From: Nanobdellati archaeon
GTDB taxonomy: Archaea; EX4484-52; GLR71
Direction of reading: 5' to 3'
DNA length: 64,000 nt
Assembly (NCBI GenBank): GCA_019429005.1
Contig: JAHYJR010000004.1
Location: forward strand, 1 to 64,000
In this document: piece by piece, positions 1 through 64,000 of the stretch
Layout of the letters: every line of letters starts with the position of its first letter
Numbering within the stretch: the first letter of the stretch is position 1
Position numbers and translations under genes: made by a program
The notes under the pieces: generated by a model
Seen by the model: only the letters and a program-made list of their open reading frames with translations
What the model was told of the DNA's origin: nothing
Databases searched by the model: none

Positions 1-96
1 CCAAATAGTTTCATCTTCAATACGCACCTCAATCTTTGGCGTACCGTCATCAGCTTGATAAATTATTATTTCGCTATTGGGTTTATGATTGTTCAT
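1..96 (-). CDS. RhuM-family protein, N-terminal fragment (cut by window edge)
   Basis: The reverse strand opens with ATG at 94-96 and reads 32 codons to the edge. The visible protein begins MNNHKPNSEIIIYQADDGTP and continues into an IEVRIEDETIW segment. This is the typical beginning of RhuM (virulence RhuM-like) proteins, which are often encoded inside type I restriction loci. It starts one base past the hsdM stop codon, so it is probably co-transcribed with hsdM. The molecular function of RhuM is not established. HsdS and HsdR, if present, lie beyond the left edge. The call rests on a short N-terminus only. Confidence 0.6.
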   Translation of the reverse strand, partial: MNNHKPNSEIIIYQADDGTPKIEVRIEDETIW

Positions 97-97
97 A

Positions 98-1660
98 TTA
101 TTTTGCACCTTCAATATCACCCACAATTTCATCAATCGCTGTTCTAAGTTCACTTTGCCTTTTAACAATTTCAGAAATTTTCTTGTTTAGTTCTTTAATA
201 TTTGTGATTTCTCTTTTGTCTTCTGCTGTAACATAACTAGATACTGCAATATTATAATCATTTTCAGCAATTCTTTCGTTATCTACTAACTTTGCAAAAT
301 ATTCTATATCTTTTCTTTCTTTAAAAGCATCTAAAATTCTTTTACGATTCTCATCTGAAAGTTTATTCTTATTTCCGCCACGAACAAATTCAGCAGAAGC
401 ATCAATAAACAAGGTTTTATTATCACTCTTGCTTTTCTTAAGTACAATTATGCAAGTTCCGATACTTGTTCCAAAAAATAAATCAGAAGGCAATTGAATA
501 ACGCAATCAATGTAATTATTATCAATTAAATATTTTCTAATTTTTTGTTCTGCTCCGCCACGATATAAAACACCTGGAAACTCAACAATTGCGGCAGTTC
601 CACTTGTAGAAAGCCACGAAAGCATATGCATAGTAAAAGCTAAATCGGCTTTACTTTTTGGTGCTAAAACTCCTGCTGGTGAAAAACGAGGGTCATTTAT
701 TAGAATTGGATTAGCATCTCCTTCCCACCTTATTGAATAAGGAGGATTTGAAACGATTGCATCAAAAGGCTCTTCATCCCAGTGTTTTGGGTCTGTAAGT
801 GTGTTGCCATGAGCAATATCAAAATGATCATAAATAATATCGTGTAAGAACATATTGATGCGGCAAAGATTGTAAGTTGTTAAATTAATTTCCTGCCCGA
901 AAAAACCAAGGCGGACATTTTCCTTGCCAAGAACTTTGGCAAATTTAAGAAGTAAAGAACCTGAACCACATGCAGGGTCATATACTTTATTTACATCTTT
1001 CTTCCCAACAATAGTAATTTCAGCTAAAAGTTCGCTTACTTCTTGAGGAGTATAAAATTCTCCTCCTGATTTTCCAGCACTGCTTGCATACATGGTCATT
1101 AAAAATTCATATGCATCTCCAAAAGCATCAATAGTATTATCCGAGTAATTTCCAAGACGAAGTTCACCTATAGATTCTAAAAGCTTGACAAGTTGTTTAT
1201 TTCTTTGGCCTACAGTATTCCCTAATTTATTGGAATTTACATCTAAATCATCAAATAAGCCCTTTAAGTTATCTTCGCTTTCTGTTCCTTTAGCAGAACT
1301 TTCAATATTTTTGAAAACAGCAGACAAAGTTTCATTTAAGTTTGGGTCATTTCGAGCTTTTTTTGTAACATTTTTGAATAATTCACTTGGTAACATGTAA
1401 AATCCTTTTTCGTTAACTGTTTTAGCTCGTTCAAATTCTGCATCTTTATCTGATAATTGAGAATATTCAAAATCATTTTTACCAGCACGATGTTCATTAT
1501 CATTAAGATCATTAGTAAGATTCTCGCTAATAAAACGATAAAAAAGCATACCTAAAACATATTGTTTAAAATCCCAACCATCAATACTACCTCTTAAATT
1601 ATTTGCAATTTGCCAAATAGTTCTATGTAGTTCTGCTCTTTCTTGTTCTTTTGATGCCAT
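98..1660 (-). CDS. hsdM: Type I restriction-modification DNA methyltransferase subunit HsdM
   Basis: This 520-aa protein is an N6-adenine methyltransferase subunit that, with HsdS, methylates the host target of a type I restriction system. An HsdM N-terminal helical domain (about residues 8-150, with LHRTIWQIANNLRG near the start) precedes the methylase domain. That domain shows SAM-binding motif I DPACGSG at about 228-234 and the catalytic NPPY at about 305-308, followed by conserved DLAFTMHMLSWL and LPSDLFFGTSIGTCI blocks. The length is normal for the family and nothing looks broken. It lies immediately upstream of the RhuM-like gene. The restriction subunit is not in the window, so whether the system is complete is unknown. 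Confidence 0.95.
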   Translation of the reverse strand: MASKEQERAELHRTIWQIANNLRGSIDGWDFKQYVLGMLFYRFISENLTNDLNDNEHRAGKNDFEYSQLSDKDAEFERAKTVNEKGFYMLPSELFKNVTKKARNDPNLNETLSAVFKNIESSAKGTESEDNLKGLFDDLDVNSNKLGNTVGQRNKQLVKLLESIGELRLGNYSDNTIDAFGDAYEFLMTMYASSAGKSGGEFYTPQEVSELLAEITIVGKKDVNKVYDPACGSGSLLLKFAKVLGKENVRLGFFGQEINLTTYNLCRINMFLHDIIYDHFDIAHGNTLTDPKHWDEEPFDAIVSNPPYSIRWEGDANPILINDPRFSPAGVLAPKSKADLAFTMHMLSWLSTSGTAAIVEFPGVLYRGGAEQKIRKYLIDNNYIDCVIQLPSDLFFGTSIGTCIIVLKKSKSDNKTLFIDASAEFVRGGNKNKLSDENRKRILDAFKERKDIEYFAKLVDNERIAENDYNIAVSSYVTAEDKREITNIKELNKKISEIVKRQSELRTAIDEIVGDIEGAK

Positions 1661-1756
1661 ATTTACACCTTGATATTATTCCTTTTTAACTCTTCTTCTG
1701 CAAAAATTTCAAATTGTCGTGATATGATAAGTCCTTTCTTTTTTAGTATTTTGAAC

Positions 1757-2725
1757 TTAAGTTAATATTTCATTTTCCTTATTCAAAATATTTGTAATTT
1801 GTTCAAAAATAGCATCAATTACTGGAACTGATACACTATTCCCAAATTGTTTATATGCTTGTGATTTAGATACTGGTATTTTAAACCATTCTGGGAAACC
1901 TTGCACTCTCGCACATTCTCTAGGAGTTAATCTTCTTATTTTTTCATTAACCAAATATGCACCCGTTTTTCCAGCAACTCCACCACCATAAGCAGAAAGA
2001 GTTATTGCATGGCCATTAATACTATAAATTCTCTCACCTTGACCCCCATTATTTATTTGACCAATTTGTATTGGATTTAATGACGGTGTTTCGTCTCTCT
2101 TCCAAAATTTCACATCAGTTCTATTAACAATACAATCTTTTGTATTCTCATCATTCTCAAGAATATCTTTAACATAAATTTGCTTATTAGTAGGTTTCGG
2201 AAAATTAAAGTTAGTTATTTCTAAGTCTTTTCTAAAACAAACAATATAAATTCTTTCTCTAGCTTGAGGCACATCATAATAACTTGCCTTTAAAACTTCA
2301 TAAAAAACATTATAACCCAATTCTTCTAAAGTTCTCAATATTATTTTTAATGTATTACCATGATAATGTTTAGTTAAATTTTTTACATTTTCAAGAAACA
2401 ATACTTTTGGTTGATGATGTTCAACTATTCTAGCTATATCAAAAAATAAAGTTCCCCTTGTATCTTTAAAACCTCTTTGCTTTCCAGATATACTAAATGC
2501 CTGACAAGGAAATCCACCACATAGAATATCATGTTTAGGTATATCAGTTTCTTTAATTTTAGTTATATCGCCTTGCGGAATATCTCCAAAATTTTCTTTA
2601 TAAGTTATTTGAGCATATTTATCCCATTCTGATGAAAATACACAATTAGCACCATGCTTTTCTAAAGCAATTCTAAATCCGCCAATTCCTGCGAATAAAT
2701 CAATAAAATTAAGTTCTTTCAGCAT
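1757..2725 (-). CDS. DNA (cytosine-5-)-methyltransferase
   Basis: This 322-aa C5-cytosine methyltransferase has all main motifs in order: DLFAGIGGF at about 9-17 (motif I, SAM binding), GFPCQAFSISG around 71-81 with the catalytic Cys at about 74 (motif IV), ENV at about 112-114 (motif VI), QARERIYIV (motif VIII) and QFGNSVSVPVI near the C-terminus (motif X). The target-recognition region lies between motifs VIII and X and includes a GERIYSINGHAITLSAYGGG stretch. It lies about 100 bp upstream of hsdM on the same strand, so the two form a modification island. No cognate endonuclease is visible nearby, so it may be an orphan enzyme or belong to the off-edge restriction genes. Confidence 0.95.
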   Translation of the reverse strand: MLKELNFIDLFAGIGGFRIALEKHGANCVFSSEWDKYAQITYKENFGDIPQGDITKIKETDIPKHDILCGGFPCQAFSISGKQRGFKDTRGTLFFDIARIVEHHQPKVLFLENVKNLTKHYHGNTLKIILRTLEELGYNVFYEVLKASYYDVPQARERIYIVCFRKDLEITNFNFPKPTNKQIYVKDILENDENTKDCIVNRTDVKFWKRDETPSLNPIQIGQINNGGQGERIYSINGHAITLSAYGGGVAGKTGAYLVNEKIRRLTPRECARVQGFPEWFKIPVSKSQAYKQFGNSVSVPVIDAIFEQITNILNKENEILT

Positions 2726-2753
2726 CTTAATATTAAATAAGTAGTTCTATTTA

Positions 2754-2895
2754 TTAAGTTTTACGTTTATCAATCGTAACATTAAGTGTTATAAAAGATG
2801 CAAAAAGAAAAATAATTAAAACTATCATGAAAATAAGGAACGGTTCAAAACCAACTTTCTTTAAAAGATATTCAAAAAGTAAAGTTGTACCAAAT
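2754..2895 (-). pseudogene. C-terminal remnant of a transporter-like membrane protein
   Basis: The 2726-3062 interval has no intact gene. On the reverse strand one frame reads about 46 codons of protein-like sequence (FGTTLLFEYLLKKVGFEPFL, then a hydrophobic FMIVLIIFLFASFITL segment and a basic tail) to a TAA at 2754-2756. It has no start codon and an in-frame stop just upstream. A G-x-x-x-x-F-E-Y-L motif before a last membrane helix resembles the end of major-facilitator permeases, but the piece is too short for certainty. It may mark an insertion or deletion at the edge of the modification island. Confidence 0.35.
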
Positions 2896-3062
2896 TAGGC
2901 AAGTATTATTAAATACACTATTTGAGTGTGTTTTTAAGCCATAGAATTTATTTAATTTTCAAAGTTTATATTCTTAATTTGATTTGATATAATTAAATAT
3001 AACAAATAGACTTACATTAATATATTTTTTATTAAACAAAATATCTATATTTGAATAATATA

Positions 3063-3530
3063 TCATTTAATTTCAGCAATAATCACAACATAGTTTTGTC
3101 CATATTTTTTTGCGCATTTTGGACATTTAGTGTACCACATATATTGTTTTTTAATATTTACATTTTTGCTTTTTGTATAGATTTCAAAGTCTTTCCACCA
3201 TTTATCCATATCATTATATGGACCCTCATAAACTTTGCTTAAGAATTTTCCACTTAATGTAACATTTTCCGCATTATGTATCTCTTTATCAACCGCTAAA
3301 TAAAGATCCTGATTCCATATTGAAGTGGTATCTGATAAACATAAACCATCTATCATTTTTCCATTGGCTTTCTCAACTGTGTCATTAAGATGTACCATGA
3401 CTTTACCAAAATTTATAGGTATATAGAATAGGGTGAATACTTTATCCTTAATGAATCTCTTATTTTTCCATTCAAATGATTTTCCATCCCATGGTTTAGG
3501 ATTAAATTTTGGACAACATACATCTTCCAT
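3063..3530 (-). CDS. GyrI-like small-molecule-binding domain protein
   Basis: This 155-aa protein matches a family often annotated as 'hydrolase' with a GyrI-like fold. Recognisable signatures are CCPKFNPKPWDGK near the N-terminus, KDKVFTLFYIPINFGKVM, LCLSDTTSIWNQDLYLAV, the VYEGPYNDMDKW block and the C-terminal WYTKCPKCAKKYGQNYVV containing a CxxC pair. The length is normal. Members are single-domain proteins of unproven substrate, probably binding small hydrophobic ligands. It is transcribed alone, with non-coding sequence on both sides. Confidence 0.75.
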   Translation of the reverse strand: MEDVCCPKFNPKPWDGKSFEWKNKRFIKDKVFTLFYIPINFGKVMVHLNDTVEKANGKMIDGLCLSDTTSIWNQDLYLAVDKEIHNAENVTLSGKFLSKVYEGPYNDMDKWWKDFEIYTKSKNVNIKKQYMWYTKCPKCAKKYGQNYVVIIAEIK

Positions 3531-3706
3531 ATTATTCGCCTATTAATTAGTTAGTTCTCGGATTATTTATATTTAAAGTTTAAATGGCTTTAAGGCATAT
3601 TTATAATAGTTTATGGAGATAATTACATTTTATTATCAGATTATACTAGGGTATATATTTAAGTAATATATAAAGGTTCTAAGTTAATTTTATAATGTGA
3701 TACTAT

Positions 3707-3868
3707 ATGGCAGCAAGCTTAAAAGCAGTAAAGAAGATGAAGATTGACTATAATATTGATAGAGTCATTTATGATGCATTTATTAAAACATGCACACGTA
3801 AAGGATTTACCGCGAGTACTGTGGTTGAACAATTTATGAAAAAATACGCAGAGACTGGACAGATTTAA
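3707..3868 (+). CDS. Small ribbon-helix-helix-like protein
   Basis: An ATG at 3707 opens a 53-codon frame ending TAA at 3866-3868. The product starts MAASLKAVKKMKIDYNIDRV and ends with an amphipathic VVEQFMKKYAETGQI helix. A short basic beta-strand (KMKIDYNIDRVIYDAF), a helix, a turn containing G and a second helix is the MetJ/Arc/CopG-like layout used by small DNA-binding dimers and antitoxins. A TATA-like TATATAAAGG lies about 35-40 nt upstream of the ATG. No toxin gene is obvious next to it. The size and layout are seen directly; the RHH assignment is inferred. Confidence 0.6.
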   Translation: MAASLKAVKKMKIDYNIDRVIYDAFIKTCTRKGFTASTVVEQFMKKYAETGQI

Positions 3869-3984
3869 TGTCTATCTAGTCAAATATACTTAAATATCTA
3901 GGTATTTGTGTATAATACCTAAACCATTTCTTTATCTTCTAAAAAATAAATAATTATTTAATATTACTACTACTAAATATTAAT

Positions 3985-4491
3985 ATGAAACCTTATGTTC
4001 AATGGATCTTAGCAGCACCACAGAGTGGACAATATCTAGGTGTTGATATTGATGAAATCCTAAAAGAATATGAAATAATTTCTAAACTTGATTTTGATAG
4101 ACAACTAACCCAAAAAGAAAAACCTAAAACAAAAGAAGATATTATAAGAATGCCGCTTCTTTTTAATATGAAGGGTCCACAAATTAAAAAAACACTAATA
4201 TATATTAATCCTGAAACATGGCATGATAAACCTGTTGATGCCGAAATTTTAAGAGCTCAATATACAACACAGGATGGTCGTCCTCACGGAGAAGCTGTAT
4301 ATATCAAGAACAATACACCTGAAATTGATATCTCTTCAGATATAAAAGATTATTATAAAACATTTAATTGGCTTTCAAGAATTTATGAAATAAATGATAA
4401 ATGTGATTTAAATATATTAGAAATAAACGCTAAATTAGATGAAGCAATTATTAAACAATTAAAACATAACCTTCCATTCAAAAATTATTAA
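3985..4491 (+). CDS. Hypothetical protein, 168 aa
   Basis: I do not recognise this protein. It has no signal peptide or membrane segment and begins MKPYVQWILAAPQSGQYLGV. A charged middle with LLFNMKGPQIKKTLIYINPE is followed by a C-terminal helical half. AT-rich sequence with ACTAAATATTA lies just upstream of the start. Its stop overlaps the end of the convergent DUF362 gene by four bases. Composition matches its neighbours and gives no sign of recent transfer. Confidence 0.7.
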   Translation: MKPYVQWILAAPQSGQYLGVDIDEILKEYEIISKLDFDRQLTQKEKPKTKEDIIRMPLLFNMKGPQIKKTLIYINPETWHDKPVDAEILRAQYTTQDGRPHGEAVYIKNNTPEIDISSDIKDYYKTFNWLSRIYEINDKCDLNILEINAKLDEAIIKQLKHNLPFKNY

Positions 4492-5576
4492 ACATCAAAC
4501 AATTTGCCTAAAAATCTTTTTTTGACTGTAATCGCTTTTTTCGGACAAGCTTCACTACAACAATAGCAATGAATGCATTTTGAATAATTTATTTTCGGAA
4601 ACTTTACACCTTTTGATATAGCTTCAGCCGGACAGTTTATGACACAAGTGTTACAGTTTGTGCATTTCTCTGTTATAAAGGGATAAGGCGATAAATATCT
4701 GCCTGCGAGTTTCAATAAATGTCCAAATTTATTTGTATTTGCTTTCTTGAAATGTTTAGGGCGAAGTTTATCTATATCAACATCTGAAATAATTTTCAGA
4801 TTAGAGAAATCAATATCAAAATCATTTTCTGAACTTTCAACCACAAGTGTTGAAACCTCTTTTGGCTTAAAACCTAAAAGATTCGTAACAAAAAGATCAA
4901 GTCCAGGTGCGCTTTCAGATGCAGCAATAAAACCTAATTCTTTTGGAGTGCCTGCATTAGGACCATCGCCTTCCATACCAATGACACAATCCATCAGATT
5001 AAAAGAGGGATTCGCTAACTTCGAAAGATGTACAACCATCATTGAAAAAGCTCGAGGATCTGGAAACTTAAGATGATATTTACTTTTTCTAAAACCACAG
5101 ACGACGCCAAACAAGTTTTTTTGTGCACCTGTAAAACCTGTCAATGCGTGAGTTTTTGCTTTAGGTAAATTTATAATATAGTCATAATCCTTGAGACCAT
5201 TAAAGATTGATAAGGGTCCAACTGCAGTTTCAACCTCTTTTGCATCTTTGAATTCTATAATCTTGATACCTTCTGATTTACAGACATCGCCTATACCTGT
5301 AAGCTTAAGCACATTTTCGTAAGTTCCAAAACCTTGACTGTCACCTAGATAAACCTTACACTTTTTTACCTTAAGAATCCGTGCAACTGATGCTATTATA
5401 GCAGGATTTGTTGTTACAGCATCTTCAACGTTCCTTGGAGCAAGCAGGTTTGGTTTAAGAAGGATTGATGAACCTGTTTTAACTGTTTTCATAAAAGATT
5501 TCATGCAATAAGCTACAGCTTTATCAACTTGTTTTTCAGAATAATTATCACATTTTGTAACATAGATATTTGTCAT
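4488..5576 (-). CDS. DUF362 protein with C-terminal 2[4Fe-4S] ferredoxin domain
   Basis: This 362-aa protein has two parts. Residues about 1-280 form a DUF362 domain (VTKCDNY start, GSSILLKPNLLAP, YIINLPKAKTHALTGFTGAQKN, MEGDGPNAGTP). The last 70 residues form a bacterial-type ferredoxin module with CTNCNTCVINCP and CIHCYCCSEACP, i.e. two CxxCxxCxxxCP sets that should bind two [4Fe-4S] clusters. DUF362-ferredoxin fusions are common in anaerobes and presumably do low-potential electron transfer, but no reaction is proven. Transcribed alone and convergent with the preceding gene. Confidence 0.85.
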   Translation of the reverse strand: MTNIYVTKCDNYSEKQVDKAVAYCMKSFMKTVKTGSSILLKPNLLAPRNVEDAVTTNPAIIASVARILKVKKCKVYLGDSQGFGTYENVLKLTGIGDVCKSEGIKIIEFKDAKEVETAVGPLSIFNGLKDYDYIINLPKAKTHALTGFTGAQKNLFGVVCGFRKSKYHLKFPDPRAFSMMVVHLSKLANPSFNLMDCVIGMEGDGPNAGTPKELGFIAASESAPGLDLFVTNLLGFKPKEVSTLVVESSENDFDIDFSNLKIISDVDIDKLRPKHFKKANTNKFGHLLKLAGRYLSPYPFITEKCTNCNTCVINCPAEAISKGVKFPKINYSKCIHCYCCSEACPKKAITVKKRFLGKLFDV

Positions 5577-5673
5577 ATGATTTTATTGCCTACATATTTT
5601 TTATAGTTTTACAGGAACCAAACGGAACTATCAAAAGATAAATGATTTAAATATAAAAATCATATCTAATAGT

Positions 5674-6861
5674 ATGACATTATATTCACATTCAAGATTA
5701 AACTGTTTTGAACAATGTTCACTTAAATTCAAATTCAAATATATTGATAAAAAACAAACAGATAGAAACGATTCTGTCGAAGCTTTCCTTGGAAAACGTG
5801 TTCATGAAACATTAGAAAAACTATACAAAGATCTTAAATTTAATAAGACAAATTCACTTCAAGATTTAATAAAATATTACACAACAGAATGGGATAAATC
5901 ATGGAGTAAAAAAGTAACAATTGTAAAACAGGATTATACAGTTGAAAACTATAAGTCAATGGGAATTAAATTCATAACTGATTATTATAATAAGCATAAG
6001 CCATTCAATAGCACAAAAACACTTTCGCTTGAAAAAAAAGTCATAATTCATTTAGATGATAAAGACAAATACGTTCTACAAGGTTTTATAGACCGCCTTG
6101 CCTTGAAAGGTGAAGACACTATTGAAATCCATGACTATAAGACAAATTCAAGTTTACCTGAACAAGACTATCTTGACCAGGACAGACAACTTGCATTATA
6201 TGCAATAGGTATCAAAAAGATGTATCCTTTTGTTAAAAAAATAGATTTGGTTTGGCATTTCCTTGCATTTGATAAAGAAATGAGGTCAAGTCGAACTGAA
6301 AAAGAACTTGATAATCTTAAAAATGATATAATAAAAATTATTGATACAATCGAAACCAATCATAAATATGAACCTACTGAATCTGCACTCTGTTCATGGT
6401 GCGAATATGAACATGAATGCCCGAGGAAAAAACATTTGTTTATAACTGAAGATAAGCCACAGAAGACATTCAAAAAAAAGGATGAGGGTATCATTCTTGT
6501 TGATAAGTATACAGAACTTAAAGACAAAAAAGATGAAATTGAAGTTGAGTTAGAAAAAATCAAAACTGAACTTTTCGATTATTCTAAACAGTATAATGTT
6601 GATAATATCTACAGCAAAAATTTTGTCGCAAGACTTAGGACATATATCAATCAGAGATTTCCCGGAAAAAATGATGTGACTCAAGAATATGTCAAAACAA
6701 TCCTAAAAAAATCTAAACTGCTTGATAAATTCATAACTCTTGATACATTTGCACTTACAAAATCTATGAATACAGATGAGATTGATGAGGCAACCAAAAA
6801 AAAACTTCTTAAATTTTCAAAAGAGTCAGAGACTAAAATGATATATATCGGAAAAATATAA
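5674..6861 (+). CDS. PD-(D/E)XK nuclease superfamily protein with Fe-S cysteines (Cas4/AddB-like)
   Basis: This 395-aa protein belongs to the iron-sulfur branch of the PD-(D/E)XK nucleases (Cas4, AddB and RecB-like C-terminal domains). Visible elements: SHSRLNCFEQCSLKFKFKY at the N-terminus (Cys at about 11 and 15), the GKRVHETLEKL helix, GFIDRLA with the first acidic residue at about 140, EIHDYKTN at about 151-158 carrying the D..K pair, the DRQLALYAIG Q-motif at about 170, and CSWCEYEHECP at about 240-250 providing three more cysteines. It should cut or resect DNA ends with a 4Fe-4S-stabilised fold. No cas genes or CRISPR array are near, so a repair role is likelier. The C-terminal 130 residues are unassigned. 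A TATA-like TTTAAATATAAA sits about 22 nt before the ATG, suggesting a leaderless mRNA. Confidence 0.85.
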   Translation: MTLYSHSRLNCFEQCSLKFKFKYIDKKQTDRNDSVEAFLGKRVHETLEKLYKDLKFNKTNSLQDLIKYYTTEWDKSWSKKVTIVKQDYTVENYKSMGIKFITDYYNKHKPFNSTKTLSLEKKVIIHLDDKDKYVLQGFIDRLALKGEDTIEIHDYKTNSSLPEQDYLDQDRQLALYAIGIKKMYPFVKKIDLVWHFLAFDKEMRSSRTEKELDNLKNDIIKIIDTIETNHKYEPTESALCSWCEYEHECPRKKHLFITEDKPQKTFKKKDEGIILVDKYTELKDKKDEIEVELEKIKTELFDYSKQYNVDNIYSKNFVARLRTYINQRFPGKNDVTQEYVKTILKKSKLLDKFITLDTFALTKSMNTDEIDEATKKKLLKFSKESETKMIYIGKI

Positions 6862-6863
6862 GA

Positions 6864-7721
6864 TTAAAATAAGTCTTTAACGTCAAGATGCTTGCTCATA
6901 ATCATATGAGGTCTTAAATTAACAAAAAGATTTGAAGTAGTCACACCCGTTATCAAGGGCGAATCATAGGTTTTTTTTGCTGTATTGAATAACCTATCAA
7001 GAAGTATTTTTGATTCATCTATAAGATTATCTTGATCTGACTTGATACTGCCTTCACTTAACCCAATTAAACCAACATTAATTGTAGGATATCCAAAATT
7101 AATAGTTTCTTGAGCCTTATAAAAATAAACGAAATCGTGAAGGTCCTCTATTACAACCAATTTAATACCATGCGTATCAAATAAATCTGATAATTTCTCG
7201 GAGATTTTAAAAACATTATCTGATAAAAAATCCATAAGTTTATCTTGATATATTGAGATTTCTGATTCTAAGTTTGCATTATTTAAATTCAAATTACTAT
7301 AAATATCATTATAAAAAGGTGCCATTGCAAGATCTCGTTCATATAAAAAACAGACTTTTATATTATCTAAATTTGATTTATCTAAATGTTTTTCAAAGTA
7401 ATTAGGTAAGTCATAGGAATAAACACCTTTTTCAGTTTTAATTATGTTACCCGGACCCTTATACTTAATTATATTTCGGCTATCACCATTACATCCGATA
7501 ATCTTATTAAAACGATTATTATTACATAAGGTCTCAAATTCCCTTTGATCAAATGCTTCAGGCCAATAAATAAGTAAAGCTTCGCCTACACCGACACCCA
7601 TTTTATCCATAGGCTTATCAAAAAGGTCAATATCATTAAGCAACAATAAATCATCACCATAACCCTCAGGTAATATGTTTTTTGTTTGGATATAATCTCC
7701 AGACATGTGCACACTATACAT
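6864..7721 (-). CDS. Hypothetical protein, 285 aa
   Basis: I do not recognise this protein. It is predicted soluble, with no signal peptide or membrane helix. It starts MYSVHMSGDYIQTKNILPEG; MSGDY at codon 6 is an alternative start. The central part is acidic, and a later segment reads THGIKLVVIEDLHDFVYFYK, which looks like a buried beta-strand followed by acidic residues. It ends three bases from the convergent PD-(D/E)XK gene. Confidence 0.65.
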   Translation of the reverse strand: MYSVHMSGDYIQTKNILPEGYGDDLLLLNDIDLFDKPMDKMGVGVGEALLIYWPEAFDQREFETLCNNNRFNKIIGCNGDSRNIIKYKGPGNIIKTEKGVYSYDLPNYFEKHLDKSNLDNIKVCFLYERDLAMAPFYNDIYSNLNLNNANLESEISIYQDKLMDFLSDNVFKISEKLSDLFDTHGIKLVVIEDLHDFVYFYKAQETINFGYPTINVGLIGLSEGSIKSDQDNLIDESKILLDRLFNTAKKTYDSPLITGVTTSNLFVNLRPHMIMSKHLDVKDLF

Positions 7722-7848
7722 ATAATCACTTATATATTATTTATTAATGTATTTTTTTAAACGTTTCTAAAAACACCATAAAATACCAACATCAAATAAA
7801 ACCTAACAATATTCAAACATATAAATATCAAAATTCTATATAATTGAC

Positions 7849-9501
7849 ATGTGGGTTGAATTATTTACGCAATTAGGATTTATTGGATATTACACTTTAT
7901 GGGCACTTATAATTGGTTCTATTGCAATCTTTAAATTTGAAGCAAAACATGCTATTAGGAGACTTGTCCCTGCATGGTTTGTCGGAATATTGCTTATTAG
8001 CATAAGCCCAATCGCATCTATAATTGGCGCCGTTATGATTAGAATATTAAAACACACATTAGAGAATTCATTTTCACTTTCTATTGAGGACGTTCTTCTT
8101 TCATCAATGACAAATAAAACAATTAAAAAAGAGAAAAATGCAGAATTTTCGTTTAAAATATTGCTTACAGCTATCGGCATACTATTTATATTAAATATAG
8201 TCGCATCAATCTTTGCACCACCAATGGAAGTTGGATGGTACAATATGAATGATGTTAATATTGAAAAACTAGATATCAAAACAACTGCTAAAGTGTCTGA
8301 CATTACTTGGGATAATATCAAAAATATGAGACTTGTATCTGAAGAATATGCATTACAAATACCAAAAACGATGGTTACTGAAACAGGATGGACATTATCT
8401 TATGATTGGGATGGCGTCTATTCAATCAATAACACACTTTATTGGGTTATGGTATATGAACCATCACGTCTTGTAAATACTAAAAACCCGTCACCTGCAT
8501 ACATACTTGTTAATGCTCAAGACCCATCAGACAGGACAAAAATCAAAGAAGATATTAGATACAGTGAAGAGCGAAATGATCTTGTATCACTTTTATATCC
8601 ACTTATAACAACTGGAAAAATTTATGATGTGAAAACAAAATATTGGCTTAAATATCCATTCTTTAACTATGGTGATACAGTATTTACACATGATGACAAC
8701 AATGAACCAATATGGTTTGCACCTGTTAAATTTGAATTCCCTACTATATTTATAACAAAATTCTATACTGAACAGGTTGGTGTCATAACACTTGACAATA
8801 AGGGTAATACAATATTTTATTCAAACAAAGAAATTAAAGATGGAAATGTTCCAGCATGGTTACTTAATAATCAAATCTTGATTGATCAACAGTATAGTGA
8901 AATGAGAGTTGATAAATGGGCAAAATATAATGAGTGGAAAGGTTTCCTAAATTATAATTTCCAGCACGAACAAGTATATGAACTTGCACAAAATCTCTTT
9001 TTCCAATATGATTCTACAAATGGGAAAACATCTGGATTTATGCAACTTGAACCAGAAGGAGCTACACGAAAAGCAATTACGCATTATATAAATATTGATG
9101 CGGCAGGTAGTGAATTTGGTGATGTTAACATTTATGACATTACTGCATTAGAATTAATTGGTCCTAAAAGAGCTCTTGATGATGCACGAGGACAGGTAAG
9201 TCTTTATTCGGATTGGTATCCACTTCAACCACTTTTCAAAGAAATCAATGGTGCATATTTCTATGTCGTACCAATATATTCAGGTTTCAGAGAATCTATG
9301 GTACTTAGAGCTGTAGCTGTGATTGATGCAAAGACCGAGCAGGTCAAGCTTTTTGAATGGGGTGATGTTGAAGATCAAAAAGACAAATTAGTAACGGAAA
9401 AACCAACAACAAATGTTACTAGTACATCTACTGATTGTGAAGTCGTATCAACTGAGATTATCAACAATAAGATTATGATTGTAACTGAATGTAATATTTG
9501 A
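7849..9501 (+). CDS. Membrane protein with large extracytoplasmic domain, unknown function
   Basis: This 550-aa protein has hydrophobic segments at about residues 7-30, 40-68 and 105-123, then roughly 400 mostly polar residues likely outside the membrane. The C-terminal third is rich in aromatic beta-strand sequence, with IYDITALELIGPKRALDDAR and YFYVVPIYSG blocks, and ends with a Thr/Ser-rich linker and two Cys (STDCEVV, TECNI). I cannot assign a family; the YFYVVPIY plus AVAVIDAKTEQ pattern vaguely recalls large bacterial UPF0182-type membrane proteins. A CATATAAAT element about 28 nt upstream suggests a leaderless transcript. Confidence 0.75.
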   Translation: MWVELFTQLGFIGYYTLWALIIGSIAIFKFEAKHAIRRLVPAWFVGILLISISPIASIIGAVMIRILKHTLENSFSLSIEDVLLSSMTNKTIKKEKNAEFSFKILLTAIGILFILNIVASIFAPPMEVGWYNMNDVNIEKLDIKTTAKVSDITWDNIKNMRLVSEEYALQIPKTMVTETGWTLSYDWDGVYSINNTLYWVMVYEPSRLVNTKNPSPAYILVNAQDPSDRTKIKEDIRYSEERNDLVSLLYPLITTGKIYDVKTKYWLKYPFFNYGDTVFTHDDNNEPIWFAPVKFEFPTIFITKFYTEQVGVITLDNKGNTIFYSNKEIKDGNVPAWLLNNQILIDQQYSEMRVDKWAKYNEWKGFLNYNFQHEQVYELAQNLFFQYDSTNGKTSGFMQLEPEGATRKAITHYINIDAAGSEFGDVNIYDITALELIGPKRALDDARGQVSLYSDWYPLQPLFKEINGAYFYVVPIYSGFRESMVLRAVAVIDAKTEQVKLFEWGDVEDQKDKLVTEKPTTNVTSTSTDCEVVSTEIINNKIMIVTECNI

Positions 9502-9596
9502 TTTGATATCAGATATTACAATTTAATTTAAATACATTAATACAATCATATTCTGTTAAGTCAAAGACAATCAAATCTATTTTTTATAATATACAA

Positions 9597-12047
9597 ATGA
9601 TAAATATGAATCAAAATAACATTAATAAAAAGAAACCGGAATTATTATCGCCTGCAGGTTCAATTGAATCTGTTATCGCTGCTGTTGAAAATGGGGCTGA
9701 TTCTGTATATTTTGGAACAGACCATTTCAATGCAAGATTGAATGCACCAAATATAGGTCTTGACACAATTAGGGATGCTATAGATTATTGTCACCTCAGG
9801 GACGTTAAAGCATATGCCGTCATGAATACACTTATAGCTGATTGGGAACTTCGAAATGCAGTTGATACAGTTAGAAGCTTATATAATGAAGGTATTGATG
9901 TTATAGTAATACAAGACATAGGTTTTGCACACCTAATACATCATTTATTTCCAGACCTTGCAATCCATGCAAGCACACAGATGACAATACATAACACAGG
10001 TGGAGCTTCGTTCTTAAAAAATCTTGGTTTTAAACGTGTTATACTTTCTAGAGAAGTCTCAATTGAAGATACAAATATTATTAGAAAAAGAGCAGGAATT
10101 GAAATCGAAACATTTATTCATGGAGCTTTATGTCTATCTTATTCAGGCCAATGTCTTATGAGCAGTTTTGTGTTTCAAAGAAGCGGTAATTTTGGTGTGT
10201 GTGCACAACCTTGCAGACTCAGATATGCGCTTGGAAAAATCTCAGGCGATAATATTGAAATATTAAAAAAGCCTTGTTACTTGATTTCACCTAAAGACCT
10301 AAACACGTCAGATAAAATCACAGAATTAATTGAATCTGATATTGATGCGTTAAAAATTGAAGGACGTATGAGAAGTCCTACATACGTTTCAACAGTCACA
10401 AGAACGTATCGTAATCTTATTGATTCAAAAGATACAGATATAAACGATTTGACAAAAGTGTTTAATAGAGGATTCACAAACGGTTTTCTTTTCTCTGATA
10501 CTAAAGATTTCATCAATGAAACTAAACAAGATAATCTGGGTCAATATGTAGGAAAATGTATATCATATGATGATAATGTAAAGTTAGTAAAAATCAAACT
10601 TGACGAAAAAATATCAATGGGTGATGGAATCCGGATTGATGTTGATGAAGAATTTGAAAAAAGCGGAGTAATTGAATATGGTTGTAAAATCAAATATATG
10701 CAAGTCAATAAATCAAAAGCTCAAACTGCAAAACCTGGACAAATTGCATCTGTTAGAATTTATGGAAATATTAAAGAGGGTAGTCCAGTCTATAAAACTT
10801 TTGAAAAAAAATTAGATACAAAATCAAAAGAAACATTTGTCAATAATAAACAGATTAAAAAAATACAAATAAATCTAAAAATCAGATTAAAAATAGATAA
10901 ACCACTTTCAGTATCAGTTTCTGATGGTGTTCACAACATCACAGTTGAAACAAAAATTGATGCTCAGAAAGCATTGAAATATCCGACAACTTGTGAATTG
11001 TTAGAGCACGAATTATCTAGACTTGGAAATACACCGTTTGTAATTAATAAATTTGAATGTGATCTTACAGATGGACTTATGATACCATTAAGTGAGATTG
11101 GACAGGTTAGACGAAATTTAATTGAACAATTAGAATTAAAAAGAACAGAAATCTTGCGTAAAACTGATGATGTGGCGTTCAATAAAAGATTAAAAGACTT
11201 TGATTTAGAAAGTGGCGAAAAACAGATTCAGATTAAAAGAGATACAAAAATATCTGTTCAGGTTAGCACATTAACTTCAGCAAAAAATGCAATGGATTCT
11301 GGTGCTGATGAAATTATTATAGGCAATGAATTCAAATCAAAAGACCAAATTGATTATCTTGTAGTTAAAGATATTGTTAAAAAATCTGGAAAGGTTTTAT
11401 CATATCAAACACCATCTATACTTTCAGATAAAGAGATTAAAGAAATATTGAAAGTTGTAAAAGATCTTGAACCAGATAATGTTCTTGTATCTAATTTAGG
11501 ATTACTTAAAAGACTTATTGATATGAAGGAAAACAAACCAGAAATACATATTGATTATCCTACTAATATTTACAATAAGTTATCTGCAAAATTATTTGAA
11601 AAAACAGACAATAACATAAAACGATTATGCCTTTCAACAGAATTATCACAAGCTATGATAGAGACCATCTCAAAAAATATTGATATTGATACTGAAATTA
11701 TTGTTCATGGAAATATACCAATTATAACAAGTGAATATTGCATATTTCAAAATGATTGTAAAAAGCAATGTATTGAAAATCATGTTCTAATTGATAGAAA
11801 AGATATGAAATTTCCAATCAAGGGTAGTTATGGATGCAGGATGCAAATATTAAACACAAAAAAGATTTCTTTGATTAAACATATCGGTAAGTTAAAAGGT
11901 CTTCTGGGTTGTATACGACTCGATCTTCGCACAGAAACTGATGATTCTGTTAAAAATATAGTCTATAAATATAGACAAACGTTTAGCGGTATAAATCTTA
12001 ACTATGTTGAACTTACTGGTTCGGATTTCACAAATGGATGGTTTTAA
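9597..12047 (+). CDS. Peptidase U32 family protein, long two-part form (RlhA/TrhP-like)
   Basis: At 816 aa this is about double the length of short U32 proteins. Residues about 13-300 are a classical U32 domain: PELLSPAGSIESVIAAVENG, HASTQMTIHN, FIHGALCLSYSGQCLMSS and GVCAQPCRLRY supply Cys at about 179, 186, 202 and 206. Known members RlhA and TrhP hydroxylate rRNA or tRNA bases; others are called collagenase-like peptidases on weak grounds. The C-terminal part (about 560-816) looks like a second, degenerate U32 barrel with a GNIPIITSEYC block and further cysteines ending in YGCRMQ. RNA hydroxylation is an inference from the family. It converges on the M29-type gene three bases away. Confidence 0.85.
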   Translation: MINMNQNNINKKKPELLSPAGSIESVIAAVENGADSVYFGTDHFNARLNAPNIGLDTIRDAIDYCHLRDVKAYAVMNTLIADWELRNAVDTVRSLYNEGIDVIVIQDIGFAHLIHHLFPDLAIHASTQMTIHNTGGASFLKNLGFKRVILSREVSIEDTNIIRKRAGIEIETFIHGALCLSYSGQCLMSSFVFQRSGNFGVCAQPCRLRYALGKISGDNIEILKKPCYLISPKDLNTSDKITELIESDIDALKIEGRMRSPTYVSTVTRTYRNLIDSKDTDINDLTKVFNRGFTNGFLFSDTKDFINETKQDNLGQYVGKCISYDDNVKLVKIKLDEKISMGDGIRIDVDEEFEKSGVIEYGCKIKYMQVNKSKAQTAKPGQIASVRIYGNIKEGSPVYKTFEKKLDTKSKETFVNNKQIKKIQINLKIRLKIDKPLSVSVSDGVHNITVETKIDAQKALKYPTTCELLEHELSRLGNTPFVINKFECDLTDGLMIPLSEIGQVRRNLIEQLELKRTEILRKTDDVAFNKRLKDFDLESGEKQIQIKRDTKISVQVSTLTSAKNAMDSGADEIIIGNEFKSKDQIDYLVVKDIVKKSGKVLSYQTPSILSDKEIKEILKVVKDLEPDNVLVSNLGLLKRLIDMKENKPEIHIDYPTNIYNKLSAKLFEKTDNNIKRLCLSTELSQAMIETISKNIDIDTEIIVHGNIPIITSEYCIFQNDCKKQCIENHVLIDRKDMKFPIKGSYGCRMQILNTKKISLIKHIGKLKGLLGCIRLDLRTETDDSVKNIVYKYRQTFSGINLNYVELTGSDFTNGWF

Positions 12048-12050
12048 AAA

Positions 12051-13064
12051 TCAAATTAAAAATTTACTATTTTCCATTATTTTTTTACCGTCAACAACCA
12101 CAGTACAATTTAGAAGAACACAATCTATATGTGTTGAACTTTTCCAATCTGATTTTGTTAATTCCGAATGACTATCTCCAAAAGCTATATGTACACCAGG
12201 ATGTTTCTCATCTTGAAGCATATTTCCAATAATATTATTTATACCAATATTTGTTCCAATAGCAAATTCACCCACACGATTTGAATTTTCATCTTGCTTT
12301 ATATATGCTTTAAATTCATTTTCAAGGTCTTTATTTGCACATGAGACTGATATAACTCGACTATTTTTGATTTCAATTGTTACGGGATTATCTTTAAGAA
12401 CACCATATTTTGTATCGAAATAATCTCCAAGAACACCATCAACAATAATTTTACCATTTACATCTTTTGGACAAGTAAAAACTTCGCCTTCAGGAAGATT
12501 TGTCCATTGCTCTTTTGTGATGTTTCCATCAAATCCTACCCAGACCATATTTATATCAAACGTAGCTATAATATCAGTACCGGCTTGTGTTTTAACATGT
12601 ATAACTTTTGCAGACTTTAGTGCATTATATACTTTTGATGTAACTTCTTTTACTTTAGTATAATCTACACACATACCAGTTTGCATGATTTCATCAGTTA
12701 TTCCAATCATATGTGCATGACGTATATGATTCTCATCAAGAATCCTAAACATTGGTTGTCGGAATGTCTTAAGTTCACCTTTTTTTGAACCTGCAATATA
12801 TAAACTAACATCTGATTTTTCAAGAGATTTTTTGATTACATCTGGAAATTGTATTGGATTTGAACCATCATCCAATCTTTCTCCAAAATCTTCAATTATA
12901 AAAATTTTAATATTATCTGTGACTTGACTCGCGACATCATTTATACTTTCTGCAATATTATATGCATCCTTATCTGTAATTATACAGATAACATCATCTT
13001 TTGTCACTTTAAGACAATTTTTAACTATCTGTATCGCACCCTCTTTAATAGTATCCATAGACAA
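12051..13064 (-). CDS. M29-type (AmpS/T-like) metallo-aminopeptidase
   Basis: This 337-aa protein resembles the thermophilic aminopeptidase family M29. Supporting blocks are the NLPEGEVFTCP strand with a candidate metal-binding Glu, GEFAIGTNIGIN with a second Glu, HPGVHIAFGDSH with His ligands, and STHIDCVLLN with His/Asp. The N-terminal 100 residues form the usual Rossmann-like lobe. It would remove N-terminal residues from peptides in the cytoplasm. Start could be codon 1 or the Met at codon 3. Transcribed divergently from hisS. The family call is good; substrate preference cannot be read from sequence. Confidence 0.8.
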   Translation of the reverse strand: MSMDTIKEGAIQIVKNCLKVTKDDVICIITDKDAYNIAESINDVASQVTDNIKIFIIEDFGERLDDGSNPIQFPDVIKKSLEKSDVSLYIAGSKKGELKTFRQPMFRILDENHIRHAHMIGITDEIMQTGMCVDYTKVKEVTSKVYNALKSAKVIHVKTQAGTDIIATFDINMVWVGFDGNITKEQWTNLPEGEVFTCPKDVNGKIIVDGVLGDYFDTKYGVLKDNPVTIEIKNSRVISVSCANKDLENEFKAYIKQDENSNRVGEFAIGTNIGINNIIGNMLQDEKHPGVHIAFGDSHSELTKSDWKSSTHIDCVLLNCTVVVDGKKIMENSKFLI

Positions 13065-13148
13065 TGTTTGATTTGATAATATATATGTATATATGTTTTA
13101 CGTTTTACCTTAACATTTAAAAAAATAAGAAACAAATAAACATAAAAG

Positions 13149-14426
13149 ATGATTATTATGAAAATCCAAAAAGTGAAAGGTACAAGAGATTTTTATCCAG
13201 AAGACATGAAACTACACAATTGGATTTTATCTAAATGGAAAAAAGTTGCTGAAAAACTAGCCTATAAAGAATTTGATGGACCAATGCTAGAGAATGCAGA
13301 ACTATGGAAAGTTAAATCTGGTGATGAAATCCCAGAACAAATGTACACACTTAATGATAAATCAGGAAGACTTCTTGCAGTACGACCTGAACTTACACCA
13401 ACACTTGCAAGAATGGTTGCTGAAAGACAAAAAGTACTTAAGAAACCAATTAAATGGTTTTCGTCACCTAGATGTTGGAGATATGAAAATCCACAATCAG
13501 GACGTCTTAGAGAATTCTGGCAGTTTAATATGGATGCTCTGGGAAGTGATAGTATGTCACTTGATGCTGAGATTATATTAAGTTCTATAATGATTATGGA
13601 AGAATTTGATTTAGATGAAACATATTTCTATGTAAGAATAAGTAATCGTAAAGTGATACGATCTATATTAAAAGCAATAGGTGTTGAAGAAAATAATTTA
13701 AATAAAATTTCAAGTGTAATTGATAAAAAAGATAAACTCACAGAAAACGATTTTATTGAAATGCTTAAAGAACAAAAAATGACAGATAAACAAGTTCAAA
13801 TTTTATTAAAAACGCTCCTAATTGATAACATTACAAATATCGATAAACTTGATATAAAACTTGATACAGATGGAACTGATGGTATTAATGAACTAAAAGA
13901 ACTTATGCATTTACTTGAATTATATGGTGTTGGAAAATACTGTAAGATGGATTTATCTATAATGCGTGGTTTTGATTATTATACAAGCACAATCTTTGAA
14001 GTCTTTGACAAGTCAAATAAATTTAGAGCAATTGCTGGCGGTGGGCGATATGATGACCTTGTATCTGTATTTGAGGGTGATAGATGTCCTGGCGTAGGTT
14101 ATGGTATGGGTGACGTTGTACTTGAATTATTCTTAAGAGAACATAATAAGATTCCAGATTTAAATGACAATATTGATTTCTTTATTGCATTAATAGATGA
14201 TTCTGTTATGGATGAAGCTATAAAAATAACTCAAATTTTAAGAAAAAAATATAATGTTGAGATGGAACTTATTGGACGGAAACTTGGTAAACAACTAAGT
14301 TATACTGATGCAAAAAAAGTTATAATTGTTGGAAAAGAAGATCTTGAAGATAATAAAATAACTTTAAAAGATATGGATACAGGAGACGAAACTAAAATAT
14401 CAATAAATGATATAAAAGACATATAA
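13149..14426 (+). CDS. hisS: Histidyl-tRNA synthetase
   Basis: This 425-aa class II synthetase charges tRNA-His. The IQKVKGTRDFYPEDM N-terminus is diagnostic. Motif 2 (RCWRYENPQSGRLREFWQFN, about 108-127) carries the ATP-binding arginine. The histidine-specific RGFDYYTS loop lies at about 272, motif 3 GGGRYDDLV at about 296, and an anticodon-binding alpha/beta domain fills the last 95 residues. The in-frame ATG at 13158 (MKIQKVKG) is the more typical start. A second HisRS-like gene lies in the adjacent his cluster, so this one, with its own promoter, is probably the housekeeping copy. It converges with hisE, leaving one base between stops. Confidence 0.95.
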   Translation: MIIMKIQKVKGTRDFYPEDMKLHNWILSKWKKVAEKLAYKEFDGPMLENAELWKVKSGDEIPEQMYTLNDKSGRLLAVRPELTPTLARMVAERQKVLKKPIKWFSSPRCWRYENPQSGRLREFWQFNMDALGSDSMSLDAEIILSSIMIMEEFDLDETYFYVRISNRKVIRSILKAIGVEENNLNKISSVIDKKDKLTENDFIEMLKEQKMTDKQVQILLKTLLIDNITNIDKLDIKLDTDGTDGINELKELMHLLELYGVGKYCKMDLSIMRGFDYYTSTIFEVFDKSNKFRAIAGGGRYDDLVSVFEGDRCPGVGYGMGDVVLELFLREHNKIPDLNDNIDFFIALIDDSVMDEAIKITQILRKKYNVEMELIGRKLGKQLSYTDAKKVIIVGKEDLEDNKITLKDMDTGDETKISINDIKDI

Positions 14427-14427
14427 T

Positions 14428-14721
14428 TTATTTATATCGTCTTTTTAACTCGTTTTCAATATCTTTGAAAGATATATTCTTATAAGATAACAAAACCATC
14501 AAATGAAATAAGAGATCTGTAGATTCGTAAATAATCTCTTCTTTAATATTATTTTTTGATGCAATAATTACTTCAGTTGATTCTTCACCTATTTTTTCTA
14601 AAATTTTATCTTCAGCAGTCTTTTTATCATCAGTCATAAGTCCTGAAACATAAGAACCTTCAGGTTTATTCAATTTTCTCTGTTCTATAATTTCAAAAAC
14701 TTTATCTAGAATATTATCCAT
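14428..14721 (-). CDS. hisE: Phosphoribosyl-ATP pyrophosphatase
   Basis: This 97-aa protein hydrolyses PR-ATP to PR-AMP, step two of histidine biosynthesis. It has the MazG-like all-alpha fold: [12 protein letters not shown] supplies the metal-binding glutamates and [14 protein letters not shown] the second acidic helix. The size is typical of stand-alone HisE. It is the last gene of the hisG-hisS2-hisI-hisE cluster, two bases after hisI. In many organisms hisI and hisE are fused; here they are separate. Confidence 0.93.
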
Positions 14722-14723
14722 AA

Positions 14724-15071
14724 TTACACCATTGAATTTTTATAAAAACAAGTTTTATTATTTGTGTGACATGCAGGTCCTTTAGGCTTAATCAATATAA
14801 GCAAAGTATCATTATCACAATCAGGTATTAATTTAATTACCTTTTGCAAATTACCTGAACTTTCACCCTTTTTCCATAAACAGTTCCTACTTGTACTATA
14901 ATAATGTGCATATCCAGTCTCAATTGTTTTTTCAACAGCTTCACGATTCATAAATGCACACATCAAAACATCTTTTGAATCTATATCTTGTGCAATACCA
15001 ATTACAAACTGATTTGACCATTTAAAATACAAATCATCAATACTTATTTTTAATTTATTTGATTCGTTCAT
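14724..15071 (-). CDS. hisI: Phosphoribosyl-AMP cyclohydrolase
   Basis: This 115-aa enzyme opens the adenine ring of PR-AMP, step three of histidine biosynthesis. Signatures are [37 protein letters not shown], the Mg-binding DCDND run, and [12 protein letters not shown] with the two Zn-ligand cysteines. The length matches archaeal HisI. It sits between the HisRS-like gene and hisE with four- and two-base gaps, so the cluster is almost certainly one transcript. Confidence 0.95.
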
Positions 15072-15075
15072 AATA

Positions 15076-16350
15076 TCATCTAAAAAAATAGATTAATTCA
15101 TCAATTGGTACTTTTAAATCTGTTTCAGTTAATAAATCTTTTACAATTACAATATTATCTAAAAATTCTTTTTTTCCAATAATAACCACATAAGGTATTT
15201 TCTCTTTTTTTGCATAACCCATTAATTGATTTAGAGATCTTCCAATAAGATCAATCTCGGTCCTAATATCATTTTTACGTAAATCTGATGCAATTTCAAG
15301 CATTTCGTGTTGCAAACCACTTGTAGCAGGAGCAACTAAAGCTTGTATTGGTATCTCAATGTTTTTTAAAAGTTTTTCAGATTCGGCACAAATTAACAAA
15401 CGTTCTAAACCAAAAGCCATACCAATTGCAGGTGTCTTTAGTCCACCCATCTCTTTTACAAGATTATCATACCTACCACCACCACACAATGGCTGATTTA
15501 AACTAGGTACTAATACTTCAAAAACAATACCAGTATAATACTCAAGACCCCTTGTTAAACTAAGATCTATTTCTAAATTAACTGTATCTGTCAAAATATT
15601 TAAAATTGACAATAATTCTTTAATTTCAAATAAAATCTCAAGAGCTTTAGGATATGATTTTAAATAAGATTCAATCTTATCAATAGTATTGGAATTCTTT
15701 GAATCACACAGACTTTTTAAAAAAATGTCAAATTCATCAGAATATTTTATACCATCAAGTTGTTTTATAATACAATCATAATCTTTTTTATTTATTTTAG
15801 ACAATATATCAGATTGTATTTCTTTTGGAATATTCTCATCATCAAATACTTGTCTTAAAATACCAACATGACCAAGTTTAATTTTAAATGATTCAAAACC
15901 AATATCTCGCATAATATCATTTACAACAGCAAGAACTTCGGCATCTGCAATATGTTCATTACTACCAAAAAGTTCTATACCAAATTGCCAAAACTCTCTA
16001 AATCGACCATGTTGTGGACGTTCATATCTAAAATGATTCTGACTATAAAATAATTTTACAGTTTTACTGAAAATATGTCTATTACCGACATATAAACGAG
16101 TAACTGGAGCTGTACTTTCAGGTCTTAATACAATTGACCTATTACTTTTATCTTTAAATAAATACATTTTTTCTGTCAAATGTGAACCTATATTCTTTGA
16201 AAATGTTTCAAAATTTTCCATTGTAGGTGTTTTAATCTCTCTAAATCCATAATTCCTAACAATATTTTTTAGTTTTTTAATAATAAAATTACGTTTTTCA
16301 TTTTCCTCTGGGAAAATATCGTTAGTGCCTTTTAATGGTTTTAAAAACAT
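15076..16350 (-). CDS. Second histidyl-tRNA synthetase-like protein in the his operon (HisS2 or HisZ-like)
   Basis: This 424-aa class II synthetase-like protein begins MFLKPLKGTNDIFPEENEKR. It keeps motif 2 FRYERPQHGRFREFWQFG, the RGLEYYTGIVFEV loop and motif 3 CGGGRYDNLV, plus a full C-terminal anticodon-binding domain (QALVAPATSG to the end). Placement between hisG and hisI suggests HisZ, the regulatory partner of short HisG. However, the HisG here is the long form, which works without HisZ, and classical HisZ lacks an anticodon-binding domain. It may therefore be a genuine second HisRS, perhaps linking tRNA charging to histidine supply, or a paralogue with another role. Confidence 0.8.
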   Translation of the reverse strand: MFLKPLKGTNDIFPEENEKRNFIIKKLKNIVRNYGFREIKTPTMENFETFSKNIGSHLTEKMYLFKDKSNRSIVLRPESTAPVTRLYVGNRHIFSKTVKLFYSQNHFRYERPQHGRFREFWQFGIELFGSNEHIADAEVLAVVNDIMRDIGFESFKIKLGHVGILRQVFDDENIPKEIQSDILSKINKKDYDCIIKQLDGIKYSDEFDIFLKSLCDSKNSNTIDKIESYLKSYPKALEILFEIKELLSILNILTDTVNLEIDLSLTRGLEYYTGIVFEVLVPSLNQPLCGGGRYDNLVKEMGGLKTPAIGMAFGLERLLICAESEKLLKNIEIPIQALVAPATSGLQHEMLEIASDLRKNDIRTEIDLIGRSLNQLMGYAKKEKIPYVVIIGKKEFLDNIVIVKDLLTETDLKVPIDELIYFFR

Positions 16351-16354
16351 AACA

Positions 16355-17224
16355 TCACTTTAGATATCTCGATATAGCAATTACAACAATACTTTTTGCT
16401 TTAAAACATTTTAATTTTTCTACAAATAAAAAAGAATCGTATTCATCTATTATCAATTCAATATTACCATTTTTACAAGTATATAAATATAATTTTTCAT
16501 CAACATGTTTAAAATACTCATCTATTTCCTTATCTGTTTTATCGATAATTACTGCTGTTATTTTTAATTTGTTTTTTGCGTCAAGCACACTTTTTAAGGC
16601 CATTGTTATCCTATCACAAAAATCCTTGTTTTTTATATAACTATCCTTATTTACAATAAAACGCATAGTTGTTGTTAATATTTTATCAATAATCACAAGA
16701 TCATTTTCACGAATTGTAGTTCCTGAAGAACTTAAATCAATAATTGCATCAGAAATACCTATTTTAGGTGTAAGTTCTACAGCACCAGAAATATTAATTA
16801 TTTTTGCGTTTATTCTTTTTTTTCTTATATATTTACGTGCAATTGTTGTAAAACTTGTTGCAATTTTAATACAGTGATTCTTTATGTTACTTAAATCTTC
16901 AATATTAGATGATTTGGGTACAGCAACTACAAGTTCTGCCTTTGCAAGTTTAAGGTCTAATAAAAAACCAACATCAGCACGTCTTTCAAGAATAAGATCA
17001 TACCCCGTTATTCCTAAATCTGCTGATCCTGATGAAATATAATAAGGTATATCAATAGCCCGCACAAAAAGAATTTTAATATTATCAATAATAGTATCTG
17101 CAAATAATAGTCTATTTGATTTCTGTTTTATCTTTATTCCTGCTTGTTCAAGAAGATTTATAGATAACTCTGACATTCTTCCTTTATTTGGTATTGCAAT
17201 CTTTAAAACAGACATATGCTTCAC
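16355..17224 (-). CDS. hisG: ATP phosphoribosyltransferase, long form
   Basis: This 289-aa protein catalyses the committed step of histidine synthesis, ATP plus PRPP to PR-ATP. The MSVLKIAIPNKGRMSEL start, SGSADLGITGYDLI, and ELTPKIGISDAIIDLSSSGT (PRPP/ATP loop) are diagnostic. Its length and C-terminal segment after residue 215 (KLKITAVIIDKTDKEIDEYF) show the long form with a C-terminal ACT-like regulatory domain, normally feedback-inhibited by histidine. ATG at 17213-17215 (MSVLK) is likely the true start. It is the first gene of the his cluster, read from the 17225-17482 intergenic region. Confidence 0.95.
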   Translation of the reverse strand: MKHMSVLKIAIPNKGRMSELSINLLEQAGIKIKQKSNRLLFADTIIDNIKILFVRAIDIPYYISSGSADLGITGYDLILERRADVGFLLDLKLAKAELVVAVPKSSNIEDLSNIKNHCIKIATSFTTIARKYIRKKRINAKIINISGAVELTPKIGISDAIIDLSSSGTTIRENDLVIIDKILTTTMRFIVNKDSYIKNKDFCDRITMALKSVLDAKNKLKITAVIIDKTDKEIDEYFKHVDEKLYLYTCKNGNIELIIDEYDSFLFVEKLKCFKAKSIVVIAISRYLK

Positions 17225-17391
17225 TTTAATTTATTAATATAGATTAATATTTACAATTTTTGTATTTATTCTTATTATTTAATTTTTATAATACTATTTA
17301 ATTGCTTTAATAATAGGTATTATATTTCATTATATTTAAAACAACTTAAATAATTAATGTTAGTGAAGATACTAATACTATAACTTCTAAG

Positions 17392-17466
17392 TAATATAAA
17401 TATACATACTAATATAAATATACACCCCCTAAGATATTATCATACACATTAAACGTAAAATATACA
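17392..17466 (+). promoter_or_regulatory. TATA-rich promoter region with a 15-bp direct repeat
   Basis: The 258-bp interval between divergent hisG and the nitrilase-like gene holds two copies of TAATATAAATATACA at 17392-17406 and 17410-17424, an 18-bp period. A third TATA-like AAAATATACATT at about 17457-17467 lies about 22 nt before the ATG at 17483 and fits a leaderless start. The two repeated boxes are too far upstream for that start; they could be alternative promoters or operator-like sites shared with the his transcript. Confidence 0.45.
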
Positions 17467-17482
17467 TTTTTTGTGAAAAATC

Positions 17483-18274
17483 ATGATTAATACAATATTA
17501 ACACAATATGCTTCAGATTTATGTGATATCAGTTTAATGGAATTTACAATCAATAGAATTAAAAAAAATTATGAAAATAAACCCACTTTTTGGGTTATGA
17601 ATGAATTTGCATTCTCAAACTTGTATGAAAATAAAGTTAGTATTGATGGTAATACGATTTCAGGAAACTCAACTATTGAATATTATATCAATTTATTAAA
17701 AGAGTTCAGTAAAGAATATGATCAATTTTGGATTTTTGCAGGAAGTGTAGAAGAGGATATGGGCCAATACCTACATGTTTCAATGCCAATTATCAATAAT
17801 GGTGAAATAAAACATATACGACGTAAAATGCAAATTTATTATGATATTATTGACCCTAACTTAAGTCTAAATAGTATAAAAAACAAATTTGAAAACGAAA
17901 TAAGAGATGAAATCAGGTTAATAAATGAGAAGGCACAAAAGGAATCAATTGAATCATTAACCACATTAGATATAGGTAAATATACTGTTTTACCACTTAT
18001 TTGCAATGAGGTTTTTAGCCTAAGAAACATTGACACTCAACAATTCAAGAGATTAAATTTGCCAGCAGACATTATTATAGAAAGCTCTTTTGATAATAAT
18101 ACACCACAGAACTACATACCAGGTTTGATTAATAAACACATAGTAAAACCTGAAAGTTATCTAATAAAAAGCGACGGATATAGAACGTTAGAACAAAATA
18201 TTTGCGGTTGTTTTAGAATTTCAGATAATCATCATAATATCAAAATTGACATAGTACATAATATTATTGATTAA
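17483..18274 (+). CDS. Divergent carbon-nitrogen hydrolase (nitrilase superfamily) protein
   Basis: This 263-aa protein is poorly conserved overall but keeps the nitrilase catalytic layout. A Glu sits at about 41 in FWVMNEFAFS, a Lys at about 115 in HIRRKMQ, and a Cys at about 174 in VLPLICNEVF, each after the expected beta-strand and with the family's spacing. An IFAGS strand at about 84-88 matches the conserved strand before the lysine region. Such enzymes cleave or form C-N bonds in amides or nitriles; the substrate here is unknown. The triad is seen in the sequence, while the family membership is inferred. Confidence 0.6.
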   Translation: MINTILTQYASDLCDISLMEFTINRIKKNYENKPTFWVMNEFAFSNLYENKVSIDGNTISGNSTIEYYINLLKEFSKEYDQFWIFAGSVEEDMGQYLHVSMPIINNGEIKHIRRKMQIYYDIIDPNLSLNSIKNKFENEIRDEIRLINEKAQKESIESLTTLDIGKYTVLPLICNEVFSLRNIDTQQFKRLNLPADIIIESSFDNNTPQNYIPGLINKHIVKPESYLIKSDGYRTLEQNICGCFRISDNHHNIKIDIVHNIID

Positions 18275-18297
18275 TAATAAAATAATTCTTTTATAAA

Positions 18298-19230
18298 TTA
18301 TTTCTTTGCAAAAATGGGAAAATAATTAATTAAACCTAATTTTTTCAAAAATATTGCTTTTTCAATATTTTGTTTAACCGTTACTAAATCGTTTTTTCTA
18401 AAAGCTGTTAATATATCAATTTCGCCAATTTCTGAGACTAAACATGGTTTTAATTTCCCGTCTGATGTTAACCTTAAAGCATAACTTTTAGCACATAGAT
18501 CACAATCCGAACAGCTACTATCTACAAAAGTTACTTTTTGATTGTCTTTAAAAATATAATCCATATACACAGGATATATATCTGAACTTTTAGTTATTGA
18601 ATTTTTATTTAAATAATCTAAAATATCTTTTATATCAACATTTAAATTTAATTTTTTCATATCAGATGAAAATTCAATTAATGAAATTAACCTTAAATCA
18701 ACACCTAATTTTTTTGAAAATTTAATCATATCTTTAACTTCATCAATATTATCTTTTATTAGTGTCATATTCAGATTAACTAGAGGGATATTGTTTATTG
18801 CAGACATAATCCCATCTTTTACCAATAAATACTGTTTATCCGTACCCTTACATAATTGTTTAAACAGTTCAGGTTTTAAAGTATCTAAACTGATACTTAT
18901 TTCATCAAGACCTGATTCTTTTAATAAATTTATTTTGTTCTTTAATAATATACCATTTGTAGAAATACTTACTTTTTTGATACCCCTTTCTTTACAAGAT
19001 TTGATTATTTTTTCAATACCATCATAAAGTAAAGGTTCACCACCTGAAAGCTTAACCTCATTAAGTCCATAAGGTACAAGTAAACTAATAATTTTTATGA
19101 GTTCATTAATTTCAAGATTATTAGCTCTCTTTTGATATTGACCTTCCTTATGACAATAAATACAATCAAGATTACATTTAGATGTAAGTAAAACTCGTAA
19201 TTTATCAATTGGTGGTATATCTACTTTCAT
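18298..19230 (-). CDS. MoaA-like radical SAM protein
   Basis: This 310-aa protein has a radical SAM CxxxCxxC at about residues 19-26 (SKCNLDCIYC) and SGGEPLL at about 62-68. Near the C-terminus CSDCDLC plus a later Cys (KLKPCL) form a second Fe-S site in MoaA arrangement. MoaA converts GTP toward cyclic pyranopterin in molybdenum-cofactor synthesis. The protein ends GLINYFPIFAKK and lacks the Gly-Gly tail that MoaA normally needs, and no moaC, moaB or moeA gene is in the window. A MoaA paralogue with another substrate is therefore possible. It follows the 475-aa gene on the same strand with a 25-bp gap. Confidence 0.75.
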   Translation of the reverse strand: MKVDIPPIDKLRVLLTSKCNLDCIYCHKEGQYQKRANNLEINELIKIISLLVPYGLNEVKLSGGEPLLYDGIEKIIKSCKERGIKKVSISTNGILLKNKINLLKESGLDEISISLDTLKPELFKQLCKGTDKQYLLVKDGIMSAINNIPLVNLNMTLIKDNIDEVKDMIKFSKKLGVDLRLISLIEFSSDMKKLNLNVDIKDILDYLNKNSITKSSDIYPVYMDYIFKDNQKVTFVDSSCSDCDLCAKSYALRLTSDGKLKPCLVSEIGEIDILTAFRKNDLVTVKQNIEKAIFLKKLGLINYFPIFAKK

Positions 19231-19255
19231 AAAAATCGCTAGGTTTTAAAATATT

Positions 19256-20683
19256 TTATTTCTGACCGTATTCTTTGAATAATGGTGATTTTAAACAATA
19301 ATTTGAAGATGAAAAATCCATACTTTTAAAAGCAGTCTTTAAATATTGACTATCTAAATTTTCTAATATAGCCGAAATAGCACTACTTGTCTTTAATCCA
19401 GGTGAACTCTTACTTGAGCGACCTGTTGAATAAAACGGAATATTTCGTTCCTTAACAACTTTAGGGAACATAAATTCATCAGGTATATTTTCAAGGTCAA
19501 TATCAGAAATATTGAATACATCTTTAGATCCTTTTTCAAGATTATATCTTAGAGCAGCTGCAAGAATATAGCCTGAAAGCACTCTTTGTTCATCAGGAGC
19601 AATTGGTATCGCATTATACATAAAATAATCTAATCCATATAAAATACCATCCTGCATAAGTAAAGTAACATCATCAATTTGCTTTAAATCAATGATATCT
19701 TTTAATTTTTTATTTTGATCCATAAGATGATATATCACTTTCTTATTAGATAAATCTGAAATCAATAATTGATAATCATTATTACCATCTACCGTTATAC
19801 GGCTACCCTTATGTAATATTGACCTATCATCAATTCTAAATGGAAACACAAATTTATCTTTTGAAAAAGAAAGCATTTTTGTTTCGGTCTCAAACACAGA
19901 ATCTAATTTTGAGTTAACATAATCAATTGCAGTATAAAAATTTTTATTTCCTAAAAAGCCTTTAAAATCCCATGGTTTTTCCCATTGATCCAATGTCACA
20001 AAAATTGAATTTTGTGTAAGATTTAACATCAAATTTGACAAAAGTTTTTCACTAAATTCTTTAAGTGAATTAGATTCATTAGAATATAATAATACTTCAT
20101 TTTGCATTTTATCAAATCGTAATAAGATTTCATCTTTCTTTTTTGTTAAAACTGCTGATGACACCATATCATCATTAAAAGATTTTTTTATGTTTGAAAA
20201 TAATTCATTAATTATGTTTTCAGTTGGTGCTTCCACCGATGAAGATGAACTATTATCTGAAATATCTTTAGATGTTAAAGGTATCCTAAATTTTTTTCCG
20301 CCAACAATAATTGTTCTTTCAAAACGAGAAATATCAACAGGATCTAAAACAACCATTGATAAAGCGGGTTTACCCATATCTTTTATTTCGCTTGAAAGAG
20401 CATCGGCATAAAGTATACCAACAAAATTATTTATAAAATAACCAAAAGTTCCACCACATTCAAAAAGAACAATATCTTCAACATTATCATGAGCATATTT
20501 CAATAATTCTTTCTGTTGAGATAAAATAAGATTTCCATCTAACAAATCTAATAATCTTTTACGATTATTTATAACAGAAATAGGATTCTCTGAAGAAATA
20601 TTTGAATAATAACCAACCTGGTCATTAAATGAACCTTCAGATAACCAATTATTTTTGTTACGTAAATTAATAATAAACACCAA
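19256..20683 (-). CDS. Hypothetical protein, 475 aa
   Basis: I do not recognise this protein. There is no ATG near the 5' end; TTG at 20681-20683 or GTG at 20678-20680 is the likely start. It appears soluble and mixed alpha/beta, with a Ser-rich linker at about 143-150. Notable stretches are VEDIVLFECGGTFGYFINNF near residue 75 and a C-terminal SSKSSPGLKTSSAISAIL. The start codon lies only about 8 bp from a 210-bp array of 14-bp repeats, so its promoter is inside or replaced by the array. It is probably co-transcribed with the MoaA-like gene downstream. Confidence 0.65.
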   Translation of the reverse strand: MVFIINLRNKNNWLSEGSFNDQVGYYSNISSENPISVINNRKRLLDLLDGNLILSQQKELLKYAHDNVEDIVLFECGGTFGYFINNFVGILYADALSSEIKDMGKPALSMVVLDPVDISRFERTIIVGGKKFRIPLTSKDISDNSSSSSVEAPTENIINELFSNIKKSFNDDMVSSAVLTKKKDEILLRFDKMQNEVLLYSNESNSLKEFSEKLLSNLMLNLTQNSIFVTLDQWEKPWDFKGFLGNKNFYTAIDYVNSKLDSVFETETKMLSFSKDKFVFPFRIDDRSILHKGSRITVDGNNDYQLLISDLSNKKVIYHLMDQNKKLKDIIDLKQIDDVTLLMQDGILYGLDYFMYNAIPIAPDEQRVLSGYILAAALRYNLEKGSKDVFNISDIDLENIPDEFMFPKVVKERNIPFYSTGRSSKSSPGLKTSSAISAILENLDSQYLKTAFKSMDFSSSNYCLKSPLFKEYGQK

Positions 20684-20690
20684 TTTTTAA

Positions 20691-20900
20691 TTTATTTACT
20701 TAAATTTATTTACTTAAATTTATTTACTTAAATTTATTTGCTTAAATTTATTTGCTTAAATTTATTTACTTAAATTTATTTACTTAAATTTATTTACTTA
20801 AATTTATTTGCTTAAATTTATTTGCTTAAATTTATTTACTTAAATTTATTTACTTAAATTTATTTGCTTAAATTTATTTGCTTAAATTTATTTACTTAAT
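20691..20900. repeat. 15-copy 14-bp tandem repeat with a higher-order pattern
   Basis: The unit TTTATTTACTTAAA is repeated every 14 bp, starting at 20691, 20705, 20719 and so on to 20887. One position alternates between A and G (TTTATTT[A/G]CTT). Reading that base along the array gives AAAGG AAAGG AAGG A, so there is a 70-bp higher-order period in addition to the 14-bp one. The rest of each unit is essentially invariant until the last copy. The array lies between the HAD gene's stop and the 475-aa gene's start, both read leftward. Expansion by blocks of five units is the simplest origin. Confidence 0.95.
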
Positions 20901-20939
20901 ATTACATAATATTAACTTTTTAAAGGTTAATATTATCTT

Positions 20940-21623
20940 TTATAGTATTAATTTGTCAATATCTTCTAATTTTGATATAACTAAATCAACTTTATTTGAT
21001 AATATACAAGATGTTATCTCTTTTGAAAATAATATCACTTTAAAACCTAATTTTTTTACAACTTCTAAATCTGTTTTATATGAGTCACCAACAAATACTG
21101 TATTTGAAGGACTTAATCTATACATTTTGAATAAATATTCATACATAACAATATCGGGTTTTATTGTACCTGTTTCATTAGGTGATATAATAAAATCAAA
21201 AGAGTCTAATAAATTAACCTTATTTAATTTTTCTCTTGCATAAAGTGAATTTGTTAATACACCCAATATAATACCACGTTTTCTTAATAATCTTAAATAT
21301 TTGATTTGGTCATTATCAATAGTCAAATTATCTAAAATATATTGCCTTAAATCATTATTCATATTTATAGCAAGTTTTTTATCTAGATTTATAAATAATA
21401 AAAGCTCTATGAATATTTCTTCATCATTTACATTTGATAAACTATAAGGCTCCTTACTTAGTTTTTTTAATGCAAAATCATAAGCTTGATAAAAAATTTC
21501 TTTTTTAATGTTTTTGGGCTTGATATAATTATTATAAACTAATTCATTTGCGTCATTCAGAAATGATTTGAATGGTATTAAAACGTCATCCAAATCAAAA
21601 ATAATATATTTAATATCCATCAT
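20940..21623 (-). CDS. HAD-superfamily hydrolase
   Basis: This 227-aa protein is a haloacid dehalogenase-type phosphatase. Motif I is FDLDDVL with nucleophile Asp at about 10 and the +2 Asp at 12. Motif II is GVLTNS, and motif III/IV is GTIKPDIVMYEYL followed by VFVGDSYKTDLE. The alpha-helical cap between motifs I and II resembles C1-capped nucleotidases and phosphoglycolate-like phosphatases. The substrate cannot be assigned. The second Met is an equally good start. The gene lies 26 bp downstream of the SLOG/LOG-like gene on the same strand. Confidence 0.88.
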   Translation of the reverse strand: MMDIKYIIFDLDDVLIPFKSFLNDANELVYNNYIKPKNIKKEIFYQAYDFALKKLSKEPYSLSNVNDEEIFIELLLFINLDKKLAINMNNDLRQYILDNLTIDNDQIKYLRLLRKRGIILGVLTNSLYAREKLNKVNLLDSFDFIISPNETGTIKPDIVMYEYLFKMYRLSPSNTVFVGDSYKTDLEVVKKLGFKVILFSKEITSCILSNKVDLVISKLEDIDKLIL

Positions 21624-21649
21624 TTTACTTAAAAAGATAAATTAATATA

Positions 21650-22312
21650 TTATAAAATACCATTTTTTTGAAGTAAAAAAGTCGCTGCAGAAGTACCATC
21701 TACAATTGGATATTCTGGAAAACATTCATCTAATACATCTTGTTTTATATAAGATGGTTTAGATGCTAATTCATCACCAAATCCCGCAAAACCGCTAACA
21801 GGTGCCATATATATTAAAGGCATCTTATATTTAATATTTCTTTCATTTATCTTGATTGTATGTGATGCTTCAATCATAGTACCAGAACTTCCACCAATTA
21901 TAATCATTCCATTAATATTTTTTGCAAAAAGTTCAGATTCATCACCATAATTACTTTCACCCATTCTAGAAGGAACAACTATACTATAATCAAGCAGATC
22001 ATCAGATAACTTATATTTTAAACCCGTTTCTGGTAAAATACCAATTGTAAAAATATCATGTTCTTTAGCCATTCTTGTAGCATAATTTGGTATACCCCAC
22101 TCAGTACCACCTGTTAAAATTGCTATATTCGTATGGTTCTTTAATATATCAAAAGATTCTTCAAGAACTTGCTTTACTTCTAATTCTTTTTCATCTGAGC
22201 CACCTGAAAAACCAATTACAATTTCGATACCTTCTTCATCAAGAATTTTAGATAATTTATCCATAATAAAACCGTATATATTTTTGATCATAATTCCAAT
22301 ATTATGATACAA
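21650..22312 (-). CDS. SLOG/LOG-like (lysine-decarboxylase-fold) protein
   Basis: This 220-aa frame contains a Rossmann-like SLOG domain: IEIVIGFSGGSDEK, then NIAILTGGTEWGIPNYATRMA, and MIIIGGSSGTMIEASHTI, equivalent to the PGGxGTxxE nucleotide-sugar motif of LOG, DprA and TIGR00725 proteins. LOG enzymes cleave nucleotide monophosphates, while other members bind nucleotide signals. The start is uncertain: TTG at 22312 lies about 24 nt after a TTTATATATC box, while the ATG at 22262-22264 (MDKLSK) fits the domain boundary. A second SLOG gene occurs about 1.1 kb away on the other strand. Confidence 0.7.
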   Translation of the reverse strand: MYHNIGIMIKNIYGFIMDKLSKILDEEGIEIVIGFSGGSDEKELEVKQVLEESFDILKNHTNIAILTGGTEWGIPNYATRMAKEHDIFTIGILPETGLKYKLSDDLLDYSIVVPSRMGESNYGDESELFAKNINGMIIIGGSSGTMIEASHTIKINERNIKYKMPLIYMAPVSGFAGFGDELASKPSYIKQDVLDECFPEYPIVDGTSAATFLLQKNGIL

Positions 22313-22485
22313 ATAGTTGTAATCAAAAAGGATATATAAACAAAGATAAAAAAGTTTATATATATAGAAAATATATAATTAATTTTGTGAAAAAAAACAA
22401 AATCGTACATACAATACTTTATATGTATTTTTATTCTATACTTTATTAAAAATATTAAATATTTTTTTAAAAAAGTGATTTTGTT

Positions 22486-23400
22486 ATGAAAGATTCAGAA
22501 ATTGTTAATCCGGACGAAAAAACATATCTACTTACAAAAGATATTGTGCCAACATTGAAATACAGATTGAATGTTCCTATATCTGTAGGTTCTGAAGCCA
22601 AAATCGAAAGATTAGAAAATCAATTTATAAACCAATTTTTTGATTATACCAACAAAGGTAATACAAATGTACACTTAAACCATAGCGAACTTACAAATGG
22701 TGCAATAGACTTATTAAAAAAACACAGTTCAGATAATATTATTTCTTGTGATGAGGTATATTTCCCAAATGGAATCGCAGATGATTATTTAAGTATTACG
22801 AGAATAACAGACCCAGGCAACCCTTCAAATTATAAATTGGGAGAACGACCAGGTAATATACCTCTCAAAACACAACTAAATGTACTTGAACAAAAATATT
22901 CTGGTAAAAAGATTACATTGCTTGATATAGGTGCATTCGGTGGAGATAGCATACTTGACACAGTTAGTATCTTGAACGATAGAAACATCACTGTTGAAAA
23001 TATTGTATTATCAGTATCAAACATAGATGCGATAAATCGCATAAATAATGAAACTAATTTAGATATATATTCACATAAAATATATAATTTTGATGATTGG
23101 ATTGAACTTAGAGATCTTTTCGGTATAGATGGACGTAAAATAAATAAAACAGAAGTACCATCAAATGCTATAACATCACAACAGGAATTTAAAAAAGCAG
23201 ATAAGCTTTTTGCGCCTTATTGGGAGAATCCAGTTAAATGGGCAACAGTTGAACCTGAATATAAAGATCAAGCAATTGAATTATCAAAATCAACATTTGG
23301 TGAATTACAAAAGATTCTAATAGATGATGGATTCAATGTAGATATGAATAAGGTTGCAAAAGATCAATTCGGTATTTGGTCTTTAAATATTTCAAAATAA
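22486..23400 (+). CDS. Hypothetical protein with a Rossmann/PRTase-like segment, 304 aa
   Basis: The function is not recognised. The most conserved-looking part is KKITLLDIGAFGGDSILDTV at about 145-164, a hydrophobic strand followed by a glycine-rich acidic loop. It could be a phosphoribosyltransferase PRPP loop (strand-DD-x4-G) or a methyltransferase motif I (DxGxxxG). No membrane segment or signal peptide is present. It is read toward the second SLOG-family gene with a 39-bp gap, so the two may share a transcript and act on a related nucleotide. Confidence 0.6.
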   Translation: MKDSEIVNPDEKTYLLTKDIVPTLKYRLNVPISVGSEAKIERLENQFINQFFDYTNKGNTNVHLNHSELTNGAIDLLKKHSSDNIISCDEVYFPNGIADDYLSITRITDPGNPSNYKLGERPGNIPLKTQLNVLEQKYSGKKITLLDIGAFGGDSILDTVSILNDRNITVENIVLSVSNIDAINRINNETNLDIYSHKIYNFDDWIELRDLFGIDGRKINKTEVPSNAITSQQEFKKADKLFAPYWENPVKWATVEPEYKDQAIELSKSTFGELQKILIDDGFNVDMNKVAKDQFGIWSLNISK

Positions 23401-23439
23401 TAAAATTGTTAGGACGTATATTTAATTAATGTGACTTAA

Positions 23440-23988
23440 ATGACAATGCGAAAATTACAAATTGGTGTTATGGGATCTGCAGCAGATCTTAAATATGAGG
23501 CAAATATTGAAGAAATTGCTGAAGAATTAGGTTCTGAAGTTGCAAAAAGTGGTTCAATACTATTCTTTGGAGCTGAAAAAGATTATGATTCTCTTTCAAC
23601 TGCAGCATGCCGAGGTGCTAAAAAAGAAGGCGGTATTACTGTTGGCGTAACATACAATAAAGGTAAAAATATTTTTCAAAAAGATGCAGACATTATTATA
23701 TCAACTGGTTTAGATCGTGGTGGTGGTCGAGAACTTGTTCTTGTACTTAGCTGTGATGTGGTTATTGCTGTAGGTGGTGGAAGTGGCACTTTAACCGAAC
23801 TTGCAATTGCATATCAGGGCGATATACCTATGATTGTTGTAAATAACACTGGTGGTTGGAGTGAGAAATTATCAGATGTCTTTATTGATGATAGAAAAAG
23901 ACGGAAGATATATGGAGTTAAAACAGCAAAAGAAGCTGTTAAACTCGCAGTTAAACTCGGACGTGAATATCTTAATAAATATAGTTGA
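23440..23988 (+). CDS. TIGR00725/SLOG-family nucleotide-binding protein
   Basis: This 182-aa protein is a compact Rossmann-like SLOG domain. It shows LQIGVMGSA at the start, GSILFFGAEKDYDSLSTAA, GRELVLVLSCDVVIAVGGGSGT with the phosphate-binding GGGSGTLTEL loop at about 114-123, and IPMIVVNNTGG. Family members related to LOG hydrolyse nucleoside monophosphates; TIGR00725 proteins themselves are uncharacterised. It probably forms a transcript with the 304-aa protein. Its presence beside a second SLOG gene suggests a local nucleotide-related function, which is inference. Confidence 0.82.
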   Translation: MTMRKLQIGVMGSAADLKYEANIEEIAEELGSEVAKSGSILFFGAEKDYDSLSTAACRGAKKEGGITVGVTYNKGKNIFQKDADIIISTGLDRGGGRELVLVLSCDVVIAVGGGSGTLTELAIAYQGDIPMIVVNNTGGWSEKLSDVFIDDRKRRKIYGVKTAKEAVKLAVKLGREYLNKYS

Positions 23989-24006
23989 GATTGATTAAGA
24001 TTAAAA

Positions 24007-24747
24007 TCAATCAAGACCATATGCAGAATCAAATATTTTTTTTGAATCTGCACTTCTTTTATGAAACATCATATCAATAAATTGATATACCTTATCTAAT
24101 TCATAATTCGTATCATCAGGATTATTTGAAAAAAATGAACTACCAAAATCTATAAGACGGCATTCTTGATCCATTGTATTGTAATAGAGATGTTTCCAAA
24201 AATCATCACCATACATTATTCCTGCATTATTAATTACACTCATCATCTCTCCAAAAGAATCAGCAAAACTACTATAATGTTTTCTTATATGTTTCTGCAT
24301 AGAGTAGATAGGATGCCACCCATCTGAATATGCTAAAAATTCTTCAACTAAAAACATATCGTTCTTATTGTTAAAAGGGGATGGTAATGTTTTTTTAAAT
24401 ACAGGACCTACTTCTTTTTGGCCCATCTTTTTAGAGATTTTTTGTTCAATATCACTTTGTTTTAATTTAATAATATAATTCTCTTTAGGTGACTTGTTTT
24501 GATGTAAAAAAACTATATCATAATTATTTTGAACCAAATCATCTTTTAATTTGGTTGGTACCTCATTTGAATATTTTATACGACCATAATGATCTATACC
24601 TTGACTTAATTGAACTTTAGAATTCTTAAAAATATAATTAGTACCGTTTGAACCCACACGTTTTTTTATAAGATCTGTTAGAGGATTAAACGCTTTCAAA
24701 AAAGATGTTTCGTTTAAATTTATCCATTCATCATTTGAAGCCATCAC
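24007..24747 (-). CDS. Divergent protein-kinase-fold protein
   Basis: This 246-aa protein has the C-lobe layout of Bud32/RIO/lipopolysaccharide-kinase-like enzymes. The segment around residues 170-205 reads FGEMMSVINNAGIMYGDDFW, then YYNTMDQECRLIDFGSSF. This matches a catalytic loop (H/Y-GD-x5-N) and a metal-binding DFG loop. Upstream, DMFLVEEFLAY resembles a hinge strand. The usual HGD histidine is Tyr, and the N-lobe lysine is not obvious. It may be an active atypical kinase or a pseudokinase. It converges with the SLOG gene, with 18 bp between stops. Confidence 0.5.
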   Translation of the reverse strand: MMASNDEWINLNETSFLKAFNPLTDLIKKRVGSNGTNYIFKNSKVQLSQGIDHYGRIKYSNEVPTKLKDDLVQNNYDIVFLHQNKSPKENYIIKLKQSDIEQKISKKMGQKEVGPVFKKTLPSPFNNKNDMFLVEEFLAYSDGWHPIYSMQKHIRKHYSSFADSFGEMMSVINNAGIMYGDDFWKHLYYNTMDQECRLIDFGSSFFSNNPDDTNYELDKVYQFIDMMFHKRSADSKKIFDSAYGLD

Positions 24748-24833
24748 CTTAATACAAAAAAATAATATTTTAAATGTTTGCTTTTGGTGCTGTCAACTAT
24801 AATATATTTATATTGTAAAATCCAATTTAATCT

Positions 24834-25910
24834 ATGGATGTGAAATCTACAAAAATTACATATAATAAATTGATAAAACAGCATATCAAAATCCTTAAGA
24901 AAATGCAGGAACCCTCTGGACTCTTTATCGCGTCATCTGGCGGTAAAGTTACAGGATATGATAAATCTTGGCTTAGGGATAATTTTTATGAATGCTTTGC
25001 ATTTGAAGCTTTAGGTGATTGGGAAACTGTTGAAAAAACATATGATGCATTACTAAATATATTTCTTAAATTTGAAGATAAAATAGATCATGCAATCATA
25101 AAAAAACCTGAACATAAATTTCAATATATCCATGCTAGATTTGATTCAAAAACTTTTGATGAATTCTGGGATAATTGGGGAAATAAACAAAATGATTCAA
25201 TAGGTGCTATACTTTTTAGAATTGGTGAACTTGAACATCATCATAAAAGGACTATACTTAAAAATAAAAACCATATACGAATAGTCAACAAGCTTGTAAA
25301 ATATCTCAATGCTATCGAATATTGGCATGATGAAGATAGTGGTATGTGGGAAGAAAATGAAGAGGTTCATGCATCGTCTGTTGGTGCCTGTGTTGCTGGA
25401 CTCAAATCTATAAGGCGTCTTGAACATATCAAGGTCCCAAAAATACTTATCTCTAAAGGACGAAAAACCCTTAAAGAATTACTTCCACGAGAATCAAGAC
25501 ATAAATTTGTTGATCTTGCTTTACTTTCTCTGATATACCCATATGAAGTTGTTACAAAAAAACAAAGAGATACAATTTTAGAAAATATTGAGTATCATCT
25601 TTTGAAAGAAAAAGGTGTGATAAGATATAAGAATGATTATTATTACAATAAAAATACAGATGGATATTCTGAAGAGGCTGAATGGACTTTTGGTTTAAGT
25701 TGGCTTGCGATAATCTATGAAAGGATGGGTAAGAAGAAGAAAGCTGAATTTTTTATTGACCATATGCTTAAATCTGTAACTAAACGAGGCGTACCAGAAC
25801 TTTACTTTTCAAACACAGATAAATACAATAAAAATACACCTCTAGGTTGGTCTGAATCTCTCTTTATTGTGGCTTTACATGAGATGAATGAGAAGTATTT
25901 GGGTGGGTAA
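24834..25910 (+). CDS. GH15-like (glucoamylase / phosphorylase-kinase alpha type) protein
   Basis: This 358-aa protein has the (alpha/alpha)6 barrel signatures of glycoside hydrolase family 15: GYDKSWLRDNFYECFAFEAL near residue 42, NDSIGAILFRIG, an EENEEVHASSVGACVAGL block, and EEAEWTFGLSWLAIIYERMG near 283, where a catalytic Glu is expected. TPLGWSESLF near the end is typical of GH15 C-termini. It would act on alpha-glucans or trehalose in the cytoplasm, since no signal peptide is seen. An ATATATTTATA element about 28 nt upstream suggests a leaderless mRNA. Confidence 0.78.
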   Translation: MDVKSTKITYNKLIKQHIKILKKMQEPSGLFIASSGGKVTGYDKSWLRDNFYECFAFEALGDWETVEKTYDALLNIFLKFEDKIDHAIIKKPEHKFQYIHARFDSKTFDEFWDNWGNKQNDSIGAILFRIGELEHHHKRTILKNKNHIRIVNKLVKYLNAIEYWHDEDSGMWEENEEVHASSVGACVAGLKSIRRLEHIKVPKILISKGRKTLKELLPRESRHKFVDLALLSLIYPYEVVTKKQRDTILENIEYHLLKEKGVIRYKNDYYYNKNTDGYSEEAEWTFGLSWLAIIYERMGKKKKAEFFIDHMLKSVTKRGVPELYFSNTDKYNKNTPLGWSESLFIVALHEMNEKYLGG

Positions 25911-26006
25911 ATATTAAATATAGCACAGAATCTCAATTAATAAAGATTTTATATTTTCTATAATTATAATAACTTTAATAACATCATTATCTATAGGTAT
26001 AAATGA

Positions 26007-27272
26007 GTGATATTAATGAATACAACTGGCAATTTATTCATAGTCGGTATGATAATAATGATAGGCCTTCTTGCACAATATAATTTCAAGAAGACTAAGA
26101 TACCTGATGTCCTTATACTTATTGGTGCAGGATCTATAATATCTTATTTAGAATTAGTAGAAGGTCTAAAAACCAGTAATGAAGGGCTGACATTTATAAT
26201 AATATTCAGTCTTATTTATGTTGTTTTCTATGGTGCATTACCTATAAAGCTCAGAGCAATTTTTTCAACAATGAAATATGCATTTATCTCATCTATTATG
26301 AATCTAATATTAATAACAACAATAATAGGTATTATTTCGTATTATTTGCTTGGATTTGGATGGGTACTAGCACTATCACTTGGTGCCCTATTCTGTGTGC
26401 TTGATGGGTCTATTATAAACAGTATACTTGAGACAATAAAGCTTAGCACAAAAGCTGAAGCTCAGATTCAGACTGAAAGTGCAATAATTGACATACTTGT
26501 AATAGTTGGTGTGCTTTCTATAATGAATTTCTCAACTATGATGTTCAGCGAGATTATGCAAAACCTTACAAGCTATCTTTTCTTAAGTTTAGGTATAGGA
26601 ATAGTCGTTGCTATTATATGGGCATTTGTACTTAAACATGTTGGCAACTATAGTAGTGCACCTATTGGAACCATGGCAATTCTTGTAATACTTTATGCTT
26701 TTGCAGAATATGTAAATGCGAACGGTGTAATTACAGTATTCTTCTTTTCGATAATGCTTGGAAATGTAACAATATGGAGCAAACTTCTCTACAAGGAACA
26801 GAAAGAAAATGTTACCCTATTAAATATTGAAACAAGACATTTCTTTAAGGATATAAGCTTTCTGATACGTACATTCCTTTTCGTATACCTTGGAATACTT
26901 GTTGATTTAAGTCAATGGATATATTTATTATATGGATTTGTTTTCTTCATAATCGCATATATTACAAGATCTATTGTAAGGAGAAAAATAACAAACAGAG
27001 ACCTTGATAAAAAAGAAATATATATGCTTGATGCCATGTGTGCCAAAGGACTTACACCAACTGTTATGCTTGCGGTGATACAGACAGATATTATATTTAC
27101 AAACATAGTTATTGGAGGAATATTTTCTAGTGTTCTTGTAACTTCAATCCTAATATTCCTGATTGATAATGATAAATTTACATCTGTCAATAATCTTATG
27201 ACACGGGCTATAGTGAGATATAAAGAATATATTTCTGAAAAGAAAAATCCTAAATTTAAAATTGAACAATGA
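26007..27272 (+). CDS. Monovalent cation/proton antiporter (CPA family)
   Basis: This 421-aa protein has about 12 hydrophobic segments. The N-terminal half carries KTKIPDVLILIGAG, typical of Kef/NhaP-like exchangers. The ion-site region reads FCVLDGSIINSILET, then QIQTESAIIDILVIV, where the ESxxxD pattern matches the conserved acidic pair of CPA transporters. It should exchange Na+ or K+ for H+ across the membrane. It ends shortly after the last helix, so no TrkA-N regulatory domain is attached. Start could be codon 1 or the Met at codon 4. Confidence 0.82.
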   Translation: MILMNTTGNLFIVGMIIMIGLLAQYNFKKTKIPDVLILIGAGSIISYLELVEGLKTSNEGLTFIIIFSLIYVVFYGALPIKLRAIFSTMKYAFISSIMNLILITTIIGIISYYLLGFGWVLALSLGALFCVLDGSIINSILETIKLSTKAEAQIQTESAIIDILVIVGVLSIMNFSTMMFSEIMQNLTSYLFLSLGIGIVVAIIWAFVLKHVGNYSSAPIGTMAILVILYAFAEYVNANGVITVFFFSIMLGNVTIWSKLLYKEQKENVTLLNIETRHFFKDISFLIRTFLFVYLGILVDLSQWIYLLYGFVFFIIAYITRSIVRRKITNRDLDKKEIYMLDAMCAKGLTPTVMLAVIQTDIIFTNIVIGGIFSSVLVTSILIFLIDNDKFTSVNNLMTRAIVRYKEYISEKKNPKFKIEQ

Positions 27273-27305
27273 TAATAGGATTCAATTTTAAGATAATATT
27301 TTAAT

Positions 27306-27899
27306 CTATTTTAGATTCTTAAGATAATCAAAAAGACCCTCTGCAATCAGGTATGTTGGGAATGTAGGTATATCTATATCCAATTCAATCACTTCTTTAG
27401 GTGAAGAGGGAACATGAATAAAAACGGTTTCTATATCCTTATCTTTAATATTTTGAAGACAATTAAAATATGTGTAATTACATATGTATGTACCAGGATT
27501 GAAAGAAATCTTTGCAGGAACACCTTTATTTTTCAAGTTTTCAACAATATTGATTATATCTATTTCAGTCTCATATGCAATCTCTTTTGAGGAATCAATC
27601 TTTTACATTACCATTAGATTTCCATTATTATCTGGCATTTTTGTATGTTTGAAATTCAATCCAATTTTCTCAATCTTAATCATATTTATTCCTAACTCAA
27701 AACCAAAACCAATAATAAAATCGGGTTTGAATTTGTCAATCTTTTCTTTTAGAATAGTCCAACAATCAAAAGTCACAGGCAATTGAATCAAATCAACAGA
27801 TTCAGAATCAAACAGATTATATATACTAGACCCAACATCATATGAAGGATTGCTCTTTAATTTTCCGAATATTTCAAAAGAATAAAGTAAGATTCTCAT
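27306..27899 (-). pseudogene. pcp: Pyroglutamyl-peptidase I gene interrupted by one in-frame TAA
   Basis: The two open segments 27606-27899 and 27306-27602 are in the same frame, separated only by TAA at 27603-27605. Together they give 197 codons, about the normal pcp length. The catalytic residues look intact: Glu in KIEKIGLN, Cys in SFNPGTYICNY and His in VFIHVPSSP. Aligned by eye to known pyroglutamyl peptidases, the stop in NLMVM*KI falls where the family has Glu (PVDEKI), as from GAA to TAA. No frameshift is present. It is either a very recent nonsense pseudogene or a sequence error; the enzyme would remove N-terminal pyroglutamate from peptides. Confidence 0.85.
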
Positions 27900-27969
27900 A
27901 GAATTAATTGATTATTTAAAATTAATTAATCTTTTTACTTATTTGGTCATCAACTGATGTTTTAAGAAT

Positions 27970-28047
27970 TGGTGCTCCCGCCGGGATTTGAACCCGAGTC
28001 ACAAACGTGAGAGGCTTGTATGATTGGCCGGTCTACACTACAGGAGC
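27970..28047 (-). tRNA. tRNA-Glu (anticodon CTC)
   Basis: On the reverse strand the 5' half begins GCTCCTGTAGTGTAGACCGG and the 3' end closes CGGGAGCACCA, giving a 7-bp acceptor stem with one G-U pair. The anticodon stem CAAGC/GTTTG encloses the loop CTCTCAC with anticodon CTC, and the T arm is CGGG-TTCAAAT-CCCG. CCA is encoded (TGG at 27970-27972 on the top strand). There is no intron, unlike the other two tRNAs in the window. The body resembles other archaeal tRNA-Glu genes. Confidence 0.92.
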
Positions 28048-28154
28048 TTAATGCAATCTTTTTTCATTGATATTTTTAAAACTATCTATTAAATGATTCA
28101 TTTAAGAATCAGATTGAATGAACCATAAAAAACAGTATCTTAACATTCCAAACC

Positions 28155-28655
28155 TTAATATTTAATTGCCTTTAAAAACAAATTTTTTAATATTTCTGTA
28201 GATAACTTATAACCTTTATTTTCAGTTAATTTTTCTAAATTAAGATTTAAATTGAAGAAAACTAAATGTTTGGAATCTTCAAGTAAATAATCTTTAGGAT
28301 TCTCAAAAAAATTAGTTATATCAGCATAAATCCACTTTGGTTTCAATTCATATAAAACGGATTCAATATCATCATATTCTTTAACTGCAGTCAAATCAGT
28401 ATCTCTTGACCAATCACCATCCTTACAAGATCCCAAATTAATCGTAACTCTCTTATCAAAAAAAAACATACCTTCAACGAATTTATTTAAATCAGTTTCA
28501 ATCTCATCTAAAGTCCGGCCTTTAAAACTATATCCACCTCTTTCAATTAAAGGATGATAAAAATTAAATTTTAAATTAACATTGCCATACTTACAACTAA
28601 AATCTTTTTGAGGAATATCTATTTTTTTACATGCTGCATCTAAGATATTATTCAT
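28155..28655 (-). CDS. Hypothetical protein, 166 aa
   Basis: Not recognised. It is soluble and mixed alpha/beta with no signal peptide. Visible stretches are GGYSFKGRTLDEIETDLNKF at about 40-59 and VTINLGSCKDGDWSRDTD. It lies in a decay zone next to several gene fragments, but its own frame is intact. A function cannot be proposed from sequence alone. Confidence 0.6.
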   Translation of the reverse strand: MNNILDAACKKIDIPQKDFSCKYGNVNLKFNFYHPLIERGGYSFKGRTLDEIETDLNKFVEGMFFFDKRVTINLGSCKDGDWSRDTDLTAVKEYDDIESVLYELKPKWIYADITNFFENPKDYLLEDSKHLVFFNLNLNLEKLTENKGYKLSTEILKNLFLKAIKY

Positions 28656-28658
28656 AGT

Positions 28659-28793
28659 CTATAACACATTTCGAGGATTTAAACTGTGTATCTCAAGATT
28701 ACCTATTTTAGATAAATCTATCAAACCGACTTTATCAAAACCATACGCTTCTTTAATTGTATCATAAAAATATGCTATTTTAAATACCTTGAT
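28659..28793 (-). pseudogene. Possible gene fragment without start codon
   Basis: Between two intact small genes the reverse strand has a 44-codon open stretch with protein-like composition (IAYFYDTIKEAYGFDKVGLI, then DLSKIGNLEIHSLNPRNVL). It ends in TAG at 28659-28661. No ATG, GTG or TTG start exists in frame after the upstream stop. It may be a decayed C-terminus. Low confidence, because AT-rich non-coding sequence can mimic this over such a length. Confidence 0.25.
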
Positions 28794-28799
28794 TTAATA

Positions 28800-29243
28800 T
28801 TATTTTTCTAAATCATATATAAGATTTCCTTCTAAGCCTAATAAACGTGATATTTCTGAAGTTAAATAACCGGGTTCATCTAATTTGTCAACATCAAGAA
28901 CTCCAAATATTTCTTTTGGAAGTCTTTTTGGATTTTGTATAACACTTTTAATACCATAACCAGTTCCATTAATTTGTTTCATGAAATATTCAAGATCATG
29001 ATTTTTTGAATATTTTGAAAAATCTTTAGTTCCATGCATCTCCAAATGTTTGATATTTAAATCACACGCTTTTGCATAAGAATTAACAAACTTTGATCTA
29101 TTAATATATTTTTGATCAGGTATAATTTCAAAAATAATATGATTATTAATATTTAACTTTATAATTAAACCATCCTCAGACCAATCATATATATTTGAGT
29201 AGTTTTTCTCAAGAAGTCTTAATAATTCAAATGTACTTGTCAT
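28800..29243 (-). CDS. Hypothetical protein, 147 aa (intact paralogue of the neighbouring pseudogene)
   Basis: Not assignable to a known family. It begins MTSTFELLRLLEKNYSNIYD and ends with a helical DEPGYLTSEISRLLGLEGNL region. The whole length aligns with the broken gene just upstream (29339-29818), so the two are a tandem duplication. Shared features are the LLEKxYSxxYxW start, the HIIF/INII strand, a D-x-LNIKxL/CDSKIKTL segment, the GTxxFxxY helix and the KLEExGYL C-terminus. Cytoplasmic. Confidence 0.7.
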   Translation of the reverse strand: MTSTFELLRLLEKNYSNIYDWSEDGLIIKLNINNHIIFEIIPDQKYINRSKFVNSYAKACDLNIKHLEMHGTKDFSKYSKNHDLEYFMKQINGTGYGIKSVIQNPKRLPKEIFGVLDVDKLDEPGYLTSEISRLLGLEGNLIYDLEK

Positions 29244-29338
29244 AAATTCATATATAAAAATTAACTTTAAATCATTTTGGTTTTAAAAAAACAAAATTTT
29301 TAAACAACAAAATTTAATAATAGTTCGAACGACCCACT

Positions 29339-29818
29339 TTAATCTAAGTAGTTACGAGATATTTTCAACTCGTCTAAAATTGTTTCTTCAAAATCCGTAA
29401 AATCTAATATCTGTTTAAGTAAATATCCCTCTTCTTCTAATTTATTACAATCAATTAGTTTAAATACGTGTCCTGGAATTGTTTGCGGTTCATGTATATC
29501 TTTTTGAATCGCATAATCAGTTTCACTAAGTTTATCATCTAAATATTTAGTTAAATTAGGTTTTTCTTCCAAATACCTAGCAAAATTTACAGTTCCAATT
29601 ATCTGCAAAGTTTTAATTTTGGAATCACATAGATTTAGATAATCATTACAAAATCTTTTAGGTGTAAAACTAAAAGGACAATCTGCTTCATGTATGATAT
29701 TAATTTTTATACCGTTATCAAACTCTATTTTTATTTCTCAATTTTCACGCTCAGCCCAATTATAAACTTTAGAATATTCTTTTTCAAGAATTTCTAATAA
29801 ATCATTTGTATTTGCTAT
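29339..29818 (-). pseudogene. Broken tandem paralogue of the 147-aa gene
   Basis: In the frame of the 3' open segment the reading continues back to 29818 with only one stop, TGA at 29738-29740. The codon aligned with the paralogue's ATG is ATA (29816-29818): IANTNDLLEILEKEYSKVYN here against MTSTFELLRLLEKNYSNIYD in the intact neighbour. The stop lies in AEREN*EIKIEF, where a Gly (GGA to TGA) would fit the local NG-turn pattern. Two separate lesions, start codon and nonsense, make this a true pseudogene. The segment after the TGA could still be translated from an internal TTG. Confidence 0.75.
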
Positions 29819-29915
29819 AAATATAATTTTAAAAATTAACTTTAAATGATTTTGTTTACGGATTAAAAATAGCTTTAAACCCTCTCTCATAAAATAAACA
29901 GATTACATGATGTAA

Positions 29916-31709
29916 TCAAACAACCCGCTTAAACTTACGCTCTAACTCTGATACAGTCATTTCAATCAAGGTAGGTCTGCCGTGAGGACAGGTATATGGA
30001 TTATCTGCTTTAGAAAGGTCTTGAAGCATCTTATCAAGATATGGTAATGTTACCTCATCACCACCTTTAATTGCAGAGCGACAAGCAACACTTCTTGCAA
30101 TTCTTTCTTTTGATTCAAGTATTGATTTAATTTTCCCAGAGTCAATTAATTCTCCTAAGATATCATGCACAAGATTTGAGACGTCTTTTGAGTTTGAAAA
30201 AGCAGGTATTGCACGAACTGCAAATGCGTTTGTACCAAACTCTTCAATGTCAAAACCCAGTTTTTGAAAAACAGATAAACTAAATTTCAAGATCTCGGAT
30301 TCTTTAGCATTAAATTCGAGTATCTTAGTCTCTAATAAATTTTGAGATTTAGGTTTTTCCATATCAAGCTGTTTTATTACTTTTTCATATAAGATTCTTT
30401 CATGTGCAGCATGCTGATCTATTATATAGAAACCGCCGGAATATGATGCTAAGACATAGGTCTTATTTACAATTCCAAGAACTTTCATAATGGGAAAATT
30501 AGATAAGACCGCATTATCTTTTGTATCATCAGTAATATTTTCGTTGATTTTATTATTTAATTCAATAGACTTATCAATATTATTAACAGCAATATTTTTG
30601 GCTTCTACTTCAACCTTTGGTTCTTGTATATCAAGAACAGCTTGTGTTGATGATGATAATTCATATTTATTTTTAGCTACAGATTTGGTCGGACTGAAAC
30701 CAACTGAAGGTACAAGCACAGCATTTTTTAATGCCTGAGTAACTGAATCTTTAACAGCTTGAGATATTATATCTTCTCTTGTTTTTACAAACCTTATTTC
30801 CATCTTATTAGGATGCACATTAACATCAATAATTTTTGGATCTATCTCAATTGATATGACAAATATAGGATGCCTATGTTTTGGTAGAAGTGTCTTATAT
30901 GAACTGTAAATTGCATCTTGAATCATACGATCTTTTATGTATCTTTTGTTTATGAACAGTGATTGGTAATCTTTAGATGACCTTGTAATGGATGGAAGTG
31001 ATACATATCCAGATATTGATATCCCATCAATCTCGTTATCAATCTTTATCATATTAGATGAAATTTCTTTACCATAAACTGACATTATATTTGATAATAT
31101 ATCATCTGTCTTAGGTGATACAAGAATAACTCGACTATGATTTGATAGCCTAAAATCAATTTGATTATTCAAGAGAGAATAACGTGTGACAATGTCAATG
31201 ATTTTTCCAAGCTCAATTGATTCTGATTTCAAGAATTTCTTTCTGACTGGAACATTTGAGAAAAGCTCAGATACGGTTATTTTTGTACCTTTAGGTGCAC
31301 CGATTGGTTTTGATTCAATGAATTTAGAAAAATGAACAAGTAATCTAGTACCATCTATATCTCCAGGATTTGTAACCATTTCAGTCTTTGATACTGAAGC
31401 AATACTTGGAAGTGCTTCACCCCTAAAACCTAATGTATGAATTGAATAGAGATCATCCATATCTTTAATCTTACTTGTTGCATGCCTCTCAAATGAAGTT
31501 AAAGCGTCATCATAATACATACCGCAACCATCATCTGTAACAGATATTGCTTTTTTGCCACCATCTTCAAGTGCTATGCTTATGTTTTTTGCGCCGGAGT
31601 CTATTGCGTTCTCAATCAGTTCTTTTACGACAGATGAAGGTGATTCGATTACTTCTCCTGCAGCAATCTTTGATATTAAAGCATCATCTAGGCGTTTAAT
31701 TATAGGCAT
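29916..31709 (-). CDS. mutL: DNA mismatch repair protein MutL (endonuclease type)
   Basis: This 597-aa protein couples mismatch recognition by MutS to strand removal. The N-terminal GHKL ATPase shows KELIENAIDSGA at about 29-40, DDGCGM at about 59-64 and LGFRGEALPSI at about 93-103. After a poorly conserved linker at about 340-405, the C-terminal domain has DQHAAHERILYE near 430-441. This fits the DQHA(X)2E(X)4E metal motif of nicking MutL, and ACRSAIKGG and CPHGRPT motifs follow. It should therefore be an active latent endonuclease that needs no MutH. It lies 740 bp upstream of mutS's stop, on the same strand. Confidence 0.96.
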   Translation of the reverse strand: MPIIKRLDDALISKIAAGEVIESPSSVVKELIENAIDSGAKNISIALEDGGKKAISVTDDGCGMYYDDALTSFERHATSKIKDMDDLYSIHTLGFRGEALPSIASVSKTEMVTNPGDIDGTRLLVHFSKFIESKPIGAPKGTKITVSELFSNVPVRKKFLKSESIELGKIIDIVTRYSLLNNQIDFRLSNHSRVILVSPKTDDILSNIMSVYGKEISSNMIKIDNEIDGISISGYVSLPSITRSSKDYQSLFINKRYIKDRMIQDAIYSSYKTLLPKHRHPIFVISIEIDPKIIDVNVHPNKMEIRFVKTREDIISQAVKDSVTQALKNAVLVPSVGFSPTKSVAKNKYELSSSTQAVLDIQEPKVEVEAKNIAVNNIDKSIELNNKINENITDDTKDNAVLSNFPIMKVLGIVNKTYVLASYSGGFYIIDQHAAHERILYEKVIKQLDMEKPKSQNLLETKILEFNAKESEILKFSLSVFQKLGFDIEEFGTNAFAVRAIPAFSNSKDVSNLVHDILGELIDSGKIKSILESKERIARSVACRSAIKGGDEVTLPYLDKMLQDLSKADNPYTCPHGRPTLIEMTVSELERKFKRVV

Positions 31710-31814
31710 AACTTGAAATTATAGATTAAGATTTAAGAATTTATGTATTTTTATTTTTTGTGAAAAAGGTAATACACTAATAATAATCAAATAAAAAAAG
31801 ATTATAAAATTCGT

Positions 31815-32039
31815 TTAAGGGTAATTTTCTTTTGAAAGTGCTAGAGTTTTATTTGCATCTTCTATATTTTCAGTTATTTTTGAAACCATTTTATCAATTG
31901 CTTACTGGCTATAACTTAAAAATACCATTTTTAGTTTACTAAGATCCTCATTAAACTCTTCAATATGATATGCATATTGTACTCCTTTTTTTATTACCAT
32001 TTCATCTTCTTTATTTGGTTCATATTTCCTAGTTTTCAT
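31815..32039 (-). pseudogene. Small ORF interrupted by an in-frame TAA
   Basis: An ATG at 32037-32039 opens MKTRKYEPNKEDEMVIKKGV and runs 45 codons to TAA at 31902-31904. The same frame then continues 28 codons (AIDKMVSKITENIEDANKTL) to TAA at 31815-31817. Both halves have similar charged helical composition, so this looks like one 74-codon gene broken once. The family is unknown. It lies just downstream of an 81-aa hypothetical gene on the same strand. Alternatively the 45-aa part alone is the gene. Confidence 0.45.
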
Positions 32040-32063
32040 TAAATATTTTGAAAAAAGTGAATT

Positions 32064-32309
32064 TCAAGTAAGTTCAAATGTCTGTGAATATGATATATGC
32101 GGTATGCTTTCATTTTCGTTAGCATCATAGATTATTGTATATGAATTTTTACCAAGTAATTTTTGGATAATATCATCAGATTCAATAGCATCGTCTTCTG
32201 GAATAACGTAGACTGTCATTTTTTCAATACGTCGCCCATCTAGTTTTACAATTTGATCTGTAGCTTTACCTAGTTTTGAATCATCAGAACGTTTAATAAA
32301 TGTTACCAT
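32064..32309 (-). CDS. Hypothetical small protein, 81 aa
   Basis: Not recognised. It is a soluble protein beginning MVTFIKRSDDSKLGKATDQI with a charged MTVYVIPEDDAIESDDI middle and an aromatic C-terminus (YSQTFELT). A four-copy 16-bp AT-rich repeat lies about 22 bp upstream of its start codon and contains TTTATAAA boxes. The distance and orientation fit use of that repeat as promoter. Confidence 0.6.
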   Translation of the reverse strand: MVTFIKRSDDSKLGKATDQIVKLDGRRIEKMTVYVIPEDDAIESDDIIQKLLGKNSYTIIYDANENESIPHISYSQTFELT

Positions 32310-32331
32310 ACCGTAAGTATTTAATTATATG

Positions 32332-32395
32332 TTTATAAATCAATTTGTTTATAAATCAATTTGTTTATAAATCAATTTGTTTATAAATCAATTTG
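32332..32395. repeat. Four-copy 16-bp tandem repeat
   Basis: The unit TTTATAAATCAATTTG is repeated exactly four times with a 16-bp period between mutS and the 81-aa gene, followed by a partial copy. Each unit contains a TTTATAAA box, which reads the same on both strands and resembles an archaeal TATA element. The copy nearest the 81-aa gene is at the right distance for a leaderless start. The other copies may be spare promoters or simple slippage products. Confidence 0.95.
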
Positions 32396-32452
32396 TTTTG
32401 TAACAGAATTATATTGTTTTTCATAAAGGATTCAAAAAAGAAAATAAGGACT

Positions 32453-34993
32453 TCAACTAAACAAGGTCTTCTGTCTTGAGATCTTTTTCTTTGAGATGAT
32501 TTTGAAACCTATGTCTTTTACTTTTTCTTTTGAAGGAATAGATTCATTTCCAGTACCTTCACCTAAAAAGGTGTTTGACTCTAACATATCCTGGACTTCT
32601 AAAGCACGGTTAGTCACTTCTTCTGGAAGACCTGCAAGCTTTGCAACCTGAATACCATAACTCTTATCAGCTGAGCCTTTGACAACTTTTCTTAAGAATA
32701 TGATTTCTTCTGCAATCTCTTTTACAGATATGTGGTAATTTGCAGACTGCGGATAAAACTCTGATATCCGAGACATGACATGATAATGTGTTGCAAAGAT
32801 TGTTTTTGCCTTGATATTGTTCAACACATATTCTGCAACAGACCATGCAATACTCAAACCATCAAACGTACTTGTACCTCGACCAATTTCATCAAAGATA
32901 ATTAAACTTTTTGATGTCGCATTGTTCAATATGTTTGCAGTCTCATTCATCTCAATCATAAATGTACTTTGACCTGATGCAAGATCGTCATGTGCACCAA
33001 CTCGTGTAAAGATCCTATCAACCACACTGATTTTTGCAGATTTTGCAGGGACAAAACAACCAACTTGTGACATAAGAACAATCAATGCAACTTGACGCAT
33101 ATATGTTGATTTTCCGGCCATGTTAGGTCCTGTAAGCACGACAAAACATTCATTGTCATTATCAAGAATTGTATTATTTGGTATGAAAGATAAAGATGAT
33201 TGCATCAATTCAACAACAGGATGTCTTCCATCTATAATCTCAATTGCCTCAGTTTCATTGAGAGTTGGCCTGACATAATTATTTAGAACAGATATTTTTG
33301 AGAAAGATGATATCACATCAAGGCGAGATATTTTTTGTGAAATGTCTTGAATCTGTACAGTAAAATCTGAAACCTTACCGATAACCTCTTGAAAAAGATT
33401 ATATTCAATACCATTAATTTTTTCTTCTGCTCCAAGTATTTTTGATTCTAGTTCTTTAAGCTCTTCTGTTATGAATCTTTCAGCATTTACAAGCGTTTGT
33501 TTTCGGATATAATGATTCGGCACATCATCAGAATTCTTGTTTGTGATTTCAATATAATAACCAAAGACTTTATTGAAACGAATTTTCAAATATTTAATAC
33601 CTGTCTGTTCTCGCTCTTTATCCTCAATTAAGGATATGTATTTTTTACCGTTGCTTGAAATTTCTCGTAGTTCATCAAGCTCTTTATTATAACCTACTTT
33701 TATTATACCACCATCCCTTATAAGAATTGGTGGGTTTTCAGATATGGCATCATCAATTAGAGTTACAAGATCACTAAGACTATCCATTGATGAAATGTCT
33801 GAAATAAAGGATGAAGATTCTTTAAATGGTACTAATAATCTTTTTAATTTTGGAACAAGTAAAAGTGATGTTTTCAAAGAAACAATATCTCTTGGATTTG
33901 CGTTACCATATGAAACTCGTGATATGATACGCTCAATATCATGACAATCAGATAAGGTTATCCGTAAATCTTCAAGAACAATCATATTTTTAAAAAATAC
34001 TTCTACTGCAGAAAGTCTTGTATTTATTGAATCTGAATTTATAAGTGGTCTGACTATCCAGTTTCTAAGTAATCTTGCACCCATTGAGGTTACCGTCATA
34101 TCAAGACATTCAAGAAGCGTGCCTTTTGAGGTATTGTCAGATATGTTTGTGATTAATTCAAGATTTTTTTGCGTGCTTCGGTCAAGCATCATAAATTCAT
34201 CTGTTGAATAAACCTGTATCTTATTGATATGATTAAGACCGCGTTTTTGTGTGTCTTCAAGATAACCTACAAGAGCACCACAGGCCATGACTGATAAAGG
34301 AAGGTCGCTCAACCCAAAACCGTCAAGAGAATTGATATTAAAATGAGATATGAGTTTATCTTTTGCGATATCATAAATAAAATATTCATCTGGATAATCA
34401 TTAATAAAAAAATCAACATGACCTTTAAAAGATAATTTAAAACCATCTTTTGATATTGACCTTGGAACGATACATTCTTTAGGTGAAAATTTAGAGATTT
34501 CTGAAAGAAGCTTATCTTTACCTTTGACATGTGACGTCATAAATTGCCCTGTTGATATATCTGCTATCGCAATACCGTATTGATCATCTTTTGTTGATAT
34601 TGCTGCAATATAATTGTTCACTTTGTTATCGAGCATGTTATCATCAATTAATGTTCCGGGTGTTATCGTACGTACAACATCACGCTTTACTAGACCTTTC
34701 GCTTTTTTAGGATCTTCAAGCTGATCACAGATTGTTACATTATATCCTTTTCTGACAAGTCTTGAAATGTAAGTATCTATCGCATGATATGGAATTCCGG
34801 CAAGAGGTACTTCTCTATGTTTCCCACCACGAGATGTCAGTGTTATGTCAAGAAGTCTTGATGCGATTTTTGCATCATCAAAAAACATCTCATAAAAGTC
34901 GCCCATACGCGTCATAAGGATTGAATCTGGATATTTCTTTTTTATTGAAAGAATCTGCTTCATCATAGGCGTAAGTTCAGACGGATTTATCAT
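32453..34993 (-). CDS. mutS: DNA mismatch repair protein MutS
   Basis: This 846-aa protein recognises mispaired bases. The N-terminal mismatch-binding GDFYEMF at about 27-33 supplies the Phe-x-Glu wedge. The connector, lever and clamp domains occupy about 130-580. The ATPase shows Walker A LTGPNMAGKSTYMRQVAL, Walker B IIFDEIGRGTSTFDGLSIAW, and FATHYH. The length is that of a bacterial-type MutS1. With mutL on the same strand just downstream this gives a complete MutS1-MutL pathway. That pairing is known in only some archaeal groups and is thought to have come from bacteria. Confidence 0.97.
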   Translation of the reverse strand: MINPSELTPMMKQILSIKKKYPDSILMTRMGDFYEMFFDDAKIASRLLDITLTSRGGKHREVPLAGIPYHAIDTYISRLVRKGYNVTICDQLEDPKKAKGLVKRDVVRTITPGTLIDDNMLDNKVNNYIAAISTKDDQYGIAIADISTGQFMTSHVKGKDKLLSEISKFSPKECIVPRSISKDGFKLSFKGHVDFFINDYPDEYFIYDIAKDKLISHFNINSLDGFGLSDLPLSVMACGALVGYLEDTQKRGLNHINKIQVYSTDEFMMLDRSTQKNLELITNISDNTSKGTLLECLDMTVTSMGARLLRNWIVRPLINSDSINTRLSAVEVFFKNMIVLEDLRITLSDCHDIERIISRVSYGNANPRDIVSLKTSLLLVPKLKRLLVPFKESSSFISDISSMDSLSDLVTLIDDAISENPPILIRDGGIIKVGYNKELDELREISSNGKKYISLIEDKEREQTGIKYLKIRFNKVFGYYIEITNKNSDDVPNHYIRKQTLVNAERFITEELKELESKILGAEEKINGIEYNLFQEVIGKVSDFTVQIQDISQKISRLDVISSFSKISVLNNYVRPTLNETEAIEIIDGRHPVVELMQSSLSFIPNNTILDNDNECFVVLTGPNMAGKSTYMRQVALIVLMSQVGCFVPAKSAKISVVDRIFTRVGAHDDLASGQSTFMIEMNETANILNNATSKSLIIFDEIGRGTSTFDGLSIAWSVAEYVLNNIKAKTIFATHYHVMSRISEFYPQSANYHISVKEIAEEIIFLRKVVKGSADKSYGIQVAKLAGLPEEVTNRALEVQDMLESNTFLGEGTGNESIPSKEKVKDIGFKIISKKKISRQKTLFS

Positions 34994-35053
34994 GTTAAAG
35001 AATTAATGATTAAAATATTAAAGGTTTATTGTTGGAGGAATACTTAGAATTAT

Positions 35054-35509
35054 TTACTTATGATATTTCTCATTATTTAAAATCGTAAAACCTCGATATA
35101 TCTGTTCTAGAATCAATACCCTTGCAAGTTGGTGTGTAAAAGTCATAGATGATATTGATATCAATTTATCTGCTTTTTTCTTAACGTCATCACTAAAACC
35201 GTCAGAACCACCAATAAGGAAAGTCAAGTCATCATCAGAATCTAACAGCTTTGAAAGACCAACTGAATCAATTTTATCTCCTGAAACATCAAATGCATAT
35301 ATTTTAGATTGCGTTTTTGAGTCCAGTTTTTTTAGAATTTCTTGACCTTCTTTTTTAACTGTTTCAGATGGATTCTTATCATTATGTTCTTTCAATTCAA
35401 TAAGATTAAAAGTACTGTATCGTTCGATTCGTGATATATATTCACTTTCAGAAGACTTAAACATCTCTTGATTTTTTCCTATTGCTATGATTTGTATTGA
35501 TTTTCTCAT
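35054..35509 (-). CDS. rlmH: Ribosomal large-subunit pseudouridine-N3-methyltransferase RlmH
   Basis: This 151-aa SPOUT methyltransferase modifies a pseudouridine at helix 69 of 23S rRNA. Recognised blocks are an IQIIAIGKNQ N-terminus, FLIGGSDGFSDDV near 100 (SAM-binding knot), MTFTHQLARVLILEQIYRGF and the terminal NNEKYHK, equivalent to the conserved PYH end. The length is typical. RlmH is mainly bacterial but occurs in scattered archaea. It lies about 60 bp downstream of mutS on the opposite side of its start, on the same strand. Confidence 0.93.
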   Translation of the reverse strand: MRKSIQIIAIGKNQEMFKSSESEYISRIERYSTFNLIELKEHNDKNPSETVKKEGQEILKKLDSKTQSKIYAFDVSGDKIDSVGLSKLLDSDDDLTFLIGGSDGFSDDVKKKADKLISISSMTFTHQLARVLILEQIYRGFTILNNEKYHK

Positions 35510-35607
35510 AATGACTCAAGAAACATTTAGAAATTGTTGCTTATATAACTTTTATAAAAAAAACTTAGATTAAACCAAAAGTAATCTCAAAACTCTAGTC
35601 CAAATAC

Positions 35608-35620
35608 TATTATATATAAC
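35608..35620 (+). promoter_or_regulatory. TATA box of the pilin-like operon
   Basis: The sequence CTATTATATATAAC at 35607-35620 is a strong TATA-like element centred about 24 nt before the ATG at 35638. Archaeal transcription starts about 22-27 nt after the TATA centre, so the first gene is probably leaderless. Confidence 0.6.
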
Positions 35621-35637
35621 TTAAACAAAGTAGTTAT

Positions 35638-36063
35638 ATGCATAAATTGAAGAAAAAATTAAAGGGACAATCTGGAATGGAGTTCATAATGCTTCTTGTT
35701 TTTGCAATAGGATTATTTCTAGTTTTTTATTATAATATATCACATACAAACAAAATTGCATATGAAAATAAAATTAACATAATCGCAAGACAAATCTCAG
35801 ATAAGGCAGCATATGAAATCAATATTGCCGCCGCTCAAGGTGATGGTTATTATAAAGAATTTTACCTTAAAAATACGATTTATGACAAGACATACAATAT
35901 TTCGATTATTAATAATTATATATTTGTTACATGGGAACCAATACCTTTGAACCCTACAAGTATGACTTCAAGAATAATTACTACTAATATAATAGGTAAT
36001 CTAAGTGCAAATTGGAATTATGTTGAAAATTCAAAAGGCATAATAACAGTCGGGGCGATATGA
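35638..36063 (+). CDS. Class III signal-peptide (type IV pilin-like) protein
   Basis: This 141-aa protein has the archaeal class III pilin N-terminus: a basic leader (MHKLKKKLKG), then QSGMEF, then a 20-residue hydrophobic stretch (IMLLVFAIGLFLVFYYNI). Cleavage is expected between Gly10 and Gln11 by an EppA-type peptidase, leaving Glu at mature position 5. The rest is a short extracytoplasmic domain. It is the first of four overlapping or adjacent genes whose products all start with K-G-type leaders, so a surface appendage or secretion assembly is likely. The peptidase and assembly ATPase are not in the window. Confidence 0.75.
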   Translation: MHKLKKKLKGQSGMEFIMLLVFAIGLFLVFYYNISHTNKIAYENKINIIARQISDKAAYEINIAAAQGDGYYKEFYLKNTIYDKTYNISIINNYIFVTWEPIPLNPTSMTSRIITTNIIGNLSANWNYVENSKGIITVGAI

Positions 36064-36575
36064 TGAACAAAAGGACTTATACAAAAAAGAAAGGACAATT
36101 ATTTACTCAAGATTTCATTTTAAGCCTCTTAATTTTCCTTATGATTGTTTCGCTTAGTATAAGCATATGGGACAATATCACAGAAAAAACAAGAAATATA
36201 GATACAGTAACATATATGCAACAAAAAGCATTCTATATTACGGACATACTGATTAAAACAAAAGGATATCCTGAAAATTGGAATAGCACAACAGTTGAAC
36301 TTATCGGATTGTCCACAGGTAAAAATCATATGATTGGTATTGAAAAAATTAATATGCTTGACAATATAAGCTATGATGATATAATTGAAATGTGGGATAT
36401 CAATAGTTTTGGTTTTAACATGACATTTTGGAATTCAACTGAAATCATAACATCGTATGGAAAAATCACACCATACAATGCAACAATTGTATTGCCATTT
36501 ACAAGGATTATTAATATAGCTTATGAAAATTATACTGATAAAGGTCTATTCAAATTTATATTTTGGAAAAATTGA
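36060..36575 (+). CDS. Pilin-like N-terminal anchor protein, 171 aa
   Basis: The start overlaps the previous stop in ATGATGA, which implies translational coupling. The N-terminus is MMNKRTYTKKKGQLFTQDF, then a hydrophobic ILSLLIFLMIVSLSISIW segment. GQ followed by F-T-Q-D-F is a variant of the class III pilin cleavage motif with Asp in place of Glu. The extracellular part has several N-x-T/S sequons. No enzyme domain is visible. Probably a minor pilin-like subunit. Confidence 0.65.
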   Translation: MMNKRTYTKKKGQLFTQDFILSLLIFLMIVSLSISIWDNITEKTRNIDTVTYMQQKAFYITDILIKTKGYPENWNSTTVELIGLSTGKNHMIGIEKINMLDNISYDDIIEMWDINSFGFNMTFWNSTEIITSYGKITPYNATIVLPFTRIINIAYENYTDKGLFKFIFWKN

Positions 36576-36587
36576 TAGGTGTTTAAA

Positions 36588-38513
36588 ATGATTCAAATAA
36601 AGTCAAAAAGAAGATATAAAGGATATATATTTTCTACAGATGCACTTATTGCATTAACTTTAATCATCGGACTATACATTGTATCAATGCAGATTACAGA
36701 TACAAACATATTTACTGAAACAAATTATGAACAATTACATCTAAATGCAGAAGATTTGATTGCATCCCTTTCAAACATGAAATTCAAAGATATACAAAAT
36801 ATTACAATTAAAGAGACTATATTAAATAACACAAATATAACTATAAACGATAACGATAAAAGTATTATTGAAATTGTTGGGAAATTATGGTCTTATAATG
36901 AGCAACCTTATGCTAAATACTTGCTAGATTATTTCATATATGATGTTATTGATAATGATAAAGGATATTCAGTAACAATATCAGGCACTTTTGGTAATCT
37001 AACAATAATTACAGAATCCGATGATCCACAAAACTTGAAAAATACAAGTAAAATGATTGCATCATCATATAGAATCGTCTCAGGCTATGAAGAAAATATG
37101 CCATCTGAAAGTTATGTTGCATCTGCTTGGGCTAAAGAGATGAATGTTAATATTACAGAAGTCATATCATTTCCAATAGCAGGAGCTGCATGGAATTCTG
37201 AGAATATAACAATTATAAAAACAATTGTACTTCCGGAAAATACAATAATCTATGAAAGTGATTTTAGAATTTCTATACACTATTATCCGGACATAGCGGG
37301 TCTATGGGTAAATGATGATTTTTTTAATGAAAGTGATATCACTTGGAACTATCTTATATATAGTGCAGGTGATGGATATGGTGCTTATGGTTACTTAAAT
37401 AACAGCCGATTTTTAAACGCATTTAAAAATGGAACAAATCAAATAAAAATTACTTACAGTAATTCAGAAGATAGTGCACACACACATCCAGGAATGCTTA
37501 TAAAACTAAAATATAAATCTGAAAATGCTTATACACCAATTAAAAAGAAGATACATTTTGATTATGTAAAAGGGAATAAAGCCGTTTTTCAAATATTAGA
37601 ATTCCATATACCAAAAGGGTCAAATATAACAAATGCAAGTGCATATATCAAAGCTTTTGATATTGATAAAAAAGCTTATGTTTGGATTAATGGACAACAA
37701 ATAATATCTCAAAATGGCCCTTCAAACCCTGTTGAGTATAATATATCTGAAAATGATATTTTGCCAAATCTTAATGCGATATATACAGATGGAACATATA
37801 TTAGCACAGGAGAAACAAATACAATTTCAATATATTTTGATATTAATCCTCTTGGAGATAGCCCTGTTGTAGGTGGTGTAGGAAATGCTGAGATTTCAAA
37901 TGATTCTTATATTGAATTAAATTATACACTTCCAAAAGGTACATTAAAATATGGTATGCTTGAAGTCACAAAAATTGAACCTTTTGGGGGAGTGGCTGAA
38001 CTAACAAAAAAAACAAATTATACTATACACAATTATGAAATTACAAAGGTATTTATTCACCCAGTCCAATATTACAGTTGGATGATTGCAGTAGTTGCAT
38101 GGAAAGAAGGTGAAAATGAACCAGTATGGCTTGGAAATAAATGGGATTCATATGAAATTTATCTTTCAACAGCTGGGAGAGAAGTTCCTTCAACTATATA
38201 CGTACCTCTTGATAGGGTTCAAAAAGGTAATAAAAATTATGTTAAATTAAGAGATGGTTTTGGTGGTGGAAGTGCTGAAAATTTACTTTTGCCAGAATCT
38301 AGTATAGAATATAGTATAATGCTTCCAGCACAAGTTGGTTATGGTGCTAATTTCCCAACGGAATTAGAGGCAAAAACAGATGCAAGTCAACGACTGATGG
38401 ATCTTTTAAGCGGTTATGCCGAAGCAACATCAATTGAAAATAATATGATTAGTATGTCACAGGTACCTTTTATGTGGGGTCCTGCAATAATAAATATAGA
38501 AATATGGGAATAG
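36588..38513 (+). CDS. Large surface protein with pilin-like N-terminus
   Basis: About 641 aa. The frame opens at GTG 36579, but the ATG at 36588 preceded by AGGTG at the right spacing is the better start. The N-terminus RRYKGYIFSTDALIALTLI is the 'KGYIFSxDALIALxLI' anchor seen in many archaeal operons of minor pilin-like proteins. The long ectodomain is beta-rich with numerous N-x-S/T sequons and includes a KKAYVWINGQQI segment resembling a jelly-roll carbohydrate-binding fold. The function is unknown; probably the major exposed component of the four-gene system. Confidence 0.72.
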   Translation: MIQIKSKRRYKGYIFSTDALIALTLIIGLYIVSMQITDTNIFTETNYEQLHLNAEDLIASLSNMKFKDIQNITIKETILNNTNITINDNDKSIIEIVGKLWSYNEQPYAKYLLDYFIYDVIDNDKGYSVTISGTFGNLTIITESDDPQNLKNTSKMIASSYRIVSGYEENMPSESYVASAWAKEMNVNITEVISFPIAGAAWNSENITIIKTIVLPENTIIYESDFRISIHYYPDIAGLWVNDDFFNESDITWNYLIYSAGDGYGAYGYLNNSRFLNAFKNGTNQIKITYSNSEDSAHTHPGMLIKLKYKSENAYTPIKKKIHFDYVKGNKAVFQILEFHIPKGSNITNASAYIKAFDIDKKAYVWINGQQIISQNGPSNPVEYNISENDILPNLNAIYTDGTYISTGETNTISIYFDINPLGDSPVVGGVGNAEISNDSYIELNYTLPKGTLKYGMLEVTKIEPFGGVAELTKKTNYTIHNYEITKVFIHPVQYYSWMIAVVAWKEGENEPVWLGNKWDSYEIYLSTAGREVPSTIYVPLDRVQKGNKNYVKLRDGFGGGSAENLLLPESSIEYSIMLPAQVGYGANFPTELEAKTDASQRLMDLLSGYAEATSIENNMISMSQVPFMWGPAIINIEIWE

Positions 38514-38522
38514 GTGCAAGAT

Positions 38523-39785
38523 ATGTTTTCAAGAAAAAAAGGTATGGTTTATACAATGTTTGTAGTTATTGTTATGACCACCATCATTGCATTTATCAAT
38601 TTCAATATTACAACCCGAAACACAACTGTAGATGAATCATTAGATAGGATGACAGTAGACAATATGTATTATTTTATTGAAGGAACTATTGAAGACTTTG
38701 AAAGAAGTTCTTATATATCTGCAAAACGAGGTGTTATATCATTAATTGATATAATTGCAGCAGAAGGAAATTATTCTAATGATTCAAAGACCAATATTGA
38801 ATCGTTTATCAGTAATGGTTTCTATAATGGTAGCGTTCTTTACCTTATGGAAAATTCAACATTATCATCGTGTAACCAAACAATAATATCTATTGGAAAT
38901 AAAAAAAATTTTGAAAGTATTATTAATTTTACAAATGTAGATATCAATTCTTATTCATATGATAAACTTCAATTCAATGTTTCTTTAGATATAACTGTGT
39001 TTGGAAATAATGGTAAAATACGTCTTAAAAGAACAAAAAATGTATCAACATTTATAAATTTTCAAAAACTTGAAGATCCTTTTGTAACAATCAATAGTTA
39101 TGGTTATCTGAGAAAACTTATAGTTTCATGTAATACAACAAAATATCCATACCATGCAAAAAACATATTGAATGGTACAAACTATAATGGAACATGGACA
39201 AGCGGTACGGCATACATCTCAGATGGAACAAATCTAAATCTTATCACTGACAGAAGTAATAAAATACTTATTTTAAGCGATATACCTGAACCGACACCAC
39301 CTGAAATATCTGATTTTTCTGGAATAATTAGTGAGAATGCAACTGACAATAATATAACAGGAACATATGTATATGGTGCTTATGATGCACTAACAAATAT
39401 TACTAATAATTCGCTTGTTGTCATTAATAACAGCGAAATCTGGATAAACAATATTCTTGATGAGCTTATAGAAGGATGCTATTTTAAAGATATATATGGT
39501 CCGACATTTCTTGATAGGCTTGAAGGTAATTTCAACACAAGTCAAAAATATAATTCAACTTTAGTTAGTGGTATTGGTAGTTTTATAGATGTAAGCACAC
39601 TTCCAGCTGAGTTACAAGAAATTCGTTCTGATATTGATTTCATATATTTTGATGAAACACAAACAGATACTACTTATAGTATAATGGGTGTGACTGACAA
39701 ATGTACTGGATATTCTAAAAGAAGTTGGTTTAGGCTTGATCAGAAACATGTGGATCTATGGGGTCTTGAGAGTATTGTTTATTAG
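38523..39785 (+). CDS. Surface protein with N-terminal membrane anchor, about 420 aa
   Basis: Last gene of the pilin-like operon. A GTG at 38514 abuts the previous stop, but ATG 38523 has AGGTG about 6 nt upstream and gives MFSRKKGMVYTMFVVIVMTT, a short basic leader with KKG before a hydrophobic helix. The ectodomain is rich in Asn and Thr and has four widely spaced cysteines. A YFDETQTDTTYSIMGVTDKC segment lies near the end. No known domain is recognised. It faces the propeller protein, with 11 bp between stops. Confidence 0.68.
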   Translation: MFSRKKGMVYTMFVVIVMTTIIAFINFNITTRNTTVDESLDRMTVDNMYYFIEGTIEDFERSSYISAKRGVISLIDIIAAEGNYSNDSKTNIESFISNGFYNGSVLYLMENSTLSSCNQTIISIGNKKNFESIINFTNVDINSYSYDKLQFNVSLDITVFGNNGKIRLKRTKNVSTFINFQKLEDPFVTINSYGYLRKLIVSCNTTKYPYHAKNILNGTNYNGTWTSGTAYISDGTNLNLITDRSNKILILSDIPEPTPPEISDFSGIISENATDNNITGTYVYGAYDALTNITNNSLVVINNSEIWINNILDELIEGCYFKDIYGPTFLDRLEGNFNTSQKYNSTLVSGIGSFIDVSTLPAELQEIRSDIDFIYFDETQTDTTYSIMGVTDKCTGYSKRSWFRLDQKHVDLWGLESIVY

Positions 39786-39796
39786 ACTCAGAATTC

Positions 39797-41365
39797 TTAA
39801 TTTTTATTGATTCTATATATAAAATATATTATGGATATTATTAAGAATAAAACAATGATTGATATAAAATCAAATCCTGTATATTTTTCAATTGCAATAT
39901 TAAAATCTTTGAAAGATACTTTTTCTCTGTTATCAAGATAGTTTTCAACTACTTTATCATCTTCTTTAGCACCGGTATTATCTGATAGGCTACTATTATC
40001 TGTAGCTGCATCATCTATATCTTCTGATAATATGATTGAATCTGATTGTGATGATATGCTTTCACCCCCTGAGATTACAGAATTATTACCAGAGCTAGGC
40101 TCTTCAAAAGTATAATTCTCATATATAGGATTTGTTGATAAGAAATACATATCGCCAGCATAGGTTCCAAATAAAATATCTGGATAAGTATCATTATCAA
40201 TATCTACAACTACTGGCGATGAGATAATCCTATCTGATGATAAATAAGACATTAACTTATTACCAAATCTATCAAGAACATACAGATTTTTATCTGATGA
40301 ACCTATCACAATTTCTGAAAAATTGTCTGAATTTATATCAACTATTGTAGGTGAAGATATAACTTCATCTAAAGTGCTAAAGTTCCATATTAAAGAACCA
40401 TTTATGTCAAGAGCATATACACTATAGTCATTTGAACCAAAAATGATCTCATCAAAACCATCCTTATTTATATCATGCACTGCTGGAGATGAAAGAATCC
40501 TTGAACCTGTTGTATAGTTCCAGATCTTTATCCCATCTGATGCATTTAATGCATATAGATTGCTATCATCTGAACCTATATATACTACATTATCCTTATA
40601 TGCAGCCGTATTAAATATTATTTCATCTGTATAAAATTGCCATAAAAGGTCACCGTTCAAGATATCTATTGCAAAAACTGTATTATTTTCAGAACCTATA
40701 ACCATATAATCTGATACACCAACACTAAAAATTGTTGGAGATGAGAAAAATACAGGACCTGTCGTAAAATTCCATAAAAGATTACCATCTTTATTGAGTG
40801 CATAAACTAAACCATCACTTGATGCAAAAATAATTTCAATAGAGGATGCATTATTTGTAATAACAATTGGTGATGAATGTATTATGTTTCCAGTTTGAAA
40901 GTTCCAAAGAAGTGTTCCATCAATACCACTAACAGCATAAAGGTACGCATCATCAGAACCAAAAATTACATCATCAACTCCATCATTATCAATATCATAA
41001 AGTGCTGCTGAACCTATAACTCTACCTGCTGTATTGTAACTCCAAAATATGGTTCTGTTAGGTTTTAAAACATATAATGAATTATCATGCGAACCGACAA
41101 CCATCTCATAAACACTATCATCATCAAAATCAGATAGTGTTACTGATGAATCAATCTGACGACCTATATTTAATTTCCATACCAAATATAAATTTTCGGA
41201 ATAATTATCGAAAGATGCATTAATATAGCCCGTACGGCTTTCTGAAAATCGATAATCTTTGTATTGATCTGTATCTGCTACCGCCAAATTTGATATAAGA
41301 ATAAATGCAAATATTGAGAACAATATAATATATTTTTTAATAATAATTGATAATCTGTTTACCAT
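39797..41365 (-). CDS. Membrane-anchored beta-propeller (PQQ/FG-GAP-like repeat) surface protein
   Basis: This 522-aa protein has an N-terminal signal or anchor (KYIILFSIFAFILISNLAVA), about eight repeats of roughly 40 residues and a C-terminal helix (ISIIVLFLIISIIYFIYRI). The repeats alternate PQQ-like motifs (YALNxxDGxLLWNFxTG) and FG-GAP-like DINxDGxDEIIFGS Ca-binding loops. A Ser/Asp-rich stalk lies at about 425-485. It is likely an extracellular beta-propeller tethered by its C-terminus, with a binding or adhesion role. Convergent with the pilin-like operon. Confidence 0.8.
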   Translation of the reverse strand: MVNRLSIIIKKYIILFSIFAFILISNLAVADTDQYKDYRFSESRTGYINASFDNYSENLYLVWKLNIGRQIDSSVTLSDFDDDSVYEMVVGSHDNSLYVLKPNRTIFWSYNTAGRVIGSAALYDIDNDGVDDVIFGSDDAYLYAVSGIDGTLLWNFQTGNIIHSSPIVITNNASSIEIIFASSDGLVYALNKDGNLLWNFTTGPVFFSSPTIFSVGVSDYMVIGSENNTVFAIDILNGDLLWQFYTDEIIFNTAAYKDNVVYIGSDDSNLYALNASDGIKIWNYTTGSRILSSPAVHDINKDGFDEIIFGSNDYSVYALDINGSLIWNFSTLDEVISSPTIVDINSDNFSEIVIGSSDKNLYVLDRFGNKLMSYLSSDRIISSPVVVDIDNDTYPDILFGTYAGDMYFLSTNPIYENYTFEEPSSGNNSVISGGESISSQSDSIILSEDIDDAATDNSSLSDNTGAKEDDKVVENYLDNREKVSFKDFNIAIEKYTGFDFISIIVLFLIISIIYFIYRINKN

Positions 41366-41483
41366 AGAATAAATTTGTGCAAGATTAATATATATTAATT
41401 ATATAAGAAGAATACAATTTTAGTTCAAAAATATATAAAGAAAAATAAGGTCTTAATTAAAAGACCTTAAATATAAAAAAAAC

Positions 41484-41759
41484 TTAAAGTTTAGCTATCT
41501 TTTCTATTTTGATTTTCTTAACAACGGGTTTCCATATTTTTGCTGCCATCCAATCAGGTCTATTAGCAGGTGCATCTACTTGTTTTCTTCCACCTTTAAA
41601 ATAGTGTATCTTTTTAGTGCCTCTTTCTCTAAGCTGAATATCAGTATACCCTCTATTTGCAGCTTTTAATGCAGCTTGTCTTGGCTGTCTACCTGAGAAC
41701 ACAGCAACTTCTTTGCCTTTCTCCCTAAATGCAAAATATCTTTTTCCAGATTTTACCAT
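41484..41759 (-). CDS. Chromosomal protein MC1
   Basis: This 91-aa basic protein matches MC1, a small monomeric DNA-bending nucleoid protein of methanogens and haloarchaea. Diagnostic segments are KRYFAFREKGKEVAVFSGRQ, PRQAALKAANRGYTDIQLRE, KIHYFKGGR, and DAPANRPDWMAAKIWKPVVK. A GGAGGT Shine-Dalgarno lies 8 nt before the ATG, and an AAATATAAAT box at about 41809-41820 should start transcription about 30 nt upstream of the gene. A histone gene is also present in the window, so the chromosome is packaged by at least two architectural proteins. Confidence 0.95.
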   Translation of the reverse strand: MVKSGKRYFAFREKGKEVAVFSGRQPRQAALKAANRGYTDIQLRERGTKKIHYFKGGRKQVDAPANRPDWMAAKIWKPVVKKIKIEKIAKL

Positions 41760-42048
41760 TTTTTAACTACCTCCAAAAACTATGCAGACACGTAAAATGC
41801 ACTGCACTGTATTTATATTTGCTTTTTGAGGATATAAAGGTTACCCTTAGTGTTTTGAGTTATATATAAAGTTTTTGGTTTTAAGGGTGTTTGATTCGTA
41901 ATAAAATGAGTGTTTAACAAAAACCAATCTTAGAAAATGCATGGTAAATAATACATATTTTTTATGATTTTATATTATAATATTATTTTTTTGAATGATT
42001 TTGTTTGAAAGATTACTTATTTAATAAAAATTATAATCTGTGATTATA

Positions 42049-42417
42049 CTAATTTTCTACTTCATCTTTAAGATCAATGCCACCTGCTAATTTATTTGCA
42101 TGATTGCCTTTTGTCAAATCATGCGGAAATCTTTTCCCATACTCAGCCATGACCTCATCAATTGCTTCTTTTGAATTAACATCACAAAGATATGATACTT
42201 TCATTATAAGGTACATCATATCACCTATGAAATTTTTAACATCATCATGATTTTCTGCAATCAGCTTCTGTTGTGTTTCAACATCAACCCATTTAATTAT
42301 GTTCCAAAACTCGCCAATTTCCTAATTCATATTTAAAAGCAAATCTTTGATAGAACCTGGTGTGTTACAATCACGCTCATCATTAAACTTTTTTATAATA
42401 TCTTGAGTATTTTCCAT
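42049..42417 (-). pseudogene. MazG-like nucleotide pyrophosphohydrolase gene with an in-frame TAG
   Basis: From ATG 42415-42417 one frame runs 122 codons to TAG 42049-42051, broken only by TAG at 42322-42324. The protein would read MENTQDIIKKFNDERD, then LLLNMN*EIGEFWNIIKW and a C-terminal helix pair (DDVKNFIGDMMYLIMKV). MazG-type enzymes have an EExxE/EExGE metal motif exactly there, so the TAG replaces the first catalytic Glu (GAG or GAA to TAG). The rest of the frame is clean, with KRFPHDLTKGNHANKLAGG at the end. This is a single-lesion pseudogene unless TAG is read through. Confidence 0.75.
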
Positions 42418-42486
42418 AAATAAGATAAGATATTTATGTATTTAAGGTTTTTGTACCAGTTCTAAAAATAACAAAATCAATTTCTC

Positions 42487-42933
42487 TTAAAAAAAAAGCC
42501 AACTATTTTGTTTTCCAAATTTAGTTTTTATCAGAGCATAAGGACCTTTTAATTTTTGACCACTTAAATTAAACAAAATCTCTTTATCTTCAAACTTTTC
42601 TAATACAAATGTGCCGTTATCCCAAATTACCACACTACCCGCACCATATTGACCTTCAGGGATTGTACCCTCAAAAGATGCATATTCAAATTGATGGTCT
42701 TAGACCCCCCTATTGCAAGACGTTTAATACCACTATTTGTTGGAGGTTCTTTAGGAATAGCCCTGCTTTTGAGTAAACTATTAAGCTCAAGTCTAAAATC
42801 ATAATGCACGTGCGTTGCTTTGTGCTCATGCACTACAAAAATTGGATGTTTTATATTAAAAAACGTCAGAAATATCTTGTTTAACCAAACTTTTTGAAGT
42901 CATAGGATTCTTTGAATTATTAAAAACCACCAT
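42487..42933 (-). pseudogene. LigD-type DNA 3'-phosphoesterase gene, frameshifted and interrupted
   Basis: Reverse-strand pieces clearly encode the 3'-phosphoesterase module of LigD systems: FVVHEHKATHVHYDFRLELN, then KSRAIPKEPPTNSGIKRLAI, and in another frame DHQFEYASFEGTIPEGQYGA and VVIWDNGTFVLEKFEDKE. Lesions: a frame change near 42860 separating the N-terminus, a G6 run at 42705-42710 (top-strand C6) that breaks the frame, and TAA at 42700-42702 where the family has Glu (V-E-D-H). It trims 3' ends at breaks in intact relatives. No LigD ligase or Ku is nearby. Confidence 0.8.
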
Positions 42934-42972
42934 AATCCACCATATTATTTTTATAGTCATATAAAAATTATA

Positions 42973-43629
42973 TTAAATATTAAATGTAAACGCTGAAGGA
43001 CAAATAGCATTTAATTTACATAGCACACATTTAGGCTTCCTTGCTGTACAGATTGTCCTTCCATGTAAAATCAAAAGATTTGAGATATTTTTCCATTCAT
43101 TCTTTGGCACAAGCAATAACAGATCAGTCTCAATCTTTACTGGATCATCATATACTGTAAGACCTAAACGTATTGAAATCCGCCTTACATGTGTATCTAC
43201 AGCAACCCCTTCAATAATACCATAACCTTCTGAAAGAACTATGTTTGCAGTCTTTCGTGCAACACCTGGAAGTTTCAACAAGTCGTTCATATGTTTTGGT
43301 ACACAAGAATCAAAATCAGTATATATCATTATAGATGTTGCTTTTATGTTTTTTGCTTTAGTTCGATAAAAGCCAGTTGATTTTATACCCTGTTCAAGCT
43401 CATTCAAATCAACATCTATAAAATCCTTAATAGAACTATATTTATTAAAAAGGTCTTTTGTCACAATATTGACTCTTTTGTCTGTACATTGAGCTGAAAG
43501 CATTGTTGCAACAAGAAGTTCAAAAACATTAGAATGTGTAAGTGCTGTTTTAGTTAGACCATATTCTTGTTTTAAACTAGATAATATGGATTTTAAACGT
43601 TTTTTTTTAGCTTCAAATGATTCTTTCAT
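42973..43629 (-). CDS. nth: Endonuclease III (DNA glycosylase/AP lyase)
   Basis: This 218-aa base-excision enzyme removes oxidised pyrimidines. The helix-hairpin-helix LLKLPGVARKTANIVL at about 125-140 contains the catalytic Lys, and VAVDTHVRRISIRLGL at about 150 contains the catalytic Asp. The C-terminus CTARKPKCVLCKLNAICP gives the C-x6-C-x2-C-x5-C [4Fe-4S] site. Everything is intact. It is read alone, 40 bp upstream of the LigD-type pseudogene on the same strand. Confidence 0.95.
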   Translation of the reverse strand: MKESFEAKKKRLKSILSSLKQEYGLTKTALTHSNVFELLVATMLSAQCTDKRVNIVTKDLFNKYSSIKDFIDVDLNELEQGIKSTGFYRTKAKNIKATSIMIYTDFDSCVPKHMNDLLKLPGVARKTANIVLSEGYGIIEGVAVDTHVRRISIRLGLTVYDDPVKIETDLLLLVPKNEWKNISNLLILHGRTICTARKPKCVLCKLNAICPSAFTFNI

Positions 43630-43749
43630 AGATATATTTAGTTACAAAAAATATTAATACACACCTTATAAGTTGTAAATATTTTTAAATATAGGGCACA
43701 ATATAATTATGTAATTTAATCTAACGATAGCAATACTTAAGATGATTCT

Positions 43750-44379
43750 ATGAAATACAAGAACATTAATATTGAATGGCTCGGTCATGCTACATTTAAA
43801 ATAAATACCGAAAGAGGTCTTGTAATCTATACAGATCCTTTTAACATAAAAAATGGTGAACAGGCCGATATAATTCTTATAACACATGATCATTATGATC
43901 ATGCTGAAAGAGAAAGTATGAATGTTATAGTAAAGGAAGGAACCACTATAATAGGACCTACACCATGCCTCAAATCAGGATATAGTGTTAAACCTATTAG
44001 TAATGGCGAAGAAAAAAAAATAGAAAATATTAAAATAACAAGCATTCCCGCTTATAATATTTCAAAATCATATCACCCTAAAGAAAATGAATGGGTTGGA
44101 TTTATAATAGATATAAACGGCACAAAAATCTATCAAGCAGGTGATACTGACAGGATACCTGAAATGCAAAATATTGGAAACATTGATATTGCAATACTTC
44201 CAATAGGCGGTACATTTACAATGGATGAGGTTGAAGCATCAAAAGCTGTATCTGATATATGTCCTAAAATCGTAATACCAATGCATTACGGTACAGTCGA
44301 AGGAACAAAGGGAGATCCTGAAAAATTCAAAGAACTCGTTATAAAGGATAATCCGGGTGTTGAGGTTTGGATATTTTGA
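43750..44379 (+). CDS. Metallo-beta-lactamase-fold hydrolase (UlaG/UPF0173-like)
   Basis: This 209-aa protein starts MKYKNINIEWLGHATFKI. It has the ITHDHYDHAERES metal motif (HxHxDH) at about 48-53, a later QAGDTDRIPEM Asp and IVIPMHYGTVEG His near 178, all MBL ligands in family order. UPF0173 and UlaG-like members are Zn- or Mn-dependent hydrolases of uncertain or lactone substrates. Cytoplasmic. Divergent from nth, with 120 bp between them. Confidence 0.85.
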   Translation: MKYKNINIEWLGHATFKINTERGLVIYTDPFNIKNGEQADIILITHDHYDHAERESMNVIVKEGTTIIGPTPCLKSGYSVKPISNGEEKKIENIKITSIPAYNISKSYHPKENEWVGFIIDINGTKIYQAGDTDRIPEMQNIGNIDIAILPIGGTFTMDEVEASKAVSDICPKIVIPMHYGTVEGTKGDPEKFKELVIKDNPGVEVWIF

Positions 44380-44535
44380 ATTATTGATATTAATTTATAC
44401 CAAAAATTGCATTTTTTTAATAAATATCTCAAATTTAGATACATAAAAATCATAAATTAACGTCAAAAACACATTTATTACCCAAACATTTAAAAAGAAA
44501 AGATATACATTCTTATAAAATATACTAAATAAAAA

Positions 44536-44557
44536 AATAGAAATTTATTTTTCTATT
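44536..44557 (+). promoter_or_regulatory. 5'-leader hairpin of the cold-shock gene
   Basis: AATAGAAA at 44536-44543 and TTTCTATT at 44550-44557 form an 8-bp stem with a 6-nt loop. It lies just upstream of TTAGGAG, the Shine-Dalgarno of the csp gene. A CTTATAAAATA box at about 44513 would place the transcript start near the 5' foot of the hairpin. The stem is all A-U but one pair, so it would melt easily; a thermosensor-like role is a guess. Confidence 0.45.
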
Positions 44558-44579
44558 AAAAATTTAGGAGTAGATTAAA

Positions 44580-44771
44580 ATGGAAGGAACAGTAAAATGG
44601 TTTAATAGAGATAAAGGCTTTGGCTTTATCGAGGGCGAAGATGGCGAAGATTATTTTGTACATCACAGCGCATTAGAAGAAGGAGTAAACTTAAACGAGA
44701 ATGATAAAGTGTCTTTTGAGTCAGCTGATGGCGATAGAGGCAAAAAAGCTGAAAATGTAAAGAAGGTTTAA
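44580..44771 (+). CDS. Cold-shock domain protein
   Basis: This 63-aa single-domain protein is an OB-fold nucleic-acid chaperone. [20 protein letters not shown] contains RNP1 (KGFGFI), and [12 protein letters not shown] contains RNP2. The length is slightly shorter than the 66-70 aa of bacterial CspA. AGGAG lies about 9 nt before the ATG, a leader hairpin precedes it and a strong hairpin-plus-T-run terminator follows. CSD proteins are uncommon in archaea and usually of bacterial origin. Confidence 0.95.
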
Positions 44772-44805
44772 TTTCTTAATTTTTAGATATATTCTTTTGA
44801 TTTAA

Positions 44806-44838
44806 AATGCCCAATTTATTGGGCATTATTTTTTTTTA
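44806..44838 (+). terminator. Hairpin plus T-run terminator after csp
   Basis: AATGCCCAA (44806-44814) and TTGGGCATT (44819-44827) form a perfect 9-bp stem with a TTTA loop, followed by a run of about ten T. This is a bacterial-style intrinsic terminator. Archaeal RNA polymerase mainly needs the T-run, and FttA could assist. Confidence 0.8.
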
Positions 44839-44948
44839 TACAAGCATTATTTTTGATTATAATACTAAATATATTTTATATTATAAAATTACATTTAGCT
44901 TAAAAGCTATACATTTATAAATATTTAGGGTTAATGTTTTTTTAAAAT

Positions 44949-45073
44949 GCCGAAGTGGCTCAGCCTGGTTAGAGCGCTAGACTCATATGCGTATGAGTGA
45001 TGACTACAATTGTAGGATGATATGTTTGCGCTAAGAAATCTAGAAGCCGCGGGTCCAAATCCCGCCTTCGGCA
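44949..45073 (+). tRNA. tRNA-Met (elongator, anticodon CAT) with a 50-nt intron
   Basis: The acceptor stem GCCGAAG/CTTCGGC, D arm GCTC-AGCCTGGTTA-GAGC and T arm GCGGG-TCCAAAT-CCCGC are perfect. The anticodon stem CTAGA (44977-44981) pairs with TCTAG (45039-45043), with anticodon CAT at 44984-44986. An intron at the canonical 37/38 site spans about 44988-45037. The exon-intron junction contains a perfect inverted repeat ACTCATA-TGCG-TATGAGT, so the anticodon is paired with the intron before splicing. CCA is not encoded. The body matches archaeal elongator Met better than Ile(CAT). Confidence 0.9.
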
Positions 45074-45170
45074 CTACTTTTTTTTAAATTTTTAAATATA
45101 AAATCATAGATTTTAAAATATAATATAAAAAGATTATTCAAAGATATTGACAATACTTGATATACCACAC

Positions 45171-45959
45171 TCAAACCATCCCAGTAAGGCCTTTAAATAC
45201 ACTCTTAAGCCCTAACACTATTGAATCTTCGCAGCCATAAGATTCAATCTCATTCGTATCTGTATGATACACTAGACGTTTTAAGTCAAGGTCTTTAGGA
45301 TTATCCAATTCGATATGACTTTTGTCAAACTCAGATTTCTGGAGATGATATATTTCAAGCTGTTTTGCATTTGATGTTGTCAGATTAGGATTATAAATCC
45401 GCGCTTCAAGACTAGCTTTTACAGTGTCTTCACCACAGACAACCTGAAGCAGATAAATCTCATCCAAACCATTACTTGATGCGATAGAATATGCTCTATC
45501 CCTAAGAGACTTATTTGAAAATATCGCATCAAATATGACACTATATCCACAGGATAAATAAGTATCAAGTAAATTGAAAGCAGAATCATAAACTTTAGCT
45601 TTTTGAATTTTTATCTGATCCAAACACATACCAACAATCGCTTTAGATTTATCACTACCAATTGTCCTTAACAGGATTAGAACTTGCTGGAAATCAATTA
45701 ACTCAAGATCATTTGAATTGAACCATTCATTTACTATTGGTATTATTGATGAATCAACAAAACCAATTGATTTATAATCAAACTCAAGAGGAAACATATC
45801 TTTTCGCAAGTCATCTGTCGTTATCAATTTAGCATCTATTGTATTTTTTAATTCATTTGAGACTGTACTTTTTCCTGAAGCCATATAACCACAGACAAGG
45901 TAGAGATTAGCTTTATTTTTTGAGGATACCATAAAAAAATCAACCTCAATAGTTTTCAA
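45171..45959 (-). CDS. P-loop kinase/AAA-type ATP-binding protein
   Basis: This 262-aa protein is probably a small-molecule or nucleic-acid kinase. Walker A is YLVCGYMASGKSTVS at about 21-35, followed by KLITTDDLRKDMF, where a conserved Asp is usual, and GYSVIFDAIFSNKSLRDRA as the Walker B and lid region. The pattern matches AAA_33/zeta-toxin-like or tRNA-kinase-like families. The ATG at codon 10 (MVSSKNK) is a possible start. The function is not fixed by its neighbours, which are a tRNA gene and a small membrane protein. Confidence 0.65.
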   Translation of the reverse strand: MKTIEVDFFMVSSKNKANLYLVCGYMASGKSTVSNELKNTIDAKLITTDDLRKDMFPLEFDYKSIGFVDSSIIPIVNEWFNSNDLELIDFQQVLILLRTIGSDKSKAIVGMCLDQIKIQKAKVYDSAFNLLDTYLSCGYSVIFDAIFSNKSLRDRAYSIASSNGLDEIYLLQVVCGEDTVKASLEARIYNPNLTTSNAKQLEIYHLQKSEFDKSHIELDNPKDLDLKRLVYHTDTNEIESYGCEDSIVLGLKSVFKGLTGMV

Positions 45960-46032
45960 GACTTTTCAATCCATAAGTCTTTGATATTCCAAAATATGGC
46001 GGATATCTTATGTAATTTACCAATAATAAACC

Positions 46033-46260
46033 CTAAAAAAGCAACAAAATAATCAAGATAAATAAAATTACAAACATAAATAAACCGATAAGCATCAGTG
46101 AATCATTTACAGAGACTAGTGGATCATCTGCTTTTTTAAGATATATTGTTTTACCAACTTTTTCAGAAAAAACCCAACCTTCAGATTCACGTTTTTTTAA
46201 GATACCCCGATAATTGATATTGTTCATATCTATAGTGATAATATCATCTGTATTGGCCAT
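46033..46260 (-). CDS. Small tail-anchored membrane protein, 75 aa
   Basis: Not recognised. The N-terminal 50 residues are polar (MANTDDIITIDMNNINYRGI). The C-terminus LMLIGLFMFVILFILIILLLF is one strong hydrophobic helix with no residues after it, as in tail-anchored proteins. The ATG is preceded by AATATTATATTATG-type AT-rich sequence, typical of leaderless starts here. Confidence 0.6.
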   Translation of the reverse strand: MANTDDIITIDMNNINYRGILKKRESEGWVFSEKVGKTIYLKKADDPLVSVNDSLMLIGLFMFVILFILIILLLF

Positions 46261-46488
46261 AATATAATATTATTAATGATGCTATTTATAATTTTTCATT
46301 TAATAACATTAATTGCATCAAAAGGTATATTTTAAAACCAATAACATTAATAACACTAATTTAAAGTATATACTCGAAAAACTATTTTATAATACATAAA
46401 AGATTATATAGAGCCATACTAAAATAATTAATACGTATTTATTTACGTAAATTGATTTTACAAAAAACTTATGTTTTTTGATATCTTA

Positions 46489-46535
46489 AGGGGATATTAT
46501 CTTGGGTTAGCTCAATAATACCCCTAAAGACCCAA
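46489..46535. ncRNA. Candidate structured RNA with pseudoknot-like pairing
   Basis: This lies in a 460-bp gene-free stretch (46261-46720). AGGGG-A-TATTAT (46489-46500) can pair with ATAATACCCCT (46515-46525), 11 bp with one bulged A. The loop contains TTGGGT (46502-46507), exactly complementary to ACCCAA (46530-46535) just after the stem. This gives an H-type pseudoknot or two mutually exclusive helices. The G+C of the paired parts stands out from the surrounding AT-rich sequence. It lies about 185 nt upstream of the Rpp30 gene and 229 nt upstream of the small membrane gene on the other strand; strand is undetermined. Confidence 0.45.
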
Positions 46536-46720
46536 ATACTTCTTATTTAATTTATAGATATTAATTATTTATTTACAACCAATGTTGTTAAATCATATTT
46601 AAAATAGATAAAAAAAAAGATTAAAAAATAGATACAAAATATCTTAATTAAACGTAATTACCTACAAAAAGTGTTAAATAAAGATATAAAAAGTAAAATA
46701 TAATAATATTATAGATTAAA

Positions 46721-47488
46721 ATGTTACGAAAATTTACAGATATGCATATACAATCAAATTTATCAACTGGAACAAGCTCAGTTGAAGAGATTATAAGATT
46801 TGCAGAAAAACTCGAATTAAACAGAATTGTGCTTGTAGATTACATAGATAAAAAAACAAATTTGAAAACTATTAAAGATGAAATAAACAAAGTCGAAACA
46901 AACATTGAAGTACTTATTGGAGCAAGCATACATGCAAAAGATAAAACATCTATGAATAAACAACTTAATAATGTTCGAGATCTGGTTGATATAGTACTAG
47001 TACATGGAGGCTTAATTGATATCAATAGAGCTGCAGTTGAGGACCCTCGAGTTGATATACTTGCATACCCTGAGCATGAGCGTACTGATTCAGGTTTTGA
47101 CCACATTATGGCAAAATATGCTGCTGAAAATAATGTTGCAATTGAAATTAATTTTAGAGATTTCCTTTATTCATATAAAAGAGTTAGAGCAAAAATTGTA
47201 AGTAATATGAGACTAAATGTTAAGTTAGCAAAAAAATACGGTGCACCAATACTATTATCAAGTGGTTCCAAAAATATCAATGATATGAGACCAGCAAGAG
47301 AACTTTCAGCCCTTGGTGTAATCCTAGATTTAAATCTTATAGAATCACTAGATTGTGTCTCAACAATACCTGAGAGGATTATTGAACATAACAAAAAAGT
47401 TAGAAGTAAAGAATTTATAATGCCTGGACTTAAATTAAAAGAAAATAATCAAAATAATATTGAAGGTAAAGATAAAGATGAGAATTAA
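46721..47488 (+). CDS. rnp3: RNase P protein subunit Rpp30 (Rnp3)
   Basis: This 255-aa protein has the TIM-barrel PHP-like fold of RNase P p30: FTDMHIQSNLSTGTSSVEEI at the start, LNRIVLVDYID, VHGGLIDINRAAVEDPRVDILAYPE in the middle and PILLSSGSKNINDMRPAREL near the end. It works with the catalytic RNA and Pop5, Rpp29 and Rpp21 in tRNA 5' maturation. The C-terminal 30 residues are charged and not conserved. The next gene, Pop5, overlaps its stop, so the two are co-translated, matching their known heterodimer. Confidence 0.9.
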   Translation: MLRKFTDMHIQSNLSTGTSSVEEIIRFAEKLELNRIVLVDYIDKKTNLKTIKDEINKVETNIEVLIGASIHAKDKTSMNKQLNNVRDLVDIVLVHGGLIDINRAAVEDPRVDILAYPEHERTDSGFDHIMAKYAAENNVAIEINFRDFLYSYKRVRAKIVSNMRLNVKLAKKYGAPILLSSGSKNINDMRPARELSALGVILDLNLIESLDCVSTIPERIIEHNKKVRSKEFIMPGLKLKENNQNNIEGKDKDEN

Positions 47489-47831
47489 AAAAATGCCATC
47501 AAACAATGAGCGAACAAGATATATAGTATTTGAAATATTATCAGAAAACACATTTGAAGCATCAAATATATTTCATGCAGTATGGAACTCAAGTCTTCAG
47601 CTTTTTGGAGATATAGGCACTTCAGAGTTATCAATGGCATTCTTATCAAACCTATATAATAAAGAAAAAAAGATGGGTATTTTAAAATGTAATAATGAAT
47701 CTGTAGAAAAAGTTAGACTTATTATTGCAAACATAAAAACAATTGAAGAACACCCAATTGTTATAAAAACTGTAGGACTTACAGGAACAATTAATTCAGC
47801 AAAAAATAAGTTTTTAAAAACAAAATCATAA
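47478..47831 (+). CDS. rnp2: RNase P protein subunit Pop5 (Rnp2)
   Basis: About 117 aa from the ATG at 47478, which overlaps the Rpp30 stop (a longer frame from 47460 exists). NERTRYIVFEILSENTFEAS at the N-terminus, NLYNKEKKMGILKCNNESVE and the VGLTGTINSAKNKFL C-terminus are typical Pop5 strands and helices. Pop5 pairs with Rpp30 to activate the RNase P RNA catalytic domain. No RNase P RNA gene was recognised within the window. Confidence 0.85.
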   Translation: MRIKKMPSNNERTRYIVFEILSENTFEASNIFHAVWNSSLQLFGDIGTSELSMAFLSNLYNKEKKMGILKCNNESVEKVRLIIANIKTIEEHPIVIKTVGLTGTINSAKNKFLKTKS

Positions 47832-47973
47832 AAAAAACGTAATTTAAAACAATAATTATAAATATAATATTAAAATATATACAAATTGATATCTATTTGA
47901 ATTAATACATATCACTATAATAATATATATATAGTATTACCGAAAACTATATAAACTTGGAAAACACATGAAT

Positions 47974-48035
47974 ACCTACCTGGATTAGGTGGGTGGATTG
48001 CGAAGCTTTCCACTCAACCACATCTTTACTTCTTT
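47974..48035 (+). ncRNA. Candidate small RNA with its own promoter
   Basis: In the 299-bp gap between convergent rnp2 and fttA, a CTATATAAAC box at 47947-47956 is followed about 24 nt later by a compact G+C-rich element. It contains hairpin CCTACCT-GGATT-AGGTGGG (47975-47993) and GTGGA...TCCAC (about 47993-48013). The sequence then becomes T-rich (ATCTTTACTTCTTT), which could end transcription. No ORF is present. The ACCACA near the 3' end recalls an H/ACA-type tail, but no standard guide fold was confirmed. It could alternatively be a terminator structure for the flanking genes. Confidence 0.45.
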
Positions 48036-48130
48036 AATCAAAATAATTTAAAAAGCTTTAAAAACCCAATATTTTAATTGATTATTTTTAAGATTAAGTA
48101 TAAATAAAAAATATACAAAAACATAGAATT

Positions 48131-50014
48131 TTATGTCTTTGTAAGGCTTATAGCGTCAAGATTATGTGGTGCAATAGTTTCACATTTTAGAGTCTTATGA
48201 AGATATCGTGTAAAATCAACTATCTTTTTTGCTTCACCATGATTTAAAATAATTCTTTCAGGTCTTGTCTTAAGATGATTTATATAGCTCATCAATTGTG
48301 AACGATCTGAATGAGCACCAAAACCTAAAGCATTTGCAATCTCTAAATTTATGTGTGTGTTAACACGTTTATCATCTTGTGTTGAACTAAGAGGTATTTC
48401 TTTCCAACCCATCTGAATATGTCGTCCAAGAGTACCCTCTGCTTGATAACCAACAAATATAAGTGCATTAAGTGGATCTGCTGCAAGATGTCTCAAGTAT
48501 TCAATTACAGGACCACCATTAAGCATACCAGATGTGGTTAAAATCACACAAGGTTCTCCATCTATAACATTTTTACGTTCTTGAGCACCACCAATGCGCT
48601 TAAAGATCTCAGAAACAAACGGATTATTCATATGATGAAATATTTGTTTTTGTAAAGATTCACTTAAAAATTCGGGATAAGTTGTATGTATCGCTGTAGC
48701 ATCCCAAATCATACCATCAAGATAAATAGGGACATTAAGTTCACCACTCCTTGCTTTCTCTGCAAAGAAAACCATCAATTCTTGTGCACGTCCAACTGCA
48801 AAAGAAGGTATTATAACTTTACCGCGTCTTTTCATTACTTTAGTTATAGTATTAATAAGAACCTTTTCAGCATCAAATTTGTTTGGTGTCATATCTTTTG
48901 AACCACAATAGGTACTTTCCATAACTAAAGTCTCAACTCTTTGGAAATTTGTGCTTGCAACATCAAAAAGTCTACTTTTACCATACTTGAAATCACCAGT
49001 ATAAAGAATATTATGTAAACCTTCACCAACATGAAGATGTACAAGAGACGAACCTAAGATATGACCTGCATTCTGAAGAGTTAGTCTCATATCTGGTGTA
49101 ATATCACAAACAGAACCATAATTGAGAGTTATTGTATGTTTTATTGCACTCTTTACACCACGACTTGTATAAGGTGCACCACCAGTTTCATTCTGCATTA
49201 ACTTGATATATTCAAGTTGTTGTAAAACCATAATATCTCTTGTAGGGGGAGTTAAGTAAATTGGACCCTCATAACCATATTCATAAAGATATGGTAAGAA
49301 ACCCATATGATCCATATGAGCATGACTTATAACAATAGCATCAAGGTCTTCAATATTAAACTCAGGTGCTTCAAGGTATGCATTTTTCTGAGACGAACTT
49401 GGATTTATACCACAATCAAGGAGCACTCTTGTTTTTTTAGTCTGTAAAAGTAATGCTGAACGACCTACTTCTCTTGCAGAACCCAAAAAAGACATACGCA
49501 CCCAACCATCTTTACTGCCTTTATTTAATTGTATCTGTTCACCTATACGATTTAAAAAATTATGCCGATATTTTGTTTCAGAATGAATGATATCACGAAT
49601 CTTATCAACTAGTTTAGATTCAAACATAGGCACTCGTTTTGTTTCAGGTACCCAACAAACATCTTCTTTTATCTTATTAAGTGTTACACCATATTTACCT
49701 ATAACCAGTCCTGGTTTTTTTGCATAAATTATAACTTTACTAAATTCTGGCTCAAACCTGATATCTTCAACACCAGCTTCTTTAGGTATTATTTCTAAAA
49801 TTAACTTTTTAGCAGATTCTTCATCTAAGCGAATTTGTTTATCTGGTCTTATTTCTATTCTTTTTTTGTACTCTTTTACAAGAGGTTTTACTGCATCTGC
49901 ACCATTTATAAAAAAACTTTTACTTTTAGTATAAAAGATGATATCAGAGCCTTCAAAAAACTCCCCTGTAATCATTGAACCCGGAGGCAATTTACTTTTC
50001 AAATCTAATGCCAT
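48131..50014 (-). CDS. fttA: Transcription termination factor FttA (aCPSF1), KH/beta-CASP ribonuclease
   Basis: This 627-aa protein has two N-terminal KH-like domains (about 1-145, with YAKKPGLVIGKYGVTLNKI). A metallo-beta-lactamase domain carries ISHAHMDHMGFLPYLY at about 230-244 (HxHxDH) and LYTGDFKYG, and a beta-CASP insert follows. TSGMLNGGPV and the C-terminal AHSDRSQLMSYI / ILNHGE metal ligands complete the site. This is archaeal CPSF1, the universal factor that cleaves nascent RNA at U-runs and releases RNA polymerase. It lies 96 bp downstream of the proteasome gene on the same strand, an association common in archaea. Confidence 0.96.
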   Translation of the reverse strand: MALDLKSKLPPGSMITGEFFEGSDIIFYTKSKSFFINGADAVKPLVKEYKKRIEIRPDKQIRLDEESAKKLILEIIPKEAGVEDIRFEPEFSKVIIYAKKPGLVIGKYGVTLNKIKEDVCWVPETKRVPMFESKLVDKIRDIIHSETKYRHNFLNRIGEQIQLNKGSKDGWVRMSFLGSAREVGRSALLLQTKKTRVLLDCGINPSSSQKNAYLEAPEFNIEDLDAIVISHAHMDHMGFLPYLYEYGYEGPIYLTPPTRDIMVLQQLEYIKLMQNETGGAPYTSRGVKSAIKHTITLNYGSVCDITPDMRLTLQNAGHILGSSLVHLHVGEGLHNILYTGDFKYGKSRLFDVASTNFQRVETLVMESTYCGSKDMTPNKFDAEKVLINTITKVMKRRGKVIIPSFAVGRAQELMVFFAEKARSGELNVPIYLDGMIWDATAIHTTYPEFLSESLQKQIFHHMNNPFVSEIFKRIGGAQERKNVIDGEPCVILTTSGMLNGGPVIEYLRHLAADPLNALIFVGYQAEGTLGRHIQMGWKEIPLSSTQDDKRVNTHINLEIANALGFGAHSDRSQLMSYINHLKTRPERIILNHGEAKKIVDFTRYLHKTLKCETIAPHNLDAISLTKT

Positions 50015-50109
50015 GCAATCACTAAAAATTTATAATGTATACACATACCTTACAATATTAAAAGAACTATAAAATATTAAAAAAAAGTTAAGTAGATTAT
50101 ATAGATAAT

Positions 50110-50763
50110 TTACTTAAACTGTTTCTTGCTTGCTAATTTTTTTGAAACTATTGATCTAATAACATCTTCAGTTAACCATTCAAATTTATCTTTTGAAATA
50201 ATTGCAATATTGAATAGTTCGCCACCAGATGCCATATCTCTTTCTCGTGCAGCCATAAGTGCACGTATTATAAGATCAACAGACTCATCTTGTGTCATAT
50301 TTTTATTATAATTATCTTCAAGAACACCAACTGCAACCAAAGATCCAGATCCGGTAAATGTATAATCTCCAGATTCTTCTAGACCTCCAGCCAAATCAAT
50401 TGAATATGTATGAGGACCTCTCTTATCATACCCAGATACAATTAGTTGTACCATTTCAGGAGCATAACTTTTATAAGCTGATCTCAAAATTGTTGATAAA
50501 AGCATTGTAGCTGTTCTTAATGTAACTTCACCTTCTTGCATCTTATAAATCTTAAGTTCTGCAGAAAGTAATCTTGCAAGCGCTTGTCCGTCAGCAGCAG
50601 TACCAGCAATTGTCATTGCGATAGTATCTGAAACCTGAAACACTTTCTTCATATTTTTTGAAGAAATGAGATAACCCATACTTGATTTTTGGTCTGCACC
50701 AATTACGACAAAATCCTTGCCTAATAATGATAAAGTTGTTGTACCTGTTTTAACTTTTTCCAT
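50110..50763 (-). CDS. psmB: Proteasome beta subunit
   Basis: This 217-aa threonine protease forms the inner rings of the 20S proteasome. A short propeptide (MEKVKTG) precedes TTTLSLLGKDFVVIGADQ, so autocleavage should expose Thr8. The ADQKSSMG Asp and SKNMKKVFQ Lys of the catalytic set are present, as are IAGTAADGQALARLL and the GSGSLVAVGVLE segment. The length is normal. The alpha subunit is not in the window. It is followed by fttA and preceded by nob1 on the same strand. Confidence 0.96.
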   Translation of the reverse strand: MEKVKTGTTTLSLLGKDFVVIGADQKSSMGYLISSKNMKKVFQVSDTIAMTIAGTAADGQALARLLSAELKIYKMQEGEVTLRTATMLLSTILRSAYKSYAPEMVQLIVSGYDKRGPHTYSIDLAGGLEESGDYTFTGSGSLVAVGVLEDNYNKNMTQDESVDLIIRALMAARERDMASGGELFNIAIISKDKFEWLTEDVIRSIVSKKLASKKQFK

Positions 50764-50838
50764 AAATTCACCTGAATTACTAGATTCAAAGATAGAAACA
50801 ATATATTTGTATAACTTGATTAATCTTTATATGTGTTT

Positions 50839-51336
50839 CTATTTCTTTGCTTTTTTTGAATAAAATTTAGTTTCTGAACCACAAAAACCGCAAATATCTC
50901 TATCGTTTATTTTTCCGCATGCCGTACAACGTTTTTTCCAGATAAGAGTCTTTTTTATACCTTCTTGAGACACTGGAAGAAAATCGATATCAAGCAATTT
51001 TGCAACATTCTGTATACCATAATCATCACTCACAACACTACAATTCTTGTCTTTTGACTTAAATTGAAGAGCAAGAGCAATAACTTTAATATCCGTAACA
51101 GATAATTTATCCCCTGTTTTTTTAACTGTTTCTTTTATTTTAGTTATATGAGATATATCAGGTTCAATAACTGTGAGACCTGCTTTAACAAACATATCAA
51201 GCATAATTTTTGCATTTGGATTTATAAGTTCTTCAATAACATCATAAACAGTTACACAAGCATAATCCATAAACTGAGATGCATAGTTTTCAATGAAAAC
51301 GGTACTATCAAGAATATAGATTATGTCATCGCGCAT
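50839..51336 (-). CDS. nob1: PIN-domain rRNA endonuclease Nob1
   Basis: This 165-aa protein has a PIN domain (IYILDSTVFIENY with first catalytic Asp at about 10; LSVTDIKVIALAL and VSDDYGIQNVAKLL with further acids). A C-terminal zinc ribbon CTACGKINDRDICGFCG follows. Nob1 trims the 3' end of 16S rRNA in small-subunit maturation. The last residues are basic (KFYSKKAKK). The size is close to that of other archaeal Nob1 proteins. Confidence 0.92.
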   Translation of the reverse strand: MRDDIIYILDSTVFIENYASQFMDYACVTVYDVIEELINPNAKIMLDMFVKAGLTVIEPDISHITKIKETVKKTGDKLSVTDIKVIALALQFKSKDKNCSVVSDDYGIQNVAKLLDIDFLPVSQEGIKKTLIWKKRCTACGKINDRDICGFCGSETKFYSKKAKK

Positions 51337-51449
51337 AAAATTAAATAGAGTTCTAATCTTAAAAAGTTAACTGAGATTTGATTTAAAAAATAAAAAAAAT
51401 TATATTTATATACAAATACATCCAATATTAAATAGAATAAGGTTATATT

Positions 51450-51653
51450 ATGGCTGAACTTCCAATTGCACCGTTTGAACGTATATTACGAAATGCTAAT
51501 GCTGAAAGGGTCTCAGATGATGCCGCGAAGGCTCTTGCTGAGGTCGCAGAAGATATTGCTGAAGACCTAGCCAGAGATATTGTGAAAGTCGCAAAACATG
51601 CAGGTCGAAAGACAATTAAAATAGAAGATGTTGAATTTGTAGCAGAAGATTAA
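51450..51653 (+). CDS. Archaeal histone
   Basis: This 67-aa single histone fold (HMf-like) is complete, from ELPIAPFERILRNANAERVS through KALAEVAEDIAEDLARDIVK to GRKTIKIEDVEFV. No tails are present. It forms dimers and extended hypernucleosomes around DNA. A TTTATATAC box lies about 45 nt upstream. It is notable for co-occurring with MC1, 10 kb away. Confidence 0.97.
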   Translation: MAELPIAPFERILRNANAERVSDDAAKALAEVAEDIAEDLARDIVKVAKHAGRKTIKIEDVEFVAED

Positions 51654-51674
51654 TCTTAAAAAAAGTATACAAAA

Positions 51675-52274
51675 TTAAATCTTTAATTTCTTAAAATCAA
51701 TATAGTTTTTTAAGGCATCAAAAACTATTTTATTACATTCACTAGGCTTAAGACCTGTAGTATCTACAATCAATGTGTATATTGATAGATCAAACAGATT
51801 TATATTGTAAAGATTTTTGTATGTTTTAGCATCATTACGATCACGTTTTATAGTTAATAATTTTGATTTATCTATAGAGATATTTTCCCTACCAGAAATC
51901 CGTAAATAACGTTCATCATCAGGAGCGGTTATAAATATCCTTATATCAGCATAAGACCCTGCCACCCAACTTGTCACCCTACCATCTAAGATACAACCAC
52001 CTTTTGAAGCAAGTAGAAGAACTTTCGTATCAACCATTAGCTGAAGTTCATCATGTTTACTTAAAGTAAAATTAAGAAGCGACTTATTACTTTTTTTAGC
52101 CTCATCACGTATGATAGTTCCGGGTGAAAAATAATTAAGATTTAATTTTTCGGCAAGAAACTTGGATACTGTTGTCTTTCCAGAACCAGAAAGACCAGAC
52201 ACAGTTATTGTTAAGCCAGTCTTCTTAGATTTAGGTGGTATAAGTTTCTTAAATTTAGATATAAAAGAGGACAT
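51675..52274 (-). CDS. cmk: Cytidylate kinase, archaeal type
   Basis: This 199-aa P-loop kinase has TITVSGLSGSGKTTVSKFLA (Walker A, about 22-41), NYFSPGTIIRDEA (substrate region) and LDGRVTSWVAG, then ISGRENISIDKSKLLTIKRD in the lid. This is the pattern of archaeal CMP kinase (COG1102), which phosphorylates CMP and dCMP. The N-terminal 20 residues (KKLIPPKSKK) are an unusual basic extension, so an internal start cannot be excluded. Convergent with the histone gene, with 21 bp between stops. Confidence 0.9.
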   Translation of the reverse strand: MSSFISKFKKLIPPKSKKTGLTITVSGLSGSGKTTVSKFLAEKLNLNYFSPGTIIRDEAKKSNKSLLNFTLSKHDELQLMVDTKVLLLASKGGCILDGRVTSWVAGSYADIRIFITAPDDERYLRISGRENISIDKSKLLTIKRDRNDAKTYKNLYNINLFDLSIYTLIVDTTGLKPSECNKIVFDALKNYIDFKKLKI

Positions 52275-52337
52275 GATAAAATATTGATTGTAATCTTATA
52301 AATAGCTAATTAGTTATCTATTGATTAAGATTATACA

Positions 52338-53513
52338 TCAATTCAACAAAGCTATAATATATGGTAATGCAACAAAACTACCTATAGATGAACCAAGATT
52401 TACAAGAGCTGCAACTAAAACAATTCTAGATATACCGTTACCCCAAAATGCTTTAATTGAATCAATCTTTTTAAGATTATTGAAATCTTTGACTTTAGGT
52501 TCACGATATTTTACTTCAACTAATCCAGCAATCCAACCTGCACCAATTGCAGGGTTAAGACTTGTAAATGGTGAAACCACCATAGCTGCAATGATTGTGA
52601 AAGGATGTGCCATAGCAATAACAGCACCAAGACCTGCAAAAAAGGCATTTATTATAAACCATTTTTCAATAACAGCATACACCATAGTTGAATTACCAGA
52701 TGATATAGATAAACCCAATAAAATTATAAAAATAATAGGTATTAAATAACCTATATATTTTGTTAAAATACTTTTTTTAGGTATAACTAAATAGTCTTTA
52801 GGTATATTGATTACTTTTTTTGTTTTTTTTGATTTCAAAAGTATTGACTTTATTCCATTAATATGTCCCGCACCAACCACTACAACGATTTTTTTAGCAT
52901 CAAGTAAAAGTATCTGGTTTGCCATATACTGATCCCGTTCATCAATAAGCACTCTTTTGATTGTTGGTGCTTGTTTTGAAACTTCATTCATAACTTCAGA
53001 AAGCATATCACTACCTTTAAGTTTCTCAATAAATTCCTCATCAAGTGAATCAGACTCAAAGATACCTGCAAAAATACCAGCAAAAAGTTTAGCTTTTTCT
53101 GTTAATGATAAGAGACCCCAAGTTCGTTTCAAAGTTACTTGTACGTCACGGTCTATAAGTTCAAAAGGAATATTATTTTTTCGTGCAATATTAATAGCTT
53201 CTACCATTTCAGAACCTGGAGCTACATTTACATTTTTTCCCAATTTTCGCTCAAAACTAGATAAAATCATATTTGATAAAAATAACCAACTTTTACCATC
53301 TTTAATTATTTTTGTTATTTTAGAATTTTCCCATTTATCCTTGTTAAAAATAGAATGATATCTATCTTCACACAATTCAACACAGACATGTTCTGGAGTT
53401 TCTGAAATAATTGTTTCTTTTACTAGATCAACACTTTTTTGAGATATATGTGCAGTACCTACAAGAATTACTTCTTTTCCAAGAACTTTGATTTTCTCAA
53501 CATTTTCAACCAT
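52338..53513 (-). CDS. TraB family membrane protein
   Basis: This 391-aa protein has a TraB/GumN-like N-terminal domain (VILVGTAHISQKSVDLV, HVCVELCEDRYHS, IPFELIDRDVQVTLKR, VVVVGAGHINGI with the paired GTAH and GAGH histidines). The C-terminal 150 residues contain about four membrane helices (IGYLIPIIFIILLGLSI and following). TraB-like proteins are thought to be membrane metalloproteins, and their bacterial namesake acts on pheromone peptides. The archaeal role is unknown. Cytoplasmic domain first, then membrane domain. Confidence 0.88.
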   Translation of the reverse strand: MVENVEKIKVLGKEVILVGTAHISQKSVDLVKETIISETPEHVCVELCEDRYHSIFNKDKWENSKITKIIKDGKSWLFLSNMILSSFERKLGKNVNVAPGSEMVEAINIARKNNIPFELIDRDVQVTLKRTWGLLSLTEKAKLFAGIFAGIFESDSLDEEFIEKLKGSDMLSEVMNEVSKQAPTIKRVLIDERDQYMANQILLLDAKKIVVVVGAGHINGIKSILLKSKKTKKVINIPKDYLVIPKKSILTKYIGYLIPIIFIILLGLSISSGNSTMVYAVIEKWFIINAFFAGLGAVIAMAHPFTIIAAMVVSPFTSLNPAIGAGWIAGLVEVKYREPKVKDFNNLKKIDSIKAFWGNGISRIVLVAALVNLGSSIGSFVALPYIIALLN

Positions 53514-53601
53514 ATTGAGCTATTATGTGTAGAAGCTTTTTTATATGTTGAGTACAATCTTAAAAAAATTTTAAAAAAATAAAAAAGAAGTGATATTTAA
53601 A

Positions 53602-54045
53602 TCACTCTTTTGCTTCAGATTTTGAATCAGCAGATTCATCTTTAGTTTCTTCAGGAGCAATACCTAAAAGTTCTTCCAAAGATTTTGTACCTGCTTTTGA
53701 AATAGACACATTAACTTGAGCAACATCTTCAGAAATTGTGTTACCCCTTATCATCTTTCGTCTTTTAACACCTTTACCTATAGGTTTATATCCAAGACCG
53801 CCTGCAAGATAAATTCTTTTTCTTACAGAGCCCATAACATCTTTACGCATAGGTGTTCCTGCGTTATCTGAACCACCTCTTATAACAAGAGTATAACCTA
53901 TAAGTCCAAGTAAAGCACCATCAATAGTATCATCAATTTTTTTACCAATAAAAGGTTTAAAAACAACTTTATCTTCAATTTCTTTTTGATAAGACTTTCC
54001 TGTCTTTGGATTATTAATAACAAATTTAAAAACCATAACAATCAC
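53602..54045 (-). CDS. rps6e: Ribosomal protein eS6
   Basis: This 147-aa protein has the eS6 core: VFKFVINNPKTGKSYQKEIE, GKKIDDTIDGALLGLIGYTL, IRGGSDNAGTPMRKDVMGSV, GVKRRKMIRGNTISEDVAQV. The usual start is the Met at codon 4-5 (MVFKF). An acidic tail (EETKDESADSKSEAKE) extends past the core. It follows eL15 by six bases on the same strand, so the two share a transcript. Confidence 0.95.
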   Translation of the reverse strand: MIVMVFKFVINNPKTGKSYQKEIEDKVVFKPFIGKKIDDTIDGALLGLIGYTLVIRGGSDNAGTPMRKDVMGSVRKRIYLAGGLGYKPIGKGVKRRKMIRGNTISEDVAQVNVSISKAGTKSLEELLGIAPEETKDESADSKSEAKE

Positions 54046-54051
54046 TTAATT

Positions 54052-54636
54052 TTATTTACCCCTATTCTTGTTTGCTCTAAGACTTGGTCTCATCTTTTCA
54101 ACACCAATACCTTTAGACCTTACAAGACCTCTTGATTTCTTACCTGCAGATGTAAGCCCTCTAAACACTCTTCCAGTGTTTGCAGGTCCACAAATCCATC
54201 CTAACGTACGATCAGACTGTATAGCTGGGTGATTCTTATCAAGAAGAATTGCTTCATACCATAGATGTTGTCCATCTTCAGAAACAAAATATGAATTTAA
54301 AAGTTCAAGATTTGGATATTTTTTTGCTACACGTTCTTCTGCAATTAATTGTCTTGATTTCTTAGGTGTAAATCTCTTAAGACCAGATCTTTTAGGTCTT
54401 CTACCTGCTAGATCATGAGCTCGCTCTCGACCACCTTTAGGCACACGCACTCTTGCCATAACAATACCTTGTTTAGCTTTGTATCCAAGAGTTCTAGCTT
54501 TATCTATCCTAGTTGGTTTTTCCACCCTTAGAACAGCAGGCTCACGCCTAAATTTAATTAATCTCTGCTGCCATAAAGCACCAAGATTTTTTTTTGGTTG
54601 TTTCCATGTTTCATTTATATATTTATAAAGTCCCAT
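54052..54636 (-). CDS. rpl15e: Ribosomal protein eL15
   Basis: 194 aa from the ATG at 54634-54636 (MGLYKYINETWKQPKKNLGA). A GGAGG Shine-Dalgarno lies about 9 nt upstream, although the frame opens further at 54678. Conserved blocks are TRIDKARTLGYKAKQGIVMA, RRPKRSGLKRFTPKKSRQLI, LLNSYFVSEDGQHLWYEAIL and RGLTSAGKKSRGL. It binds 23S rRNA in the large subunit. First gene of the eL15-eS6 transcript, with a structured leader upstream. Confidence 0.96.
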   Translation of the reverse strand: MGLYKYINETWKQPKKNLGALWQQRLIKFRREPAVLRVEKPTRIDKARTLGYKAKQGIVMARVRVPKGGRERAHDLAGRRPKRSGLKRFTPKKSRQLIAEERVAKKYPNLELLNSYFVSEDGQHLWYEAILLDKNHPAIQSDRTLGWICGPANTGRVFRGLTSAGKKSRGLVRSKGIGVEKMRPSLRANKNRGK

Positions 54637-54785
54637 CAAATTCGCCTCCATTTTTACGAATCTAATCCCGTTCAGCAAACCTTTTTAAAGGCGGCTATAA
54701 GCCATGCCACATACTAGGAGCTTCTCAGAAATTTGAGAATAACTATTATTTGTTATAATAACAATTTTATAAAGGTTTGGGATAA
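54637..54785 (-). promoter_or_regulatory. Promoter and structured leader of the eL15-eS6 transcript
   Basis: On the reverse strand a CCTTTATAAAATT TATA box at about 54763-54775 should start transcription near 54745. That leaves a leader of roughly 110 nt. It contains a TTCTCA...TGAGAA hairpin (about 54723-54740) and a GC-richer segment TGGCATGGCTTATAGCCGCC with a GGCT/AGCC stem close to the GGAGG site. Ribosomal protein leaders often carry autoregulatory structures; this is inference from position. Confidence 0.4.
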
Positions 54786-54865
54786 ACCATAGACTTTTAA
54801 TGAAATTAGGTATTACATATTGATAAATAGTAAGATTTATAAAAGATTTCCTTAGTATTACACGC

Positions 54866-55837
54866 ATGCATTCAGACGTTTTAGAGATATTAGGTATGAT
54901 AAAAAGACCTCAAAGAGACGGAGTATTGTATTTATTTCCAGAATATGGACATCTTGAAGAGACACTTATGGATACAGCGTTAATAAAACCGAATACAAAT
55001 ACATCTTCAAGAAATACATATTTCATTAATCCGGAAACAGAATCACATTATATTGCAAAGATTGAAAGGGATGATACTACAGAAGTTAGGCAATGCTTTG
55101 GATACCCACAATTTAATCAATATAATATGACACTTATTGAAATTTGTATAGAAAGAATCTTATCTAAACTAATAAGCTTCGAAGATGACATAACTACAAT
55201 TGAATTTGAAAAACCAATTGGATATTATGCTAATGATAAAATACGAACTGGCTTTTTCAAATATGAAAATAGGCCACAAATTACGTTTGAACAATTAAAA
55301 CCACAATTTCAAGATATGACTCAAAAAATATTAAAACAAAAAAATGTTTTAAACAAGATAATAAATACAATAACATATACTAATGAATATATGCAAGCTA
55401 TTGAAACATATAGACCATACAATTTTCTAGATATGATTACATCTTTGAATTCTATTGAATATAATGATAAAGAAGAATTGATTTTTCAAGATGATAAAAA
55501 ACACACAACGTTTTTCTTTGATTTTGAATTCAGTAATATCAATATACCTACATATGAGATTGAAAAAATAATAGATCAAGATTTAATCGCAATGACGAAA
55601 AATCTTGAAAATATACAAAAATTAAATCAAGCTGGAAACGATATAGATGAACTTGTTTATGTTCGTAAATACATACTGTCTGAATTAGAACAAGCTAGTC
55701 CTATATTAAGCGACAGAGTTAAAACAGTACTTAAAGATACAGGTTATTTCGAAGGACATATTCATACATATGGACCTGGATTTGATATTGTAAAACAGAT
55801 ACCTACATTAAGCCCAGATAGTTTGATTATAGATTAA
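54866..55837 (+). CDS. Hypothetical protein, 323 aa
   Basis: The family is not recognised. It is a soluble, acidic, mostly helical protein starting MHSDVLEILGMIKRPQRDGV. YIAKIERDDTTEVRQCFGYP at about 68-87 could be a kinase-like beta-strand with Lys, and KHTTFFFDFEF near 205 a DFx-type loop, but no convincing catalytic loop is seen. An ATTTATAAAAG box centred about 25 nt before the ATG indicates a leaderless mRNA. Divergent from eL15. Confidence 0.65.
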   Translation: MHSDVLEILGMIKRPQRDGVLYLFPEYGHLEETLMDTALIKPNTNTSSRNTYFINPETESHYIAKIERDDTTEVRQCFGYPQFNQYNMTLIEICIERILSKLISFEDDITTIEFEKPIGYYANDKIRTGFFKYENRPQITFEQLKPQFQDMTQKILKQKNVLNKIINTITYTNEYMQAIETYRPYNFLDMITSLNSIEYNDKEELIFQDDKKHTTFFFDFEFSNINIPTYEIEKIIDQDLIAMTKNLENIQKLNQAGNDIDELVYVRKYILSELEQASPILSDRVKTVLKDTGYFEGHIHTYGPGFDIVKQIPTLSPDSLIID

Positions 55838-55964
55838 GACAATTTAAAAAAGACATTTTATACATAATTTTAAACATCACATTTTATCAAACATAACAAA
55901 CATTTTAAAATTTAAAACATCAGTATCTTAATAGTGCTAGATATTTCTAAAATAGTGATGATAA

Positions 55965-56501
55965 ATGAAAATAAATATACAAATTGATACAAATAATGCA
56001 ATTAAAAAAGCACTTGCTGATGATAAAGTAAAAAGTCTTATTGCAGATGATAATAAATTCTTAAGTTCTGCATTCACAACAATTGATACAAACATAAACT
56101 CAATAGATAGTTGGATTATCAATTTGTTTGATAAAGAAACAAAAAATATAACAAGTATACATGTATCATATGATACAATTGATATTAAAGAACCATCACC
56201 AGTTGCAAATCTTAGTGAAATTGAATCAATTGATATTGATAAGATCTTGATAACTTGTGAAAAAGCAATTGAACTTGCAATCGCTGAAAATGAAAAAGTC
56301 AATGGTAAAATTCAAAATAGCAAAATATTTATTACACTACATAATAATCAAGACCATACTCGAGAATGTTGGACTATAAGCTTATTAGGTCTAAATCTTA
56401 ATGCACACATAATTAAAATTGATGCATACGATGGCAAAATATTAAGTTCTAATGTGAAAAATCTTATGGATGGAAGTAAAGTAATTAATACAAAAAAATA
56501 G
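55965..56501 (+). CDS. Hypothetical protein with possible PepSY-like C-terminus, 178 aa
   Basis: Not securely assigned. It has no signal peptide. The C-terminal 60 residues (CWTISLLGLNLNAHIIKIDA, then YDGKIL) resemble the strand-turn-strand of PepSY/YpmB-like modules, where a W-x-V strand is followed by IDAxxGKIL. The N-terminal part is acidic and Ile/Asp-rich. It lies just upstream of the broken aspartoacylase-like gene, with 7 bp between, and may be co-transcribed with it. Confidence 0.6.
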   Translation: MKINIQIDTNNAIKKALADDKVKSLIADDNKFLSSAFTTIDTNINSIDSWIINLFDKETKNITSIHVSYDTIDIKEPSPVANLSEIESIDIDKILITCEKAIELAIAENEKVNGKIQNSKIFITLHNNQDHTRECWTISLLGLNLNAHIIKIDAYDGKILSSNVKNLMDGSKVINTKK

Positions 56502-56508
56502 TTAAAAT

Positions 56509-57426
56509 GTGATATAAATCGAGCCAAAAATAGAATACCACGAAATTCCAAGTGAATATAAGAAAATTGTAAGCTATACCTTTGGCCATGGCAGACCAAA
56601 AGTCTATATACAGGCAGCAATACATAGCAATGAAACTATTGGTTCTATCGTCCTTGAAAAACTTATTACGGAACTTAAAAAAGTTAAAGATATTAAAGGG
56701 ACAATTACAATCGTACCTTTTGCAAACCCACTTAGTCTTGGGAAAAAACATCTTGGACAAAATATAGGTCGTCATGATATTGAAACTATGAAAAATTGGA
56801 ATCGGGGATTTCCAGGAAACAAAAGAGGCGATATTGTTGAAAGACTTTGTTTCGCACTCAATGACATGTTTCACGATGCAGACTATGTATTTGATCTCCA
56901 CAATATGAACGTGTGGAAATCTGTTATATATAGCATTAATACAAAAATAGATGATATAACAAAAAATATGGGTATGAAATACATTGAGATAAGTAACAAT
57001 TCACCAAAAAATTGTCTCAGATATATATGTAATGAAAATGGCACGTGGTGTACAACCTATGAACTTGGAAACCCTTATTTTGTAAACCCTGAAGACTATG
57101 AAGTTATCAAAAATTCAATATTAAGTACACTAACCACAATTGGCTGTATAACTCAATATGAAATTATGAAAAGCCTATATTATTTCAAAAAAGAAGATAA
57201 ACGATCACTTTTCTCAAAAAATAAAGCTTTTGTTTTCCTACCAACACCACCAAAAACGGTTAAAAAAGGTGAATTAATATACAAACAAGTAACAGGAGAA
57301 CAAGAAAAAAATATATATTCAAAAGACCATAACCTACTTTTAAGATCTAAACTTGTACATTTCAGTCCGAAAGATGAAGTTCTTATTGATATGATAAAGA
57401 AGACGAAACTTAACAGGTTGTATTAA
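56509..57426 (+). pseudogene. Aspartoacylase/succinylglutamate-desuccinylase-like gene with a broken start
   Basis: One frame encodes about 302 residues: IEPKIEYHEIPSEYKKIVSY, then PKVYIQAAIHSNETIGSIVL with the HxxE zinc motif, FDLHNMN with the second zinc His, and a full C-terminal domain. The coding part starts at ATC 56518, immediately after TAA 56515-56517. The only upstream start in frame is GTG 56509, giving GTG-ATA-TAA. No ATG, GTG or TTG follows until ATG 56788, which would omit the zinc site. So the gene has an early nonsense codon or has lost its start. From 56788 a 212-residue product without the metal motif remains possible. Confidence 0.7.
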
Positions 57427-57506
57427 ATATAAAAATTTAGTCTTTTATAAGGATATAAAGGTGTTTTTACAAAAGATATATATACGTTACGGTTCTAAAT
57501 TAATGT

Positions 57507-57593
57507 ATGGAAAACACTACAGATGCAAATATGATTTATTCTGGAATCGTTTCTCTATTTCTAATAATGCTAGTAGTTATTCTGGTGCTGTAA
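57507..57593 (+). CDS. Tiny single-pass membrane protein, 28 aa
   Basis: ATG 57507 opens MENTTDANMIYSGIVSLFLI, continuing as a hydrophobic helix to TAA 57591-57593. A GATATATATACG box centred near 57478 would start transcription at about 57503, so the mRNA would be leaderless with ATG at or near +1. An overlapping 45-codon frame from ATG 57503 is less convincing because it is not hydrophobic. The family is unknown; small membrane regulators of this size are usually missed in annotation. Confidence 0.5.
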   Translation: MENTTDANMIYSGIVSLFLIMLVVILVL

Positions 57594-57596
57594 TTC

Positions 57597-57663
57597 GCAC
57601 AAGAATTCGTTACATATTTCTGTACATAACAAAAATATAATATTTTTCTGAAATTTCTTGTGC
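57597..57663. other. Long inverted repeat, possible small structured RNA
   Basis: GCACAAGAA (57597-57605) and TTCTTGTGC (57655-57663) are perfect complements. They enclose a second hairpin AAAAATA-TAA-TATTTTT and a TACA...TGTA pair. It follows the 28-aa ORF by three bases and could be its 3' structure or terminator, or an independent RNA. The 57427-57769 gap holds nothing else clear besides these two elements and a GGTATATAAAT box at about 57680. Confidence 0.4.
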
Positions 57664-57769
57664 TTTCAAAAGGTAGCTTTAGGTATATAAATTTAAAGGG
57701 TATTAAAACATTATAATTGAAAAAAAATATGGAGATTTTATTAGTATCAAAAATGGTAAAAATGCAATA

Positions 57770-58093
57770 ATGCTTGATTATTACGAATTTGAACTTTTAG
57801 TATCAAAATACCTTGAAATGTTTGAATTTAATAATGAGCCACGTAGATGTGCTTATGACCTTTTGAACTATGATTATAAAATCTGCGAAAATGTGACATA
57901 CCGTGATAGAGAAGCTCTTATGATTATTGAAAAAAATATGAGAAAACGTGGTAATAATGGTATTGTTGAGTCGTTGGGACATGTTACAATTGCAAAAACT
58001 GATTTTGATGATGTGCTTTCGAAACTAGGTTATACTAAAAAAATGGAAATTATTAAACCATCTAAAATATATCAGATAGGAATTGAACCATGA
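57770..58093 (+). CDS. Hypothetical protein, 107 aa
   Basis: Not recognised. It is a helical protein with YLEMFEFNNEPRRCAYDLLN and KPSKIYQIGIEP at the end. The same frame is open upstream for about 20 more codons (IEKKYGDFISIKNGKNAIML) and looks coding there too, but has no standard start codon. A GGTATATAAAT box at about 57680-57690 would start transcription near 57708, at the beginning of that extension. The N-terminus is therefore uncertain. Confidence 0.6.
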   Translation: MLDYYEFELLVSKYLEMFEFNNEPRRCAYDLLNYDYKICENVTYRDREALMIIEKNMRKRGNNGIVESLGHVTIAKTDFDDVLSKLGYTKKMEIIKPSKIYQIGIEP

Positions 58094-58137
58094 AAACAAA
58101 ATAACAATTTTTAACTTTATCAGCACAATATCTTATA

Positions 58138-59358
58138 ATGCAAGGAATGATGTGTGTAAGGTGTAAAGGAAAAGGGCTCTGTGGTAGAAACAACTGTCAG
58201 ATACTTGAAAAAACTAAAGCCTTAAAGACAATTACAGCACACATAAAAAAAGATTTTTCTGGTGTATCACCACCATCTATTTTTGTTGGAAGAATAGGAT
58301 ACCCAGATGTGTTTATGGGAACACTTGCACCTGTTGATGAGAAATACATAAATATTTGTGATGATGTCAAAGGCTGGTTTAAAAATAATATAAATATTGA
58401 TGATATCGTAAACATAAGAAGCCAAATGATAAATTCAAGAGCAAAAGTAAATGTTAAAAATACAAATAGATTCAAAAATGATATGCAAGAAATTGCAGCA
58501 TCAAACAAACCAATTGAAATTGAGGCAAGCTATAAAAAACCGCTTAATGTAACAATAAATTTGTATGAAAGAACGGCACCAGTTGGTCCAATTGGTGATC
58601 TTGAGAAATTCACAGTTTGCCAAAATATCAGCATATCTGGGAAAATTGATAAAATCATATCTGATACAGACCTTAAATCAATCTATTCGATAAATGAACT
58701 ATACAAGAAAAAAATTGACGAAAACATAATTACAAAACTCTTTTCTTCAGGAACGCTTGGCGTACAAAAAGAAAGAAAACTTGTACCTACAAGATGGGCA
58801 ATAACTGCTGTTGATGATATTTTAGGGAAAAAACTTATAGAAGATGTGAAAAAATTTGAGATTGTTGATGATTTCTATGTTTATTCAGCTGAATATCTTG
58901 GAAACCATTTTGAGATTATTTTAATACCTTCTATATGGCAATTTGAAAACATTGAAGTTACATATTCAAAAAGTTTCTGGAACCCAACGAATGACATTGT
59001 AATCTATGCAGATTATGAGAATTATACCGGTCGAAAAACGTATGCCTCTAATGTGACAGGTGCATATTATTCTGCAAGACTTGCCGTTCTTGAAAAACTA
59101 TCAAAGGTCAAAAGACAAGCTTCAGTTCTTGTATTAAGAGAAATATATGATGATTACCACACACCTCTTGGAGTATGGATAATACGTGAAACAGTTAGAG
59201 ATGCATTAAAAGGAAAACCTCTTAGATTCCAATCTTTTGAGGGTGTAAAAACATACTTAAAAACAAGATTGAAAACACCAATTGATGTATTTGTTAAAAA
59301 AAGTAAAGTCTTAAAAGAGTCAAAAGAACAGAAAAACCTTTTTGCATATTTAAAATGA
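58138..59358 (+). CDS. DNA repair protein Nre with PCNA-interacting tail
   Basis: This 406-aa protein belongs to the archaeal Nre family (NreA/NreB). The N-terminus CVRCKGKGLCGRNNC gives a zinc-binding cysteine set (about 6, 9, 15, 20). GVSPPSIFVGRIGYPDVFMG, NRTAPVGPIGD-like ERTAPVGPIGD and LVPTRWAITAVDD are family hallmarks. The last nine residues QKNLFAYLK form a PIP box for PCNA, as in other Nre proteins. Nre acts in a DNA damage response with PCNA. Start could be the first, fourth or fifth codon Met. Confidence 0.92.
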   Translation: MQGMMCVRCKGKGLCGRNNCQILEKTKALKTITAHIKKDFSGVSPPSIFVGRIGYPDVFMGTLAPVDEKYINICDDVKGWFKNNINIDDIVNIRSQMINSRAKVNVKNTNRFKNDMQEIAASNKPIEIEASYKKPLNVTINLYERTAPVGPIGDLEKFTVCQNISISGKIDKIISDTDLKSIYSINELYKKKIDENIITKLFSSGTLGVQKERKLVPTRWAITAVDDILGKKLIEDVKKFEIVDDFYVYSAEYLGNHFEIILIPSIWQFENIEVTYSKSFWNPTNDIVIYADYENYTGRKTYASNVTGAYYSARLAVLEKLSKVKRQASVLVLREIYDDYHTPLGVWIIRETVRDALKGKPLRFQSFEGVKTYLKTRLKTPIDVFVKKSKVLKESKEQKNLFAYLK

Positions 59359-59435
59359 AAAAAATCATAAAAAAAAGATATAATACAATATTATTATTTA
59401 AAATGATTCTTATAGTACATTAATTCGCAAAAATT

Positions 59436-60068
59436 GTGATAAATATGAGATTTAATTATAAAGCTGAAACTGTTGATGACAGAGTCAGCAAGATAAACAT
59501 ATTTATTAATCAGTATAGTACTATTTTGGAAATTAACACAGCTATTAGAGATAAAGCTTTAGAATTGATAGATTATCTAAAAAAAGACTATGATTACAAA
59601 GAATTCTTAACAAACACAAAAAAAAGTAGTGAAAGCTATGCCGCTGGAGCACTTCATGCAGCTGAAATATTACTTAAGGAAAATACAGATTATGATAACT
59701 CTTTAAGACATCTTTTGGAACAGAAATATAGAATCTGTAAAACATCAACTAAAATTCGCTCAAATTCAATACTGTTATTTTATAGCTCAAAAAGGATTAA
59801 TAAAATTAAAAAACTTGCTAATATATATTCAGAAATCATTTCAGAAAATAATACAATTGGTGAAAAAATAGATGAAACTATAAATTGGCTTAAAATCTAT
59901 AAGTTACCATATCTTGTAAAAAATAATTTTAATGAAGAAACAGTAGCTAGTGCAATTGTCAGTGCAGTTTTAAAATACAATAATATTCCTTTCGATATAG
60001 AACTGTTAGATATACCTGAAACTAATTTTGATTATAATATATTCCTAGAAATTATAACTATATTATAA
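59436..60068 (+). CDS. Cyclin-fold, TFB-like protein lacking a zinc ribbon
   Basis: This 210-aa all-helical protein has two repeats spaced like the cyclin folds of transcription factor B. Repeat one contains AIRDKALELIDYLKK and SSESYAAGALHAAEILLKEN. Repeat two contains EKIDETINWLKIYKLP and NEETVASAIVSAVLKYNNIP. The A-x-A-L-x-A-A and V-A-S-A-I-V-S-A-V-L helices match the conserved TFB helix after 'SIAAAALY'. The N-terminal zinc ribbon and B-finger are absent. It may be a TFB-derived regulator or another cyclin-box protein. Family membership is an inference from helix pattern only. Confidence 0.45.
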   Translation: MINMRFNYKAETVDDRVSKINIFINQYSTILEINTAIRDKALELIDYLKKDYDYKEFLTNTKKSSESYAAGALHAAEILLKENTDYDNSLRHLLEQKYRICKTSTKIRSNSILLFYSSKRINKIKKLANIYSEIISENNTIGEKIDETINWLKIYKLPYLVKNNFNEETVASAIVSAVLKYNNIPFDIELLDIPETNFDYNIFLEIITIL

Positions 60069-60240
60069 TTAAATCGTAATTTAATCAAAAAAATACTTTT
60101 TCTGCCAACAAACTATTATATTTTGCAAACATTGCCAAATTTATTGAAAAAACCACTAGAATTCTAAAAACAATACAGTTAAATGCCTTAAAAGATGCTG
60201 TTTTATTACTAAACACCTATTTGTATTTTAGGTGATTTGA

Positions 60241-61675
60241 TTGAGAGACACAAAATTAGGTTTTATAACTAAATAAAATATGTCACGTGTTGTTGACTTT
60301 TATGAAATAACAATGTCAAATGGATATTTCCAAGAAAATATGCATGAAGATACTGTTACATTTGATCTTTTTGTGAGGAATCTTCCTAAAAACAGAGGAT
60401 ACCTTGTCTCAGCTGGACTTGAACAGGCATTATCCTATCTTGAAAACATGACGTTTTGTGAAGACGCGATAGAACAATTAAAAGATCTTCCAAATTATGA
60501 TTTTAAAGATGATTTCCTTGATTATCTTGAAAAATTTGAATTCAAAGGCGATGTCTATGCAATAGGTGAAGGAAACTTAGTCTTTGGTCAAGAACCAATA
60601 CTTAGAATTACTGCACCAAGAATAGATGCACAACTTGTAGAATCCTATCTACTTACAACGATAAATCACCAAACTATGATTGCTTCAAAAACGTCAAGGA
60701 TTGTTCAGACTGCAGATAATAAAGTGGTAGTTGATTTTGGTTTAAGGCGAGCTCATGGACCCTATAGTAGTGTTTTAGGTTCAAGGGTAGCATATATAGC
60801 GGATGTCAAGCAACATCAAACATGTTTACAGCAGGTGAATTCGGCATACCACTCTCTGGAACTATGGCACATTCATGGGTAATTAGTTTTGATAGTGAGC
60901 TTGAATCTTTTCAAAAATATGCTAAAACATATCCAGACAACACAATAGCACTCATTGATACATATGATCCTGAAATAGGTGCACTAAATGCGTCAAAGCT
61001 CGGTGAAAAATTAAAGGATGTAAGACTTGATAGTGGAGACTTTGTAAAACTCTCAAAAAAAGTAAGAAAAATACTTGATTCAAATGGTGCAAGTCATGCG
61101 ATAATAACTGCAAGTAATGATCTTAATTAATATAAGATTAATCAGCTGTTAAATGAAGGCACTCCAATTGATAGCTTTGGTGTTGGAACAGACATGATGG
61201 TGTCAAAAGATGTGCCAGAATTAAGCGGTGTGTATAAGCTTGTCGAAGATGTGGATAATAAAAGGGTAATCCAGTGCCTAAGATTAAGTTGAGTGAGGGC
61301 AAGATAACATACCCATGTAAAAAACAGGTGTTTAGGATTGAAGATGCAGACAGTATATATGTTAAAGATGTAAATGGCTCATAAAAATTGTCCGATATGT
61401 GGGGTGTATGCAGACAGTATATATGTTAAAGATGTAAATGGCTCTTGAATATGAAGATGTGAATGAGATGTATGACAATGCAAGACCTTTGCTTGTAAAG
61501 GTGATGGATAAAGGTCATAACATATCTGAAATACCCGAACTAAAAACAATACAGAATACATTACAGACTGAACTTTCAAGACTGACTGCTGAATATAAGA
61601 CAATAAGAAATCCTAAAATATGTTGTTGAGATATCGCCAGAACTTAGAAATCTTGTGTTGGAACTTAAAGGATGA
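60241..61675 (+). pseudogene. pncB: Nicotinate phosphoribosyltransferase gene, multiply disrupted
   Basis: Pieces in several frames reconstruct one NAPRTase: VVDFYEITMSNGYFQENMHE, LRRAHGPYSSVLGSRVAYIA, then GIPLSGTMAHSWVISFDSEL and VRLDSGDFV, then FGVGTDMMVSKDVPELSGVY, then KITYPCKKQVFRIEDADSIY, and NISEIPELKTIQNTLQTELS. Lesions: a possible TAA at 60274-60276 before the ATG at 60280, one base lost near 60802, TAA at about 61128-61130 in SNDLN*YKI where the family has Glu, one base lost near 61272, a duplicated segment at 61344-61444, and another lost base near 61620. The NAD salvage function from nicotinate is certainly gone from this copy. Confidence 0.9.
61344..61444 (+). repeat. 37-bp direct repeat inside the pncB pseudogene
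   Basis: A 37-bp sequence beginning ATGCAGACAGTATATATG occurs at 61344-61380 and again, identical, at 61408-61444, separated by 27 bp. The intervening bases include codon-like sequence (AAAAATTGTCCGATATGTGG) that could encode the end of a CPxC-type domain of NAPRTase. A local duplication during decay is the simplest reading; no transposase or terminal repeats are present. Confidence 0.9.
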
Positions 61676-61700
61676 ATCTTAAAGGATTCATCTTTTTTTA
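61671..61700 (+). terminator. Hairpin plus T-run after pncB
   Basis: GATGAATC (61671-61678) and GATTCATC (61685-61692) form a perfect 8-bp stem with a 6-nt loop, followed directly by seven T, A and a further T run. It overlaps the pncB stop codon. It is still perfect although the gene is decayed. Confidence 0.75.
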
Positions 61701-61782
61701 TTTTTTTGTTAGATTTCTAAAATCAACTTATTTAAATTTTTGTCTCTAACTTTTAATTAAGGCTAAAGTAAAAACAAAATAT

Positions 61783-61970
61783 ACGGCAGTGGTTTAGTCT
61801 GGCTATGACATGGGCTTCCCACAACCGCATAATCGGTTGACGCTTAGGGCGACTGTACCTTTGGCACAGTCACCAACTCTTATCACAACGTGATAATTGA
61901 TTAATGTTTAAAATGATTATGCGTTTGGAAATAGCCTATAACCCGGGTTCAAATCCCGGTTGCCGTACCA
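61783..61970 (+). tRNA. tRNA-Gly (anticodon CCC) with a 111-nt structured intron
   Basis: Acceptor stem ACGGCAG/TTGCCGT, T arm CCGGG-TTCAAAT-CCCGG and encoded CCA at 61968-61970. Anticodon stem TGGGC (61811-61815) pairs with GCCTA (61934-61938). The loop reads TTCCCA before the intron, giving anticodon CCC at 61818-61820. The intron at the 37/38 site spans about 61822-61932. Inside it, CGCATAATC (61826-61834) pairs with GATTATGCG (61915-61923) and encloses hairpins GACTGT...ACAGTC and TTATCAC-AAC-GTGATAA. The A1-U72 first pair is unusual for tRNA-Gly. Confidence 0.85.
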
Positions 61971-61980
61971 ATTTTATAAA

Positions 61981-62160
61981 TTACTTAAAAAAAGTATCTG
62001 ATACGTTAGAATAAAATGCTTCTGAAGCTATTAAAGTTTCTACAGATTCGGGATGATTTTTGAGATATTGATTTAACCCGATACCAACTTCATAATATTT
62101 CTCACGAGGTTTCTGAAAAGGTGCTAAAAGCACATCAACTAATCCAAACCCTATTTCATG
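61981..62160 (-). pseudogene. C-terminal gene fragment overlapping the TBP stop
   Basis: Directly after TBP, in another reverse frame, about 58 codons read EIGFGLVDVLLAPFQKPREK, then YYEVGIGLNQYLKNHPESVE to TAA 61981-61983. The composition is clearly protein-like, with an LLAPFQKPREKYYE helix reminiscent of C-termini of class I tRNA synthetases, but no start codon exists. It may be the tail of a gene whose front was lost when TBP moved next to it, or coding sequence reached by frameshift. Identity is unresolved. Confidence 0.35.
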
Positions 62161-62735
62161 ACGCCAAGTTCTCTTAGTTCTTCTTTGAGTTTCTCAACAC
62201 CAGCTACAACCTGTTCAATTGATCTTGCACCTGTTATGACAATTTTTCCAGAACTAAATATTAAGAATACAACTTTTGGATCAAAGATTCTATGAACAAC
62301 ACCTGGAAATTGTTCAGGCTCATATTCACAGTCACTAAGCTTAAATACAATAGTGTTAAGTTCTAAATGTGATTTAAGATTTCCGGATGCTACAATGTTT
62401 ACGATTTCCATATCAAGACGATCAGAAACATCTACACCAATATCTCTAAAATTCTGTAGAGCAATCTCAATTGCTTTTTTTGCATCTTCTTTAGATCTTG
62501 TTCCAGAACAGATTATTTTACCTGTACTAAATATCAGATTACTTGCTTTTGGTTCTTTAACACGATAAACAAGTCCAGGGAATGATTCCGGAGAATATTC
62601 TGCTTCAGAAAGCTCTGATGCAAGTGTTTCAAGAGCAAATTTTGTGTGTGTATCACAAGAAACAACAACATTTCTTATATTTATCTCATTTTCATCTAAC
62701 TTTTTTTTAAGATTGAGGTTTGTATTATCAGCCAT
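62151..62735 (-). CDS. tbp: TATA-binding protein
   Basis: 194 aa from the ATG at 62733-62735 (MADNTNLNLKKKLDENEINI), preceded by GGTGTTAAA; a longer frame to 62780 is less likely. The two direct TBP repeats are visible: SELSEAEYSPESFPGLVYRV, then LIFSTGKIICSGTRSKEDAK in the first, and KLSDCEYEPEQFPGVVHRIF, then VFLIFSSGKIVITGARSIEQ in the second. It binds promoter TATA boxes and recruits TFB and RNA polymerase. The N-terminal charged extension of about 15 residues is slightly longer than usual. Confidence 0.97.
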   Translation of the reverse strand: MADNTNLNLKKKLDENEINIRNVVVSCDTHTKFALETLASELSEAEYSPESFPGLVYRVKEPKASNLIFSTGKIICSGTRSKEDAKKAIEIALQNFRDIGVDVSDRLDMEIVNIVASGNLKSHLELNTIVFKLSDCEYEPEQFPGVVHRIFDPKVVFLIFSSGKIVITGARSIEQVVAGVEKLKEELRELGVMK

Positions 62736-62798
62736 TTTAACACCATTTAATATCATTAAGTATAATAACAGATTTATCAATAAAACTATATATAATAA

Positions 62799-63026
62799 TT
62801 ATTCTTTTGATTCATATATATTTACAAGATTATTACCCCTTAAAAGAATAGACCCTAATTTTACAGTCTTATCTGTACTAATTTCTTCAGTCTCTTCTAA
62901 AAGAAGATTTAAGTTATAATCAAAGGCTTTCAAAACACCTATTATAGTTGTTCCATTTTTCATTTGAATCTCAACTTTCTTGTTATCAAATACAACAAGA
63001 TTATCAAGAGGTCTTTTATCATCCAT
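62799..63026 (-). CDS. Sm/LSm-like archaeal protein
   Basis: This 75-aa protein has the Sm1 motif (PLDNLVVFDNKKVEIQMKNG through DYNLNLLLEE) and the Sm2 motif (LGSILLRGNNLVNI). Archaeal LSm proteins form heptameric RNA-binding rings. A CTTTATAAATAAA box at about 63042-63054, some 22-25 nt before the ATG, indicates a leaderless transcript. The length is typical. Confidence 0.95.
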   Translation of the reverse strand: MDDKRPLDNLVVFDNKKVEIQMKNGTTIIGVLKAFDYNLNLLLEETEEISTDKTVKLGSILLRGNNLVNIYESKE

Positions 63027-63249
63027 ATAATCACGTATACTATTTATTTATAAAGACTTTATTCACCCTAAAACTATTTATATATATCAGTTATCAATTG
63101 CATAAAATATCAGATTAACAAAGTTTAACTGTAAATATTCAATACATATTAAAAACTTCTGCTACAAATTTATTTTAATCTGATAGTCCAATCATAATTT
63201 AAGCATAATAATAAAAGATTATAACGATTCAAGAAATATAGGTGTAATA

Positions 63250-64000
63250 ATGGTCAAAGAAAAAAATCAGAATGAAAATAAAATACCTGAAGTCAATATA
63301 GGTGTCGTAGGACATGTTGATCATGGAAAAACAACACTTACAAGCACACTTACAGGAAAATTTACAGATGAACATTCTGAAGAATTAAAAAGAGGTATCA
63401 CAATCAGACTAGGATACGCTGATATAGAAATTAGAAAATGTCCAAAATGTGAACCACACCTTGCAACAACACGTTTCAAAAAATGTTTCTTTTGTGGTAG
63501 CGATACAGAATATATAAGAACAGTATCTTTTGTAGATGTACCAGGTCATGAAACGCTTATGGCAACAGTTTTAACAGGAGCATCCTTAATGGATGGTGCA
63601 ATACTTGTAATTGCTGCAAATGAACCATGCCCACAACCACAAACTGAAGAACATCTTGAGGCACTTAATATTTCAGGCATAAAAAACATAATTATTATAC
63701 AAAATAAGATTGATCTTGTAAATGAAGAAGAAGCAAAAAAGAATTATAACGAGATTCAAAAATTAATTAAAGGCAGTGTTGCAGAAAATGCACCAATTAT
63801 ACCAATATCAGCTATACATGGATCTAATATAAGTATATTAATGGATGCAATAAATGATTTTATTAAAAAACCTGAAAGAGATACAAACAAAACACCTAGG
63901 ATGCTTATTGTTCGAAGTTTTGATATCAATAAACCAGGAACAAAAATAAATAAACTTTCTGGAGGTATTATCGGTGGAAGTATCCTTGAAGGCGTATTAA
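63250..64000 (+). CDS. eif2g: Translation initiation factor 2 gamma subunit, N-terminal part (cut by window edge)
   Basis: ATG 63250, with AGGTG about 8 nt upstream, opens a frame that runs off the right edge at 250 codons. GTP-binding motifs are present: G1 GHVDHGKT (21-28), G3 DVPGHE, G4 NKID. The eIF2-gamma-specific zinc knuckle [20 protein letters not shown] lies between G2 and G3. It carries initiator Met-tRNA to the ribosome together with alpha and beta subunits. The intergenic region 63027-63249 holds its promoter, probably the TTATATATAT box at about 63077, giving a leader of about 145 nt. Confidence 0.96.

Follow-up and report, generated by a model that had tools for sequence, protein, structure and literature searches.

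Pseudogenes have been surveyed in 64 prokaryotic genomes, archaea included (PMC522871), and the dynamics of their extinction have been studied in Salmonella (PMC2916853). Events of the kind described here are therefore well known from bacteria and archaea: like the young pseudogenes of those studies, our loci are accessory genes with stops, frameshifts and short duplications that can still be read and that have intact homologues elsewhere. They differ from the surveyed cases in coming from a DPANN-like lineage and in including an NAD kinase, a gene that is near-universal in the order. In some ciliates UAA and UAG are reassigned to Glu, and the stops that fall on Glu positions in four of our genes resemble that code; here, in contrast, intact genes still end in the same stops, and almost no shared gene contains one internally. 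The readthrough known in archaea is that of selenocysteine and pyrrolysine (PMC8211752), which likewise places an in-frame stop inside a conserved gene. Our loci depart from it in that the stop is not conserved, relatives carry Glu, all three stop codons are involved, frameshifts accompany them and no suppressor tRNA was seen.

The window analyzed is a 64-kb stretch with a GC content of 29% that forms the start of a 141-kb contig, in a draft genome of 1.08 Mb (15 contigs, 93.6% complete). This is the single genome available for its genus, and the relatives compared belong to the same family and the same order. A conserved 627-aa protein has named matches of at most about 45% identity, to Nanosalinarum and Micrarchaeota, and on this basis we call the genome DPANN-like. 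Family searches used translated frames read with X at in-frame stops.

A sequence-only reading of the window had grouped seven loci under one pattern, a clean gene broken by an isolated stop, and had ascribed it to recent decay under AT-directed mutation. All seven stops are present in the frames given (Table 1). Our analyses indicate, with a probability of about 90%, that the loci are recent pseudogenes produced by ordinary gene decay during genome shrinkage. The common pattern did not survive, since lesions and homologue support differ between loci. The stop is a single lesion in pcp; LigD-type phosphoesterase and pncB carry several, of which the frameshifts had been partly noted. Pcp, the MazG-like gene, the phosphoesterase, pncB and the broken paralogue of a 147-aa protein each have an intact homologue or paralogue elsewhere and a lesion within the conserved region. 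The codon-composition scan marks these window remnants as coding.

Table 1. Broken genes, candidate remnants and one intact paralogue in the window
Feature	Position	Strand	Lesion or state
pcp (pyroglutamyl peptidase) pseudogene	27306..27899	-	TAA 27603-27605 at family Glu
Intact 147-aa paralogue	28800..29243	-	open reading frame
Broken paralogue of 147-aa protein	29339..29818	-	TGA 29738-29740; start ATA 29816-29818
Small frame between mutS and mutL	31815..32309	-	TGA 32064; TAA 31902
MazG-like pyrophosphohydrolase pseudogene	42049..42417	-	TAG 42322-42324
LigD-type 3'-phosphoesterase pseudogene	42487..42965	-	TAA 42700-42702; frameshift near 42708
AspA/AstE-like frame	56518..57426	+	otherwise open; TAA 56515 just upstream
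pncB (nicotinate phosphoribosyltransferase) pseudogene	60280..61626	+	TAA 61128-61130 at Glu

The test for decay was run on the MazG-like gene only, the other broken genes being without close orthologues. Its frame has no Pfam hit and weak family matches, and a solved pyrophosphatase is among its relatives. The TAG stands where the EExxE motif has its first Glu, a position encoded by GAG in three and GAA in one of four orthologues (three from the same family, 81 to 84% identical, and one from G011, a genome of the same order, 67% identical). Relative to its counterparts in the sister genus, the gene shows 17 to 21 amino-acid-changing and 38 to 45 silent codon differences, compared with 3 to 5 and 35 to 46, respectively, within the sister genus, an excess of changes on this lineage with Fisher P values of 0.007 to 0.012. 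Eight changes, the stop included, lie at sites where the four relatives agree. Selection on the MazG-like gene is relaxed, and the extra changes are not what a programmed stop or an isolated sequencing error would produce. A TGA reported inside the gene in G005 and G008, which had looked like a hint of recoding, proved to be their natural terminator.

Alignment to intact homologues bore out the earlier proposal that the stop takes the place of a family Glu in four genes, by orthologue codons for the MazG-like gene and the phosphoesterase and by alignment for pcp and pncB. The phosphoesterase (PF13298, 3.1e-36) is intact in 17 relatives and present in 18 of 34 genomes of the order; the stop position is GAA or GAG in 10 of 12 orthologues and CAA or CAG in the other two. 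Its further lesions comprise a frameshift in a G6 run, a W to R change and a decayed N-terminus. In pcp (PF01470, E 5.7e-31; 4 of 61 genomes searched), the stop falls on a Glu shared by solved homologues and G060. The Glu, Cys and His active-site positions can still be read on both sides of the stop and there is one lesion, so that readthrough or a sequencing error could still explain pcp taken alone. The pncB remnant matches PF17767/PF04095 and TIGR01513 (1.8e-118), and its stop is placed on Glu by solved structures and distant homologues. It also carries at least two frameshifts, near 60783-60816 and near 61280, and a 64-bp tandem duplication (61344-61474); the gene is present in 2 of 34 genomes, with an intact homologue in G011.

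The remaining three loci fit the original description less well. For the 147-aa family, the TGA and the paralogue support both stand: the broken copy is 32% identical to its intact neighbor over 151 aa (E 3e-24), a protein that itself has no Pfam match. The TGA aligns with a Leu, however, and the start codon has changed from ATG to ATA, a second defect. The small frame between mutS and mutL does contain the reported TAA, along with a second in-frame stop, and its codon composition is coding-like; a search of 34 genomes returned no convincing homologue and hence no intact copy elsewhere, and the frame is either a broken gene or short orphan ORFs. The claim that an aspartoacylase-like gene is broken by a stop is not borne out. 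The frame matches PF24827 (8.7e-21), and its alignment to relatives begins at 56542, nine codons downstream of a TAA that is probably outside the gene. The defect is instead a missing start codon, with ATG, GTG and TTG absent from the first 90 or so codons. Three frames are without a standard start, and a comparison that looked for regular ATA or ATT starts was noisy.

Outside the window, the codon-composition scan followed by Pfam searches covered a 400-kb sample of the genome and brought up further broken genes, for a GNAT protein, a radical SAM protein, an Asp/Glu racemase and NAD kinase. Genes common to two relatives, compared over 464 kb, are nearly all intact; the clear exceptions are the MazG-like gene and an EamA-like transporter, which is frameshifted at C11:99723. 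Remnants backed by homology or paralogy number five in the 64-kb window against four in the 400 kb sampled elsewhere, a difference with a binomial P of about 0.004, although these remnants were the reason for choosing the window. Several apparent stops inside genes in the comparison with relatives were set aside as they sit in flanks, antisense frames or repeats. In the scan, two hits (L092 and L102) were discarded for falling in runs of N, and L094, a TGT gene first marked as a gap, extends past the end of the stretch examined and was not counted as broken. A small conserved protein of the relative G002 (L133:5567-5971, 79% identical to L110:1422-1829) is interrupted by one stop, at a Trp position, in that genome only, indicating that such breaks are not confined to the genome studied here.

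The earlier suggestion of genome reduction is plausible. The NAD kinase remnant (C11:13476-13730) shares 58% identity with a gene of G011 and has two stops, on Gln and Leu positions, with its upstream part frameshifted or gone; no intact NAD kinase was detected in this genome, whereas each of the order's seven high-quality genomes has the gene. NAD synthetase also went undetected, the genome yielding weak partial matches only, inside 625- and 632-aa frames. Together with the broken pncB, these results suggest that the organism has abandoned NAD(P) synthesis and depends on an outside source, with the proviso that missing draft sequence could hide genes. An outside supply would have made pncB and NAD kinase dispensable. 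That the whole NADP route was recently lost, leaving NAD(P) to come from a partner cell, is a more doubtful extension; if true, it would be host dependence caught partway through, and NAD(P) supply offers a testable dependence on the partner.

The following course of events would account for the remnants. In a small and probably host-dependent archaeon, some functions (NAD salvage, peptide salvage, nucleotide clean-up and a repair accessory) may no longer be needed. Their genes would then be broken by single nonsense substitutions or small insertions and deletions, by a short tandem duplication or by loss of a start codon. With no selection against such lesions and with mutation biased toward A and T, the copies would stay readable until deleted. 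Presumably no product is made from the broken genes, and the breaks are likely to be recent. The AT-directed mutation proposed by the sequence-only reading is supported by the low GC content of fourfold sites: at 0.13, this genome is the most AT-rich of the three compared, samples of two others from its family giving 0.24 and 0.38. The types of stop fit random nonsense mutation given the codon usage, about 55% being TAA. Decay is, first of all, the ordinary cause of what looked like a recoding signal; it also provides a freshly broken gene set from a little-known archaeal lineage, in which automatic annotation would present several truncated enzymes as working genes.

One possibility with a substantial, though less than even, chance is that many of the broken genes were failed horizontal acquisitions that selection never fixed, the remnants recording turnover of foreign genes and not ancestral erosion. 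Third positions of the MazG-like gene differ from the sister genus at 39 to 49%, where the median among shared genes is 60%, and its breakage may mark the failure of a horizontally shared gene instead of the loss of an ancestral function. Perhaps the same applies to pcp and pncB, given how few genomes have them, and a survey of 64 prokaryotes found pseudogenes enriched among transferred genes (PMC522871). The phosphoesterase and NAD kinase, on the other hand, look ancestral from their distribution in the order. Failed acquisition is compatible with decay and differs from it only in where the genes came from. Apart from these loci, HTH/transposase-like fragments (L105:325-753 and L110:188-604 in this genome, L138 and L143 in G002) are 92 to 95% identical between genera, where shared proteins have a median near 50%, which suggests recent mobile-element traffic; the G002 copy of one fragment carries two stops.

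A mutational bias from G to T, caused by unrepaired 8-oxoguanine, seems an unlikely source of the Glu-to-stop changes. Glu is the residue replaced at four of the six TAA or TAG stops with inferred ancestry, compared with 18 to 31% expected, an excess chosen post hoc whose P value (0.01 to 0.08) varies with the mutation model, and the MazG-like gene also has a W to C change via G to T. The sample is small and selected, however, the remaining MazG changes are of other types, and the emphasis on Glu and G to T in the sequence-only reading does not generalize, with Gln and Leu replaced in NAD kinase and Leu in the 147-aa paralogue. Loss of 8-oxoguanine repair is disfavored as a driver, the genes for endonuclease III, an Ogg-like protein and an N-glycosylase/DNA lyase that scores above its curated cut-off all being open. 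The G-to-T signature is not secure.

Assembly or sequencing errors are very unlikely to explain even some of the stops and frameshifts. The genome is a draft, several genes have one lesion and two frameshifts lie in homopolymers, as would suit such errors; yet the lesions sit in accessory genes while the long mutS (846 aa) and mutL are clean, the MazG-like gene has its extra amino-acid changes and pncB its 64-bp duplication.

That the stops are read through, or that UAA and UAG are decoded as Glu to give full-length proteins, is highly improbable: four stops do fall on Glu with the frame readable on both sides, but the aligned codons are Glu in four MazG orthologues and Glu or Gln in 12 phosphoesterase orthologues, other stops replace Leu and Gln, the stops are accompanied by frameshifts, the MazG-like gene is under relaxed selection, shared genes are almost all without internal stops, TAA, TAG and TGA each also end intact genes, and a search for tRNAs with UUA, CUA or UCA anticodons, incomplete in its detection because many tRNAs have introns, found none. 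The conclusion in favor of decay over a reassigned codon accordingly holds, on intact orthologues, a stop that they lack, the MazG excess and this tRNA result.

Many tRNAs of this genome have introns in the anticodon loop. In two others, tRNA-Lys(CUU) (L080, C13:106755 onward) and tRNA-Ala(UGC) (L081, C11:276174 downward on the minus strand), the apparent intron lies within the T-loop (GGTTCAAA...AAATC). A probable intron-containing tRNA-Gly(UCC) that both tRNA searches missed lies a short way downstream of the pncB remnant, at about 61782-61970 on the plus strand of the window. Another intron-containing tRNA, with a CAU anticodon, lies at 44949-45073 on the same strand.

Follow-up and report, generated by a model that had tools for sequence, protein, structure and literature searches.

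In AT-rich archaeal genomes, GC islands in intergenic DNA are a signature of small RNAs (sRNAs), mainly from hyperthermophiles. The small H-type pseudoknot riboswitches (preQ1-I, SAM-II and fluoride) combine a compact stem with a loop that is complementary to the 3′ tail, and the operator dyads of divergent promoters are inverted repeats that lie between divergent genes and are symmetric on both strands; in archaea, operators usually overlap the promoter. A short G/C-rich element at positions 46489-46535 of our window (the whole 64,000-nucleotide stretch of DNA that was analysed) has features in common with all of these systems, and an initial annotation had proposed that it forms a pseudoknot or a switching RNA.

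The window belongs to a genome of 1.08 Mb in 15 contigs, which is archaeal as judged by its genes for RNase P p30 and Pop5, an FttA-type beta-CASP protein, a histone and the proteasome. The element is located in a 460-bp intergenic region (46261-46720, 17% GC) in which no open reading frame (ORF) of at least 30 aa was found, in agreement with the gene-free gap initially described. Downstream of the gap lies the gene for RNase P subunit p30 (rnp3, 46721-47488, + strand; Pfam PF01876, 5.6e-35), followed by a Pop5/Rpp14 gene (~47475-47831; Pfam PF01900, 1e-21), and on the other side a 75-aa ORF with a hydrophobic C-terminus and without a Pfam match is encoded on the − strand (46033-46260). Since this ORF runs leftward and p30 rightward, both gene starts face the gap, which therefore constitutes a divergent promoter region. 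The element, which had been placed far from coding sequence, is thus inside this promoter region, 186 nt upstream of the p30 start codon and 229 nt from that of the divergent ORF. A 15-codon ORF (MFFDILRGYYLGLAQ, 46471-46518, + strand) overlaps the element and stops inside its stem, and is probably a chance occurrence. TATA-like AT-rich sequence is present near both start codons flanking the gap, and in relatives a TATA-like box is found no more than ~50 nt from the p30 ATG. Such positions suggest leaders so short that the element falls outside them, although TATA-like boxes are weak, uninformative evidence at 17% GC; to judge from sequence, the element probably lies outside both neighbouring transcripts. 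If the leaders are indeed short, it follows that the element is either a small transcript of its own or a DNA site.

The letters of the element are as first reported. AGGGG-A-TATTAT (46489-46500) and ATAATACCCCT (46515-46525) form a stem of 11 bp in which a single A is bulged, and its loop, CTTGGGTTAGCTCA, contains TTGGGT (46502-46507), the complement of which, ACCCAA (46530-46535, + strand), lies beyond the 4-nt linker AAAG. The element is also a G/C island, with 40% GC vs 17% in the gap. Past an A/A mismatch the stem is extended by four more pairs (TCTT/AAGA), and the loop can fold on itself as TTGGG-TTAG-CTCAA (46502-46515, + strand), in competition with the pseudoknot helix. In separate evaluations, the stem with an open loop reached −9.9 kcal/mol, −13.8 kcal/mol when the inner hairpin was added and −16.9 kcal/mol with the extension as well, and the minimum-energy fold of the element is a single long hairpin of −17.1 kcal/mol (z −2.1). 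Across intergenic stretches (~300 kb of the genome), the hairpin, at −17 to −19 kcal/mol, falls among the tRNAs and a few other hairpins in stability, while against shuffles the element hairpin alone has a z of about −2. Because the extension occupies 46527-46530 and the inner hairpin occupies TTGGG, the two exclude the pseudoknot helix, which would use the same bases.

This hairpin is the last of three back-to-back hairpins spanning 46426-46530, a cluster that the initial annotation had missed. In the fold of 46422-46542, the first hairpin or dyad (46426-46457) is AT-only except for two TACGTA boxes, the second (46461-46480) reads CAAAAAAC-TTAT-GTTTTTTG, and the third (46484-46530; TCTTAAGGGG-A-TATTAT / ATAATACCCCTAAAGA) is a near-palindrome in which either strand can fold. 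The whole of 46422-46542 folds at −30.1 kcal/mol on the + strand (z −5.0) and at −27.8 kcal/mol on the − strand (z −4.5), and on each strand none of 200 shuffles reached the same stability. An unbiased grid of 2098 sub-windows ranked by fold z-score places the cluster 4th, and some of the other high-ranking positions are simple repeats (e.g., an AT repeat at 20680-20863). The strongest z-score of the grid belongs to a tandem AT-rich repeat with a unit of ~AAATTTATTTACTT (20680-20880). Since both strands of the cluster fold almost equally, folding alone cannot separate an RNA from DNA dyads.

How unusual the element appears depends on the scale of comparison. Among 4000 dinucleotide shuffles of the gap, five contained a stem of at least 11 bp with at least four GC pairs, and two contained such a stem together with a GC-containing second helix, i.e., a pseudoknot. 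For the whole window, the expectation per strand is 1.85 for stems of this class, of which two entries were counted, and ~0.05 for pseudoknots of this class, of which one was found (the raw count of two was one stem entered at two lengths). The stem is therefore rare for the gap and less striking at the scale of the window. A 6-mer complement to the loop of the element is present in 0.8-0.9% of 16-nt tails and the window contains ~75 stems of at least 10 bp; at ~1% per stem, one loop-tail coincidence somewhere in the window is unsurprising. The six-base match between loop and tail that underlies the pseudoknot or switch proposal can thus be explained by chance.

Rfam covariance models did not match the element at gathering or permissive thresholds (a weak AT-driven match to an unrelated family adjoins it), which bears out the initial statement that it fits no known riboswitch class. 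DNA searches with the gap and the element against its own genome and 34 genomes of the phylum returned nothing beyond the site itself except partial, AT-rich matches, and no second copy was detected in its own genome by these searches or by a covariance model. This model, built from the single sequence and run over the 34 phylum genomes, recovered only the element's own site; of the two weak matches inspected, one was in an apparently coding stretch and the other at a gene boundary. Near-identical stem starts were matched 34 times in the genome vs 26 times for a reversed-pattern control, and the sole other exact match to the stem start lacks the partner arm. The element was not found upstream of p30 in relatives, and a p30 protein search of GTDB contigs returned no genus mates; the former absence says little, since the nearest p30 proteins are ~50-55% identical and their upstream sequence differs. 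A pattern of the conserved core that left the stem variable gave 21 matches among GTDB and IMG/VR contigs (in bacteria or viral contigs), with a first stem that never exceeded 8 pairs, and the stem pattern in IMG/VR yielded two perfect palindromes with different loops, which were judged to be chance. Plasmid and phage collections gave no match covering the element, and a literature search returned nothing on it.

The initial proposal of an H-type pseudoknot or conformational switch, taken here as riboswitch-like and placed in the + strand leader of the operon that encodes RNase P p30 and Pop5, has in its favour the second helix, an exact match of 6 bp that includes three GC pairs, 4 nt beyond the stem, the expectation of only ~0.05 such pseudoknots per strand of the window, and a rough sum of stacking energies with textbook penalties, which would put the pseudoknot near the nested fold. 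It is opposed by the nested hairpin and the stem extension, which take the same bases, and by geometry: crossing 11 bp in A-form spans 31.5 Å, or ~5.2 linkages at 6 Å, and the 4-nt linker offers 5, so that the crossing would be sterically marginal and feasible only if the linker were stretched or the end pair open. In addition, the element is probably outside the p30 transcript, the conserved core with a variable stem was absent from the GTDB and IMG/VR contigs searched, and neither a homologue nor an Rfam match was obtained. Of the initial annotation, then, the GC-island stem-loop in a gene-free gap stands, whereas its pseudoknot and riboswitch readings are unsupported; a pseudoknot is possible and not favoured, and we consider it improbable that the element works in this way. 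Less credible still is a ~110-nt lineage-specific structured regulatory RNA of three hairpins, the last of them switching between nested and pseudoknot forms, that would control the RNase P p30-Pop5 operon.

The divergent orientation of the neighbouring genes, the tandem arrangement of three near-symmetric dyads with about the same propensity to fold on either strand, and the symmetry of the third (TCTTWAGGGG / CCCCTWAAGA, such that the covariance model of the + strand gives 23.8 bits on the − strand of the site) would all suit operator or architectural sites for dimeric transcription regulators, acting as double-stranded DNA in the shared divergent promoter. However, the centre lies more than 190 nt from either start, which is far for archaeal operators, and the genome yielded no other instance of the dyad at this spacing; we regard such DNA-level dyads as rather unlikely. 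To the same degree unlikely, in our estimate, is a neutral origin, in which a functionless chance or decaying inverted repeat is conspicuous as a GC-rich feature in an AT-rich gap: the expectation for stems of this size and GC content is ~1.85 on each strand of the window, a 6-mer loop match occurs in ~1% of tails, no conservation was detected in the 34 phylum genomes or the p30 upstream regions, and the element alone reaches z −2, but the stem is rare in the gap (5/4000) and the three-hairpin block has a z of about −5. The adjoining RNase P protein genes, the GGGG strings, which we take to be reminiscent of archaeal origin boxes, and TTGGGTTAGCTCA, presumably similar to a tRNA 5′ half, could point to RNase P RNA, a replication origin element, a tRNA fragment or a leader or terminator hairpin, and we give these together a negligible chance. 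The RNase P RNA of the genome, matched by RF00373, is elsewhere (C11:269696-269951, 164.8 bits), the orc1/cdc6 genes are on contigs C11 and C8 and the GC skew of contig C10 does not turn near the site, the partner tRNA arms are absent and no tRNA was called, and no T-run or terminator-like site follows the hairpin, which consequently does not qualify as an intrinsic terminator.

Both tRNAs and terminator-shaped hairpins were observed at other positions of the window. An apparent intron-containing tRNA at 61784-61968 (+ strand), with a 7-bp acceptor (ACGGCAG/TTGCCGT) and an intron of ~100 nt with strong hairpins, was missed by ARAGORN and fell under the Rfam cut-off, and ARAGORN likewise missed another long-intron tRNA at 44949-45073 (+ strand), which Rfam detected at 57 bits. 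Hairpins followed by T-runs at 44804-44840 and 61667-61710 (+ strand) have the shape of bacterial intrinsic terminators, which is unusual for an archaeon, and the one at 44804-44840 directly follows a cold-shock-domain gene.

Our preferred reading, held tentatively and at somewhat below an even chance, is that the three back-to-back hairpins form a lineage-specific noncoding element and a putative orphan sRNA gene. The third and most stable hairpin would fold into a single long stem-loop rather than a pseudoknot, and the cluster would be transcribed as a small RNA of perhaps ~100-130 nt. A promoter of its own is suggested because the TATA-like sequence near the neighbouring starts implies leaders that are too short to include it; either strand could encode the RNA, with the + strand slightly favoured by folding. 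This sRNA reading has to contend with the lack of an Rfam match and of a homologue that could show covariation, with a hairpin that no T-run terminator follows, with a z of only −2 for the element alone, with TATA-like sequences that are uninformative at this GC content, and with near-equal folding of both strands, which suits DNA dyads too. The cluster consists of inverted repeats that are more stable than their shuffles, lies between divergent genes and is unique in the collections searched; it is real, locally unusual and outside known families, and is for now a putative noncoding element, probably of an ordinary kind. If transcribed, it would represent a candidate small RNA beside two RNase P protein genes, in a sparsely sequenced group of archaea. 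As it stands, it mainly carries a caution: the stems of a window like this one should yield about one exact six-base loop-tail match, and a nested fold can account for the same letters.

Compared with preQ1-I, SAM-II and fluoride riboswitches, the element has no covariance-model match, is not demonstrably in a 5′ leader, and has a longer first stem and a loop that folds on itself. It differs from the operator dyads of divergent promoters in its distance from both start codons and its single genomic copy. In relation to archaeal intergenic sRNAs, the element, which is known from DNA sequence alone, is without a recognised C/D or H/ACA box and without a homologue, but it shares with the sRNAs that stand out as GC islands in AT-rich genomes a GC-rich, stable stem-loop in intergenic, noncoding DNA.
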